Positions 1 through 64,000 of a stretch of 64,000 nt of DNA are shown piece after piece. The DNA is from Tetradesmus obliquus (lineage: Eukaryota; Chlorophyta; Chlorophyceae; Sphaeropleales; Scenedesmaceae), in the NCBI GenBank assembly GCA_030272155.1, contig CP126197.1, positions 4,146,001 through 4,210,000 of the forward strand, in the 5' to 3' direction. Below the pieces are notes generated by a model, which made no database searches, was not told where the DNA came from, and saw only the letters and a list, made by a program, of their open reading frames with translations. How positions within the stretch are numbered: position 1 is the stretch's first letter; every line of letters starts with the position of its first letter. The translations under genes and the position numbers were made by a program.

Positions 1-1611
1 CTGCTGCTGCAGCTGGCCAGCTTTCAGCTTTGGCTGCCTCGCTATGCCGGACTAGTCAGGAGCCTCACCCTCAACGACAAGCAGATGCCAAACCTGAGCG
101 CTGCAAATATTGCAGCGTACTGGAAATTAGTGTGCGGCATGCTGCGGTCAGCCATGCGGCAAACGGCGGCACCACCAGCTGAAGTCAACCTAGCAGCAGA
201 TGTCACAGCAGCAACAGCAGCAGCATCAAAGGCACATGCAGCCACAGCGCATCCTCAGCAGCAGCTGCAGCAACCGCAGCAGCAGCAGCAGCAGCAGCGA
301 CAGGTCTGGCGACTGGCTCACTTCCGCAGTGACGCGCCCTATGCTTGGCACCTGCTGGATCACCTGCCAGCATGCAGCCTGACAGCACTCGACCTCAGCA
401 TCAACCGCAGCATCAGCGACAGGCTAGGCGCCGCCATATCAGCAGCACTAGCTCGCCTCAGCCGTCTGCAGCGCCTGAGCCTGTCTTGTCGCGTCGCTCC
501 TGGCATTCTGCACACCAACTGCCTCGCAGGAATCCAGCAGCTGAGCCGGCTCACATCTCTCAGCATCAGCGGCTGTTGGCGGAGCTACCCGCGGCCGCGG
601 CAGCAGCCGACACCGCAGCTGCTGCACCTGGGGCAGCTGACACAGCAGCTGCTGCAGCTGCGGCAGCTGCACTTGGACTGCTCAGGGCTGCCAGCAATCG
701 ACCTGGCACATCTCACACAGCTGGATCGCCTGGTGCTAAAGAAGCAGCTACCGCATGGCTCCCGGCTGCCGCTGCAGCTGACAGCTCTCGAGCTCGACAA
801 CGGTGAAGGTGATCTCGACGTCGTGCTGCTGCTGCGGCTGCAGCGGCTGCGGCGGCTGCACATTGCGGTCGAGGGGTTTGACAGTGCCCCGCAGCTGCTG
901 CAGCTGGCCAGGGCTTTGCCAGCACTGACACATTTATCGCTGGAGTACTGTCACCACCACTGTGACAGCGGGGAGACGCAGCGTGCGGTGGAGGTGTGGC
1001 CGCGCCTGCCTTCCTTGCAGGAGCTCAATGTGGGTTTCGGGATGTGGACGCCATCTCCGATCGAACTGGGCAACATCCTGCGGGGAGTGGCCGGATGTAC
1101 TCGGCTTACACAGCTGCAGCTTGCAGCAATGAGTGTGTTGGAGGATGAGGATGGTGATCCTTTTGGGTTAGGCGGGCCCGTTGCAGCTTGCGCCTGCCTC
1201 GCAGGCCTAAGCAATTTGCGAAGTTCAGCCTATCCAAGGCCGGTGGCCGGAGTTCGATGCTTGCACCTGGTGACACACTTGCCATGGCAGCGCTGACTGG
1301 GCTGACGCGTCTAGTGTTATTCAGTGCAGGGCCGGGTGTGGATGACACAGCAGCAACTGCACGGGCATGCCGTCTGAAGCAGCTGCGGCATTTAGACCTG
1401 CGGGGGTGTGATTTGGGCAGCATGGCGTGCTGCAGCAATTGCACAGCTGCATGAGCTGACAGAGCTGCGGCTGGAGGGAAATGAGGGGCTGACTGAGCGG
1501 GGCTTGATGCTGCTGACGGGGCTGTCGCAGCTGCAGCAGCTGGGGGTGTCAAGTGACCAGCTGCCGGCTGCAGTGGTGGCTAGTTTCTGGGCAGCACTGC
1601 GGCAACAGTAG
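1..1611 (+). pseudogene. leucine-rich-repeat protein, 5'-truncated by window edge, two frameshifts
   Basis: The frame is already open at base 1 and encodes a leucine-rich-repeat protein (repeating LxxLxxLxL units with LTALDLS, LTHLSLEY and LTELRLEG) homologous along its length to the complementary-strand gene at 12267-14063. The copy starts inside the region matching LLQQLASFQLWLPRY of that paralogue, so its N-terminus lies left of the window. A glutamine run (about 255-300) is encoded by CAG repeats. Reading frame 1 holds to about 1210. Homology then continues in frame 3 from about 1215 to about 1435, and returns to frame 1 through FWAALRQQ and the stop at 1609-1611. The two shifts compensate each other. 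No obvious splice sites remove them, so I call this a recently damaged paralogue; two assembly errors or very short introns are alternatives. Function unknown; the family may act as a protein-protein adaptor. Confidence 0.6.
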
Positions 1612-1809
1612 TTGCTCTGTGCTGCAAGGCACTACGGTTTGGGGGATGCATCACTGTCACTGTCGCCAAAATTGGTGTTGGTTCTGGTTATTGCGCAAAC
1701 AATAGCTTTATAACTGCTGGTGTTCACTTACGATGCGAGCGCTACGCGTGCACCAGACAGCAAGCGTTGGCTCTGTTTCAAGTTATAACATGGTTGGTCA
1801 ACGATTGCG

Positions 1810-2418
1810 CTACCTGCCACGGTCACTCTCGCTGTCACTGCTGCTGCTCCGGCCCCTGCTGCGGCTCCTGCTGCGTTTCCTGCTGCTCTTCTTGTGCTTG
1901 TGCTTGCTGCTCTTCTTATGCTTCTTGTGCTTCTCCTTGTGCTTCTTCTTGCCTGCTGCTGCTGCCTGCACAATGCGTAGTGCCTCTTCCACTGTCAAGT
2001 TGGCTGCTGGTGCATCACTGCCTCCAGAGTCCCTGCATCACAGCACAGCACAAGACAGCACTAACTTCAGGCTCAACACACCGGAAGTTGTGTATAAGCA
2101 CATTCCCATCCACCACATCCCAGCATTTGTCAGCAGAAGCACAACAGCATGTTGCTGCTGCTGCTCCTCCTGCAGCAAGGCCCCCAGCCACGCAGAAACC
2201 TTAATCAATAGCCTCAGTTCTCTACCTTGCAACCAGTTGACAGCATAGCAGCAGCCTTGTTGCTGCCTGAGCAAGCAATATTATTGCATGTGCTTCTACT
2301 GTTGCTGCTGATCCTGCTGTTGAGCAGCTCACCTCTGAGGCACTGCTCCAGGAGCAGCAGGCCCCTGGGCCATCCAAGCAGGCACCACAGCACCCCTGCC
2401 CCTGCCCACCGGCGGCAG

Positions 2419-2452
<34 letters not shown>

Positions 2453-3767
2453 GGAGGTGGAGGGAAGCCCGCACCGCCGCCACCTGTAACAGGCATAAAA
2501 CAGATCAAGCAGCACCAACCGCAAGTCAGGCAAAAGACAAGCAGTGGAAGGCGGTGCCAGTCTTGCTTCTGCAGATGCATACACCACACGCACAACTCGC
2601 ACAACACCAATCTTGCAGTCAAAATCTGGTCAAACACGACAAAACAACAGTGCACCGCACCTGCTGCAGGCCTGCCTGGCTCCTCAGGATGCAGCAGGTC
2701 ATAGCCTGTGCTGCCAAAGGCATCTGGCCGTGTGGCAAGGTAGCCCCAGTCAATGGCCCCGCCACTTGAGCACTTCAAACAACCTAAAGCGGAAGTCAAA
2801 CTTTGGTCAAACGTAACAACGTAACAGTGCATCGCACCTGCTGCTGGCCTACCTGGCTCCTCAGGATAATCCTGCAGCAGGTCATAGCCTGTGCTGCCAA
2901 AGGCATCTGGCCGTGTGGCCAGGTAGCCCCAGTCAATGGCCCCGCCACGCACTTGAGCACTTCAAACAACCTAAAGCGGCAGTCAAACTTCGGTCAAACG
3001 TAACAACGTAACAGTGCAGCGCACCTGCTGCAGGCCTGCCTGGCTCCTCAGGGTCATCCTGCAGCAGGTCATAGCCTGTGCTGCCAAAGGCATCAGGCCG
3101 TGTGGCAAGGTAGCCCCAATCAATGGCGCCGCCTCGCACTTCGCCAGCACTGGCACCGACAGGGGCGCGGCCGCCGGGCCCCCCTTGGCCCCCCTCGCCC
3201 CTAGGGCGGTAGCGCAGGTTCTGCAGGTCCGACATTACAGGTGAACAGGAAACAAGTCAGGAGGTTGGCAGACGCGAGCTTCAAGCTGTTACAAATCAAA
3301 ACATATGTGGCGGACACGATATATGCACATATCAACACCCCCAAGCTCCCAGCCCCACCTGCGAGAGCAGGTCAGTGCTGTCAACCTGGTCCACCAGCTT
3401 CATGCTCTGACATCAATTCTACAAAGCATTTTTAAAGCAGCCAAACCAACAAGGGGGCGCAGGCGCCGTGGGGCGCAGGCGCCGGTGGGCGCAGGCGCCG
3501 AGGGCGATGTTGCTGTGCCTCGCAGTAGCAACATGCCACTGCTGCTGCCAATGCTGATGATAACTACCCACCTGAGGGTCCAGGTCGGTGCCGTCAGCCT
3601 GGTCCACCAGCTTCATGGAGCAGCCGATCTTGGGGCCCCTGTCATCATGACCAACCTCCACCACCTGGCAGCAGCAGCAGCAGCAGCAATAACAGTTCAG
3701 GGGTCCACCAGCTTCATGGAGCAGCCAATATTGGGGCCCCTGTTGTCATGACCAACTTCCACCACCT

Positions 3768-3818
<51 letters not shown>

Positions 3819-4213
3819 CAAGATGCATCACTAGTGCCAGTGATCTAGCCGTCACCCACTCAGGCAGACAGTCCAATGCCCTGGCAGGAATGCATGCAAA
3901 CATCAATCCACGCAAACATTCAAACATTCAAGCCATTCATCACAACAACTCCCCGGCCGTACCCTGAACCCCAACTGCTGCCCCAGCTCCACCACTTTGC
4001 GCATGTGCACACAACATAATCCTTTCCACCCATCCATCTGCTAGTAACTAGTTGTCTCATGCAGGTTATGATTTAAAAAAATTCATCTGATATTGCGCAC
4101 CTTGACCCACACCTCCTGCCCCAGCTCCACCACCTCCCCAATAGCCTTCTTGCGCTCAGCCTCGCCGTCCTCAGCAGAAAACTCGAGGTAGTTGGCCACC
4201 TGGAACGACAGCA

Positions 4214-4254
<41 letters not shown>

Positions 4255-4628
4255 TGAGCAGCAGTGAAGCAAGTTCAGCCTTGCCGTCCTCAGCACTGAA
4301 CTCAAGGTAGTTGGCCACCTGAATTGTCAGCATAAGAGCAGCAGCAGCAGCAGCAGCAGGGTGGGACGAAGGCGGGTCACAAGCTGATCCTCAGCGCTGA
4401 ACTTAAGGTAGTTGGCCACCTGGGGCGATAGCATGAACGCAGCAGCAACAGCAGCAACAGCAGCAGCAGCAGCAGGGTGAAATGCGGGCTGCACGCTGAT
4501 CCTCAGCGCTGAACTCCAGGTAGTTGGCCACCCGCGGGTGGCAGTGGCAGCGGCAGCAGCAGCAGTCTCACAACCTGTTCCTCAGCAATGAATTCAGAAA
4601 TATGGCCACCTGGCAGGAGACGTGCCGT

Positions 4629-4671
<43 letters not shown>

Positions 4672-4776
4672 GCAGCGGCGGCGGCGGCAGCAGCAGCAGC
4701 AGCAGCAGCAGCAGTCTCGCAACCTGCTCCTCAGCAATGAAGTCAGATAGTTGGCCACCTGGCGGGAGACAGAAAT

Positions 4777-4809
<33 letters not shown>

Positions 4810-7800
4810 TCAGAACCACATTCACACCATCGAGGGTAGCTGGCCACCTTGCCAGCAGCATGCCGGCAGCTTCGCCGGCAGGTGGGAGCAGCATTACAAG
4901 TGCATCCCCTGAGGATGCATGACCCAGCAACTGCCAGAAACCCCTGCACCCACCTGGCTGGCGTGCACCAAGCCGTACTTTCTGAACCCTTGCAGCGCCA
5001 CGAACACTCCGTAGGCCTCAATGCGCTTCACTTCCCCTTGGTGGCAGGTGCCCACCTCAGGGGGATCGTCAGACTGGCGGCCGCCTCCACCACCTGCAGC
5101 AGAAATGGCACATGCAGCAGCAGGGCAGATCCGACTTAGATGTGGCTAACCAGTCAAGACTGACGCCGCAGCGGTGGCAGGTGCCAATCTCAGGGGGATC
5201 GTCAGACTGGCGGCCCCCACCCCCACCTGCAGTGAAAATTGTTGGGTTCAGCAGCTAGGCAGGTTGAGCTGAGTCAAACCGGGTGGTGCTTATTGCTGCT
5301 GGCACTGGCGTGCTTGCCATGCAGCACCCCGCACTCAACAAAGCCGCAGCAACTGCTTCTGGTGCAGTTGCATGTGCAGCGGCGCCGTGCTGAGTGCACG
5401 CTACAACAGAGTATACAGCCAAACAACTGCATGAGCAGACGTGTTGCCTTGCAAAACAACTTGAGGATGCAAAAGGGCGTGCACAGCTGCCTTGCTGGTG
5501 CGCATGCGTGCACACACATACACACATACACAAACCCGCCGCTGGTGTGCCATTCGGCTGCCTGGCAGGTCGGCAGCTGCACCATTGGCTGCTGCTGCTG
5601 CTGCCGCACCCTCACCTTTGGCGGCTGCTGCTGCTGCCGCCTGGCCTGTGGGGTCCAGGTCTGCGCCGCTGTCCTGGTCAACCACGCGCATGCTGCCGTG
5701 CACCCTGTAGCCAGGCCCATTCTGGTTCTGATCAGCAGACACCTCCAGAATCTGCAGCAGCATCAGCACAGCAGGTCAGCAGGGCACCACAACGCTGCCA
5801 GCCGCTGGCGTTACGTCTTGGCTCTTGCATCTTGTGCCATAACCACGGCCACATGTGGACAACAGCAGCACAAATCAAGCCGCGTATCAGCGCCTTTGCC
5901 CCCCCTTGACCCACACGTGATGCGCAGGTGGTGCCGCATACTCCAGCCACTGGCTGTTTGGCATGCAAAGCATTCTGCACAATGTGATACCAGAAGTCTG
6001 CTCCACCGCTCACCTTGACCCACACGCGCTGCCCTGGTGGTGCTGCATACTCCAGTGCCTTCACTTTGAGCTCATCCTCATCACCACGGGTGAGCAGCAC
6101 CTCCTCAGATACCTGTCCAGATGATGGGCAGGTAGGTGCAGCAGTAGCGCAGCAGCAGGCGCAGGTTGTGGTGTTCATCATGTTGTGGCTTACAACGTCC
6201 CTGATGGTTCCACGACCCACATGTGCCACCCTCTATCGTAGCAGTCTGCAGGGGCACGCAGGCATGCCAGCCTGACCCACTGCAACCCGCTGGGGCGCAC
6301 TCGAGTGCGCTGTAATAAGCAGCTGCTGCGCCGCGCCGAACCTGCGAGTGGTGCACCAGCACATGCCACCTGTAGCCCTCAAGGCCACAAAACCCACAAA
6401 CAAAACCACACCCATAGCCACATTCACAATATGCACACCTGTGAGTGGTGCACCAGCACGTGCCTCCTGTAGCCTTCAATGGCCACAAACACGCCAAAGG
6501 GCTTCACTGTGTGCACCACACCCCTATGGATGGAGCCGATGGGGGGAGGCTCATCCGACATGGGGCCTGCAGTGACAAGAAAGAAGCAGGCAGGCAGGCA
6601 AGTGTAAACAAGCAAGTTGTTGGCAGCGACCCAGGTAGAAGGAGCAGTGGCAGGATACATGAGAGGTGGCTGAGCAGATGCACCACACCCCTGTGGATGG
6701 AGCCGATAGGAGGAGGCTCATCCGATACAGGGCCTGCAGGGCGAAGAAACAAGCAGGCAGGCAGGCAGGCAAGCGGCAGGCATAAGGAGAGGCGGCTGAG
6801 CACATGCACTACACCCCTGTGAATGGAGCGGATGGGGGGGCGGGTCATCCGATACAGGGCCTGCAGGAGACGAAGCAAGCAGGCAAGCATGACAGCATGT
6901 TGGCGGATTGGACCTGGAAGCAGGCAGCTGAGAAGGCAATGCATACACAATGCACAGGTTTGTAGAGCCAAGCACAAGTGGGTGGCATTTCATTATATGT
7001 TATGAATGCCTCACCTGCTGGTGGCCGCCTTGGCCCTCCTCCTCCGCCTCTGTCCCTGTCCCACTGCCTGTCTCTGTCCCTGTCGTGGCCTCTGTCCCTG
7101 TCAACAGCGGCGGCAGCAGCGACGGCAGCGGCAGCAAAGGCTGCTGCTGCTGCAGCACCTCCACCTGGAGGCGGTGGGAACTGCTGCTGCTGCTGTTGCT
7201 GCTGGGGAGGTGGTGGGAATTGCTGCTGCTGCTGCTGCTGCTGCTGCTCCCATCTGCTGCCATGCCTGTGTCCCTCTCTATCAGCCCTGTCTCGGTCCCT
7301 GTCTCGGTCTCTTTCCCTAGATGAGGCAGCATGGGGCAGCATGCATTCTGTCAGCAGCAAAAGGTTGACATGGGTGTTTCAGGCATTCTGTCAGCACCAA
7401 AAGGTCAACATGGATGTTTCCAAAGCAAAATGTTGGATTGAGCTGCCTAGTCAGTACAACTAGCAGCTAAGGCTATTGAGCAAAGCAAGGTGTCGGTCTG
7501 AGCATCTACAAATACATAACGCAAGCTTGCGGCTCTTTCACTCTTGCCTGCACACTTGAAATCTGCCAAACATACGTGCTAGCACTGGATGCAGTACACT
7601 TACAGTGACTGACACACCTGTCTCTACTGTCTCTGCTGCGCCTGCGCAGCGCAGCTGGCGGTGACCTGTCGCCCTGCCGCCGCTCCCTGCTCCTGCTCCT
7701 GCTTCTGCTTCTGCGTGCTACTTCCCTGCGGCGCTCTCCTACTGGAGAGCTGTTGCCTCTGCCACTGTGCCCGCGCTGCAAGCCGTCCCTGCTGCTGTCA

Positions 7801-8075
7801 CGCAGTGCTGCTGCCTCTGCTGCTGCACGTGGCAGTGACTTGCTTCTGCTTCTGCTGCGGGTGCTGTGGCCACGTCTGGCATTGTCTCTGTCTCTGTCCC
7901 GTGATCTGGATCTGCTGCGTGCTGCGGGCCTGCGCAGCGGCTGGCGCTGCTGTGACATGTCCCTGCTTCTGTCCCTGCCGCTGTCCCTGCGTCCCTCACT
8001 ATGCTGCTGCCTGTCCCTTGACCTGGACTTGCTGCGCGATCTGCTGCGCGAGTGGCGGTGCCGCTCCCTGGACAT
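1810..8075 (-). CDS. RS-rich protein with tandem S1 RNA-binding domains
   Basis: Eleven exons with consistent phases: 8075-7618, 7316-7015, 6566-6439, 6112-6014, 5751-5616, 5093-4954, 4199-4101, 3664-3572, 3220-3025, 2483-2333 and 2017-1810, giving about 669 residues. Residues 1-250 are arginine/serine and RD-rich with two glutamine runs. The first S1 domain (about 260-365) begins GSIHRGVVHTVKPFGVFVAI and includes RVWVKV and a SMRVVDQ-DLDP strand. The second (about 388-485) begins GTCHQGEVKRIEAYGVFVAL and includes EVWVKV and SMKLVDQ-DLDP. Matching exon sizes (99 and 99 nt for the central S1 exon) indicate internal duplication of the domain. Then come a Gly-rich stretch, an AIDWGYLATRP block, poly-Gln and a Lys/His-rich, RS-type tail. 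RS tails with S1 folds are known in nuclear RNA-processing proteins (DHX8, ZCCHC17/pNO40), so a nuclear role in splicing or ribosome assembly is inferred. No helicase or zinc knuckle was seen. The start is the first in-frame ATG. Introns are full of partial exon copies. Confidence 0.8.
2650..3135 (-). repeat. three-fold tandem repeat of exon 9 (3' part) of the S1/RS gene
   Basis: Units of about 175-190 bp begin near 2651, 2826 and 3015 on the + strand. Each carries the sequence for AIDWGYLATRPDAFGSTGYD and the exon's donor region (GCAGCAG then GTGCG). The intact exon is 3220-3025; the other two copies lie downstream in transcription, inside intron 9, and have small indels (one loses the codons before PEEPG). 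Confidence 0.85.
3355..3775 (-). repeat. partial copies flanking exon 8 of the S1/RS gene
   Basis: The intact exon 8 is 3664-3572. Upstream of it in transcription (about 3772-3700) is a copy of the acceptor and 5' half, coding for VVEVGHDNRGPNIGCSMKLVD before diverging. Downstream (about 3412-3360) is a copy of the 3' half with SMKLVDQVD-like sequence and a GTGGG donor. CAG microsatellites separate them. Confidence 0.8.
3768..3819. repeat. (CAG)n microsatellite, about 16 units
   Basis: This is an uninterrupted AGC/CAG run in intron 7 of the S1/RS gene, among the longest pure triplet tracts in the window. Other long tracts are at about 4219-4250, 4628-4672 and 4775-4808. Confidence 0.95.
4181..4860 (-). 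repeat. about seven-copy array of the exon 7 start of the S1/RS gene, spaced by CAG repeats
   Basis: A 25-35 bp core (the + strand reads a variant of GTAGTTGGCCACCTGG, the complement of the acceptor plus VANYLEFS codons) recurs near 4190, 4305, 4407, 4518, 4603, 4752 and 4843. CAG-rich spacers separate the copies. Only the copy at 4199 continues into the full exon 7 (4199-4101). The other six lie upstream in transcription and are increasingly degenerate. Confidence 0.85.
5150..5229 (-). repeat. partial upstream copy of exon 6 of the S1/RS gene
   Basis: It copies the acceptor and first part of exon 6 (GGGGRQSDDPPE then IGTCH), diverging after about 60 bp. The intact exon is 5093-4954. Confidence 0.8.
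5905..5956 (-). repeat. partial downstream copy of exon 4 of the S1/RS gene
   Basis: It matches the end of exon 4 (EYAAPP...VWVK codons). The donor that follows VWVK in the intact exon (GTGAGC at 6013) has become GGGGGG here. Confidence 0.75.
6335..6870 (-). repeat. partial copies on both sides of exon 3 of the S1/RS gene
   Basis: The intact exon 3 is 6566-6439. Two upstream copies (about 6862-6795 and 6742-6665) keep the acceptor and the codons for SDEPPPIGSIHRGVVH before diverging. One downstream copy (about 6392-6341) keeps the GYRRHVLVHHSQ end and a GT donor. Confidence 0.85.
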
Positions 8076-8788
8076 GTGCAGTTGTGCATGCGAAGGCAGG
8101 AGCAGCACTTGGTGCAAGCATACGACCGCTGCAGCACATTGGCAGCATAATGCAGTGTTTCAAAATCTGTGCCGCAGGAAGCCACATATGCAGCGCTGTC
8201 GGCATCACCAGGTGTAGCGGCACATGACTGCACGACAATGTTCCTTGTACTGCTGCACTGCCCACCTGGATCTGCCCATTGCTCCAGCCAACTATAAGTG
8301 ATATATGAGACTCTGCTTGTGTTGTGATGTATAGACCTGTGGATTCTGCTCACTTCATTGAAGAAATGTTGCAGCTTCTGCTGCTGTTGCTGCTACTGCT
8401 GCTGCTTTCGGAACATCCCAGGAGTCACAGCAGTGTCGGTGTGCTTCGCAACATCACCATTCATGACTATGATCAGCGGTCAGCATCAACGCAGCATGGA
8501 TCGTGTTGAGCTTTGTCACTGCGAGCTAGGGCTCTACGGTGACTGTCACTCGCTGAATCGTGTTGCCCTGTAGTGTTGTTGCTCGCTGCAAATTTATCTG
8601 CTGCACCCCAAGTGACTTTTCCGTATCCTTGCCCAAGTAGCGAGCTATTGTGGACTGCTTTCGCATGTGCTTTCCTTACATCATCGTCGCTGTTCGCTGC
8701 TAAACACATCACAAAGTAATTATCGTGGACAGCAAACCACACACATCAAGGATCGATTGCGAGCCACCGCTCCAGGCACTACACACAA
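8076..8788. other. divergent intergenic region between the S1/RS gene and the guanylate kinase gene
   Basis: This 0.7 kb stretch separates two genes transcribed away from each other and should hold both promoters. A CTG repeat lies near 8375-8406. I saw no clear TATA box or other element I could defend. Confidence 0.5.
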
Positions 8789-11230
8789 ATGCTAGCCACA
8801 CAGCTATGCAGCAGGACAGTGTCTGTGTCCAGGAGGTGCTTGCAGCAGCTGCTGTTCAGCAGCCTACGCTGCCTGTGCCCATCAGCTGCAGCAGCACGTC
8901 AGTTATGCACCAGCCGCAGCAGCTGCCGGGCAACAGGCACAGCAGGTCAGCAGTCCATAGATGACCAGGTAGCAGCAGCAGACACCAGTGTGCTGGATAC
9001 AGTGAAGCTACTAGAGGCTGGCATAGGGCCACTTAGCCAGCATCCTATGGTGAGCAGCAGCAGGCTTTCAGAGCATTCTTAGCAATATAACCAAAGCAGA
9101 TGCAGCTTGCTGTGGCGTATGAGCAGTGGCAAGCATGGCTGCGAAGCTTGTGGCAGGCTGCAGGACAGCAACAGGCATGAATGACAGCAATGATCAATAG
9201 CTCAGGTCAGCAAGCCCTGCTGGCAAGGCTCACACACATGCCATATCAAGTACACAGCCAAAGTAAATCTTGAGAACGCAATTGACCTCTGCATCTGGTC
9301 CAGTCAGTTGCGCAGCAGCAGCAGCAGTGAACACCCCGAATTCTCACCAGCATGCAGGACATGCATGCATCCATGCGCGTGGGCACACTGCATGAGCCTG
9401 ATTGCGAGTGATTGCTCAACCATTGCAGGTGCCCCCTCCGCAGCCGCGCGTGGTGGTAATCAGCGGGCCTAGTGGTGTGGGCAAGGACGCAGTCATCAAG
9501 CGCTTGCAGGAACTGCGGCCAGACCTCTACTTTGTCGTCACCGCAACATCCAGGTGCGGCGCTACCAAGCTGGTACAATCTTGTAGACACGCTGTTTGTG
9601 TGCATAGCAGCTGCTCAGTAGCTGTCGCACTGGATATAGAATGCAGCTTCAGCAGCAGCAGCCAGGCGTTCAGCCAACACAGTCAGTTTGGAAAGGCCAT
9701 AGTAGCAGGCTTCACACAAGGCTGCTTTGTGGGCTGTGGGTCTGGCACCAGTCCTGTCTAACCAAATCTAAACAGTTGAGCATGTGTTACATAACATGTT
9801 ATGTAACATGCAGGGCCATGCGGCCGGGCGAGGTGGAGGGCAAGGACTACTTCTTTGTCAGCAAGGCCACATTTGAATCCTGGATTGCCTCTGGTCAGCT
9901 GCTGGAGCATGCGCTGGTGTATGGCGAGTACAAGGGCATCCCGCGGCAGCAAGTCGACGCAGCGCTGAGCAAAGGCAGCGACGTGGTGCTGCGCATAGAC
10001 GTGCAGGTGCGCTGCTGACAAAGCTGCTGCTGCATGCTGCTTGTTCAGAGCAAGTTGTCGTATGGTGGGGCACTTGCACTCGCATAGGCAGGGGATGCTG
10101 GTTGTAGTGCTTTTGTGGAAGCCTGTGGGCAATGGTTTTGGGGCTGTTGTGCGCACGATGGCGCTGTGTGCTGGAGCATGCGCTGGTGTATGGCGAGTAC
10201 AAGGGGATCCCGCGGCAGCAAGTGGACGCAGCGCTGAGCAAGGGCAGCGACGTGGTGCTGCGCATAGACATGCAGGTGCGGGTGTGGGTATTAGTGCTGT
10301 TGCAGACTGTGCTGCAGGAAGGGCTACAAGGCGCAGTGCTTGAAAGCGTTGGCTATGCTGCGATGCATGGCGATTATGTGTTATGCGGCTGAGTTGACTG
10401 GCGGTTAACCAGACGCCTGTCCATGCTTTTTGCCATATCTGCTGTACACTGTTCGCAACTTGCCGCAATGCGTGCTGCTGTCTGCCTTGGCTGCAGGGCG
10501 CTGACACAGTGCGGCGGCTGATGCCTGGCGTGGTGAGCGGTTCGTTGTGGCTGAAAGGGCCCTGCCATGCATCTTGCTAACCGGCAGCTATATGTTCATT
10601 AAACTCATCGCATGCTCGGCGCACTGCCTGTTGCGGCTGCAGGGCGCGGACACGGTGCGGCGGCTGATGCCTGGCGTGGTGAGCGTGTTCATTGTGGCTG
10701 AGAGCGAGGCGCAGCTGGTGGCACGCCTGGTCAGCAGGAAGACGGAGCCGCTGGACAAGATGGTCACGCGCGTGAAGACCGCGCGGTGAGCAGCAGCAGC
10801 TGCTTTTGCGTCTGATTCGTGGTTGTGGCCATTGTGCAGTGTGCACACTTGTACATCCTCAGGACGGAATTGCGTCTCAGGCACGAACGCAGCGTGCCAT
10901 CAACAGCACCCAATTTTACCTCATTTCACACAGCCGTATGCATCATCAGCGCTGCTCTGCATGCTGACGATGGGCTGGCTAGTGACTTCTGGGCTGTGCA
11001 GCACCATGTTTCTGCAAATGCGGCAGATGTCCGTGCCCTGGTCTTGCGTTGTCCAATCCTGCAACGCTGTGCTGCTGCTGCTGCTGCCCTGCTGCAGGGA
11101 TGAGACGCAGCACATACACAAGTTTGACTACGTGGTGGTCAACAGGGAGGGCCAGCTGGACGAGTGCGTGGCGCAGTTGGCTGCCATCATTGACGCAGAG
11201 AAGCTGCGCACCAAGCAGCAGCAGGCATGA
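8789..11230 (+). CDS. GMK: guanylate kinase, probably organelle-targeted
   Basis: Five exons (8789-9049, 9429-9553, 9814-10006, 10643-10785, 11098-11230) join in frame to about 284 residues. Guanylate kinase phosphorylates GMP to GDP with ATP. The P-loop is GPSGVGKD, the variant typical of plant organellar (VIRESCENT-2-like) enzymes. The GMP-binding part follows: [18 protein letters not shown], then [18 protein letters not shown] with the conserved E and Y residues. The lid region contains [21 protein letters not shown], and the C-terminal part has [10 protein letters not shown]. Residues 1-60 are rich in Arg, Ser, Cys and Leu with no acids, like a chloroplast or mitochondrial presequence; which organelle is not decided. 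Introns 3 and the 3' flank contain partial copies of exons 3, 4 and 5. Exon 4 is used from 10643 because the earlier copy at 10499 breaks off after MPGV. Confidence 0.92.
10155..10540 (+). repeat. partial copies of guanylate kinase exons 3 and 4 within intron 3
   Basis: Bases 10168-10276 repeat the 3' half of exon 3 ([18 protein letters not shown] onward) with its donor, almost unchanged. Bases 10490-10535 repeat the acceptor and first dozen codons of exon 4 ([12 protein letters not shown]). The full exon 4 follows at 10643. Confidence 0.9.
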
Positions 11231-12266
11231 GACCTGCGGCAGCTGCCAGCCGCAGTGCGCCTGTAGACAGCTACTGTACAGTATGTTGACACATCACGCT
11301 GCTCTTGCACCAGCACATCCACAAGTTTGCATCGTGGTTTTCAACGCACTTGTTGGCCCTAGCGAAGGCCAGCTGGACGAGCGCGTGGCGCAGCTGGCCG
11401 CAATTATTGACGCAGAGAAGCTGCGTACCAAGCAGCAGCAGGCGTGAGACCTGCTTCAGCTGTGGCTGCAGATAGCCGCTGTACAGTGTTTTGTAACATC
11501 ACGCTAGTGCTGCTCTTGTTTGCGCTGCAGCACATTCTGGAAGATGAGTATGTGGTGCTTAATGCGCTAGGGAGGGCAGCGGGACGCCTGCGTGGCGCAG
11601 ATGGCTGCATGTATTGACGCAGAGAAGCTGCGCACCAAGAAGCACTGGCTGTCATGGAAACCTGCAGCAACTGCGGCCGTCCAGTGAAAAGTACATGCAA
11701 AACTTCGCTGCGTATGCTGTGCACCAGCGCGTGCTGGCCCTCGACACTGTGATCGGCACTTCTCTGCTCTTTCTGCGGTGCCCCAGAAATAGCATTGGAA
11801 AATCAAACTACGGTTTACTTGCAGGCACCCTGCCAAGCCGCTGGTCGAAGCGCCACAAGCTATAGTGCACTGGTCGTAATGCTTTCCAAATAAATCATAT
11901 GCTAGTACAGCACCAACACAACTTCGTACAGATGTACGCACACGTACCTCAGTTACAAGCACACGTGTTGCACAACCACCTGCAGGACGGTGGAGCTGCA
12001 ACCCTCTCTAGTTACAAGTTACAAGTTCTACAGCATCCCCGGCTTATTCCGGCGTGCGTAAATTAAGGAAGAGGGTTAGTGAGCCGAGACTCACGTCACT
12101 GTAATGTCGTGACATAACCCCCTACCATGAGCGCATTCGTGGCAGGATTCGTGGCAGGATGTGCAACCCTCTCTAATTCTTTGCTGCTGTCGGAAGCACA
12201 CCAACTAGTGCTGCTGCTGCTGCTGCTGGCTACTGCTGCAGCAACTATTGCTGTTGCTGGCTGCTG
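11231..12266. repeat. guanylate kinase 3' flank with two further copies of the last exon
   Basis: After the stop at 11230, about 11320-11447 repeats the last exon ([27 protein letters not shown] plus stop) and about 11535-11650 holds a third, frameshifted copy. A TGTAA motif (11492-11496), the usual green-algal polyadenylation signal, lies between the second and third copies. From 11700 to 12266 I see no gene; this is probably the 3' flank of the converging LRR gene, with TGTAA on the complementary strand near 12023-12012. Confidence 0.7.
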
Positions 12267-13617
12267 CTATTGCTGCTGCTGCCGCAGTGCTGCCCAGAAG
12301 CTATCCACCGCTGCAGCCGGCAGCTGGTCACTCGACACACCCAGCTGCTGTAACTGCGACAGCCCAGTCAGCAGCATTAAGCCCCGCTCAGTCAGCCCAC
12401 CATTGCCCTCAAGCCGCAGCTCTGTCAGCTCCTGCAGCTGTGCTATCCCTGCCAAGCATGCCATGCTGCCCAAGCCACACTCCCGCAGGTCTAGGTGCCT
12501 CAGCTGCTTCATGCAGCATGCCAGTGCAGTTGCTGCCGTGTCATCTACAGCATCGCCTGCCTTCTGCAGCTGTAGGCGCGTCAGCCCTGCAAGTGCTGTC
12601 AGCGCCAGTGCGTCACCAGGTACCAGGATCGATTCTTGGCTGAAGCGCAGCTCCCGCAGCTTTTTCAGGCCTGCAAGGTGGGCGCAGGCCGCAGCTGGTA
12701 CAGCTGCGTGTTTGGATGCATCACCATGCTTACTTGCCAACACGGCCGCTGCAAGCTGCAGCTGAGTCAGGCGCGTGGACGCCGCAACTCCCCGCAGGAT
12801 GGCTTCTAGCTGGCTGGGTGTGGGTGTAAAAATCTCATACTCCAAACTCAGCTCCGGCAAGGCAGGTAGGTGCGGCCATGTCCTTGCTGCCTCCGCAGCA
12901 TCTCTAGGGTCGCAGTACCGCAGCGACAGGTGCTGCAACGCTGGCAGCGCTGCGGAGAGCTGCAGCAGCTGCGGCGCGCTGTCGAACGCCACCACCCCAA
13001 ACTGCAGGCGCTGCAGCCGCTGCAGCGGCAGCAGCGGCGCCACATCCAGGCCGCAATGGCAGTCGCCGAGAGCCAGTGCTGTCAGCTGCAGTGGCAGCAC
13101 AATGCCCTGGGGCAAACCGTCAATCAGCACCAGATCCTCCAGCTGATTGAGATGTGCCAGGTCCATCACTGGGAGTCTTCTGACGCCTAAGTGCAGCCGC
13201 CGCAGCAGCAACAGCGGCTGCGTCAGCTGCTGCAGCCGCCCCTGGAGGCGTGCCCTGCCTCCGCTGAGCTGGCTCTTGACATGTAGTGCTGTGAGCTGTG
13301 TCAGCTGCGGGATGGCTGCGAGGCAGCTGGCATGCAGACCAAGTGGCCATCCCTTGCATGACAGCTTCAGGTCCTGTAGGCGGCTGAGCCGGGCCAGAGC
13401 TGCTGAGAGAGGGCCGCTGTCTGCGTGGCTGATGCTGTGTTTGAAGTGCAGGTCAAGTGCTGTTAGGCTGTGAGCTGGCAGGTCATCCAGCAGGCTGACG
13501 GCATCTGCTGCGTCGCTGCGGAAGTGGGCTAGACGCAAGGAAGTGGGGTGCTGCTGTTGCTGCTGCTGCTGTTGGAGCTGCTGACACGCAGCTGCGGCCG
13601 CATGTCGCTGGGGTCCT

Positions 13618-13651
<34 letters not shown>

Positions 13652-14063
13652 CCGCTGCTGTGTTAGCTGCTGGGCTGGTTTCTGCTGATGGTGCCGTCGC
13701 TTGCCGCAAGGCGAGTTGCAGCATGCCACACACTTCATTCCCGTACGCCGCATGCTCTGCTGCACTGCCATTTGGCACGCGCCATTCATTGAGTGTCAGG
13801 CTCCTGACCAGCCCAGCATAGCGAGGCAGCCAAAGCTGAAAGCTTGCCAGCTGCTGCAGCAAGGTCTTTGAGCCAAGCACTATGTCCAAGCTGCATGTAG
13901 GCCATTGCCGCACAGTTTGCCTCCAGTCCTTGCACAAACACGCCGCTGCACACACGACTTGCAGGTCTGTGCTGACTGCTGGATGCTGCAGAGCTATCCA
14001 CAGGGCGTGAGTAGCCCCAGCTGCTCTGCATCGTGACTGCAAGTGGTCAGCAGTAGCAGACAA
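12267..14063 (-). CDS. leucine-rich-repeat protein, intact paralogue of the gene at 1-1611
   Basis: A single open frame of about 590 residues. The N-terminal 50 residues (ALWIALQHPAVSTDLQVVC, then CKDWRQTV) resemble the end of an F-box-like helical segment. After a Gln-rich tract come many LRR units (LTALDLHFKH, LQDLKLSC, LTALALGD, LQHLSLRYC, LRHLDLREC, LTELRLEGN) ending FWAALRQQQQ. No in-frame ATG precedes the homologous region; the frame opens after a TGA near 14072. A possible splice acceptor (TTGCAG ending at 14037) suggests that a 5' exon carrying the start lies upstream, so the 5' limit is uncertain. The molecular role is unknown; F-box/LRR proteins often recruit substrates to SCF ubiquitin ligases, but that is only a possibility here. 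Confidence 0.75.
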
Positions 14064-14907
14064 CAGACGGCATCAACAGGCAGCATCAACAGCAGCAGCA
14101 GCACAGTGGCAAGTCAGTCACTGACAGCACTCAGTGACTGAGTGCTTGTGGGCTGGGTGCCAGTCGCACACAACGCGTAGCCGTACTAACTGTCTTAGTT
14201 TACAACGAAGATATTTACAAGGATCACCGTGGCCTTGCGACACCAGCGCAAGCGCTGCAGCACATAGCTCCGCCTCACCTGTCCAGGAGGGAGCTGCATC
14301 GGTGCCATCCAGCTGCCTTACGCCTTCTTAGACAACTAGAACCTGTCTCTGCAGTCTTTTTCTTTGTGAAGCACAGGATCGCACCGCGTATGATTTGAAC
14401 GCAATCTTGGCGCCAAAACATGTGACACTGCGGTGACATGTCACGGTTTGCAAGGGCCCTGTCAGACTGGTATGCTCTGAGAGCATACAAGGGCAGGGCA
14501 GATACTAGGCAATGCTTCGTTCAAACTTGAAAAGCGGCTTGGTCCCATCAGTCAGTTGAAAAACCTGGATGGCTTGGCCTGGCAGTGAGGCTGGTGCACA
14601 TAAAGGGCAGAAATATACGAAATTTCCATCATCATCTTGTGACCAGTTCAGCCACAGCAACACAACTTTAATGTTACACGACACACTGCAGTAGCTGCTT
14701 CACATCTAAGCGCCAGTCACGTCACCACCACCAGCAGAGGCCTGCCTTTCAGCAGCGTTGATGCTGGACGTCCAGTCACCAGTTGTGTGTCTGGCTAGGC
14801 AGCTGGCACAGCTGCCGCAGCAAGGTGAGGGACCCTCAGGCCCAATTCCTTTCCCAGCACTGTATATAGCTGCCACTTGAAGTGACACATTCAGACAGAC
14901 CACACCA
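14064..14907. other. spacer between LRR gene and MYND gene A
   Basis: No convincing coding sequence. It should contain the promoter and any 5' exon of the LRR gene (near 14100-14330), and the 3' end of MYND gene A. A TGTAA polyadenylation-type motif for MYND A sits on the complementary strand at 14678-14674, about 230 bases past its stop. Confidence 0.45.
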
Positions 14908-17900
14908 TCACCAGTGGTGTGTCTGGCTGGGCAGTGGGTCCAGCAGCACCCTCAAGTCCCTCTCCTGCTCCAGCACCGCATTGAAGTACAGCTTGGCTCC
15001 CATGTAGCCCTTTGACCGGATGGCAGCCAGCAGCTGCTCATATGTGCCGCGCGCCTGGTCTGCCGGGTTGACTTGCGTCATCACCTTGCGCTTCTCATCG
15101 TACAGCAGCAGCGGCATGCCGTGCGGCTGCAAATGTTGCAAAGAAGAACAGTTTGCAGGAAAATGGCAGGCAGGAAGGCGATGCACACGGGATTAGCTAA
15201 AGCGGTGGAGGGGCAGGCTAGCCAACAACTGCAGCAGCAGATACACAGGTCCCTGCAAGCAGCTTGCAGCAGCAGCCCATATCTCCGTAGCACCAACAGC
15301 ACGACCATCAAAGGCCAGGGGCGCTTTCATCAAACCGCTGCCGCAATAGTCCAGCAACACCTCCTTGCACTGAATGCAGCACTAAGCTGCAAAGTTCTTT
15401 GCATGCAGCACTAAGCTGCACAGTTCCTGCATGCAGCAATTAGCTGCCCAGTTCTGGGGCCACTTACCCCGCCCATGGGTGCCTGGATCTTCACTATGAA
15501 CTTCTTGCTGGCATCTGCTGGCCGCTGCACAGCCGGCGCGTTGCCGTCCTTCCACTGCGGCCCCTTCTTCATAGCCTTTGTCATGTGCTTGACCGGCTTG
15601 TTGAAAGGCATCTGCAGGCACAGCAGTTAGTCCAAAACAGGGTGCGTTGCAAATCCGCCAGTGCACATATCTGACAACGGAACTGTGCACAGTGAGTGTT
15701 GATGTGTGTGTATTTCACTGTAGACGCTTTGGGCGGGCAGCGTGCAGCAGGCGGCAGCATACATGGTGCCAAGCCTGCACACAGACAGCTCTGCAGCAAC
15801 ACCACGCCGCCCACTGCCACTGGCGGCTGCTGCTGGTGCTGCTGATGCTGCAGCGGCTCCTGCTGCTGCTGCAGGAGTGCACACCAATTGTTGTGTTGGC
15901 TGCCAGCAGGCTCCACTTGCGTGTGAGCCCAAGTCACACACAATCTGCTGAACTACCCGCGAACTAACTTCTGAATGTTTGCAGATACTCGGCCACCGCT
16001 TGGCGAGCCGCTCACCACCATCCCAAATGCAGACTCCCCAGTCTGCTCAACCAGCTTGATGACCACTGAAGGGCTGCTGCTGCTGCTGCTTCCCGCCGCT
16101 GCTGCGCTGCTGCTTGCTGATGTGCCCGCCGCTGCTGCAGCCGCGGCACACTCTGCTTTGTGCCGCTTCCAGTCCTGCAAGTGCAGCAGGCAATGGACGG
16201 ACATATCTGTGGTACAGCAGCACGTGTACAAAAGATACTGGGCAGCGCACCACCTGCTGGACACACATATGCAGCCTATGCTGCGGTGCTTGGCGCTGCA
16301 TGACACATACACTTCCATCAGCATCGTAGAGCATCACAATGCAGCAGCGTATACATTCCGGTGCCCAGCGCTCTCAGGTGTGCAGACAGCTGCTACAGCG
16401 TTTGCTTGTGCGGTTGGGCTGAGGACACATGCAGCTTTCCTGCAAGCGCACCTGCACCTGGCAGTCCTTGCTGCAGTAGGCTACTCCCTTGCAGCGCGAG
16501 CAGGACATGGCCCCCTCCGCACCACACACCTGCGGCAGCGGTAGTCCCAATGTGTTAGTTACACTGCAGGCAACAAACCACTGGGTTACAGGTGAAGGAT
16601 GCCAACAACGCCATCTACGATATCTACTACAACCAAAACAGCCAAAGCTGCAGTGATGTGTGAATCAAATGATGTGAGGGCCTCACCAATCAATCACGGA
16701 AACAGGGAGTTCAACGTTGGACTCTCACCTTGCAGGACTTAGGCAGCTTCACGCCTGCCTTCAGCGGCTGAATGGGCAGCAGGCAGCTGACCCTAAACAT
16801 GCTGCCTGCAGCACCCCAAGCAGCTTGCTGCGCTGCCACATACTGCGGGCTCAGCACCGCTGCAGGATGCAAAGGCAGCAGAAGCAGACACAGCAGCAGG
16901 TTAGGAAGGCCATGTGCAACAGCAGATGAGGCAGACACATGGGCTGAGAGGGTGTGCGTCCACAGTGCATACCCACGCAACCCGCGGGCTCTTGCCCGGC
17001 ACACGTGTGCCGCTTGACGCTAGATTCACAAGCCAGGTTGTGCTAGACGTTGACATGTGTGGTTCCAGACTATTTGTCAGGCCCAGCTGTGTTGGCCTGC
17101 AGCAGTGCTGCTGCCAGCTGTAGCTTCCCTGGCTGCAGCTTCGGCACCACCATACCCTCATCATGATTATCTAAGGCTGCATGCTGTTGCGTGCCCAGCT
17201 GTGTTGGCCTGCAGCAGTGCTGCCGCCAGCTTCAGCTCCCCTGGCTGCAGCTTCTGCACCACCATAACTTATCTAAGGTTGCATACTGTCGCAGGCCTAC
17301 CTGTGTTGGCCTGTAGCGCGCTGCCGCCAGCTTCAGTTTCTGCACCACCGTAACCTCATCATGTTCAGCTAAGGTTGCATGCTGTTCCGTGCCCACCTGT
17401 GTTGGCCTGCAGCAGTGCTGCCGCCAGCTTCAGCTCCCCTGGCTGCACCTGAGCCACCATAACCTCGCCAGCAGGCCGCAGCGCAGCCTCAGCAGCAGCA
17501 AACGCCTGCACCAAGGGCCCAGCAGGCAGAAGCATGGCATCCCTGGTGGGCCATGGCATCGGTAAACCCAGCTGCTGGTCGGCACAGGCCTGTCACCACA
17601 CACCATGACAAAGCTGCATGCAACATTCTGTGCAGCCAGCCTCTCCAGCAGGCCGCAGTACAGCCTCGGCAGCGGCAAACGCCTGTAAAACATGCACATC
17701 AAGCGCAAGCAGACAACTGCATGTGGGTGGTTACAACAGCTGGTCTGCCAAGCTTTGCTGGCACATAGTGCTGCAACGCTGCAACATGCTGTATCAACAA
17801 CACACAAATTGACCATTGCTCTTGCCATGCAGGTCCTGAACAGGTTATACAACGGAAACTATGTATGTACAGCTGCTGGTCTTACCTGCGGCACAGGCTG

Positions 17901-19216
17901 GCTGTGGAACTGGCAGCGCAGCTTCAGCAGGGGCAGCTCCCCAGCCTGCCTCGCGTTTACAATGTCGATCAGGCCTTCGCCACCACTGCCTGCAGCCTTC
18001 ATGATCAGGCGGGAGGTGCGCTTCTCCACATAGCTGGTCACCTGCGAGCATAGAACAATGGGGCCGAACTGGGTCAGAGGGGACACAGCAGCATTTTGCA
18101 GCAGGAATTGGCGCATGTGATGAGTTGGAACATGCAGGTACCACAGCAGCGCGGTGTGCAGAACCTGGGAATGACAAATGTTGCATGTGGGAAGAGCAGC
18201 CAACACATACCTGCTGCTGCAGGCGCAACAAAACAGCTAGCTCAATGCTAGGCTGCAGCCACGTAGCTGCTGGTGCTGCTGCTCAGCTGCAAGCTGTGCT
18301 GCACATATATTGCTGCTGCTGTTTGTGTGACTCACAAAAGCACACAGTGTGCGTCTCAGCTCAAACCATGCACTGTATGGGTCGTCATCACCTCGAAACT
18401 TGTCCTGCAAGGCACACAATGCAGCAGGCACACCATGTGTTGCAATCCAGAAACAGCAGCGTAGAGCTTCATCACACATGGTGCAGCACTGTCGTTGTGC
18501 GCGCAGCATGTGTGTGCTAGTCTGTCCTGCAAGCACTTGATCTCTGCTTAATGATGCACCAAGTGTGCAGCAGTGATTTCCTGCAAGGCACGATCATGAC
18601 CTATATACCTTCCCCAGCACACAGAGCACACCAGCTGTACAATCTGTTGGATTTGTTGTATGAATCGCAACTCACCTGCACGCTGAAGAGGGCGTTGATG
18701 TCAAAGTGCTCAGTCAAGAGCTTGCGTGACTTCAGCTGCGGCAGGGCTGCTGGGTCTAGCTGGGCAGCTGTGCCGTGCTTTGCAACAATCTGGCTTAGTG
18801 CCTGCAAGCAGCAGTGCATGGTGAGCAGCTGCTGGCAGCAGTAGGCCTGATGCATGGTGATGTGCTTGCTAGAGAATGAGTTTGTAGCCAGTGTTGGAGG
18901 TGCAGCTGGCCTGCACCAGTTGCAAGAGGGAGACGGTATCCATATAACACCTTACAATGTGGTGGTAGCCACAGGCACAGCAGATCTTTTAGACCAGTCA
19001 ACACCACATGCACACACGCAGCACAGCAGGAGCACCTGCTGTAGTGCCAAGCAGCACAGCAGTGACAGCACACCTACCCACCTGGAGCTTTCCCAGCACC
19101 AGCACCAGCAGCTTCATTCGCGTGGCTGCATCTGTTGCACCCCCCTCCTCGGGATCTACCTGAAAGTCTTTGAGCAGCACACGAACATCTGCATCAGACA
19201 GCTCAGGCATCGCCAT
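14908..19216 (-). CDS. MYND-type zinc-finger protein, copy A
   Basis: Ten exons (19216-19082, 18801-18676, 18404-18336, 18041-17886, 17505-17397, 16859-16729, 16529-16452, 16174-16016, 15611-15468, 15126-14908) close in phase to about 441 residues. A complete MYND finger spans residues 241-277 with ligands C241, C244, C252, C255, C261, C265, H273 and C277; the first Cys pair (C-K-V-C) is split by an intron. MYND fingers bind short proline-containing peptides and are common in chlorophyte proteins. A Ser/Ala linker and a conserved C-terminal segment (RGTYEQLLAAIRSKGYMGAK) follow. The N-terminal 240 residues form no domain I recognise, and no SET motif was seen. It is a tandem duplicate of the next gene, 4.96 kb away, with the same exon plan. 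Confidence 0.85.
17079..17396 (-). repeat. about 107-bp tandem repeat of MYND-A exon 5 (3' part plus donor)
   Basis: Three extra copies in intron 5 (near 17085-17190, 17192-17297 and 17299-17396) repeat the codons for GELKLAAALLQANT and the donor, directly downstream of the intact exon 5 (17505-17397). A partial copy of the 5' part (AFAAAEAVLRPAGE) lies upstream at about 17684-17635. The equivalent intron of copy B (22423-22205) has none. Confidence 0.9.
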
Positions 19217-19972
19217 TGCTGTGATGGTGCCAGGACCGCAAAAACTGCTGTGCTGAGTTAAAACGAATGGGAGCGCTGCGTAGCCGTCGCAGAACAGTGG
19301 GACCTGCGCTGTAGATCGCTGAGTAACGTCGTAACACTCATGGGCGATTGTTGTAACCAGACGGTTTGTCTCCTGGCGTATGTGCACTAGAAGCAAGATA
19401 AAGTGGAAAACATTTTTTGATTTTCAAGACATTGAAAGACACATGCGCATATGTTAGACACGGCAGCTGAGCCATCGGTCGTACTGCCTTGAGTAGCAGA
19501 TCAGAGTTGAGAAATCCTACAGAGCTGCGGGTTGACACACGCAATTGCACTGGTGCAACCGCGGACCATATGGCCCATGCATGGAGTTTACCAACATCAC
19601 AGGCCTGCTCGCTGACACAACTTGTGTCATGGGTTCGTATGCCAGACGCCAGTGGCTGGCCAGTGGCTGGCCAGCCCATGGGCAGCCGCTCCAGCAGCAT
19701 CGCCAAATCAAGAGCTCCAACGTGCAGGTAATAAATTGCAAGCACAATGCAACATAATGCCTGCTCACATGGCATCCCCAGGCCCCACTCCTTTTCGAGC
19801 ACCGATCTAGTACAGCTTGGTACAGCTGCAGGTGATTGAACAACTTGCCTAGCTGGAAACTTGCCAAGTACTAGTTGGCACCTGGCGCTTGCCGTTGCAC
19901 TCCATACACACCACTGGTCGACACACGGAAACAAGAGCACACACGTGTTGCTAAAACAGCTGCAGAGTCGCA
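19217..19972. other. promoter region of MYND gene A and 3' flank of copy B
   Basis: No gene recognised. The block 19322-19365 (AGTAACGTCGTAA, then GTTGTAACCAGACG) is repeated upstream of MYND copy B at 24301-24335, so the gene duplication included the promoter. Confidence 0.6.
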
Positions 19973-22900
19973 TCACCAGGGGTGCGTCTGGCTGGGCAGT
20001 GGGTCCAGCAGCACCCTCAGCTGCCGCTCCTCTTCTAGCACTGCATTGAAGTACAGCTTGGCTTTCAGGTAGCCCTTGGCGCGAATGACCGCTAGCAGCT
20101 GATCATATGTGCCGCGCGCCTGGTCTGCTTTGGCCACGTGCGTCATCACCTTGCGCTTCTCATCATACAGCAGCAGCGGGTGGCCGGGCGGCTGCAGTTT
20201 GCAGGAGAACAGGTTGCAGATGCACAACTCAGCTGAGCCAACAGTGTGCTGCTGAAAAGATGAAGAGCAGACTGGCCAGCAAGCTCACAGCGGCACCCAC
20301 GGCCGTTGCGGCGTGCAGCAATGCATCAACCCCAACAGCAGAGTGCACCGTGCGCCGCATCACAGTAACACATTAATCGCTCCTGTAGCTGCTACATCGC
20401 CAGCAGCAACACAAATACATGCAATTCACTTGCCATCCAGTAAACCTCTGTTCTGCATCACTTTCTGGACTTCATGCTGCACAGACGCCAAGTGACTCAC
20501 CCCATCCAGGGCTGCCTGGATCTTCACCAGGAACTGCTTGCTGGCGTCTGCCGGCCGCTGCACAGCAGGCGCGTGGCCATCCTTCCACTGGGGCCCCTTC
20601 TCGTTTGCCTTAAGCACGTGCTTGACGGGCGTTTGTACATTCCACTGCGGGCGCGGCACACAGAGCATGAAAATTGTTCATCATGTATCACAGAGGACGC
20701 CCTTTACTTGCCAATATGGCAGAGATTGCAAACTTCGAACACTTCCCAAGCATGGGTGAAGTCTGCCGCTGCATCTCATCTGCCATTATGTCGTTGGTGA
20801 AGAGGCTGGTGCGCTGTGCATGTTGGTGAGGACATTCGGCACAGCAGATGCCGCAGGTACGCCCAGTGCAGCAATCAATTGCCCCCATCACAAGAAGCAC
20901 GCAAATGGACAGCCTGAAGCAACACTAAGATGCACAGCGGGCTGCCGCCGCTGCTGCTGATGTGCTGCTGGGGCGCACAACAGGTCTCATCTGCTGACCA
21001 CTGGCAAGTTGTAGATGCCGTATGATTGCTGACGATGGATACACTGCATGACCAGTCACGTGCTGATTTTGCGAGCTTGTGAAAATCTGCCGCCGCTTGA
21101 CAAGCCACTCACCACCGTTTCGATTGGAAATCTAGCCATATCGTGTTGCTCATGAAGCTTGATGACCACTGAAGGACGGCTGCTGCTGCTGCTGCCGCCC
21201 TCCGCTGCCGCGCTGCTGCTTGCTGAGCTGCCTGCTGCTGCTGCAGCCGCTGTACACTCTGCTTTGTGCCGCTTCCAATCCTGCAAGCACACCAGGCAAT
21301 GTGTTCTTACAGCTATGTGCTGCAGTTGCATGCATACACGACCTACTAGGCAGCACACAACTCTGATGTATTTCAACAGCCTGTGCTGGGCTGCATGAAA
21401 TCATTGCAACTTTCACTTCCCGTAGCACCCAACCTTACCCCAAACTGCTTCAAACCGCAGTGGACAACACCTTCTAGCCAGCGCCCCCAACGCCCGCAGA
21501 CAGCTGCCTGAGCGATGAAATGCAACACAACATGCAGGTGGACTGACGACACATGCAGCTTTCCTGCAAGCCCACCTGCCGCTGGCAGTCCTTGCTGCAG
21601 TAGGAGACTTCCTTGCAGCGTGAGCAGGACATGACATCGCCCCCTGCACCAAACACCTGCAGCAGCGGTAACAGTAACAGAAGTGTGCGAGTTTTGCTGC
21701 TCGCACAGAACGAGGAAGCTGGCAAAAGAGAATCCAGCGCTAATGACTGGGCTGTAGGGCAACACGACCAGCAGCCAACCCGCAATGCCCACAGCAACTT
21801 GTACAAAGAATTTGACTCTGTGGCTAACAGCACGCAAGGCTTCTATCACCCTTCCATGTATGCGTCTGCAACACCAGCAGAGGGATGCGCTGGAACTACT
21901 ACACTCTCAGCTCAAGTGTCATTCAAGACATCAGGGCTTTGCACACAGTACCCGACAGAAGGGTAGTTACATGTGGGTCCTGGCACCATCTTCGTAACCA
22001 GATACAACAACAACAGCGACAACAGGATGACAACCAGTTGTGATACCAAAAAAGTAAAGCACAGGACGCTCACCTTGCAGCACCTGTGCAGCTTGACTGC
22101 TCCCTTCAAAGGCTGGATGGGCAGCAAGCAGCTGACACTGAAATCTCTGCCGGCAGGGCCCCAGGCAGCATGCTGCGCGTCTATGTACTGCTCGCTCAGC
22201 ACGGCTGCAGGGTTTGCAACACAGCAGCAGCAATCACAGCAGAATCTTCAGTGTTTTCCACAACAGCAGGTGGGGCATGCACCTGGGCTAAGAACTGGTG
22301 CAGTTTGCAGTACACACAGCAACAGCCTGCTGGCTTTGGCTGACACTCATATCAAACAGTGGTGTCACCAGCCGGTTTATGTCAGGCATGAATAGATGGA
22401 GTTTAACGCTGTTGCATGCCCACCTGTGTTGGCCTGCAGCAGCGCTCCCGCCAGCTTTAGGGTGCCACGCTGCAGCTTCTGCACCAGCATCAACTCCTCA
22501 GAGGGGCGCATCGCAGCCTCGGCAGCAGCAAACGCCTGCAACAAATGCACATTGCATTCACAAGCCTTGCCGCAAACATTGAAGCCGCAGCATTCATGGT
22601 ACTGGCCGTGCGCCCATGCGAGGTACACCCCAACAGCAACATTGAAGGAAAGCACGGCAGGCTGCAAGGCTGGCACCAAGAACATTATGTACTGTCATCA
22701 GTTGTGCTCACGGCTGCTGCAACCCAGCTTGATGGCATCCACCACATGCCTTTAAACTCCTGGACAGGTTTATAGAGTGACAGCCTGCTTTGCAGCTGCT
22801 GCTGGTGTCACCGGCGGCACAGGCCCAGTGAAGATCTGGCAGCGCAGCTCCAGCAGGGGCAGCTCCCCAGCCTGCCTCGCTCCGACAATGGCGATCAGCC

Positions 22901-24173
22901 CTTCGCCAGCCGTGCCTGCAGCTCTCATCCGCAGGCGACAGATGCCCTGCTCAACATAGCCCGTCACCTGCGCAAATGGTTCAGAGTTTGCAGCGACAAA
23001 CAGCACCAGCCATGCGTAAGATGTACTGCAAACAATGTGATGTGGCTACACATGCAAGTAGCACAGCAGTGCGGTGCGGAGGTATGGAGCCAGCAGAATC
23101 AGCATGCAGAAGATGCAGCCAGCGGTAGCATTGCTGCTGCGGGCCTTGACAACAGCTCTTCGCTGCCAGGCTGCTGCTGCTGCAGCTGCTACTAGTCAGC
23201 TGTAGAATGTGCTGCACACATCTTAGTGCTGTTCATTTTACTCACAAAAGCGTTCAGTACTTGGCGCAGCTCAAACCAGATGCCGTATTTGTTTTCATCA
23301 TCGCGGAAGACGGTTTCCTGCAAGCCACGCAGGGCAGTATGGACAACTTTCTATGTTTGTGTTGCAATGCAGCATTGGCAGTGTATTTGGAGTGACACAC
23401 CAGGTGTGCAGCATAATTGTTCTGCAGGCTGCATGCACGCGCTGATATGTCCTTCAATCCCTTGAGCTGCGTGATATGATTCGCACACTGTGCAGCAGAG
23501 CATTCCTGCAAGTCATCATAATATGTACAAGTTTACGGCAGCAGACAGACCAACACACCAGCTGCACAGCCTGTTTGCACATATCACACCTGCACGCTGA
23601 AGAGCGCATTTTTGTTGAAGTGCTCAGTGCACAGCTTGCGTGACTTGAGCTGCGGCAGGGCTGCTGGGTCTAGCTGGGAAGCTGTTCCAAACCTTGCCAC
23701 AACATGGCTCATTGCCTGCAGGAAACAGTACTTGGTGAGCAACAGCTAGCGGCAGTAGGCCTGAAGAGCAGTGGTATGCTGGCTACTGTACGCTATCATC
23801 GCGTCAGCACATTTTGCAGCACAATGAAGCAGCCAGTGCGGAATATGTGGCTGACCTGGCCCATCAGAACCCATCAGCAGCTGTGTTCCAAAGATGCGTT
23901 GCTGGATTTGACTCACACACCATAACAGGTCGCGGTAGCTACATGCAATGCCAGCACAATGCATCAGAAAGTCGCAGCGCATGCAGCGCAGCAGCACTAC
24001 AGCTGCACCAGCACAGCAGCGACAGCACACCCACCCACCTGGAGCTTTCCCAGCACCAGCACCAGCAGCTTCAGTCGTGCGGCTGCATCTATTGCACCCC
24101 CTTCCTCGGGATCTACCTGGAACTCTTTCAGCAGCACACGGACAACATCATCAGGCAGCTCGAGCGTCGCCAT
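19973..24173 (-). CDS. MYND-type zinc-finger protein, copy B, with a missing zinc ligand
   Basis: Ten exons (24173-24039, 23715-23590, 23317-23246, 22967-22812, 22535-22424, 22204-22074, 21656-21576, 21280-21113, 20644-20501, 20191-19973) give about 447 residues, collinear with copy A. Exon 1 encodes MATLELPDDVVRVLLKEFQV; the C-terminus keeps RGTYDQLLAVIRAKGYLKAK. In the MYND finger the second Cys of the first pair (C244 of copy A) is Phe: the junction reads CCK-VFGAGG instead of SCK-VCGAEG. The remaining ligands (MSCSRC, YCSKDC, H and C of DWKRHKAEC) are present, so one zinc site is probably weakened, although the extra Cys before CK might compensate. The frame is intact over all ten exons, which argues against a pseudogene. 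Confidence 0.85.
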
Positions 24174-25355
24174 TGCTGTGCTTGTTTCAGCTCTGCAAGG
24201 AATGTTATGTTGAGCTACCAGTAGTTAAGTGATGAGTTGAACAGTCGCGATACATCGTTTGAAACGTTGTAGACCGGTGGCAGTGGTACTAGCCGGTGAG
24301 AGTAACGTCGTAATACTGCTGTTGCAACCAGACGCATGGACTCCTTGCATTTGTGCTTTTAGAAGCACTTTGAAGAGCGTATTGTCGTGTTCAGCAGGGT
24401 TTGATCAGTTGAATAAAAACACGGGCATACGTTGGACAAAGCAGCTGCTTCATCACTGTCCGGTCGTAGTGCTGTTTTCCACAGTCCTGAAGAGTCTCGA
24501 AGCATGCCCTGTACGAAGAATTGCAGGTAACACACATTGCAGTAATACAAGTGCTGCATATTGCGTCACTCACACCTTTACACAGTCCTGAGGTGGTGAG
24601 CATGCCCTGCAGCACCGCGCCTAGGACCACAATGCGCTTGCCGCTTAAATGTCAAACGTCACTTTGTCCCCGAAACAAACCCACGGCGTACCCTCTGCCT
24701 TGCACCTTCACGTCTCAGTGACCAGTGCATCCTAACATGCCCAAGCGACGCATCCTGACTGCCACATTCCGTGCGGAGAGGTGACCAGTGCTTGGTGGCA
24801 ATGGCACGTTGGAAAACTCAAGCAATCATCTGCTTCACTCATTTGTGCCACGTGTACACACCCAACACAGCCAGTATGGTGCGACAAACAGACCAATCCT
24901 GTAATGCCTCTGAACCCAAGAAGACACTGCCATGCAACCACTGAAGCCAACTAGTGTCCATACTGTCAAGTGCTTGTTTGCAGAACACCACAGACAGGAA
25001 TGCGGTTGGCCAAACCGCTGCCTGCCGACCCAATGGTTGCAGCCTGCTGCAGCAACACCGGGATGTATCCTGCATCCTGCTGCGCATCCTGCAGTTATGC
25101 CGCAGCTGCCATTGCAGCGCGACTGCCGCTGCCGGCTCTGACATGTCTGCCGCATGCCTGACCATCCTGGATGTCAAGCGCTCCCTCTGCCATCACTAAG
25201 TTCATGATATGGCGACACAGATGTACCAGCTGCTCACTAAGTAGCTGTACAAGTAGCACCTCCGCTCATAGCAGGGCCCTTGATGTGGCTCCAGCAGCTG
25301 CTGCACCATGCACTCGCCTGCTGCTAGCACCAGCACCTGTTTTTGCAACTGCTGC
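24174..25355. other. promoter of MYND copy B and 3' flank of phosphoserine phosphatase gene
   Basis: This 1.2 kb stretch has no credible ORF. The left part carries the MYND promoter block (24301-24335) shared with copy A. Nothing notable was seen between 24600 and 25355. Confidence 0.5.
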
Positions 25356-27876
25356 CTACTGCAGAGCCTCCAGCAGCACATGGATGTCATAAACATACCA
25401 GTCTGCCTGCGCTGCAATGTTTAGTCGCTCCACTACACCTCCGTACCTGCAGCAGCACGCAGATAACAAGACAGCAGCGGTGACAGCAGCACAATAGGGG
25501 TGGGTGTCTGGTGCGGCGTCGCATGGCATAATTAATGACAATACTGAAATGTTTGCAGTTGCATGTGCATGATGATCCAGTAACCCTGTCAACTGTGTCA
25601 CCACAACAATGCAGTTCCTGCTCATGTACCCTGCAAGCGGCTGCCTGCTGCCGTCAACTGCTGCGCTGGTTCCGAGTCTTCAGCTGCAGTGTTGCTACAA
25701 CAGCATTGCGTCGCCACTTGTATGCACAGTATGCATCCGCTTGCAGGAAACAGGCTGGTCATTATGTCCCTGCTGGAGGGTCATAGCTGCGCTGCCTTTA
25801 TCAGTGTAACAATGTATCTTGCCGCTGCTGCAGCACAGGAAGCAGGCCTTACACAGCAGCATAATAGTTAGTTGCTCACCCGATGAAAATGTTTGCTGCA
25901 TCTGGCTGCCGTGCCTCCATGTCAGTGGCACCATCGCCTACTGCTACGATGCGCTGGTAGCCAAACTTGGCCTGCTCATAACAGATAAAAGCAGGGCAGT
26001 GTGCCAGCATCAATATCAGCATCAGCAATAGGACTACGAGGAAACTGCTGGGGCCAGAAACACAACCGCGATGAGCAGCAACACCCTCCGCACCCAACAA
26101 GCACGCCGACGTTTGCGGCTCACTCTATGTTGCTGCTGCAGCTTGCAGGACAGTTGTCTGTTTGCAGGACACTTCCTTGTTGCCGCACCTTGATGTCCCG
26201 CACTGCCTCTGCCTTGCCGCCGCTGCGTGAGGTGAACTCCTCTGCATCAAAGCCTGCATAGCTGCCGTCCTCCTGCAGGAGCAGCGCAGCACAGCAATTT
26301 CAGCTTTAGAAGAACATTCAGAAGAACATTCAGTGCAGAATTTGCATGCTTGGCTGCCCATCCTTCAGCATTCACTGCTCGTGCATGAGCGGGCTCAGTG
26401 CTGCACTTCCTGCGGCTGACCTGGACTCCCCTAAACAGCAGCACCGCGCCCCGCACCCACCTTGAACAGTAGCTGGTTCGCATACACGTGGCTGAGGGGG
26501 ATGCCGAGTGCCTCAGCGATGGGGTGAATGACCTGCCTGAAGCCGCCAGACACCAGGAACACTGCCTTGCCCTGCTGCTGCAGCTTTGCCACCAGCTCAG
26601 GGATGCCTGCAGCAGCGTGGCCAGTAAAGGTCGCGGGTTGCTTTGATGTTTGGTGAAAATGATTGGGTGTGTTAGCATGCTGTACATGAGTGCTGCTTCA
26701 TCTAGCTGCCTTTGTGGAGTCTAGCTACTGCTGCTGCTGCTGCTGCTGCTGCACGCGATTGCTGAGGTGCCGCCAAATGCGTGCCATGAGGAGCGTCTGC
26801 GATCAATGCTGTTGCAGGCAGAAGCCTATTTAAGTTCATGTCTGTCTGGCGTTAGGAGCAACAGCACTGAAAGGCCCGACAGGCCCAGCTGCCGTCAAAG
26901 ACTTTCAAGTGCACTGGCCCTTCAGGTATACACACACCTGGGCTGTACTGCGGTGGGTGTGCCTTCAGAAAAGAGTCCAGCTGCTGCTGCGAGCAGTTCA
27001 TGAGGTTGAGCCGCTCAGCCAGTGCATCCTGGAACTTGACTGCGCCACCCATCGCCCTGTGGCAGCAGGAGAGCACACGTTGGAATGCTGTTTTGCAGCC
27101 TATGATGTGCTGCAGGTGACACAAGAGTGCTTGATGCAGCGCTGAAGCTGCCAAACTGCTGATCACAGTCCTAGATCGCATGTGACAGTAATGATTGTTC
27201 ATGATGTGCAACTGCAGGGCCAGCACGTTTGTCGCCAAGACACTGCGCGAGCTCTAGGGTTTCCTTGCACCGCTGCTGCTCACTTTGCTGTGAGGGCTGC
27301 CACCTGGTCTCCAACGCCCAGGTACGCTGCAATCTCGTCGATCGACTCATCGGAGCAGCTGCAAAAACAGTGAGTTGTAGCGGACATCAGTCAGTCCACA
27401 AAGCAGCAACGGAGTTCAGGCAACCAGCTGGCTGCTGGCCCGTCAACTGCTTGCAGTTGCTGGTGGCTCCGCATCAAAGCCGCACAGGCTGCCAGTCATG
27501 CTAAACTCTACGCAACTGTAACATACATTGAAGCTGCCAGCTACAACAGCAGCTGTTGCTTCTGGTAGATGTGCCTTTGCTGTTGTTGCTGTCCTTCCAC
27601 TGTCCCAACCACCCACTGCAACCAGTCCTGATGCACAGCATGGTGTGACCCCAAAACCCACAGTCACTCACAACGTACTGTCCACATCAAAGCACACAGC
27701 CTGCACACATGGACAGCAGCAGTGTCAACATCTGCCTGTGGAATTATTCCCAGGCAGGGTTAGGGCCAAGCTGAGCCAGGGTGCTTTCTGCTTGAGCTCA
27801 CCTGTGCATTGCGCCAGAGGTCCAGCACCTCAGGCGACGGGGTTAACTTTGCTGCAGCCAAATGAAGCAAGCTCAT
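25356..27876 (-). CDS. PSP: phosphoserine phosphatase
   Basis: Eight exons (27876-27802, 27700-27672, 27358-27284, 27056-26938, 26606-26461, 26272-26189, 25971-25880, 25446-25356) join in phase to about 236 residues. The enzyme hydrolyses O-phosphoserine to L-serine, the last step of the phosphorylated serine pathway. HAD-family motifs are complete: motif I FDVDST with nucleophile D30 and D32; motif II VSGGFRQV with S119; motif III K168 in SRSGGK; motif IV GDGATDMEA with D189 and D193. Plant enzymes are plastidial; here only a short leader (MSLLHLAAAKLTPSPEVLDL) precedes the domain. The same frame remains open upstream for about 21 codons, so a 5' exon with the rest of a transit peptide may be missing. 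No exon copies were found around most exons, apart from a weak match to exon 6 near 27500. Confidence 0.92.
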
Positions 27877-28323
27877 CGTCAGCCCAGCCCGGAGTGGCGG
27901 ATTCCGGCACGCCCGCCAACACGTTGTGCTGCACACCTGCTACGGTCATTTGTTTTTGGCTAGAATCTCTACAGATAGTTCTTTTGAAGCCAGGAGTAAA
28001 GACAGCTGATCGTTTGCTGGTAAGAACGCGCGGAGGACTGCTCAAGCAGCGCAAATGCATTTGGCACGCAAAAGTTTGTACTTTGGCCACATGTGTCAGT
28101 GCAGCCTGTTGAAAGAATGTCCGTCAGCTTCACCTAGTGGAACTGCTGATGAAATCGCTGATGTGCATGCCATCCCGGCCCACCATGACAAATGAACATA
28201 ACGTTCCTGCTAGTGCCACATACGAATACTTAAACATTTGTTTGTGCGCCAGCATACATAGTTGTTCTAGAGAAGCAGAGACCCTGCCGTGTCTGAACTA
28301 CCGGCAAACTCGAATCAGCAATC
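27877..28323. other. divergent spacer between phosphoserine phosphatase and the small ORF
   Basis: About 450 bp between two oppositely oriented starts. It is expected to hold both promoters and possibly a 5' exon of the phosphatase. No specific element identified. Confidence 0.4.
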
Positions 28324-28605
28324 ATGCCTCCTCCGGCAAGCACGCTGCCTTACAAGCGGCCTTTCTTCACCATGACGCTGTCTCCTCATGAAATCGAGGT
28401 ATGCAGAACTCCTTGCGATGTTAGGAACATGTGCAGGCCCTTGAGGGCTGTTCTTGCTGTTGGCTGCCGGATATGTCTCATGCAGCTGCCTTCTGCCTTG
28501 CTGCCGCTTTCACAGGAGGACTTGGCCCTGATTATTACAAACACCAAGCGCAGGAGGCGCGCATCTCCCTCAGCTGACCACAGGAGCCGCATGGACAGGG
28601 ATTGA
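28324..28605 (+). CDS. small hypothetical protein, basic C-terminus
   Basis: Two exons (28324-28398 and 28516-28605) with good sites (GAG then GTATGC; TTTCACAG then GAGGAC) would give 54 residues beginning MPPPASTLPYKRPFFTMTLS and ending in a basic, Ser/Arg-rich tail after NTKRRRR. The 117-bp intron is a multiple of three and open in frame, so the retained form would be a 93-residue protein. I do not recognise the family. The acidic HEIEEDLALII segment looks helical. It is divergently arranged with the phosphoserine phosphatase gene. Support is only the clean splice sites and non-repetitive composition. Confidence 0.45.
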   Translation: MPPPASTLPYKRPFFTMTLSPHEIEVCRTPCDVRNMCRPLRAVLAVGCRICLMQLPSALLPLSQEDLALIITNTKRRRRASPSADHRSRMDRD

Positions 28606-30612
28606 GCGACAGCACACACTTGTCCAGTTGAACGCAGCATACGCAAACTGCAGTGCATCGCTGGATGCTTCTCATGGCTGCTGGAGCACCACGGAGCTGC
28701 AGGGCAGCTCCATTGCCAGCATGGCGCGTGGCACTCTGCTGTGCAAGCTCAGTTGTCACGCAACTGCAGTGCTTGGTGAGGCCAGCCATTCTGGCAAAGC
28801 ATCCATGCAGCATCAGCAGTGGTCGTACCAGCACACATGTGGTGATGCTGTAGTGGTGTGATGCAGCAGCTGTGGTGCTGCAGCGCAGCAGCAGGCACGG
28901 GCAGCTGTATGCATTGCAGGAAAGCTGGGCAGGTGACAACTGTTGGCCGTCTCTTGCAGGACCGTACTCTGCATTTCATTCCGGCTGCATGTAAAGCAGT
29001 GCCCTGCATACAGATGAAGCAAGCATGCGCGAGTGCGGCCAAGCAGCTGGCACTCGCGTTGCTGATGTTGCATGCAAGGGCGTTTATGTACATATATTCA
29101 AGGCTATGCAGGCATAGCCGCAGATGTGAGAGCAGCAACTGTCACTGCCGCTGTGATGTAGTGATGCAGCAGATGGTGGTGTTCAGTTGCGTAGGGTGTG
29201 GTGGAGGAGTGAGCGAGCTTGGCGGCGCACCTGGGCGTAAGTTGGCTGTGTGTTTTTGAGCTGCCAGCTCTGCACAGCGTCCATTGGTTGCTTATCCTGC
29301 ATGTTGGGACATGGGGCGTATGCTGCTTTTCTCAACACGCTGTAGCTGCATTTGCTCATGCTGTCCAGGAGCCTATTCTGCCATGTTGCCAAGCATATGC
29401 ACTGGTTGTGCACAGCTGTTGTTGGTCGAGGCTGGCATTGGCTGCTGGCTGGCCATCGTAAAACGGTGGGCGATAAATGATGGACGGAAGTGCAGACGTG
29501 TGCTAATCGACCGTGCGGCACCATGTGGGGCGGTGCGGTGGGACTCGCTGTTAGGATTGTATGGCAACCAGCCATGTTGTGTGGCATTATGCCCGTCCTG
29601 CAAGTAGGCGCATGATACAGCTAGCTAGCGCCCTAGCCCTAGGCCTCTGTGTATTCTGGAGGTGGTTTTGTTTCTACTGCTATGGGTGGTGTAACATAAG
29701 TGTGATTCCTTGACGCATGAGATCAGCCACTACAGCTGTAGCTGGTTGATCAGCCACTGTGTGATCATAGGGTTTCCCTTTGATGCAAGTCCTCTAGAGC
29801 ATGGATGCAATGGGCATGCAATAAAAATGCAACCAAGATGCAACGATAAACAGAATCTTGAGGAATCTAGGGGTAAACACCCTCTGCGAGCCCGAAAAAA
29901 GCCCGGATTCGGGTTCTGCATGTTCTAATACCTTTGTTCCTTCAGTTTCGCGGCCAGGCGCCCAGTAAACCGCGAGATATTCACGATCGAATCTTGATTG
30001 CAATTGCAATGCAATTGCAACGTGCGTGCAACGCTTGCCATTCGCGGTGGCGGAATTGCATCGAAAGGAAACCCCTAGTCAGACACTGGCACTGGCTACC
30101 TCAGGCTGGGGTGGCAGTTCTCACTGGTGCTTTGCTTGTCACAAGCAGAATCCACTGCATAGTCGGCGCCTACCAAACGCCACTGCTACCTGCGGAATGA
30201 CCCAGCTAGGCTGCTGTGCTTGCCTTGAACCACTCTGCCAGCCTGCAGACTAGGGTTTACAGTTACCCGTTCAAAAATCAGCTGAGATGCAAGTGCCAGA
30301 CACACTTCCCATGCCTCTGCGTGATTGCGCGACGAGCCAGAAAGCTTACTGACAGCGTTCGTCAACTGCTCATGGGTTGCTCTTGCCTGAAGCGACGACA
30401 GCAGACCTCGAACCGACACCGTGCCTCGCGCGAGCTGCGTCTGCACTGGATCTCAGTGTAAAACAGCCATTAACGTTTGAACTGTACACCGCTCTTGAGC
30501 TCCTGTGGTTACACCCCTACAACAAGAACAACCCGGCACACCACTCTGCTACTTGGCCTTTTTCTCTGTGTACACACTGCTGCTCTGGTCTAGCTTGTCC
30601 TGCTGATGCACC
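28606..30612. other. 2 kb intergenic region upstream of MSH4
   Basis: No gene recognised; short ORFs on both strands have no domain or codon support. The segment 29760-30040 is less GC- and CAG-rich and carries about ten TGCAA/TTGCA motifs, including a 14-bp palindrome at 29997-30010. It could be the distal MSH4 promoter or an old insertion. Confidence 0.4.
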
Positions 30613-33600
30613 ATGTCTCAGCAGCAACCACAGCCTGACTCAGTGGCTGACGGATCTCCTCCTGCTACTCAACAGCCCAGCAGCAACTGTTTTGCTGCTG
30701 TCATAGAAAATCGTGCCAAGGAAGTTGGAGTGGCAGTGCTCGACTTGAACAGCCTCACCCTGCACCTCACGCAGTTCATAGAAGCCGGCCGCTCATACAC
30801 CACTACTCAGCTATTATTAGATGCCCATCAGCCACGACAGCTTGTGGTGGTCGGCTCCCTGCATCACGAGGTTGCAGGGGCAGCGGGCGTGAACCAAGTC
30901 ACAGCAGCAGCATGGGAGCAGGTGCACCTAGCCAGGTCGGCCTTTGATGATACGAAAGGCATCCTAGCAGTGCAGGAGCTGACAGGATGGAATGATATGG
31001 GAGCAAGCAGTGGCGTTGCTGGCGTTGGCGGTGCAGCAGCAAACAACGCTCCTGCAGGCGCAGCGGGGAGGGTGCTGGCAAAGTCGCACTACCTGGCATT
31101 CGGAGCAGCAGGGGCGCTGCTGCAGCATGTGCGCACCCACCTTGGGCTGGCGATGGCTCCCAGAGCGCTGCAGGTGAGCAGCTATGTTGTGAACAATCAG
31201 ATGTCTGTGGCTTATATGCGTGTCCTGCATTCGTGCTTGCAGGAAAGGCAGCATGGCAGCAAGTTGGCTACATTGTACAACATGCACCTGTCAGGTTTGC
31301 AGGAAGCAGGCTGAATCTTGTTCATGCGTACACAACATCCACTGCAGCCTGTACACAATGTACCCTGAGCTCTTCTTGTACCTGCACAACTGCAGGTGGA
31401 GTTTGACGGTGTCAAGCACCACATGGCGATAGAAAGAGATGCAGTCACAAGCCTGGAGCTGCTGGCACCAACACGCAGCCGTGCAGCACTGCAGAAAGCC
31501 ATTGCCAGTACTGCCAGCGCCAGCGGTGCTGCGGCTGCTGCAGCAGCAGTCCTGCAAGCAGCGCAGCAGGACATGCCTCTTGGCACTCAAGGCACTGGAG
31601 CCAGCCGGCCGATTGCAGGCACACAGGGCCGCTATGCCACTGGCAGCAGCAACTATACCAGGGGCCGACGGCGAGCATCCTGCAAGGCAGCAGCTGCTGC
31701 CTCTTGCAGCAGCAGCAAAGGCAGCAGCAGCTTGTTCGGGTTCTTGAACCACACCGCAACAGCGTGCGGCGCCCGGCTGCTGCGCACCAACCTGCTACAG
31801 CCTCTGACAGACATCACCACGCTAGAGCTTCGGTTGGACAGCCTGCAGGTGTGTGGGACAATGAGCATCAAATGCTGCTCTATCACACAGCAAGGCCACC
31901 ACTGCAATGGCATAACTTGCTACATGCTTACAGTGTGGAATCTCTGCCCTGTGTATGCGCAACACAGACAGTTGCTGTCGAGTCCTGCAAGGCAACCTAG
32001 TGTGGTGTTTGAGTTTCTCCTGACATATGCCAGTGTGCTCACTTCTTGCAGGAACAACATAATGCAACATGGCTGCAGCTGGTGCACTACACTGTGCATG
32101 TTGCCTTTGCTGGTGTACAACCTGGCGCTGCCATGGTTGCTTGCCAATGCGCTGCTGTCACTGCGCCTGCTACCACTGCTACTGCTGCTGCTGCCTCTTG
32201 CAGGAGCTGCTGGAGTCCCCTCACCTGACACTGGAGCTGGTCAGCCTCATAGACACACTGCCCAAGAACCTGGACAAGGTTGGATGGCCAAGCAAACAGA
32301 TGTACATGTGTAGCTTGGATGTCTAATTCCAGCCGCCAAACTTGGAGAAAGAAGCAGCACAGGGCGATGGGTGTGCATCCCAGAGTTGGCTGCTTATGCA
32401 CGATGGCAAGGACTGCACGCTTAGCTCGCTACAAGCAGTCATGTCAAATGCAGCCTGCGGCTTACAACCTGCAGCCCACTGCCTTTGTCGCAGGTGTGCA
32501 GCAACCTTGCAGTGCGTCCCAGCGGCAGCGCTGGCGCAGCAGCAGCAGCTTCCTGCAAAGACCCCTCTGTGCAGCTGGGCCGCCTGGTATCTTCGGTGAT
32601 CCTGCTGCGGGATGTGCTGCGCTGCCTGCCTGCCATGGCTGACAGCATGGCTTGGGTGGATAGCCCGCTGCTAAAGGTGAGCAAGCAGCTGCCAAGCCTG
32701 CCATGGCCTCTGGGCTGTGCTTGCATTGTTTTGCTTCGTCAAGACGCACACTGCAATACTGCTGCATCCACATGCTGACCCTGGTCACTCACGGCACAAA
32801 TTCATTGACAAGCTGCCCCTGAGGAACACTAATTGCCTGACATGTCTCGTGCAGGCTATCCGCGCCAATCTGGGTCAAGGGGAGCTGCAGCAACTGCTGC
32901 AGGAGACAGAAGCTGTGCTGGACGATGATGCACAGGTGTGGCTGCTCTTACAGTGTGCTGCAGAGGACCAGGCAGCTTGTCCAGTGCATCATCTGCCATG
33001 CGTTTTTGGGCAGTGAACCCTTGTTGCGCATGCCCAACCTGCTGTGCCTGCTGCTTCCGCTGCCGCTGCTGCTGCTGGCTCCTGCAGGCCAGCAAGACGC
33101 AGTTTGTGAACAAGGTACAGCAGTGCTTTGCTGTGCGGGCTCAGGTGGACTCCCTACTAGACATCAGTAGGGCCACATTCACACGCCTCACTGAAGCCAT
33201 CCACGAGCTGGCAGCTAAGTACAGGTACGGCAGCAGCACACACAAACCAGCAAGATCCGGGCTCCGTGTACAGTTATGTGCTGAAATATTTGGTCCAGCA
33301 TTTTGTCAATTCACACATGCTGCTTGATTACATTCAAGTACGCGTTCAATGCCAGCTGTGTAGAGCTGTGTAGCTGTGTAGCTGGTGCGGTCACTATCAA
33401 GGCAGCCACCCGCTGCGCCTGGTTTTTCAGTGCAAAGCACCCCTAAGTTAGTTTTGTTTGTTTTGCACAGGGCCAGCACTGGCATCGCAGCGCTGAAAGT
33501 GCAGTACAGCAGCAGCAAGGGCTTCTTCCTGGTGGTGCCAGAGCAGCAGCAGGGCAGGCAGCACGCAGCCGCCACCAGCATGCATGGCAAGGGCTACGGC

Positions 33601-35679
33601 GGCGGCGGCAGTGCGGTTGCTGCAAATGCCATGCAGCTGCCAAAGTAAGTATTGAGACGCTGTTGCTCTACTCAGCAACTTTTTAATTAAGTGTTGCGGC
33701 CTGAACTCAACACACGAGACCGTAGATCTTCTAGCCTGCATGTATGCAAGCTGCGTGCTCAGCAACCGCTTCACGTGTGCTTTCATGCACATGCGTGTCA
33801 GCGACCTGTGTTCACTTATTACTGCTCCTGGTGGGCAGCAATTGTGTGTGAACAGTGTGAAGACGCCCTTCTGCTGCCGCTGCAGGACGTTCCTGGTGCT
33901 TGAGAAGCGCGGGCGCAACAGCACCTGCGTGACCACACATGAGCTCAATGCGCTGAACAGCAGGCTGCGCGACGCGGCAGCAGATTGTATGATGCTCACA
34001 GTGCAGGTGAGCTGCATTGCTTGAGTCAAGACCTCAGGCGATAGTTGAATCGTTGTGCTTGCACAGTAGAAGAAATTGGAGCAGACAACGGGAAGGTCGA
34101 TTGCAACTGGTTGCTTAACCTTTGGGTGTAGAGAACTGCAGCTGGCACTTGCGGCCAGCGCTGTTCTGCAAACTGTGCATCATTATCACCCAGCATGTTC
34201 ACAGCCCTTGTGTGGCTGCGCAATGTGCGCATGCACACTCATTGTGTTGACTGCGCTCTGGTAACCTGCCTTGTTGCTGCTGCTGCTGCTGCAGGTGTTG
34301 GAGCAGCTGGTGTCTAAGCTGCTGCAGCACATGCCGCTGCTGCAGCGCACCTTGGACAACATAGCGCTGCTGGATGTGCTGCTCTCCTTCTTCCAAGCAG
34401 TTGCAGGTAGGTATGCTGCTCCCTGACCACCTCCCTTCACGGAGATGCACACAACCATCACCAGCTGTTCTCTCACCAAAAACCAGGGTCCCCTGGATCT
34501 GCAGCCAAGCAACTTGCAGCGCCTGTGGTTGTTGTTTGGCAGTCATCGTGGACGGCGTAAGTGCAATGCGGCACACACCTGCGCACATATTCATTGCACT
34601 GACGCTGTCAGCACAGCACCACACAGCACACAGCTCTTTCAGTACTAACAAGCCTGCCATGGTTGCAATGCCTGCCATTCCTGCCTGCAGGCAGTGAGGG
34701 AGACTTCTGCCGGCCAGTGCTGACGCCAGCAGCAACACACATCAATCTCTTTGTCACAGCCCTCAGTCAGAACAAGCCTGCCATGTCTGCCATGTCTGCC
34801 ATGTCTGCAGGCAGTGAGGGAGACTTCTGCCGGCCAGTGCTGACGCCAGCAGGGCCCCTGGCCATCACCCAGGGCCGCCACCCACTGCTGGCTGCTCTGC
34901 GCGAGCCGGGGTTGGAAGTGCGGCCCAATGACACATTTGTGACGCCCTGTGCCACGCTGCACCTGCTGACTGGACCCAACATGAGCGGCAAGAGCACATA
35001 CCTGAAGCAGGTGCGGCTGTGCAATGGCATGTCCGTTTGTCACTAGCTTCGCATGTTGTACATGTCTGTGAATGGTGCCTAGTGTATGCAACACAGGCAG
35101 CACAGGTGGGCAACATTGTAACACTGGCAGCTCAGCTATAGCACCATTGCTGCTCATGCCAAGCTGTTACTCTGTTTTGCTTGCTCTCTGGTGTATGCAA
35201 ACAGCCTTCTACTAGTAGTACTTTTTGGGCTGTGTTTTAATCGTGCGCTGAAGCATTGCCATGGGCTGGCTTGATGGGATCAATGCAGGTGGCGCTGCTG
35301 GTGGTGATGGCTCAAATCGGCTGCTATGTGCCGGCCACCTTCATGTCTCTCAGGTAAGCATGCATCCACTACCCTGATGCTTGTGAGTAGGCGTAAGATG
35401 TGTTATGCTCAGAAAGCTCGGCAGCAGCGGCTGTTGCTTCCGTTTAGCTGGCAGAGTAAAGTTTATGCAGGGCCTTGCAGTTCTAGCTGTGCTTCCTCAA
35501 TCCACAGCATGTGTGTACGTACATGGTTGTCATAGCCAACCCAAAGCCTTTGCTATCGCAGCACATAACACCTGCCGCTGCATGTTTTGCAGTGGTCTCA
35601 CTCCGCCAGGGCAATGCTGCGGCAGCCTGTTGTTGCATGTCATACAACAGCTGCCGGTGCCTGCGTTCATACCCTCTCT

Positions 35680-35713
<34 letters not shown>

Positions 35714-37596
35714 GCTGCTGCTACTGCTGCTGCCCATCCCGCAGCCCCTACATCAGCCTGCACACGCGCATCGGCACCTCCGACAGCATCGAATCCAATG
35801 CCAGCAGCTTCATGGTGGAGATGGCTGACATGGCTCGGCTCATGGCCAGGTGAGCTGGCGCCACTGCTGCTGCTGGCTGCTAAACAAAGCCCTTCCGCAG
35901 TTGTTGCTGCTCAGCGCACTCCTTACCTGCACTTGTCTGTACATATGCATATGCCCTGCTGCCGCCGTCTCTCAGGGCTGGCCCGCGCAGCCTGGTGCTG
36001 ATTGACGAGCTGGGGCGCGCCACCTCCACTGCTGACGGTGTGGCGCTGTCATGGGCCATGGCCGAGTACCTGCTGGCGCTGGGGGCACACGTGCTGCTGG
36101 CGACGCACTTCAGGTGGGCTGCTTGTGCACGCTGCCCTGCGTGGGCGCTGAGCTGCTGGGTGTCAGTAAAATTGGCAGCGCTCAGCCCCGTGTCCCCGCT
36201 TCAGGCCGAGATCTATGTACACCTTTTTGACGGCAGACATGTCCTGAGTACATTATCTGATTGCAAATATTAGTAGTGGCGCTGTCATGGGCCATGGCTG
36301 AGTACTTGCTGGCTCTGGGGTCCCACGTGCTGCTGGCGACACGCTTCAGGTGGGCTGCTGCATGCCGCCGTGTATGCATGGGATTGCCAGCAAGCTTGCC
36401 CTTTTCGGGTGCTGCTATGGCTTGCTTCGCATTATGATGATGGTGATGAGCAAGTCTGCCCTGTCTGGGTGTTGCTGGCCTGGGCCCAGGTGAATGCAAC
36501 AGCCTGTCAAATGCTCATTGGCACATGCAACATACCTGCTTTGTTGTTATATGCCGCTGTCTGTCTGCTGCCACGCTGCTGCAGGCAGCTGGAGGAACTG
36601 GCAGCCATCTACCCGAGCTGCAAGCTGTGGCGCATGCAGGTGTGGGGCGCGCGCAGTGCTCGCAGCTGCATCACACCGCAGCTCCACTAGTCAGCGCGCA
36701 TGCATCGCTATGTTTCCTGCACTTGCTTCACCGCGCTTGTTTCGGAGCATGGTGTTGCTTGCGGCAACACCATACAGCAAGCCGCACGCTCTTGCACACA
36801 GCAAAGACGCGGTTGCCAGGCAGAGCAACAGGCTCCGCTGTGACTTGCCTGCATGCATTTGCGCGCCAATGCATGTGGCAACTGGCAGTTCACGGCTGTG
36901 TCCTGTGCCTTGCAGGTTGAGCTGCAGGGTGATGACATCCACTACACGCGCAGCATAGCGCCAGCAGCAGCAGAGGCAGACAGCGCATGCAGCCACTACG
37001 GCATCCTACTGGCGCGCACAGCTGGGCTGCCGCAGCACATCACGGAGCGAGCAATGCAGGTGGGGCCTGGTGCTGCGCTGCGGCTGGCAGCTTGGTAGCT
37101 GTGGTGCCCGAGATGTATCAGCTGCTGTCGACCTCAGAGCTCGATTACTCTGGCTTCTGATATCACAATGGAACGTATGCTGTTCCGTGTTGACACTCGT
37201 TCCAAACTGAAAATCCAGGTTGCAAATGTACCTGCACTTGTTCTCTACTTTGTGCATCTGCTGCATGCCGTGCAGGTAGCGCAGCAGCTGGAGGCCAAGC
37301 AGCAGCAGCAGCGCCTGCGGCAGCAGCAGGGCCAGCCGCGCAGCGAACGCTGCCTGGGGCAGGTCTACTCCCTCATACACAAGCTGGGCTGTGTGGCTCG
37401 CCAAGCAGCAGCAGAGGGCCTGCTGCCAGATACAGCAGCTGCTGCAGACACTGCAAGCGCTCCTGCAGGTGGTGTCGAGGCGGCTGTGGCGGCTGCCGCT
37501 GCGCTGCGGCGCTGCCAGCCGCTGCTGGCGGGGCTGAAGCAGCAGGCTGAGAAGCTGCTGCTGCAAGCGGCGAAGCAGCCGCAAGGCGCAGCATGA
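30613..37596 (+). CDS. MSH4: meiotic MutS homologue MSH4
   Basis: Sixteen exons (30613-31173, 31396-31848, 32204-32278, 32494-32676, 32855-32935, 33088-33224, 33471-33644, 33886-34006, 34295-34406, 34811-35010, 35289-35353, 35745-35849, 35976-36113, 36585-36639, 36916-37059, 37276-37596) close in phase to about 974 residues. MSH4 pairs with MSH5 to form a clamp that stabilises recombination intermediates and promotes crossovers in meiosis; it does not repair mismatches and lacks MutS domain I, as here. Family-specific blocks include [46 protein letters not shown] and FFLVVPE. The ATPase domain has Walker [10 protein letters not shown] (687-695), [10 protein letters not shown], and Walker [13 protein letters not shown], where the usual Gly of DELGRGT is Ala (A771). 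An Ala/Gly-rich insertion lies in exon 2. Introns 9 and 13 carry partial exon copies. Confidence 0.94.
34680..34735 (+). repeat. partial upstream copy of MSH4 exon 10
   Basis: The acceptor and first codons of exon 10 ([14 protein letters not shown]) occur here and again at 34805-34855, where the exon continues. The flanking intron text with CCTGCCATG repeats is duplicated as well. Confidence 0.9.
36274..36356 (+). repeat. partial downstream copy of MSH4 exon 13
   Basis: It repeats the 3' part of exon 13 ([20 protein letters not shown], then ATRF with H changed to R) and the following GTGGGCTGC donor. The intact exon is 35976-36113. Confidence 0.9.
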
Positions 37597-38812
37597 TGTC
37601 ATTATTGCATTGCGTGACAACTGCGATTGTGACACAGAGCCTGCAGGGCGTGTGACGGAGGACGTGCTGATAGGATGGTACTGTAGTTACATCCTGCCTG
37701 CCAAGGAGCCACAAGCAATTGTTGTGTTAGCAGAGTCTTCACCCCCACAGCCAGCGTCATGAGCACAGAGCATCACGCCTACACACAACGCGCATGATAC
37801 GCGCGATGGCCCCATATCATGATGAATTTCATAGACCACCCAGTCCGTGACATCTGGCAAACACAGGTGCTGATGCACGCGTGCTGCAGGCTACAGCATT
37901 AGTCAGTACTGGCTACACGGAGGCGACACGGCTACAATGGATGCATTAGCCGTTAATGCCAACAGTCAGTCAGGTCCAAAACCAGGCAACGTTGTCAGGT
38001 CACGTGAGTAGGGTGTGCATTATGATGTATGCCAAAACCAACCACCATGCCGCATGGTTGCTGTGGCGACAACAAGAGGCGCAACATGATGATGAACATC
38101 GACAGCGCATTCGCAGCCATCACACAGCACACTGCAGATCCAGCTGGATCCCCAGCATGCATCCCGGTCACAACTCAGTGTCCTAAACAACTAGAAGTGG
38201 TCAATCAATATAGCACGCTGCAGACCCTGCAAATCCTACTTGTTATGGCCTCAACACAAAAGCTGGCACAGCTCCAACTCCTGCCAAGCGGGCAGCTGTT
38301 TCCATGCACAGCAATTGCAGCCTCTTTCCAAACGCCCGTCCACCAGGTAGCCTGCCGGGCTGAAATGTGCATTGAATCAGCTGCAGCGATATTCATATAG
38401 AAAAAACACCAGCATTCATGTTGCCTGGCAACTCACCAGGATGGTACAACAGTCAAGGCAACCTCCGCCACACACACCAGAAGTACAACGCAAACACACA
38501 CCACACAACAGCAGCAATGTCCGCAACACCGGCTTTATGCCGCCGCTTGCAGCGCTGTTGACTAGCAATGTCACGTGTGCGGGACCTGTACAAAGGGACT
38601 ACACCAACCCACAAATGCGCACAGCTGCTGTCTGCCCAGTGCTCCGAGTAAGATCTGCTGCTGCTGCTGCTGCTGCTGCTGCCAACTGGCAGACACACAG
38701 CACCTTCAGACCACACCCATCCAGCTTCCAGCAGCGCCATAGGCCGGCTCCACGCCATACTCATCCCTAGCAGCGCTTCACACTCCCATTAAATCTTGAG
38801 GTTGATGCCACT
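37597..38812. other. convergent intergenic region between MSH4 and ISA3
   Basis: 1.2 kb with 3' ends on both sides. There is a CTG repeat near 38655-38682 and no gene or mobile element that I can support. Confidence 0.5.
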
Positions 38813-40919
38813 CTAGATCTTCTTCGTGATCAGCACGATTGCAGAGTGCGGCGCCACGCCATAGACCGGCTCCACGCCTGCATTGCCGCCGATGGTGAAG
38901 TCTCGCGGGCTGGGCAGGTTGGTGTCGATCAGCCGCGCCCACTTGCGGCCAGGAGGCGGCTTTGGCAGGTGCGCGGGCACCTACAATGCACGGGAAATAG
39001 GTTTTGAATGTGAGAACTCCAATAAAATATAGTGCAAAGTGCACATGATTGGGAAGTCATGCGGGCTGGGCAGGTTGGTGTCAGTCAGCCGCGCCCGCTT
39101 GCGGTCTGCATGACAATTGAGTGCAGGAAACACATCAATGTGAAAGTTTGGGGGGCAGGTTGGTGTAAATCAGCAGCGCCCACTTGCGCCCTGGAGGGGG
39201 CTCGGGCAGGTGCGCGGGCACCTGCGGCAAGGCATGTGATCTTTCATTGAATGTTGAGCGCTCTACACAACGCTTGGGATCGCCTACACCACGCACAATG
39301 TAGTAGCTCACACGTTGACGTGCTACAAAAGCCCTGGGGCTGCCTACACCGCACATACCCCTTGCCACCATACCATGGAGAATAGCATCCAGCCCAAACC
39401 TCGCACCTGGAAGCCATGCGCGTTGAAGGCGATGTACACGTCACCCGCCCCATCACAACATGTCCTATGCTTGTTATGCAACAACAGCTAACACACAAGC
39501 ACCTAATCACACCTGGAAGCCGTGCGCGTTGAAGGCGATGTACACGTCGCCCGCGCCGCCCTCCTTGCTGTCGTGCAGCGTCCAGGCCAGGAAGCGGGAG
39601 TCGGGGTTGTCCCAGTTGTCCTCGTGCCAGGTGATGTCGCGCGGCCTGCGGCAGGGTTCACATGAGGCAGGGTTCAACAGAGGTTTTAAAGTTGGAGGTC
39701 TAGGGGTTAGGGAATGTTGCAGGCTGGAAGCGGGAGTCAGGGTTGTCCCAGTTGTCCTCGTGCCAGGTGATGTCGCGCGGCCTGGGCAGGGTTTGGCAGG
39801 TTTGTGGGGTTGAAAATGGGTATGAGCAGTCAACAGTCCACAGCGACAGCACAGGCCGCTGTCGGGATGTGTCAGTTGTCCTCGTGTCAGGTGATGTCAC
39901 GCAGCCTGCGGCAGCAGGGTTCATGCGAAGGTATAAATTTCAGGACACACATGCACATGGGCAACACATCTCCCGCTGCAAAACCAACTGTCTATCCCCA
40001 AAACTATATTTTCTAAACCAAACAAATTACCCATCAAACATTGGCAGCAGCAGTGGCAGCAGCAGCAGCAACGGCAGCACCACCGCATTGCCTCAACCAC
40101 TCACCCCAGGAAGGTTTCCCGCTTGAGCACCTTGCAGCTGCGCCTGAACTTGATGAGCTCGCTGGCGAAGCGCAGCAGCCCCTGGCGCCTGTCATCCTTG
40201 TGGCTGGGCCAGTGCATGTGGCTCAGCTCGGTGTCGTGGCCGTACCAGTTGTTGTTGCCGTGGTGCGTCACCGCGATCTCGTCGCCTGCGGGCAGCGATA
40301 GATAGAACAGCTAGGTGGGTCGTAAGCAGGGACTAACGACGAAGTAATGTGCAACACCCCTTCCTCATGGAGGTGTGGTACAGCACCCTTGAAGCGATGA
40401 TGCAGTCTCCAAGAGCAGCGAAGCACAAAGCAGACACCACTCTTGCATGCGGTTGAACTTGAAGTGCTGCTGAACATTACGCGCTGGTTAGTTAGCCGCA
40501 GCCGCCACTCACCCACGACCGACATGCGTGTGCCAACCGCCATCAGCAGCGCTGTCTGCTTGTAGCGCATGTCCAACATGCTTCTAGATTTAGGCGAGAC
40601 AGAGCAACACCCCCAAAGCAGCGCGGCACCAAGCAGGCCCACATTACGCATGCTGTTCAAACCCCAAACCGCTGCACGATCCCTGCTCGCTGGCTGAACC
40701 CAACCCAACCGCTTGCTACACCCCAGTTCTCTAAAGTAAACTCACCCATGACCACCATGGGGGTGCCGATTGCCATCAGCAGCGCTGTCAGGTAGTTGCG
40801 CATCTGCTTGTAGCGCATGTCCAGCACTCCGCTGTTCTCGGTGTGCCCCTCGTGGCCGCAGTTCCAGCTGAAGTTGTCATTGGTGCCGTCGTTGTTGCCC
40901 TCGCCGTTGGCCTGCAGCA

Positions 40920-40950
<31 letters not shown>

Positions 40951-42169
40951 GCAGCACAAAGGTCAAATTTGGTGTTATTGTGAGGTCGAGCGTGGTTGAC
41001 AGCTGCTGCTCTTGCGCTGCGCTGCTGTCTTGCACTGTGTAGCAGGCGAGCTCCGGAGCTGACAAAGAGAGCTGATGGTTGAATCACAAGAGTGCTCTGT
41101 CAGCCGCACCTGGTTGTGCTTGCCGTTGTATGACACCATGTCGTACAGGCTGAAGCCGTCGTGCGCGGTCACGAAGTTGATGGAGTGGAAGGGCCGCCTG
41201 TCGTGGTTGTGGTACAGGTCAGCGCTGCCCGACATGCGCGTGGCAAACGCGCCCTTCATGCCTGCAGCGATGAATCAAAAACATATCAAACAGATTGGGT
41301 TTTGACAGTGGTGAGGTGTTGTGGCATCACAGCAGGTGTCAGCGCTGCACAACATGCTCGTGGCAAACGCGCCCTTCATGCCTGCGGTGGTGATGCACAG
41401 TAGGGGGTGAGGTGATGAGGCATGCAGTGCTGGTGGTGGCAATACGGTGGTTGGGTCGAAGGGGCGGCAGCTTACATGCTGGATAGTCAACAGGTGTGGT
41501 CCATATGGTGGGACAAGTGCAGTCGTGGCAAATCCTGCCGCTGAGTGCTGTCCAGAGCCAGCAGCTGAAACCACCAAACGAACACATCTACTTGACATTT
41601 GGACACCACCAGAAATCCTTTGCTCTCACAAGATGGTTGCTGTAACGTGTGGTTGCTCTAGCAAATTTGGTGCCAGGACCCACATGTGATTATCCTCCCT
41701 TTCTTTTCGCACTACCCTCCCTCTAACAGCAGCACCCACCTGCGTCTCCCTTGATGAAGCGGCGCACGTCGTCCCTGAACTTGCCGTTCCACTCCGCCCA
41801 CACGTCCCAGTTGGGGAAGGTGCCCACCTGGCGGCAGCAGCGGCAGCAGCAGCAGCAGCGCACCAGTAAGCACTCGGGCTTGTCTGCAGACACCAGCTGG
41901 CGTGTTTGACATGGATGCAGCCAGCCATGCGCAACTGCGATCCTGCGGTGATCAACGGCAGCTGCAGAAGATTGCCCGAAGGGTTTGGAGCCCGTTAAAA
42001 GCTATGAACCTGAAAACAAATCTGTTTGAGGAGAACATCTCACACAACACCCACCTGGTACATGCCCAGGTCCCAGGGCTCAGCGATGAGGTGCACCTTG
42101 CTCAGGATGGGGTGCTTGGCGATGTCGCGGATCAGCGGAGGCGCAGTCATGGGCTGGCCCTTGGAGTCT

Positions 42170-42201
<32 letters not shown>

Positions 42202-45200
42202 GGCAGCTGGAATATGCAACACTTAACACTATGAACAGCAACAAGCATAAGTGGTGCCGTGACCAGTGACGATGTGACGGAGCAGGTGTGGCGCTGTCAT
42301 GGGGCGGCCCTTGGAGTCTGCGGCAGCGCATATTTGCGGTTGTCAGCAACAGTGATGCTGCTGCGGCGTTTTTGTTCTGGCCAGGTCAAACCTGAAACCA
42401 CTCACGTGAAACTCTTGCACGAAGCGCAATGGGCTGTCAATTCATACATGTTCAGGTGCCGACTTCAGCTGTGTACGGAGTGCTTCAGGTCCATCTTGGC
42501 CAGGTGACCAAGACAGCCCCTCAAGCGCTTTGTAGACAACAAAACCGGCACCTGGATATGAGCTGCATCCAGCTCTGCAGATGCAGGAGGCCAGGTAGAA
42601 CCTAGAGAATTCCAGGTGGAGCTTGATGCTGCTACAGCGTTATTTTGCCCCAGGATGACTCACCTCTGCAGAGGCAGCTTGCGGGGTCGAACCTGAAGCC
42701 GTCCACGTGATGTTCTTGCACGAAGCGCACCAGGCTGTCTGTGGTGAGCCGCTTGACCACTGGGTGGTTGGCACTCCAGCACAACCACAAAAGTCAACAG
42801 TACTCACCTCTACAGAGGCCACACAAGGCCTGCAGCCGTCACATGTGATGCACTTCTTTGCAGCCAACACCAAGGACAACAAAGCAGACTCGCCTCACCT
42901 GCAGAGGCAGCTTGCCAGGTCAAACCTGAAGCCGTCCACGTGGAACCCTTGCACGAAGCGCCCCCCTTAGCCCCCCTCAACCTCTGTACACAGTTACACA
43001 CCTCTGCAACAGCAGTTTCACTGCTTACCCCAGTCACGGGATCACCCACCTCTGCACAGGCAGGAGGCCAGGTCGAACCTGAAGCCGTCCACGTGGAATT
43101 CTTGCACGAAGCGCACCAGGCTGTCAATGATCAGCTGCTTGACCACGGGGTGGTTGGCGTTGACCGTGTTGCCGCAGCCGCTGAGGTTGAGCAGCTGCAC
43201 AAACTGGCTGGGGTCCACCATGTAGTAGGTGGCGTTGTCAATGCCCCTGCATGTGATGCAGGTAGCATGTTTGGCGGCAAGTGAGGTGATAGGGCCGATG
43301 CTATGTGCAATGGCATGTGCAATAATATGTTGGGTTTCGTGTCGGCTACTGGCTGGGGTCCACCATGTAGTAGGTGGCGTTGTCAATGCCCCTGCATGTG
43401 AATGTTTGGCGGCATTGTGCAAGATTTTAGGCAACTTGTCACGTTTTGATATGTTGATGACATGATTAACACACTGGCTGGGATGCACCATGTAGTAGGT
43501 GGCGTTGTCGATGCCCCTGCATGTGAATATTTGGCGGCATTGTGCAAGATTTCAGGCAACTTGTCACGTTATGATATGTTGATGACATGATTCACACACT
43601 GGCTGGGTCCACCATGTAGTAGGGGGCGTTGTCGATGCCCCTGCATGTGACATGGCGTGTTGGGCGGCTTTGGAACTGTCATTTGACACGATGCGTCCAA
43701 TGTTACGTGCAGTGCAATGCTGTGCGAGGAATCATGTGGGAAACTGTGTCGGGTGACGTACATCAAGTCGTGGGAGCAGGCGTTCATTCAATGTGAGGTT
43801 GAGGACTCTGGACATGCATGCCACTGCTTGCAGATCTGCTGCTCCTGTTGTGGTATGCATGACAAAGCATTGCTCATGTGACGGCAAGTGACAGACAAAC
43901 ACCAGCGAAATAGCTGGCAGCTTGCAACGTTGCCCCACCTCATGGACAGCAGGTAGGGGTGCTTGTCGTCCAGCTCTGCCGTGTGGTTGTACACCACATC
44001 AAGGATGACCTGGATGCCCGCGTTGTGCAGCCTGCGAGCAGCCAAGTGTGTAAAATGTAATGAACAAGTAGGTGCTGGGTGGGTTGCTGCAGCATTGACA
44101 GCAGCACCAGCAGCAGCAGAGGCGGCAACGTTACAGCCAGCCAGCGATTAAAGTGCTTGCAACACCGGCAACACCGCCAACAAATGCATCATCCTTGTCG
44201 GTGCAGACACACACTCAATGCCACACAGCTCCAAACAACTCACGTGCGGACCATCTCCTTGAATTCCCGGGCCGCCTGCACCGGCCCACAGCCTGGCATG
44301 TTGCATCTGCTCATGGGTGCCATGAAGCTCATGTGGCTGTAGCCCCACACACACCACAATAGCACAAGCCACTCGGCTGCCACCCTCAGGCATGCAGAGT
44401 TTGTACCACTGTACAGTGCAAACACACCACATCTGCACAACTAAAACATATGTGGTTGAAGCCCTGCGCAGCAGAACCAGGCAACTCACGTGCGGACCAT
44501 CTCCTTGAACTCCCGAGCCGCCTGCACCGGTCCGCAGCCTGGTGTGCCGAATCTGCTCATGGGTGCCATGAAGCTCATGTGGCTGTAGCCCCACACACAC
44601 CACAATAGCACACACCACTCGACTGCCGCCCTTGTGCATGCAGAGTTTGTACCACTGTAGAGTGCAAACAAACCACATCTGCACAACTAAAACATATGTG
44701 GTTGAAGCCCTAAGCAGCAGAACCGGGCAACTCACGTGCGGACCATCTCCTTGAACTCCCGAGCCGCCTGCACCGGTCCGCAGCCTGGTGTGCCGAATCT
44801 GCTCATGGGTGCCATGAAGCTCATGTGGCTGTAGCCCCACACGTTGACCATATGGTCGCGCGGGTTCTTCCAGCGCTGCAGCTCCAGCTCGTCATATTCA
44901 AATACGGGCAGCAGCTCAACCGCGTTGACACCCAGGGAGGCCAGGTAGGAGGCCTGCAGAGTGTGAGAGAACAACAGACAAACGAGTGAGGAGCGGTGGG
45001 TTCTTCCAGCGCTGCAGCTCCAGCTCGTCATATTCAAATACGGGCAGCAGCTCAACCGCGTTGACCCCAAGAGATGCGAGGTAGGAGGCCTGGGAGAGGT
45101 GACGAGGGTGAGGGGTGGGCAGCAAAAGAGTAAGTAACAGAATGAGCGGGTCGTCCATAACCATGCATGAAGCAACGCACAGCTGCCTGAGCACCATCGC

Positions 45201-47780
45201 TAACCGCTGCATAATAATGTTACACTGCCTGAGCTCTAACAGTCTGTGTGTTGTAACACCCAGCCGCACCTTCTCAGCCACGCCCAGGTATGTGCCGCGC
45301 TTGTTCTGCCCCAGCCCTGAGCTCTTGCTGGCTGTGAAGCAGCGCACAGTCATCTCGTAGATGATCAGGTCCCTCAGCTTGTGCTGCGGCCGCTCGTAGT
45401 CATAGCCCCAGTCAAACTTTGAGTCAAAGTCAAACGTGCCCCACCACATGCTGCCCTTCTGCAGGGTTGACCAAGGTTTGACCAGACAGCAGCAGAAGCG
45501 CCAGGGCAGCTAGTGAGTGTATGTTACCCTGTATTACTGTGCTGCTTGCTTCAGCATATAGTTGTACTTGTGACAAGACTGCTGCATGCAAGCCGCCAGC
45601 AAGCAATGTGGTGGCCACATAACAGCGCAGCTAAGAGCAAGAATCCCCGCTCCTGTTGCCCAGGCCCGACGGCCTTGTGTCTTGTATCGCTGTTGTACTG
45701 TGCTGTAGCAGCCTTCTGTGTGTGGCTTCAACCCCGGCTGTGGTGTTGCTGCTGCTGTTGCCTGTCAAGCAACTTGCCTGACTCTAGCCGTGTGCTGCTG
45801 CTACTGCTGTTGCTGCTGCCGCTGCTGCGGCCAGCGTTCACCTCGTTCTTGAACTCCTCCCGCTCCTCGCGCTGCGCCCAGTTCCTGCGCCCAGCCACCA
45901 GCGGCGCGCGCGGGTCCAACAGCAGCCGCGACTTGTCCCACCTGCAGCAGCAGCAGTCAGCTCGTCATGGGTTCCGCTGAGTCTCTTGAGTCCATAAAGG
46001 GCCTGAAGAATTATTTGGCCTCCAGTCGCTTCAAAAAGATGCCCCGAAGCAATACTGCCACCATGGGGATTGAAGGCAGGACCATTCACTGGTGTCGCCC
46101 TAAGAGCACGGCGGGCTCTGCTGCACAGCCACAGCTCGCAGCTGAGGGTGTTCGATTCAATCCCAACTACTGTTGCCATTGCCGTTGCAGCCGCCTGCAC
46201 ATCTATTACATGTAACAAGTCAGCCAGCCAGCCGGCCAGCTAGGTCGCACCTGTAGCCCGTCTCCCAGCCGCCGTTGCCGCTGACGCGCAGCGCATAGTA
46301 CACGTTGCTGCTGGGCAGGCCCTCCACTGCCACATGCCACACATCGCCTGCAGGGCAGCAGCAGCAGCAGCAGCAGCAGCAACTGTGACATGATCATTTG
46401 GTAGGGGCAACCTGACTCAACTTGCACATGCCATGTGTCACGTGCATTGATAACAGCACACCAGCAGCCAATGCTGATCCTGTGCCTTGCCAAGGTCTGC
46501 TAGTCCTTGGCCTGCTGCCAACTGACGCAGGCAGTGCTGCAGCACCAGCAGCAGCAGCACTGGCATCCGCCCTGTGCACAACAAATGCCATGCGGCATGC
46601 ACAGTGTCGTCTGCCCTGCTTGCAGGTGCATGCACCAGCGCTATGCAGCTGCAGCTTCTGTAAAACATACTGCCTCTAAGCAGCACCCTTACTCACCCTG
46701 CCATGCAGCTACTGCCCCCTACCCGACTTTGTTTATGAATAAGCCGCTGCGGACAAGCTTGCACAGCTTGGTTGCACAGCACACCACAACATAAAACTCA
46801 ACAAGCAACGCTGCCACCCACCTGACTTGTTCATAGCGATCTCCTGCCTGCTGCCGTCATTTGGGTTGTGCAATACCAGCGACATGGCAGTGGCTGCGTG
46901 AGAGAACACCGCAAAGTTGACAGCATTGCCCTGCTTGCTGGGACCAAGAGGCTCCGCCTGGCCTGCAGCAGTAGCAAGTGAGAGATGTTGTTCAGTGTGC
47001 ATGGAGTGTGGATCTGAAAGACCAGCAATGAGCAATTGCAATGGCATTGCCCTGCTTGCTGGGACCAAGAGGCTCCGCCTGGCCTGCAGCAGCAACAAGC
47101 AGGTCAACTTGTTAAGTGTACATGAAGTTTGAATCTTTAAGATCATCATTGAGGCTATGCAACGGCATTGCCCTGCTTGCTGGGCTTAGGAGCTCCGGCC
47201 TGCAGCAGCACAGACGTTCAGAGTTAGTTCAGCATTCAAGAGGCGCTTGGCTGAGCACATGCGGCCAGCAGCTTGAGGAAAGTATAGTTTGAGGTGTGTC
47301 TAAATGTTTCTGCCGCACTGTGTGCTGTGCACAGCTGGGTCTGTTGATACAGCAAGCTGAGGGAGTGCTGCACAAGCATTACAGCTGCTGCAGATACATC
47401 AGAATTGGATGCATGGTATCCTTGCGCAGAATCTGGAGGACATACATACATAACATTTTACATGTGCAGGCTCATGTAAATCCAGCCTATTCTTGAAACT
47501 GCTTGTGCCTCTGCATAGAGCAGCAACTTCACACCTCACTTGCATGGCACTGAATGCACAGAGAGGCATGCAAGTGAATGCACAGCGACACAGTCCTTGG
47601 GTGCTTTGCTGTGGGTGAGTTGTTGCAAGAGCAACCTAGCAACAGGCCATTGTGGTGCATGCTGTGCACATGCGTGTGCCCCTCTGCCTGCCGCACGCGC
47701 CTAGCAGCAGACTGCATGAGCCCACCTTTGCTGATCTTGGTATAACTGCTGGCACTGCTCATTACTGCTGTGCTGTGCAT
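38813..47780 (-). CDS. ISA3: isoamylase-type starch debranching enzyme, ISA3 class
   Basis: Fifteen exons (47780-47726, 46962-46822, 46347-46251, 45941-45842, 45458-45270, 44953-44736, 44031-43939, 43246-43050, 42167-42055, 41827-41740, 41261-41110, 40911-40746, 40285-40105, 39645-39513, 38980-38813) join in phase to about 696 residues. It cleaves alpha-1,6 branches of glucans in the plastid; ISA3 acts mainly in starch breakdown. A CBM48-like N-terminal part ([20 protein letters not shown]) precedes the GH13 barrel: DVVYNHT (278-284), FRFD with nucleophile D356, AEPWD with acid E393 and AHDGF with D465. ISA3-like blocks are [36 protein letters not shown] and TWHEDNWDN. The C-terminal beta-domain ends in ITKKI. 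The first exon is uncertain: its frame opens to about 47963 without an ATG, so more transit peptide may lie upstream. Most introns hold partial exon copies. Confidence 0.93.
39035..39232 (-). repeat. partial upstream copies of the last ISA3 exon
   Basis: About 39223-39145 repeats the acceptor and [15 protein letters not shown] codons; about 39105-39055 repeats the [12 protein letters not shown] part. The intact exon is 38980-38813. Confidence 0.85.
39400..39910 (-). repeat. partial copies around ISA3 exon 14
   Basis: The intact exon is 39645-39513. Two upstream copies (about 39910-39860 and 39788-39715) keep the acceptor and the [15 protein letters not shown] codons with decay (TGACACGAGG in the older one). 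One downstream copy (about 39440-39407) keeps [12 protein letters not shown] plus a donor. Confidence 0.88.
40505..40582 (-). repeat. partial downstream copy of ISA3 exon 12
   Basis: It matches LDMRYKQ, then [15 protein letters not shown] and a GTGAGT donor, with loss of the MRNYL codons. The intact exon is 40911-40746. Confidence 0.85.
41335..41390 (-). repeat. partial upstream copy of ISA3 exon 11
   Basis: It contains the acceptor and [10 protein letters not shown], then CSADT codons. The intact exon is 41261-41110. Confidence 0.85.
42285..42970 (-). repeat. copies of ISA3 exon 9 start and exon 8 end in intron 8
   Basis: Bases 42322-42285 copy the acceptor and [10 protein letters not shown] start of exon 9 (intact 42167-42055). 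Three copies of the 3' end of exon 8 ([17 protein letters not shown] region), at about 42960-42895, 42775-42660 and 42445-42385, lie downstream of the intact exon 8 (43246-43050). Two of them keep a GTGAG-type donor after CTGCAGAG. Confidence 0.85.
43340..43650 (-). repeat. three upstream copies of the ISA3 exon 8 start
   Basis: The acceptor plus [14 protein letters not shown] codons recur at about 43401-43345, 43525-43475 and 43645-43598 before the intact exon at 43246. The flanking intron text (TTGGCGGCATTGTGCAAGAT and following) is repeated too, with a period of about 120-145 bp. Confidence 0.9.
44240..44740 (-). repeat. 246-bp tandem repeat of ISA3 exon 6 (3' part plus intron)
   Basis: Two additional near-identical copies of the [20 protein letters not shown]...EMVRT segment, its donor and about 130 bp of intron follow the intact exon 6 (44953-44736), offset by 246 bp each. 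The farther copy has a few substitutions (SRCNMPG). Confidence 0.93.
44985..45092 (-). repeat. partial upstream copy of ISA3 exon 6
   Basis: It has the acceptor and [20 protein letters not shown], then [11 protein letters not shown] codons, nearly identical to 44953-44850, then diverges. Confidence 0.92.
47030..47210 (-). repeat. two upstream copies of the ISA3 exon 2 start
   Basis: The acceptor and GPSKQGNAV codons recur at about 47088-47040 and 47207-47150, upstream of the intact exon 2 (46962-46822). The spacing is about 120 bp. Confidence 0.88.
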
Positions 47781-49792
47781 TGCCACATAGCGTTGCTTCT
47801 GCTGCTGCTGCTGCTGCAGAGCCAGGTAGCCAGCAGCTGCCGGGACAGCAGCTGACTGAGGTACTGCATTGTTGCTGGGGCCAAACGCATATGCGGCTTG
47901 GCTGCCTGCCTGCAGCGGCACGCGGTGTGCGCTGCGCTGCACTGCATTGCGCTGCAGCAACAGTTATGGAGCAGAGCAGATGCAGTCATGGGAGTATGAG
48001 GTGAACAGTGCCATGCGCACAACGCAAGCTGCGTACGGTACGAGCATGCTGCTGTTATTTATATCCTACCTGCGAAAGGCACGCAACAGGCCGTGCTCGG
48101 CAAGGGGCATGTGCCCTGCTGCTGAAAGGCGTTTGCTGCATCTGGTCCCAATCACAGCGAGCTGCTCACAGCCGTTTATACCAGTATCTGGGATTGATCG
48201 TGTATCCTTGCACTGCAAAGTGGCTTGATCAAGCTGGAAATAGCAGAGAAACCGATGCGTGACTTCGTAAGTGTGTGAGCAACAGTTCAATAAGTACGCT
48301 ACCGTTTGATACACTTGATCAAATAAGTTGCAACGAGGGACGACAGACCTTGTTCTGTGGTGACGTCGCACGTTGTTGCGAAGCCCTAGCTGGAGGGTCA
48401 ACAATCTATCCGCTCACCCCCTGTTGCATCACGTTAACAACAGCTAAGCACTCGACAAACACTGTGACGTATCGAACTGCGCCAATGCGCCAGCTGCAAA
48501 GCTGTAGCAGCTTGAGAAGCTGCACAGCCACTGCTGGCTGGAGATGAAGTGCTAGAGCCAGCATTGCTGAGCAAGCACAGGATCCATGCCTCCGCTCACA
48601 GTTTGACTAGGCTATCATTTGCATGTCGAACTTGACCGCATTATCTGGGTTGAACGGGGCAGCCATGTCCTGAGCTGACTTGAAGTTGTTGAGCCATAGC
48701 CAGCAAAGCCAGTTCCTGACAGCAATGGCCAGCGAAGTACGCCAGCACCCATGGTCTGAACAGCATCGGCGTACGTAGTTTCGCACTGTCCAGCTGCACC
48801 CTGGTCCGGTCAACACAATGGACACACCACTAGCGACAGCGTTACAGCACTCCAGCTGAAGGCCCTCCAGCCTGAGTGGACGATTGGTGCCACGCCATAG
48901 CAGTGCTAGCATGGCAGCATTACGATCCCCAGCTGAGGTGCTGCGCTTTTGTTGCAAACCGTGGCACATGCTTGTTGAGCGTTTACAGGAATTGCTGTTT
49001 TCTTGTATGAGCCAGGTTTGTCCAGACTGTACTCTTGCCAGCCTGAGAAGCCTGAGCATGCTAAGCATGCTTAGCATGCTGACGTGATATGAAGTACATG
49101 TGATGGGCACAACACTGCATTGCAGTGCAACCTTGACGCTGATAGATGAATATGCAATTCATTGAAGCAGCCCAGCACTGCAGCAAGGGACAAGAAACCA
49201 AGGATGCAAACTTGGCAGAAAACCTGCCAAACTGCTTACCGCTCAACCCGCGTAGTAAGTGTGGTCCTAAAAGTGCTGCATCAGCTCTCAACAGACTCTC
49301 TTACAGCTTCCGATGCACCTCGTTGCATGCAGCGAGCTATGCAGCTGCTGGGTGACTCCTGGCGACCAGCTTCCCCACCTTCAGGTGAGCTTCTCATGCA
49401 ACACTGTCATTGTGAAGGTTTTGTATTGTCCTTGAGGCGCTGGACATCCACATTCGCACGTAATCAAGCCTTTGCAATTGTTTATGTTCGCTTTGATGTA
49501 TGTTGAGCATTGAATGAGACCTATTTGATGTAGTGTTCTGGGACTGCATCCTTAACTCTGCTGTGTTCTCTGGCTACTTAATCTTGGTTTGAAACGGTCG
49601 TCTCCGTAGTAACGTATAGCTTTAGCTGGCCTTTCCTGACTTCCCAGCAGTCCCGCTGTACGCGTGAGAAACCCCTGAGAGAACGGGGTCGCCTGGTCTC
49701 AATTACTTGCGATACTTACAGATAAGCCTTCAAGTTGATAGTGCCTAGCATCAGCTATAAGCAGCTACGCGTCCTAGGCGGCCGCAGGCCAA
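47781..49792. other. divergent region between ISA3 and the PAP2 gene
   Basis: 2 kb. The part to about 47963 may be ISA3 leader. A complementary-strand open frame at 49110-48607 (up to 167 codons, Cys/Trp-rich) has no recognisable domain and I do not call it a gene. A perfect 26-bp palindrome lies at 49055-49080. The rest should hold both promoters; nothing else noted. Confidence 0.45.
49055..49080. repeat. perfect 26-bp palindrome
   Basis: Three AGCATGCT-type blocks joined by AA and TT make a sequence identical to its own reverse complement over 26 bases. Confidence 0.95.
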
Positions 49793-51316
49793 ATGCCTTC
49801 TAGCAAGCAGCAGCAGCAGATGTTGCAGCAGCACCAGCCATGCAGGAAGGCAGCCTGCAGGTTCTTCACCAGCATAGACTGGGGCTGCCTCGTCATCGTT
49901 ATTGTGCTGGGCATCGCAACAGCAGGTGTCAGCACGACCATGTCCCCTAGGATGCGCCCAGTGTTCCAGCCTGACGCCACAATCGCATACCCAACTGTGG
50001 GAGATCATGACATGCCATTTGTTGTGGCACTGCTGGTGCCCTTTGTGGTGCTGGTGCTGACAGCGCTGGCTGTGGAGTGCCTGTGGTTCAAACATGGCTG
50101 CCAGCGGCGCACAATAACGCTCATCAACCTCCTGCTGACCTTCATGGCAGCTGTTGCTGTTGTGGGCTTCATGACTGAGCTCTTCAAACGGCTTGCAGGA
50201 CGGCTCAGGTGGGTGCTGCGGCTTATGACAACCATCAGCGGCAAACAGATGCAAGCAGTGGGAGTAGCGTGCAGTGGGAGTAGCGTGTGCACGAAGTTGC
50301 CTGTATGTAGCTCCACCTCAACAGATCCTTTGTGTTCCACCCGGATGTCAGGGTATCCTGCAGATGCAGTGCACTACTGCCGCGCACATCGTGCGCAACA
50401 TCCATAGCTGTGTTGCTGCTTATTCAGTCGCTTCCTTGACACCTGCTGACACTGCTGACGCTACGTTGTGTGTCACTTGTTGCTGTCCTGCAGGCCTGAC
50501 TTCTTGAGCCGCTGCCAGAACGCCGACAACATGGATGCGATCGACGCAAACACAGGATTGCCCGGCCTGCAGCTGCAGACTGGCTGCACCAACATGGACA
50601 TCAAGGCCCTTGAAGATGGCCGCATGAGCTTCCCTTCTGGCCACAGCAGCTGCTCCATGGCAGTTGGACTGTATGCTGCACTCTACATGCTGTGGAGCCT
50701 GCACTGGCGCGAGGGTGGTGCGCTGCACCGCGCGCTGATGCGTCCTGCAAGCAGCTTTATGGGGCGCATCGGGAAGGATGTGGCGAGCCTGGTTGTGCTG
50801 CTGGTGCTGCTGTTCCAGATTGCGTGGCCCTGGGGTGTTGCGCTGAGCCGCTTCATCGATAACAGGCACAACGCGAGTGATGTTGTGGGTGGCCTGCTGC
50901 TGGCTGCGAGTTTTGTGCCAGTGTTTGTGGCACGGCTGGCAAGCAGTGTTAGCTACCAGGGGGAGTCTGGCGAATTGATGACGCAGGAGCAGCTGGATCA
51001 GGAGCAGAGGGAGCAGGAGCAGCAGCTGCTTGAGCAAGAAGAGCAGCCACGCACGCAGCAGCTAGTGCACCCGCCTGTGATGAGCCACCCCCTGGCAGTA
51101 CAAGCACCAGCTTCACCCAAGCATGCGGTGCCGCACCACGCAGTGATCGCAATGCAGAAGGCAGCAACAGAGAAGAGCGAGGTGCAGCTCACAATCAACA
51201 GCGCACCCTCTCAAGACAGCGATGCAGTGTCGGCCGCTGCCTCAAGCCACCAGGCTGCTAGTGACTTGCCTGGACAGGCACAGCCAGCAGTCACCAGCGC
51301 AACAGACAATGTGTAG
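49793..51316 (+). CDS. LPP: PAP2-family lipid phosphate phosphatase
   Basis: Two exons (49793-50208 and 50494-51316) give about 412 residues. Members dephosphorylate phosphatidic acid, diacylglycerol pyrophosphate or related lipids at membranes. The three-part active site is complete: K-x6-RP at K132...R139-P140 (the Arg codon is split by the intron), PSGH at 186-189, and S257-R258-x5-H264-x3-D268. Six hydrophobic segments (about 30-50, 72-98, 105-128, 190-207, 234-254, 268-292) give the standard LPP topology. The C-terminal 110 residues are Gln/Glu/Ala/Ser-rich, probably a disordered cytosolic tail. The start is the first ATG, followed by a Lys/Gln-rich N-terminus. Confidence 0.93.
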
Positions 51317-52331
51317 GTTGTGTAGCAGCTGGGTTCAGTGCAGTTGGGGGAACTATTCAACAAGATGCAGCGTGCCCCTGACACAGTTGCATCACACTGA
51401 CAAGTGTGACATACATACATGCCATGGCAGTTTTGCTGTGTGGCATGTGATGTGCTTGTCTCTTCACTGAGCAAACAGTGATGGGGCTTCAAAAAATGTG
51501 ACGAGCTCTGTGCAGCAAGTGGTGATGGGGCTCAGCCCTTGATGAGCTTCATATTGCTGATTGTTGGGTCTTGAGGGATAAACAACTGCCATTATAATAC
51601 CTGCTAGTGATGGGGCTTGATGTCAACGGCTTGCCCAGTGCCTTGCTTGCTGTTGACAGAGAGTTTGCATGTTGCATGTAAGCATTCTGATCACATGCTG
51701 TGCTCCTTGTGCAGCAGTGGCTGCCAGCAACCACCTGGTGAAAAGTGTGTCGGGCGATTGGGGTTTTATCGTTGATGAGGTTAACAAGAACTTGTTTTTC
51801 CATGGAGTTCTATGCCTCCATGAAGCAACTGAGTGTCCCACAAAGTAGGGCAGGGACTAGGTGTGGGTGCACGTTACAGTGCCGCACCAGGCAGAAGATT
51901 GTATGGTGCTTTGCAGCTGCCATGGCTGCAAGACGTTTCGTTCAGCTGCTTCATTGCTATGGTGGGCAGTACCAATGTGTAAAGAGTTGCAGGGGACATC
52001 GTTCAGCTGCTTCATTGCTATGGTGGGCAGTACCAATGTGTAAAGAGTTGCAGGGGACACCCTTTGCATTATACCAACACCCATGCGGGGTGCGTCACGC
52101 TGGCGTCAAGCTGTTGTTACTTAAAACCCTAGTTACGCGTTTCACACCCTGCATGCCGCACATTCAGCAGTGAGGTCTCATGCACTTCGTTTCTGCTACA
52201 TTCCACTGCCTGGATATGCATGCGCATGTGTGCTCACGTGTTGATTCAAACAGCCACAGCAGCAGTTGCACAACCCAGACATGACCAGCAGCCAAGGCTA
52301 GCTCACTGGGGCTAGCAAGCCAGCTGTAGTG
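51317..52331. other. intergenic region upstream of the ARFRP1-like gene
   Basis: 1 kb without a gene. It contains a 61-bp tandem duplication at 51940-52061 and several GGTGATGGGGCTnnA-like short repeats at 51478-51620. Confidence 0.55.
51940..52061. repeat. 61-bp direct tandem duplication
   Basis: Two nearly identical copies starting GTTCAGCTGCTTCATTGC at 51940 and 52001, differing only at the end, lie about 270 bp upstream of the ARFRP1-like start. Confidence 0.95.
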
Positions 52332-52928
52332 ATGTTCACGCTTTTCTCAGGCTGCATTGAGCACCTCTGCCGCAAGGACCAATTTCACCTGCTCATACTG
52401 GGTGTAGACAAGTCAGGCAAGACCAATGTGCTGGAGAAGCTCAAGCAGCTGCTGACGGACCTGCCGGGCATGGATCCCAGTCAAATTATGCCCACAGTTG
52501 GCCTCAACGTGGGGAAGATGGAAGCTTTCAACAGCCAGCTAGTGTTTTGGGACCTAGGCGGGCAGCAGGGACTGCGTTCGATTTGGGACAAGTACTACGC
52601 CGAGACACATGGGCTTGTGTTCGTCGTGGACGCGACGGATCCTGAGCGTTTCGACGAAGCTAAAGTGGCTCTGGATAAGGCGCTGGGCGCACGCGAGCTG
52701 GTGGGTGCCCCACTACTGCTGATTGCCAACAAGCAGGACGCAGAAGGAGCAGTAGACATGCAGGAGGTGTCAGAGGCCTTTGGGCTGGGCAAGATGGACA
52801 GCATACCATGCATAGTGCAGCCTGCTTCAGCATACACAGGCCAGGGGCTTGTTGATGGCATCAAGTGGCTGGTTGAGGCAGTGAAGCGCAGCCCACGCCG
52901 CTACCACGTCACAGCTCGGCGGCGATAG
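52332..52928 (+). CDS. ARFRP1: ARF-related small GTPase, ARFRP1/Arl3p-like
   Basis: A single uninterrupted exon of 198 residues, the normal size of the family. ARFRP1 works at the trans-Golgi, recruiting ARL1 and golgins. Motifs: P-loop GVDKSGKT, switch I PTVGLNVG, switch II DLGGQQGLRSIWDKYYAE (close to the plant form DLGGQPGLRSIW), NKQD and a C-terminal ASAYTGQG corresponding to the SAK motif. The start is the ATG at 52332, giving Met-Phe-Thr with no Gly2 for myristoylation. Met-Phe is a NatC N-acetylation sequence, the way Arl3p/ARFRP1 are anchored through SYS1. The lack of introns stands out in a window where other genes have 2-16 exons. Confidence 0.9.
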   Translation: MFTLFSGCIEHLCRKDQFHLLILGVDKSGKTNVLEKLKQLLTDLPGMDPSQIMPTVGLNVGKMEAFNSQLVFWDLGGQQGLRSIWDKYYAETHGLVFVVDATDPERFDEAKVALDKALGARELVGAPLLLIANKQDAEGAVDMQEVSEAFGLGKMDSIPCIVQPASAYTGQGLVDGIKWLVEAVKRSPRRYHVTARRR

Positions 52929-54149
52929 CACAAGCAGCCCAGCTAGCATCCAAGCAGCAATAACAGAAAGTGCCACAGCCACGGCTGGAACACGTCGTCT
53001 TGGCATTCCTGCAGGCGTTGCAGCAACAGGGCAACAGCAACAGCTGCAACTGCTGCAGCAGTTGCCAGCAGCTGCGTAGGCGCTGTATGGCTGGCGCCTT
53101 GACAACCTGCCATGCAGGCTCTGGCTGTCGTAGCATGGCAACGCCTGCTTCCTGTTCAAGATGCATTTTGTCAGTTTGTTGCTCTTGGCTGAGCAGCGGC
53201 ATCCATCACTACCAAGAATGCATCCAGGCATGCGTGCATCGTGTTCCAGCAGCAGCAGTAGCTCATGCAGCCAGCACATAATCTTGGCAGCGGTAGCAGC
53301 TCGACATGTGCCTGCTACATCAACAAAGCAGCTGGCCTGGTCAACAGCACGACAAGCAGCGGCTCTGTTCATGTTCAGCTGATCTTTCAGGTAGCAGAGC
53401 GCATGCAGATGTGTGTGCTTGGCTTACTGTCCTGGGCGCATGTGACGCTTGTGGGTTGCTGCTTAGTGGTTATTGTTTTGCACGTGTTGCTGTGCTGCAT
53501 CTTGCCAGCTCAACCTCTTTCTTGTTGTAGCAGCAGTAAGCCGGTGCCTGATGTGCATGCCTGCAGTTTGCTGCTGCGGGTTGCTGTGCTGACATTGTGC
53601 GGAACATAGTTGCATATCATTTGCAAGCATGCTGCATGCACACCTGACTTATCGGCTGTCTATTGTTGTGCCTCCAAGTGCGCGCTGAAACAGGCGTGCT
53701 CCTTGTTTGTCTCATTGCTGTTGGAAGTTTGCACTGCGCAGTGTGGTAGATGTGAACAAAAATGTCGCATCTTTGCTGGCGCACGGTGCAACACGGTGTT
53801 GCTTGTGTGCGGGGGGGTATCCGCGTGTGCAGGCTGGCGGAGGGAGGGCTGTTTGCTGTGGGGCGCGGGGGAGGGGGGGGGGGGGGGGGGGAGAGAATGA
53901 TGTGAAGCTGACTGTTTGCAAGCTGTCGGTCACTGGCTTCTGCAACGCGTGTACATGCGTGTGTCGCTGAAAGTTTCTGATGTGACTGGGTTTGAAAAGG
54001 GTGACCTGCAGTGTGACCCAACTGTAACTGTCAAAAGTGAAGGACTCACTTATGCCTGTCCAGCGTATTGGCTGCTGGTCGTCCGTTGATCATTCAAGTG
54101 TCACGAAGACGTCGGCGAACTAATGCACGGCTGATCTAGCTGCAGGAAC
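52929..54149. other. intergenic region with poly-G tract
   Basis: 1.2 kb between the ARFRP1-like and PYROXD2-like genes, both on +. ORFs crossing it lack domains. A G-run at 53873-53891 follows other G-rich blocks. The right end should hold the promoter of the oxidoreductase gene. Confidence 0.5.
53855..53894 (+). repeat. G-rich tract with a 19-base G homopolymer
   Basis: A GGGGCGCGGGGGA block is followed by 19 consecutive G residues (53873-53891) and GAGAG. It could form a G-quadruplex, and homopolymers like this are prone to sequencing error. Confidence 0.95.
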
Positions 54150-56442
54150 ATGTTGCGGAGAACTGCTTATTCGCTCCTGCCACACTGTGCTCGAACGTTC
54201 TGCAGTGGTACACGAAAAGCAGATGTTTGTATAGTAGGAGCTGGTCACAATGGGCTTGTCGCAGCCCTGCTGCTGGCGAGACAGGGACTCAAGGTAAGCA
54301 CGTTCTACTGTAGGGCTTTCAACTGATAGCAGCACCAGCAGTGCACAGGGCGTGGTGCCAAGCTGGATCTTTGCACGTTCAGCCTGCTCATCAGTTTCAA
54401 TGCTGCAAGCTGCAGTAGCAGTGCTCGATCTGCCAGGCTTGTGCAGCTGTGGAAAGTTGTGTCCTGCATGCTGCAAGCACCTGTTCAGCAGCGCCTCTTG
54501 GCCTGCAGAAACAGGAAACACGCACGCACACAACGTCCTGCGCTGCTTGCAGGTGGAAGTATTTGAGGAGAAGAATGTTGTTGGAGGTGCTTGCAGGACA
54601 GAGCATCCCTTCCCCAAAGTGCCAGGCTTGGGCCATAGCACAGGTGACAGAGCCAGCAGCAGCTGCAGCAGAGCAGCACCAGCACAAGCACGAGCATAGG
54701 TGCATGCATGACATTTAGCCTGCGCGCCCTTCTTGCTGAGCATGATTGAGCAGCTGTCAAGGCGCGACTGCAGCAGCAAGCATGGCACGAGCCAAGGCAT
54801 GTTTCCAATGCATGCTGTGAGCCTTGCAGATGCTGCAAGCAAACCCGGCAACACATTTCCCGCCTCAACAATGCAGATGGCTGCATAACCCTCTGCACCT
54901 GTGGTTCAAGCGTGTTGAAACTCCGCTGCCCGGCTTGCTGATGATGATGGTGCTTGCAGGAGCGTACTTGCTGGGTGTGATGCCGCCAGAGCTGCTGCAG
55001 GTGGGCTAGGCAGCGTACTGCTGTGAACTTCAGCAGACTGCTTGACATTTTCATCTGTAAACCTAACAGCTGAGACTGCTGAGACACACTGTGCATCATG
55101 CCGCCACGCTTGGTCCAAAGAGGTGGCAACAGGCTCCGCCAGCGCTGCACTCTAATGTTCCGCTTGCTCGCACAAGTTTGCTTGCACAAGTTTGCTTGCG
55201 GCAGCAGAGGGTGCAGTGCGCGGTGTGCATGTTGACTGACGGTGCACGTGTGAATCTTGTTGATATGTTTCCCTAACACATAAGCAAGTGGTGGTGGTGC
55301 TGCTGCTGCTGCTGCTGCTGCTGCAGGTGCTGGGCCTGAAGCTGCCCCTCAAACGCAGAGACCCCCACTACTTCCTGCCAACTACAGGTGCGCTGCTGCA
55401 CAGCAGCAGATCCATCTGCAGCAGCGCCAGCAGCCTGCCTGCGGACAGATGCTCTGAGATGTTGGAAGCAACATGCCGGCTGCCCGCATGGCCCACTGGC
55501 TGGAGGTGCATACATGTCCGCCTGGTGTGAAGTTGAGTCCTCAGCACGTACCACGAATCTTCAGCAACCATCACTTGACACCAGCAAAGCTGGTCATTTC
55601 CCACCTGCTTGCTGCCACCACTGCCCTGCGCTGCCGCTGCGGCTGCTGTCGCCACTTGTGCGCTGCAGGCAGCCGCTACCTGCTGTTTGGCTCAGATGAG
55701 GCCTCCATGCACCAGCAGTTTGTGGACTTCTTTTCAGAGGACGACTGGCAGGCACACAAGGCGCTGCAGGTGCTCTACGTTTGGTGCACTGTGAACTCGT
55801 CAACAGGCAGCGCAAGGGTGTGCTGCTGCAAATGCCACACACTCATCACCGTGGCACGAGTAACGTGCTGGTCCGCTGGCTTAAGTGTGCTTGTCAGGTG
55901 CATGATTGCACGTCGTCTGCTCTGCTGCTGCACGACAGGCTGAGATGGACGCACTGCTAGAAGATGTTGTTCCCACCTGGCTGGCTGAGCCGCTGTCACT
56001 CGAGGAAGTCATCAACTTTGCAATGGTCTCCTCAGCCACTGCTCAGCCACAGCAATACTGCAACCCTCCTGCTGCTCTGCTGATGCTGTCAACAGGCCGA
56101 GATGGACGCGCTGCGTGAGGATGTTGCTCCCACCTGGCTCGCTGAGCCGCTGTCGCTCGAGGAGACAGCGGAGCGCTTTGTGCGGCCAGGCCTGCGCAAC
56201 ACCTTCGTGGACCTGTGCCGGCAGCCTGTCTCGCATTACTTGGACCGGTTTGGCTTCCGCAGCGACTTGCTGCGGGCCATGTATGCTGTGACTGACGGCT
56301 TCAGCGGGCTGAATGGCAGCTGGGACACACCAGGGACTGGCATGAACTTCCTGGTGCACAACATGGTGAGTCCGCTGCTAAAAGTGCTTGATTCACTGAT
56401 ATCTGAAACACGCGGTGCACGGTTGTGTTGATGCGTGCCTGC

Positions 56443-56474
<32 letters not shown>

Positions 56475-57080
56475 GTGTTAACTTTGCTTGTTGCTTTGTA
56501 CGTTGCTGGAGACCTTCTGCGGGCCATGTATGGTGTGACTGACGGCTTCAGCGGGCTCAATGGCAGCTGGGACACACCAGGGACCGGCATGAACTTCCTG
56601 GTGCACAACATGGTGAGCTGGGATAGGATGCTGCGTTGTGCTTGCTGTATAAAAATCCCAAAGTTGCGCTGGGCTGGGCAAGCACGGGCATAAATGTGGT
56701 GTGCATGCCTGGGTGTACACTGTCTACGCCCTTGCCTGTGCTGATGCCGCTTTTGGTGCCGATGAAGACAAGCTGTTGGCCTAAAGCTGGATGCGCAGCC
56801 CTGGGTGCACCTGGGCAGGCGGCAGCATTGATGTGCCTTTGCATTTTGTGAGAGGATAGTTACATGTGGGTCTTGGCACCATCAGGACCACCAGGACCAT
56901 TAGGAGAAAAGGAGAGTGAGCATTGCATTGCAAGTTGCTGTGAGGGCTGCAAACTAGCAGCAGCTGCTGCTGCTTGGCTGGGCTGCAGTGCCGGCCGCCC
57001 AAGTTTGAGCACCTGGATGTTGATGGGTGGACGCATGGGCATGACATTACATTGCAAGCGTACACTAAAACTATGTGATT

Positions 57081-57112
<32 letters not shown>

Positions 57113-60100
57113 GCAGTGCCGGCTGCCTAACTCTGGCGGCACCTGGATGGTTGTGGAGGGAGGCATGGGGGCAGTCACGCAGCAGCTGGCTGCAGCAGCC
57201 AGGCAGGCGGGCGCCCACATCCACACAGGCGCAGCGGTGCAGCAGATAGAGGTGCAGGACGGCCGCGCGACAGGTGCGGCTGCTGGTTTGCAGCCGTCTG
57301 CCGTGATGCCTAGCATTGAACTGCTGCGTGCAAGGTAGTACTACTGCGCACACTGCAACAGGCAGGGGATGCACAATGGTGTTTGCAGACTGAAGCTCAC
57401 CATCAACAAGCTTCCACAGATTATCTCTCAGCAGCAACAGGTGCCTGTAGCTAACACATGTGCATGGCACACCACGGCAGTTTGCTGCATGCCCGCAAAC
57501 TTTCAACAGCTGACAACGATCGTGCTGCGTGCAATGCCGCAGGCGTGGTGCTGGGCAATGGCAGCCGCGTGGATGCGCGCTGCGTGGTGGTCAACGCTGA
57601 CCCGTTCAGGCTGCGCACACTGGCAGGCAAGGAGCACTTCAGGTGAAGCAGCTGGGTGAAGCATGCTCCTGCGCGCTGTTGCACATCATGTGTGGTGCCA
57701 CTCTGCAAGCCAAGATTCATGCATCCAGCTGCGGCTTGCAAGGATGCAGCGCCTTTTACTGCAGCGCATTTCAGCGCAGCCATCATGTCAAACTCTTGCT
57801 GGTCTGCTGCTCACGCTTGAGTACCAGGACGCGCCTGCATGTGCCCAACACACCGTTGATATGAACAACTGCGGCGTTCTGACTAGCCCTGCTGCTGCTG
57901 CTGCCGCTGCCTGCACTGCCTCCTGCCAGTGATGACTTCAACACCTTCTTGGACTCACGCAAGAAGGACGGCACCACCATGAAGGTGAACGGGCATCAGG
58001 CGTTGTGTTGCTTCGTAACTATAGGCCTCCGCTTTGGCTACTGCATGCAAACGCCATTACTCTGTAGTTGGCTGCACCGTGAGGAGCAACACACGTGCTC
58101 ACTGCTTGAGTGTGCCAGCAGCTTCTTGTGTAGCTCCATGCCATTGGCATCACATCAGCTGCTGCTGCTGCTGCTGCTGCTGCTGACTCGGCACTGATAT
58201 CTGCCACCAGCACCAATGCCGCTGCTGCTATGCCACCAGCTGAACAGCTGCCTCTCTTTCACACACTGTCCGCTATCGCAACCCTGTAGTGTGGCGTGTA
58301 TCACGCGGCTCGTCAACTCACAACGGCAGCACACTGCTGCGCCTGGTGCTGCTGCTGCTGCTGCCGCCTTAGGTCAACCTAGCGCTCAAGGGCCTGCCTC
58401 GTTTCAGGTGCCTGCCTGAGGCGCGGGGCCAGCATCGCACCACCACGCATCTGCTGCCTGACGAGCACCACGTGATGCAGTCACTGACACAAGGCTTTGC
58501 AGACGTGCAGGCGGGGCGGCTCCCAGACTTCCCAACCATAGAGTGGTGAGTGGCTGGGCAGTGTGATGAAAGAGACACACTTGAGGCGCTGTGCTGATGC
58601 TCCAGCTGCTGTCAATGGTGGAATCGGCAGATCAACGGCACAGTCATCATCACCACAACCGCTCAGGTCAGCTTGTCGACCCTGTTGCTACTGTTTGTGC
58701 TGCGTCCGCAGGTACTTCCACACTACAAACGACCCATCAGTGCAGGTGGGCTCCAGCCTGCACGGCTGCTGGCTGCATTATTGGCTTGCTTTCAATTTGT
58801 TTTAATGCCTTGTTGCACTTCACTTTATCGTGCATCATGGAAGCCGCCCATACCAGGCCAGGCTCATGCGCATCGTCTGCTTGCGGCTGGCATCGCTGCC
58901 TTACATCTGCTGCTGCCGCCACTGGCATGTCTGAGCACTGCTGCTGCTGCTGCTGCTGCTGCCTGCTGGCGCTTGCAGGACAAGGCTGGCCACCACAGCA
59001 GCGCGCTGTTTGTGCAGTGGGTGCCGTACCAGCTGGCTGGCAGCAGCTGGGAGGCAGAGGAGGAGCGGTACACGCAGCACCTGCTGGACATAGTGGACAC
59101 CTTCGCACCAGGTGCGTGTACGCAGGATTTGGCTGCTTTGGTTGCTGCTTTGGGGGTGTATCTGCGGCTGCTGATAGGTGCGCGCTGATATTGCAACATG
59201 CGCATTGCTCGCGTGTTCTTGCCACCAGCCCACTGTCACACTCCAGAGCGCCCTGCACTGCTCTTTGCTGCTGCTGCTGCTGCTGCTGGTGGTGCCGCTG
59301 CCGCAGGCACGTCTGACCTGGTGGTTGACCGCATGACGTTGACGCCGCCCAAGATCGAGTCCTACTTTGGCATCAGCAGGGGCCACATCCACCACATAGA
59401 CAACGCATTTGGCTTCGACCAGCGCTTCCCCTACCGCACACCCATCCAGGTAAGAAGCGCGCGATGGTGTGTATCACAGAACCGTGTTTCTTTGCTACAC
59501 GGCAGCTTACTGCACTGCTGAAAAAGGGATTAGCATGTGCACCGCCTTATGTGCCCTGTACTCAGCAGCGTGTGTTGCTGCGGAAGCAACAAGCCAGCAA
59601 CAGGCATAGATTGAGTCCTACTTTGGCATCAGCAGGGGCCACATCCACCACATAGACAACGCCTTTGGGTTTGACCAGCGCTTCCCCTACCGCACACCCA
59701 TCCAGGTGAGCCGTGCGCGTGCGCATGCACAGAGCTTGGATGTTCTGACACATGCAATTAAGGAGTGGGTGTAGTATTCCAGACACAAGTGACCTGGCAA
59801 GGCAGCTGCACCGTTGGCTATGCGCTGCATTGGCTGTGTGACATACTCTTGCAACTGCATGTTGGGTTTAGCGTCTTTTTGCTTTGGCATCAGCAGGGGC
59901 CACATCCACCACATAGACAATGCCTATGGCTTCGACCGCGCTTCCCCTACCGCACACCCATTCAGGTGAGCCGTGCGCGTGAGCATGCACAGAGCTTGGA
60001 TGTTCTGCCGCATGCATTCAAGGAGTGGGTGGAGTCTTCCAGACACGAAGAGATTTGGCAAGGCAGGTACACTGCTGGCTATGCGCTGCATTGGCTGTGT

Positions 60101-60647
60101 GCCGTACTCTTGCAACCTGCATGTTGGGTTCGGCGTCACTGTGATTTGGCATCAGCAGAGGCCAAATCCACCACATAGACAATGCATTTGGCTTTGACCA
60201 GCGCTTCCCCTACCGCATACCCATAAAGGTGAGGCAGTCAGCATTTGCATACACACAACCAGCTAGCTAGCAGGCCTGCAAGCAGTTCACTGCATGCATT
60301 GAAGAGTGGGTGCCGACCTCCTGGCACATGCGGTACGGCGAGGCAGACACCGCACACCCATCCAGGTGGGCTTGCACGTGCGCATGCACATGCACACAAC
60401 TAGGCTGTTGATTGCATGCGTCAAGGGTAGGTGCCGTCGTCTCAACACATGCAAGCGTTCAAGGCAGGTGCACCATCGCCTATGCTCTGCATTGGCCGTG
60501 TGTCGTACTATTGCAGACTGCATGTGTGGCATGATCTGGCATGGTTCGGGCCTGATTTCACTGGCCTAGACGGAAATGCAGCCTGTGCATTTGTCATCTT
60601 CCACATGTGCATTTGTCAACCTCTTTGGTGCCTTCCCAATTGGGGGC

Positions 60648-60684
<37 letters not shown>

Positions 60685-60820
60685 GCTGCCGCTGCAGGGA
60701 CTGTACTCGGCCTCTGCAGGCACGCACCCGGGCGGCTCTGTGGCTGGCTGTGCGGGGCACAACTCTGCAGGCTGTGTGGTGAAGGACATGGGCCTGACAC
60801 CCTGGTGGCCCACAGCATGA
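54150..60820 (+). CDS. PYROXD2: FAD-dependent oxidoreductase, PYROXD2-like
   Basis: Fourteen exons (54150-54293, 54553-54643, 54960-55000, 55327-55387, 55669-55769, 56096-56365, 57117-57273, 57543-57642, 57930-57984, 58373-58545, 58712-58745, 58979-59111, 59307-59449, 60698-60820) close in phase to about 541 residues. The N-terminus has an Arg-containing leader (MLRRTAYSLLPHCARTFCSG), fitting the mitochondrial location of animal PYROXD2, then the dinucleotide-binding GAGHNGLVAALLLARQG and VFEEKNVVGGAC. Further family blocks: WMVVEGGMGAVTQQLA, VNADPF, LFVQWVPYQLAG, DRMTLTPPKIESYFGISRGH and GLYSASAGTHPGGSVAGCAG at the end. The family is related to carotenoid isomerases (CRTISO/phytoene desaturase-like), but sequence and length fit PYROXD2 better; its substrate is unknown. 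Introns contain partial copies of exons 6 and 13, and the 3' flank a copy of the exon 14 end. Confidence 0.9.
55935..56620 (+). repeat. partial copies on both sides of PYROXD2-like exon 6
   Basis: The intact exon is 56096-56365. Upstream, 55940-56010 repeats the acceptor and AEMDALLEDVVPTWLAEPLS codons. Downstream, 56515-56611 repeats LLRAMYGVTDGFSGLNGSWD through LVHNM and a GTGAGC donor. Confidence 0.92.
59600..60370 (+). repeat. three to four downstream copies of PYROXD2-like exon 13
   Basis: The 3' part of exon 13 (ESYFGISRGHIHHIDNAFGF through YRTPIQ and donor) recurs at about 59609-59705, 59885-59965 and 60148-60230, with a scrap of HTPIQ near 60350. The second and third also share about 180 bp of following intron. 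The copies decay with distance: the second loses codons around FDRASP, the third ends RIPIK. Confidence 0.92.
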
Positions 60821-61648
60821 AGCAGCCCAGTTTAGCTGTGGCTTGGGTTTTTTTGTAACAAGGCGATTATGTTTTACCGTGGCTGCTAGTGATTGGCAGT
60901 ACTGCGTGAAGGACATGGGGCTGATGCCCTGGTGGCCCACAGCATGAGGCAGCGCGGTGATGCTATGGCTTGATTTTTGCAGATCAAAGAATGGATCAAA
61001 TATGTAATTTGATTATGTTCAAGAACCATTGTGGTGGGAAGAATCTGGCGGGAAACTATCCCACGCTCCGACTTGGGTGCTGACATGGCTCTTTACGTGG
61101 TGCAGGCTGAGCACATACTGATGAGTGTGCCAGCCGCATATGCGGCAGTACATGCATGTACTTGCTGCAAACGAGGGCAATGTGCTTAATGATCAGCCTA
61201 GCTAGCAACCATGTACAATCCAGCCAACAAACCAAGCTGCGCAGCAGATGCGCCAGTCCTGACCAATGCGCAGTTTGCAGCGCGGAGTAGCAGTGACTGC
61301 AGGCTGGTCAGTCATCCATAACAACTGGCTACAAGGTACACGTCGTTCTGGACAGTGCTCAGTCCCAATGTGACTACTGGACAAAGGTTAGCTTGCCATG
61401 CATATCATGAAGCACTCACACACAGCTCAACAGTACTGCAAAATGTGTGCCGTACACAGTGCCAACCACAGCTGGCAACAAGTTTGAGCTGAACAGCAGC
61501 AGCTTCTGCTGCTGCACAACAGTTTATGTAGTACAAGAAGCCACATGCAGAGCTTTGAGCACGCTGCCACTGCTCATTCAAAGCACAACAGGGCCACCTT
61601 TTATGGTATGTGCCATGCATGTGCACAGTCGGCTAGCACCCTTGCGAC
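60821..61648. other. 3' flank of the PYROXD2-like gene and downstream region
   Basis: A further copy of the end of exon 14 (VKDMGLMPWWPTA plus stop) lies at about 60907-60948. The rest, to 61648, may include 3' exons of the converging membrane-protein gene; no domain seen. Confidence 0.55.
60854..60858 (+). terminator. TGTAA polyadenylation signal candidate
   Basis: TGTAA after a T-run, 34 bases downstream of the PYROXD2-like stop, matches the usual chlorophyte polyadenylation motif. It precedes the copied exon 14 end, so that copy may lie outside the main transcript. Confidence 0.5.
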
Positions 61649-61921
61649 TCACAGGTAGCACGCGTACAGGTTCTGTGCCATCACAGCCTTGTTGGCCCTG
61701 CGCACCATCTCCTGCACTACCAGCAGCAGCTGCTGCACCTCGGCAGACGCAAGCTCATCATCTGACATGCACTGCAACGCTGCCTTGACTGTCCACCAGC
61801 GCGCCACAAAGCTGCCGAACCTATTCATGTACTTTAGCTTTGGGGCAGCTGGCCTGTGCTGTGCCGGCAGCTGATGCTCAAACTGCAGCACGACTGCACC
61901 GGCAAAGGATGCTTGTTGCAT
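61649..61921 (-). CDS. probable 3' exon of the membrane-protein gene, or small separate ORF
   Basis: An open frame just below the membrane-protein stop encodes up to 90 residues from the ATG at 61921, including KYMNRFGSFVARWWTVKAAL and an acidic-then-helical end (LLLVVQEMVRRANKAVMAQN). The composition looks like real protein, not triplet-repeat noise. A roughly 70-bp intron (donor GTGCGC just after TYIKS, acceptor GTGCTGCAG before FEHQLP) would fuse it in frame to the membrane protein. The frame ends at a CTGTGAGTC that could itself be a donor to further exons. Which model is right cannot be told from sequence alone. Confidence 0.4.
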   Translation of the reverse strand: MQQASFAGAVVLQFEHQLPAQHRPAAPKLKYMNRFGSFVARWWTVKAALQCMSDDELASAEVQQLLLVVQEMVRRANKAVMAQNLYACYL

Positions 61922-61939
61922 GCCACGCCCAAGCAAGCG

Positions 61940-63184
61940 CTACTTGTCGCGCACTGACTTGATGTACGTGACTGCCAAAGACAGAACAGCAACTGCCGCC
62001 CGCATATAGTCTGGCGCAGTCTGCCCTTTTGCAGAGCTGCCGGCAGCAGCAGACGTCCGCCAGGACACAGCAATGCACGCCGCTGCAATCAGCAGCACGA
62101 TCCGGATCCACTCAGTCAAGAAGTACACCTGAAACATCAGCCAGGAGCCATTGAAAAACCGGTCAACTGATGCAATAATGGACAGCTGCACTTCAGCAGG
62201 GCTGAGCACTCCTGGTGCTTGTATATGCTTTGCTGCTGGGTCCTTGCCAGCAGCTTCACCTTGCTCAATAACAGAATGCTTGCTGTTTCCCACAACCTTT
62301 GCAGCCTTTGCTGCCAAGTCTATCCAGCACTGCCATGCCCACACAGCCGGCAAGTCACCCAGACCACTGAATCGTGCAATGCCACGTGAATCATGCGCAG
62401 GCGGCCGTTCTGGCTTGCGCAGTCGCAGCTTGACTGCACCTACCGCCACTAAAGCAGAGGCACCGTGCAACACAAGTGGCACAATGCATGCATACAAGGT
62501 GAATGCGTCAATGACTACTCTCGCGCTGGCATATGAGTCAAGGGCAGATGCATGACCCAGGATAGCATCAAGCGAGAGCGTCAGCACATACAATGCTATG
62601 TAGCAAAACGGCAGAATCTTCATGACTAATGATATTATCTTGTGTGAACCTGGGTCATCACCAAACGACAGCTTTGTAAGAATGTGCTTCTGGACAGCTC
62701 TGCAGCTGCAATGCTGCAGCGCGCTGCTGCTGCCGCTGCCCTGACAAGATCTGCCTCCTCCCTCCCTTGAAACTGCATTTTTTGCGTAAGCAGCCATGGT
62801 TGGCGGCAAAAAATCCAAGCCCAGGAAGTAGCATATGGAGCCCAGTGTGACTCCTGCAACTGCTAAGCCCTGCAGCACAGCCAGCTGCACTGTGCCCAGC
62901 ACTGAGAGGGTGAACACCAGTGCAGCGCATGCATCAAAGCCGTACGCGAATGCCGTCACCCACAGCTTCGCCCAGAACATGCGCCACTGCAGCTGAGGAA
63001 CAACTGATGCTGCCTGCTCTGCCTGACCAGCACTCCAGCTGCCTGTGCTGCTGCTCTTCGCGCCTGCACTGCCAGCTCCAGCGTGTGTGCTGCCAGTTGC
63101 AGCGCCTTTGCTGCTGGCTGCAGCGCCTGTGCTGTCAGCTTCAATAGCATCAATGCTTGTGCTTGCGGCACTTGAGCTAAGCAT
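61940..63184 (-). CDS. multi-pass membrane protein of unknown family
   Basis: One open frame of 414 residues from the ATG at 63184. The first 60 residues are Ala/Ser/Gly-rich and low in complexity. There follow about seven hydrophobic segments, including FAYGFDACAALVFTLSVLGT, LAVLQGLAVAGVTLGSICYF, ISLVMKILPFCYIALYVLTL, VIDAFTLYACIVPLVLHGAS, YFLTEWIRIVLLIAAACIAV and MRAAVAVLSLAVTYI. Loops are basic (KLRLRKPERPP) or low in complexity. I find no transporter or enzyme signature. Further N-terminal exons may lie at 63190-63690, where complementary-strand frames (Gln/Ala-rich; one with MTPYVNPFYRIESEARRFTA) are open but not cleanly linked. The stop at 61940 may be bypassed by a short intron, so the C-terminus is provisional. 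Confidence 0.65.
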   Translation of the reverse strand: MLSSSAASTSIDAIEADSTGAAASSKGAATGSTHAGAGSAGAKSSSTGSWSAGQAEQAASVVPQLQWRMFWAKLWVTAFAYGFDACAALVFTLSVLGTVQLAVLQGLAVAGVTLGSICYFLGLDFLPPTMAAYAKNAVSREGGGRSCQGSGSSSALQHCSCRAVQKHILTKLSFGDDPGSHKIISLVMKILPFCYIALYVLTLSLDAILGHASALDSYASARVVIDAFTLYACIVPLVLHGASALVAVGAVKLRLRKPERPPAHDSRGIARFSGLGDLPAVWAWQCWIDLAAKAAKVVGNSKHSVIEQGEAAGKDPAAKHIQAPGVLSPAEVQLSIIASVDRFFNGSWLMFQVYFLTEWIRIVLLIAAACIAVSWRTSAAAGSSAKGQTAPDYMRAAVAVLSLAVTYIKSVRDK

Positions 63185-63696
63185 CAAGGGCCTTTATAAG
63201 CTGCAGCTGGCGCACCACCTTTACTGCTTTGAGCTGGTGCCTGTGCTGAGCCTGTGCCACAAACTTCCACATTGCTGGCTGGTGGTGCCACATCCACAAT
63301 GTGTGTAGGCGCACCTGCAAACTGATTGCCATTTTGCTGCTGCTGCTGCTGCGGCTGCTGCTGCTGCTCGTGCATCTGCACAGCGGCTGCTGTGGTTGCT
63401 GGGGATGAATCAGCAGCCATCTTGGCTGCTGGCTTGGGTACTGCTGCGTGTATGACCTGGTGGTCTGCCGTGCACAATCACGTTATTGCTCTGCATAAGG
63501 AGCACGGGGTGGCAGCAGAGCAGCAGTAAACCGACGTGCTTCGCTTTCAATGCGATAGAAGGGGTTGACATAAGGGGTCATCCCTTCAGAGTCTGATGTC
63601 TGCGCACCAATCGCGCACCCTCCTGTGCTTGCTGGGCCTGGCTGTGCCTCTTTGGCAGCTCCTGATATAGCATGCCGCCACGGCACGCTTTAGACA

Positions 63697-63727
<31 letters not shown>

Positions 63728-64000
63728 ATGCTGCTGCTGCTGCTGTTGCACCTGGTGCACATGCCACTGCTATTGTGCATGATGGTGTTGCCAGTATCGC
63801 TGTGTATTTCAGTGCTAGAGACGCAGCACTGGCTGATGCGAGGCAGTGGGTGGTTTTCAACTAGCTGCTCTGCTGCTGTAGGTGTTTGAGCAGTGTCGTG
63901 AGTGCTCTGCTACAGCCAGTGTTGTTCGTGCGCTGTAGAACACCCATCATAATCTGTTCACCTTGTGGTTTACGCCTTGTGGGTCATTAAGGCCTTAAAC
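63185..64000. other. possible 5' exons of the membrane-protein gene; right edge of the window
   Basis: Complementary-strand open frames at 63477-63187 and 63686-63483 are Gln/Ala-rich with a short non-repetitive part near 63590-63490. CTG/CAG tracts occupy 63332-63370 and 63697-63746. I cannot assign exon limits. From 63780 to 64000 nothing was recognised. Confidence 0.35.

Follow-up and report, generated by a model that had tools for sequence, protein, structure and literature searches.

Introns of Tetradesmus obliquus genes harbour partial copies of their neighbouring exons, possibly generated by tandem duplication and renewed by recombination

The DNA analysed here, a stretch of 64,000 nt from Tetradesmus obliquus that is termed the window, contains an S1/RS gene, a guanylate kinase gene, a MYND gene, MSH4, ISA3 and a PYROXD2-like gene. 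The initial annotation had reported partial copies of neighbouring exons, here termed echoes, in the introns or 3′ flanks of these six genes, and local repeats are indeed present in all of them (Table 1). Comparison of the window to itself by BLAST yielded 70 rows, comprising 57 local direct repeats spaced 61-779 bp, 11 distant direct matches, 10 of which stem from one 5-kb gene duplication, and 2 inverted rows. At E<=1e-5, 50 non-redundant local pairs were obtained. A pair identity of 73-97% (5th-95th percentile) indicates a wide age range, in line with the description of a continuum from near-identical to faint copies.

Spliced protein alignments in three genes, ISA3, MSH4 and the PYROXD2-like gene, served as the exon reference (44 exons); ISA3 exon numbers refer to aligned exons only, with the N-terminal exon lying outside the alignment. 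Matches were excluded if E was >1e-8, if their triplet repetitiveness was high, if they overlapped another exon or if the exon part was <30 bp, which left 29 strict echoes in these genes. In 26 of the 29, copies with the 3′ end of the exon lie downstream and copies with the 5′ end lie upstream of it. The statement that each copy keeps one exon boundary holds for these 26, one of which ends at the stop codon of PYROXD2-like exon 14 and not at a splice edge, but not for the remaining three, two of which lack any exon edge while one is a CTG-tract match (MSH4 exon 9). The echoes sit inside introns flanked by protein-aligned exons, so that no new intron is needed, and the creation of new introns was set aside. 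Taken together, self-BLAST and protein-aligned exons confirm the existence of echoes in the window.

Table 1. Repeats, echoes and source exons in the window.
Feature	Position	Strand	Remarks
Tandem array in S1/RS gene	2617-3141	-	187 bp
Diverged CAG-rich repeat array in S1/RS gene	4156-4808	-	identity 69-83%
3′ echo of guanylate kinase exon	10169-10280	+	source 9900-10011, 96% identical, 269 bp off; exon read from sequence
5′ echo of guanylate kinase exon	10489-10557	+	source copy 10635-10704; read from sequence
Guanylate kinase repeat array	11108-11674	+	spacing about 203-217 bp
Three 3′ echoes of MYND-gene exon	17035-17357	-	source 17397-17505, inferred from paralogue
5′ echo of MSH4 exon 10 (34811-35010), with flank	34629-34732	+	42/42 exon bases identical
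3′ echo of MSH4 exon 13 (35976-36113)	36276-36359	+	
3′ echo of ISA3 exon 13 (39513-39645)	39401-39451	-	
Two 5′ echoes of ISA3 exon 13	39726-39793, 39864-39923	-	
Echoes of ISA3 exon 14 (38816-38980)	39153-39223, 39047-39104	-	first with acceptor, second edgeless
3′ echo of ISA3 exon 11 (40746-40911)	40507-40578	-	
5′ echo of ISA3 exon 10 (41110-41261)	41338-41393	-	
5′ echo of ISA3 exon 8 (42055-42167)	42267-42327	-	
Four 3′ echoes of ISA3 exon 7	42899-42964, 42653-42772, 42566-42620, 42379-42441	-	last edgeless
ISA3 exon 7	43050-43246	-	most echoed among aligned exons
Three 5′ echoes of ISA3 exon 7	43348-43414, 43469-43526, 43593-43668	-	
3′ echo 2 of ISA3 exon 5	44236-44350	-	p=0.084 in exon part, about 0.5 in the intron that follows
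3′ echo 1 of ISA3 exon 5	44482-44596	-	107/107 exon bases identical; unit 246 bp, intron part p=0.086
ISA3 exon 5, source exon	44736-44953	-	from spliced alignment (T. obliquus protein P0001)
5′ echo of ISA3 exon 5	44998-45092	-	92 exon bases with 5 differences, all synonymous
Two 5′ echoes of ISA3 exon 1 (46822-46963)	47044-47208	-	
5′ echo of PYROXD2-like exon 6 (56096-56365)	55917-56006	+	
3′ echo of PYROXD2-like exon 6	56511-56617	+	
5′ echo of PYROXD2-like exon 7 (57117-57273)	56957-57039	+	
PYROXD2-like exon 13, source exon	59307-59449	+	spliced protein alignment
3′ echo 1 of PYROXD2-like exon 13	59608-59719	+	exon p=0.036; intron part against the exon's own intron p=0.48
3′ echo 2 of PYROXD2-like exon 13	59882-59979	+	one-base deletion in exon part
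3′ echo 3 of PYROXD2-like exon 13	60145-60233	+	
Echo of PYROXD2-like exon 14 end (60698-60817)	60906-60978	+	with 34 bp of downstream flank; not a splice edge

Splice edges were predicted by a two-strand predictor trained only on the three aligned genes, which exactly recovered 34/44 (setting -7) and 33/44 (-8.5) held-out exons and was used at an intron setting of -8. Two other predictors were abandoned, namely a self-trained one that drifted to long merged genes and an initial version restricted to a single strand. In the window 39 of the 50 pairs lie at a predicted splice edge, as compared to 21.5±4.0 for shifted annotation, a count that is partly circular, three of these genes having served to train the predictor; the earlier estimate of well over thirty copies appears fair. 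Beyond the window, we sampled 23 further 10-kb stretches, after dropping two satellite-like ones (L019, L021). Local repeats were present in 16 of the 23, on many contigs, and are thus not limited to the contig of the window. The distribution is patchy rather than pervasive, since seven stretches, gene-containing ones among them, are devoid of repeats. Extrapolation to the genome gives roughly 50,000 local repeat pairs. Repeats within 1 kb comprised 177 direct versus 10 inverted ones in 20 other stretches (two satellite-like stretches account for 26 of the 177 and 1 of the 10), and 19 versus 0 in the replicate stretches. In the random loci 64/93 pairs map to predicted splice edges (38±5 for shifted annotation), and in the replicate 16/19 (8.5±2.2). 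The ratio of edge to non-exonic pairs in the random loci was 64:24 versus 37.8:43.7 for shifted annotation, and exon-internal pairs were scarce (5 versus 11.5±3.5). The arrangement of 3′ parts downstream and 5′ parts upstream was obeyed by 25/27 random-locus and 7/8 replicate pairs, together 32/35 versus about 61% for shifted annotation, and by 17/19 pairs in the window, where the figure is again partly circular. In agreement with the claim that the echoes are not a mobile element, all four echo probes matched their own locus only (104.66 Mb, E<=0.001); with unlinked copies absent for these four, a mobile element or introner was set aside.

The echoes had been regarded as copies of exons. Whereas the exon part is mainly what stays visible, several echoes are clearly tandem units that include intron, as seen for the first 3′ echo of ISA3 exon 5 and for the MYND array, where the unit comprises about 70 bp of exon and 39 bp of intron. 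The intron tests cover 26 rows, echoes without an exon edge being left out. A local, indel-tolerant test, whose null is not anchored at acceptors and may flatter 5′ echoes, indicated related intron parts in 11/26 echoes at P<0.05, in 8/17 (Fisher 2e-8) without the nine rows whose spacer contains another echo, and in 3/8 (Fisher 0.002) for 3′ echoes alone. The anchored intron-flank test gave 5/26 at P<0.05 (Fisher 6e-4). For several echoes with 95-98% exon identity (PYROXD2-like exon 6, ISA3 exon 13) no intron homology was detected by the local test. In the array of PYROXD2-like exon 13, echo 1 is grouped with the exon itself by the exon parts (p 0.036) but with echo 2 by the intron parts (0.13, as opposed to 0.48 for the exon's own intron), and each of three informative sites backs a different grouping. 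The earlier interpretation stands as regards non-mobility, a wide age range and occurrence beyond the contig, but needs amendment as regards pervasiveness and the make-up of the units, several of which include intron.

The MYND gene has a tandem paralogue (22424-22535) without echoes, in contrast to three in copy 1, so that a duplication-free state exists at one locus. The echoes retain three bases that are found in the paralogue and missing from the copy-1 exon; they keep the ancestral state, and renewal at MYND is therefore incomplete. Moreover, the aligned intron of the paralogues (p=0.277) is close to their third positions (p=0.234), which argues against unusually fast introns. In addition, protein model P0123 (OEZ85_013171) of another T. 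obliquus assembly contains the MSH4 exon-10 echo, whose acceptor is taken by the gene model, whereas P0121 lacks the echo.

The best explanation, to which we nevertheless assign somewhat less than an even chance, is in our view that short tandem duplications span exon edges and are concealed by splicing, and that the exon part is subsequently renewed by a conversion-like process. Short stretches would duplicate in tandem (the middle half of the spacings is 120-256 bp). Where a duplication spans an exon edge, the intact exon would retain its own splice site, and the truncated copy with a spare donor or acceptor would fall within the intron and be removed by splicing, for which reason it would be tolerated. 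Duplication over an exon edge forces the observed geometry, with 3′ parts downstream and 5′ parts upstream. The anatomy of the echoes and the one paralogue pair with and without them point to these steps, and the protein alignments suggest the splicing-out. Subsequently, the unneeded echo would decay and might lose its spare donor. Recombination between exon and echo, that is gene conversion, would renew the exon part while the intron part drifts, and unequal exchange between the exon and nearby echoes may build arrays. This renewal by gene conversion is favoured but unproven.

A simpler possibility is that neutral tandem duplicates decay asymmetrically, the selected exon slowing the fading between exon and echo without any recombination. 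The codon-position differences of the gold, that is protein-aligned, echoes number 29:37:79, in keeping with the 1:1:2 ratio that should arise when the echo accepts every change but the exon only silent ones; six fully retained units in the random loci (mean exon p 0.069, intron p 0.151) likewise accord with this explanation, and the edge excess over non-exonic pairs could partly reflect longer visibility. Nevertheless, we regard this explanation as unlikely. Retention, the share of the expected intron part under the BLAST match, was measured in geometry-obeying pairs and was <30% at exon p<0.1 in 11/16 random-locus, 7/8 window and 3/3 replicate pairs, altogether 21/27, whereas neutral simulation with three indel settings gave such low retention in 3-10% (exon p<0.05) and 9-36% (0.05-0.1) of the cases (P=1e-5 against 36%). 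Among the low-retention pairs some have exon parts of just 14-18 bases, and others are spaced >350 bp, so that the expected intron part is too long. Even the six retained units show a ratio of 0.46 versus a simulated 0.65-0.66. Moreover, exon parts were closer than intron parts in 7/7 non-independent echo-echo comparisons from three arrays, five of which involve the last echo of the array, the other two singly giving P=0.07 and 0.09. Plain decay is therefore not enough to account for the similarity of the exon parts. On the other side, and weighing against renewal by conversion, mosaic clustering of differences was not significant within the exon parts of the gold echoes (Fisher P=0.10, Stouffer 0.054); the clustering seen in 43 random-locus cores (P=1e-4) is not confined to exons and includes repeated arrays.

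The greater likeness of exon parts than of flanks fits gene conversion, which we favour, but would also result if an exon fragment with its splice site were put, perhaps by an RNA-templated route or during break repair, into the adjacent intron without intron flank, and the arrays amplified later. Such exon-limited copying would explain why similarity in low-retention random-locus pairs extends no more than 23 bp into the intron instead of the expected 50-539 bp, and why some echoes lack detectable intron homology; the discordance of last echoes in arrays also fits an exon-only first copy that was then amplified. However, the intron homology in aggregate, the intron portion of the MYND unit, the echo at the stop codon of PYROXD2-like exon 14 and a strict geometry that it gives no evident reason for render it slightly less probable still than plain decay. 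The echoes might alternatively be functional and kept by purifying selection, be it as alternative exons or splice sites or as decoys for the splicing machinery. In the random loci the differences (25:21:80) fall below the free-echo expectation at positions 1 and 2, a shortage that also counts against the preferred duplication-and-renewal model because conversion leaves it unexplained. In addition, GT is kept in 10/12 splice-edge 3′ echoes, and one strain's gene model (P0123) uses an echo acceptor. On the other hand, third positions differ by only about 14-17% while intron flanks are often unrecognisable, so that coding constraint alone is insufficient; echo 2 of PYROXD2-like exon 13 carries its one-base deletion, MYND echoes 2 and 3 have CT at the former donor GT, the other half of the exon is missing from the echoes, and AG was read in only 5/13 5′ echoes (gap-uncorrected reading). 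We thus consider a function improbable. An assembly or haplotype artefact is very improbable, given that the copies differ mutually and have different spacers, that the MSH4 echo recurs in the protein of a second assembly, and that repeats are spread over many contigs.

If short duplications seed echoes and exon-to-echo recombination renews them, exons could serve as permanent templates from which adjacent introns are rewritten and extended time and again, a rather speculative proposition that would help to explain the long introns of this alga. Introns with a strict echo have a median length of 474 bp (n=14, one with just the CTG-tract match) versus 259 bp without (n=27), and published values (PMC5966456 Table 1) put the mean intron length at 462 bp for T. 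obliquus and at 230-302 bp for four other green algae. If true, the genome would amount to a large natural record of exon-intron recombination and of short tandem duplications, in which each echo is paired with its own constrained source. It could then be measured how fast duplications arise, conversion proceeds and splice sites decay, and there would be a concrete cause for intron growth. Moreover, gene predictors may absorb echoes into proteins, as P0123 cautions.

Our literature search revealed no account of this echo pattern, tandem duplication itself being known. In concerted evolution by gene conversion, nearby tandem duplicates stay alike while their flanks diverge; in T. obliquus, conversion would take place between a functional exon and the truncated copies of it in the intron. 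Introners, like echoes, are repetitive intron sequence across a genome, but they form families over many genes, whereas the four probed echoes match their own locus only. Break repair by Pol alpha-primase/CST, described in human and mouse cells, is known to give rise to small direct tandem duplications (PMC8355091) and might also act in this alga, but it does not address the similarity of exon parts. Internal gene duplication (Gao and Lynch 2009, as cited in PMC3443670 and PMC4974935) likewise occurs within genes and involves exon-intron structure, yet the T. obliquus introns contain incomplete exon copies, in which similarity is higher for the exon parts than for the intron parts. Finally, the ATP2A1 case (Hellsten et al.) and the potato RdRp case, as outlined in PMC4974935 and PMC3443670, are likewise intragenic tandem duplications, which appear to be tolerated, as echoes are, because the spliceosome removes the extra sequence; in contrast to these cases, no new intron arises in T. 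obliquus, where a partial exon copy with a redundant splice site adds to the length of an intron already present.

Exon positions were taken from spliced protein alignments, which yielded 14 exons for ISA3 (protein P0001), 16 for MSH4 (protein model P0121), and 14 for the PYROXD2-like oxidoreductase (protein P0241, 87%). The joined ISA3 exons of the window give a protein 99% like the Tetradesmus obliquus isoamylase P0001, which identifies the DNA as T. obliquus or a very close strain. Their numbering counts aligned exons only, the first of which begins at residue 102, with the N-terminal exon upstream outside the alignment. Comparison of the window with itself returned 70 rows, 57 of which are local direct repeats with a spacing of 61-779 bp. 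At the strict cut, 29 echoes, i.e., partial copies of an exon in the adjoining intron or flank, were observed on 15 of the 44 aligned exons. Both counts bear out the partial exon copies that the initial annotation had described in introns of the window. Its further claim, that each copy keeps one boundary, holds for 26 of the 29 strict echoes, which retain one exon edge with uniform geometry, copies of the 3′-edge lying downstream of the exon and copies of the 5′-edge upstream, and fails for two echoes without any edge and for a CTG-tract match at MSH4 exon 9 that departs from this rule. Moreover, introns with a strict echo have a median length of 474 bp (n = 14) versus 259 bp for those without (n = 27; P = 2e-6). 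The coordinates of individual features are collected in the table.

Features of the window and echo-echo comparisons (p, proportion of differing sites)
Feature	Window position	Exon p/intron p
Gene-family member, two copies in inverted orientation, 71% identity across 1.6 kb	2-1611 and 12273-13861	
MYND-type gene, copies of a 5-kb tandem duplication	14906-19260 and 19971-24217	
CTG-rich stretch, ~55 bp, many matches on other contigs, mostly at 84-92% identity	15823-15882	
Acceptor of MSH4 exon-10 echo taken by protein model P0123, MSH4 gaining 40 residues	34691-35010	
Perfect 61-bp two-copy tandem duplication, 5′ of a small-GTPase-like reading frame, outside the echo genes; looks very recent	51938-52059	
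PYROXD2-like exon 13, echo-echo		0.060/0.13, 0.095/0.456, 0.096/0.43
ISA3 exon 5, echo-echo		0.084/0.51
MYND, echo-echo		about 0.11/0.24, 0.16/0.34, 0.11/0.46

The genome was sampled in 20 stretches of 10 kb that represent all 17 contigs. Within 1 kb, these hold 177 direct versus 10 inverted repeats; direct repeats occur in 16 of the 20. Two stretches, L021 and L019, carry long tandem arrays with units of ~297 bp and ~275 bp, respectively, probably satellites or repeated genes, and were left out. The remaining 18 (L004-L018, L020, L022, L023) contain 93 non-redundant pairs (0.52 per kb; pairs in 14 of 18). Exons were called by a predictor trained solely on ISA3, MSH4, and PYROXD2-like, which was exact on 33 or 34 of 44 held-out exons and may call some echoes exons. 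Splice edges are involved in 64 of the 93 pairs versus 37.8±5.0 under shifted annotation (0 of 500 shifts as high), whereas exon-internal pairs (5 versus 11.5±3.5) and non-exonic pairs (24 versus 43.7±5.3) fall below expectation. The geometry is obeyed in 25 of 27 testable cases, compared with ~61% under shifted annotation. Five further stretches, L030-L034, served as a replicate and gave 19 direct and no inverted pairs, confined to two of the five; 16 of the 19 lie at splice edges (null 8.5±2.2; 0 of 500), with the geometry obeyed in 7 of 8. Hence, echoes are found beyond this contig. The 112 pooled pairs from 230 kb extrapolate to ~51,000 genome-wide, an estimate made rough by their patchy spread: the variance of counts per stretch is 4.8 times the mean, and 7 of 23 stretches are empty. 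Several of the empty ones are rich in predicted exons (L010, L030, L031); five others hold 10-12 pairs, and L033 holds 16. Taken together, the echo pattern is real and widespread but patchy, and an artefact is unlikely. Four echo probes hit nothing but their own locus across the genome (104.66 Mb, 17 contigs; E ≤ 0.001, very common words skipped); thus, these are not a mobile element, a reading likewise dismissed by the initial annotation.

A segment spanning an exon edge may have been duplicated head to tail; the splice site would then stay with the whole exon and the shortened copy would land in the intron, directly yielding the observed geometry. Exon-plus-intron units are repeated in some arrays, e.g., at ISA3 exon 5 (246 bp), and the S1 gene contains a 187-bp tandem array. 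Taken as a set, the intron parts show relatedness, with 11 of 26 echoes reaching P < 0.05 in a local test. When the nine echoes whose spacers hold another echo are omitted, 8 of 17 do so (Fisher 2e-8), and 3 of 8 among 3′ echoes alone (Fisher 0.002); the null of this test is not anchored at acceptors and may flatter 5′ echoes. The anchored test gave 5 of 26 (Fisher 6e-4). One of the 26 geometry-obeying echoes copies the stop-codon end of PYROXD2-like exon 14, the last exon; thus, the duplication itself needs no splice site.

Plain decay of such units does not account for all observations. A simulated free echo has an exon p of 0.65-0.66 of the intron p where both are alignable, and six fully retained random-locus units show 0.069 and 0.151, a ratio of 0.46. 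Low intron retention is the more telling departure: at exon p < 0.1, under 30% of the intron part expected is matched in 11 of 16 pairs from random loci, 7 of 8 from the window, and 3 of 3 from the replicate, compared with 3-10% of simulated pairs at p < 0.05 and 9-36% at 0.05-0.1 (three indel settings). Tested against 36%, these 21 of 27 give P = 1e-5, although a few of these pairs are weakened by an exon part of just 14-18 bases or a spacing beyond 350 bp. Introns are not simply fast-evolving, since the MYND paralogues, usable as a clock, diverge by 0.234 at third positions and 0.277 in aligned introns. Between echoes, neither of which is coding, the exon part differs less than the intron part in all seven comparisons from three arrays; these are non-independent, an array's last echo takes part in five, and the remaining two singly give P = 0.07 and 0.09. 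This contrast appears to be best accounted for by gene conversion or unequal exchange with the exon as donor, which would keep the exon part of the echo similar. A live rival is an exon-only first copy amplified afterwards, which would give the same contrast. In the PYROXD2-like exon 13 array, the exon part groups the exon with echo 1 and the intron part echo 1 with echo 2, and three informative sites yield three different groupings; clustering of differences within exon parts, as conversion tracts would leave, was not significant (P = 0.10).

The MYND pair displays both states: the copy at 14.9-19.3 kb carries three echoes of one exon (unit of ~70 bp exon and 39 bp intron), whereas the one at 20.0-24.2 kb lacks them. 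In echoes 2 and 3, CT occupies the place of the donor GT, and three bases are kept that the paralogue has and the copy-1 exon does not.

Exon-echo differences by codon position in the aligned genes (29:37:79) are near the 1:1:2 ratio predicted when the exon accepts silent changes only and the echo accepts any. The random loci gave 25:21:80, a third-position concentration exceeding this free-echo prediction, with positions 1 and 2 short; a subset of the echoes could possibly be real alternative exons. The replicate gave 4:12:21. Among splice-edge 3′ echoes, the donor GT survives in 10 of 12; the acceptor AG shows up in 5 of 13 5′ echoes, a reading uncorrected for gaps. One T. obliquus protein model, P0123, reads through the MSH4 exon-10 echo and another, P0121, skips it; the 40 extra residues of P0123 are likely an annotation error, or else a new protein segment.

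Intron gain by tandem genomic duplication is established (PMC3443670, PMC4974935), Pol alpha-primase fill-in at breaks can yield small tandem duplications (PMC8355091), and introns average 462 bp in T. obliquus, compared with 230-302 bp for four other green algae (PMC5966456). Among the open-licence full-text matches listed, no title or abstract opening presents partial copies of exons inside introns as a pattern running through an alga's genome, which is weak evidence of absence. The type of event, tandem duplication, is already known; what is new in this genome is how densely it occurs, its exon-edge geometry on a genome-wide scale, and that the exon part survives preferentially.
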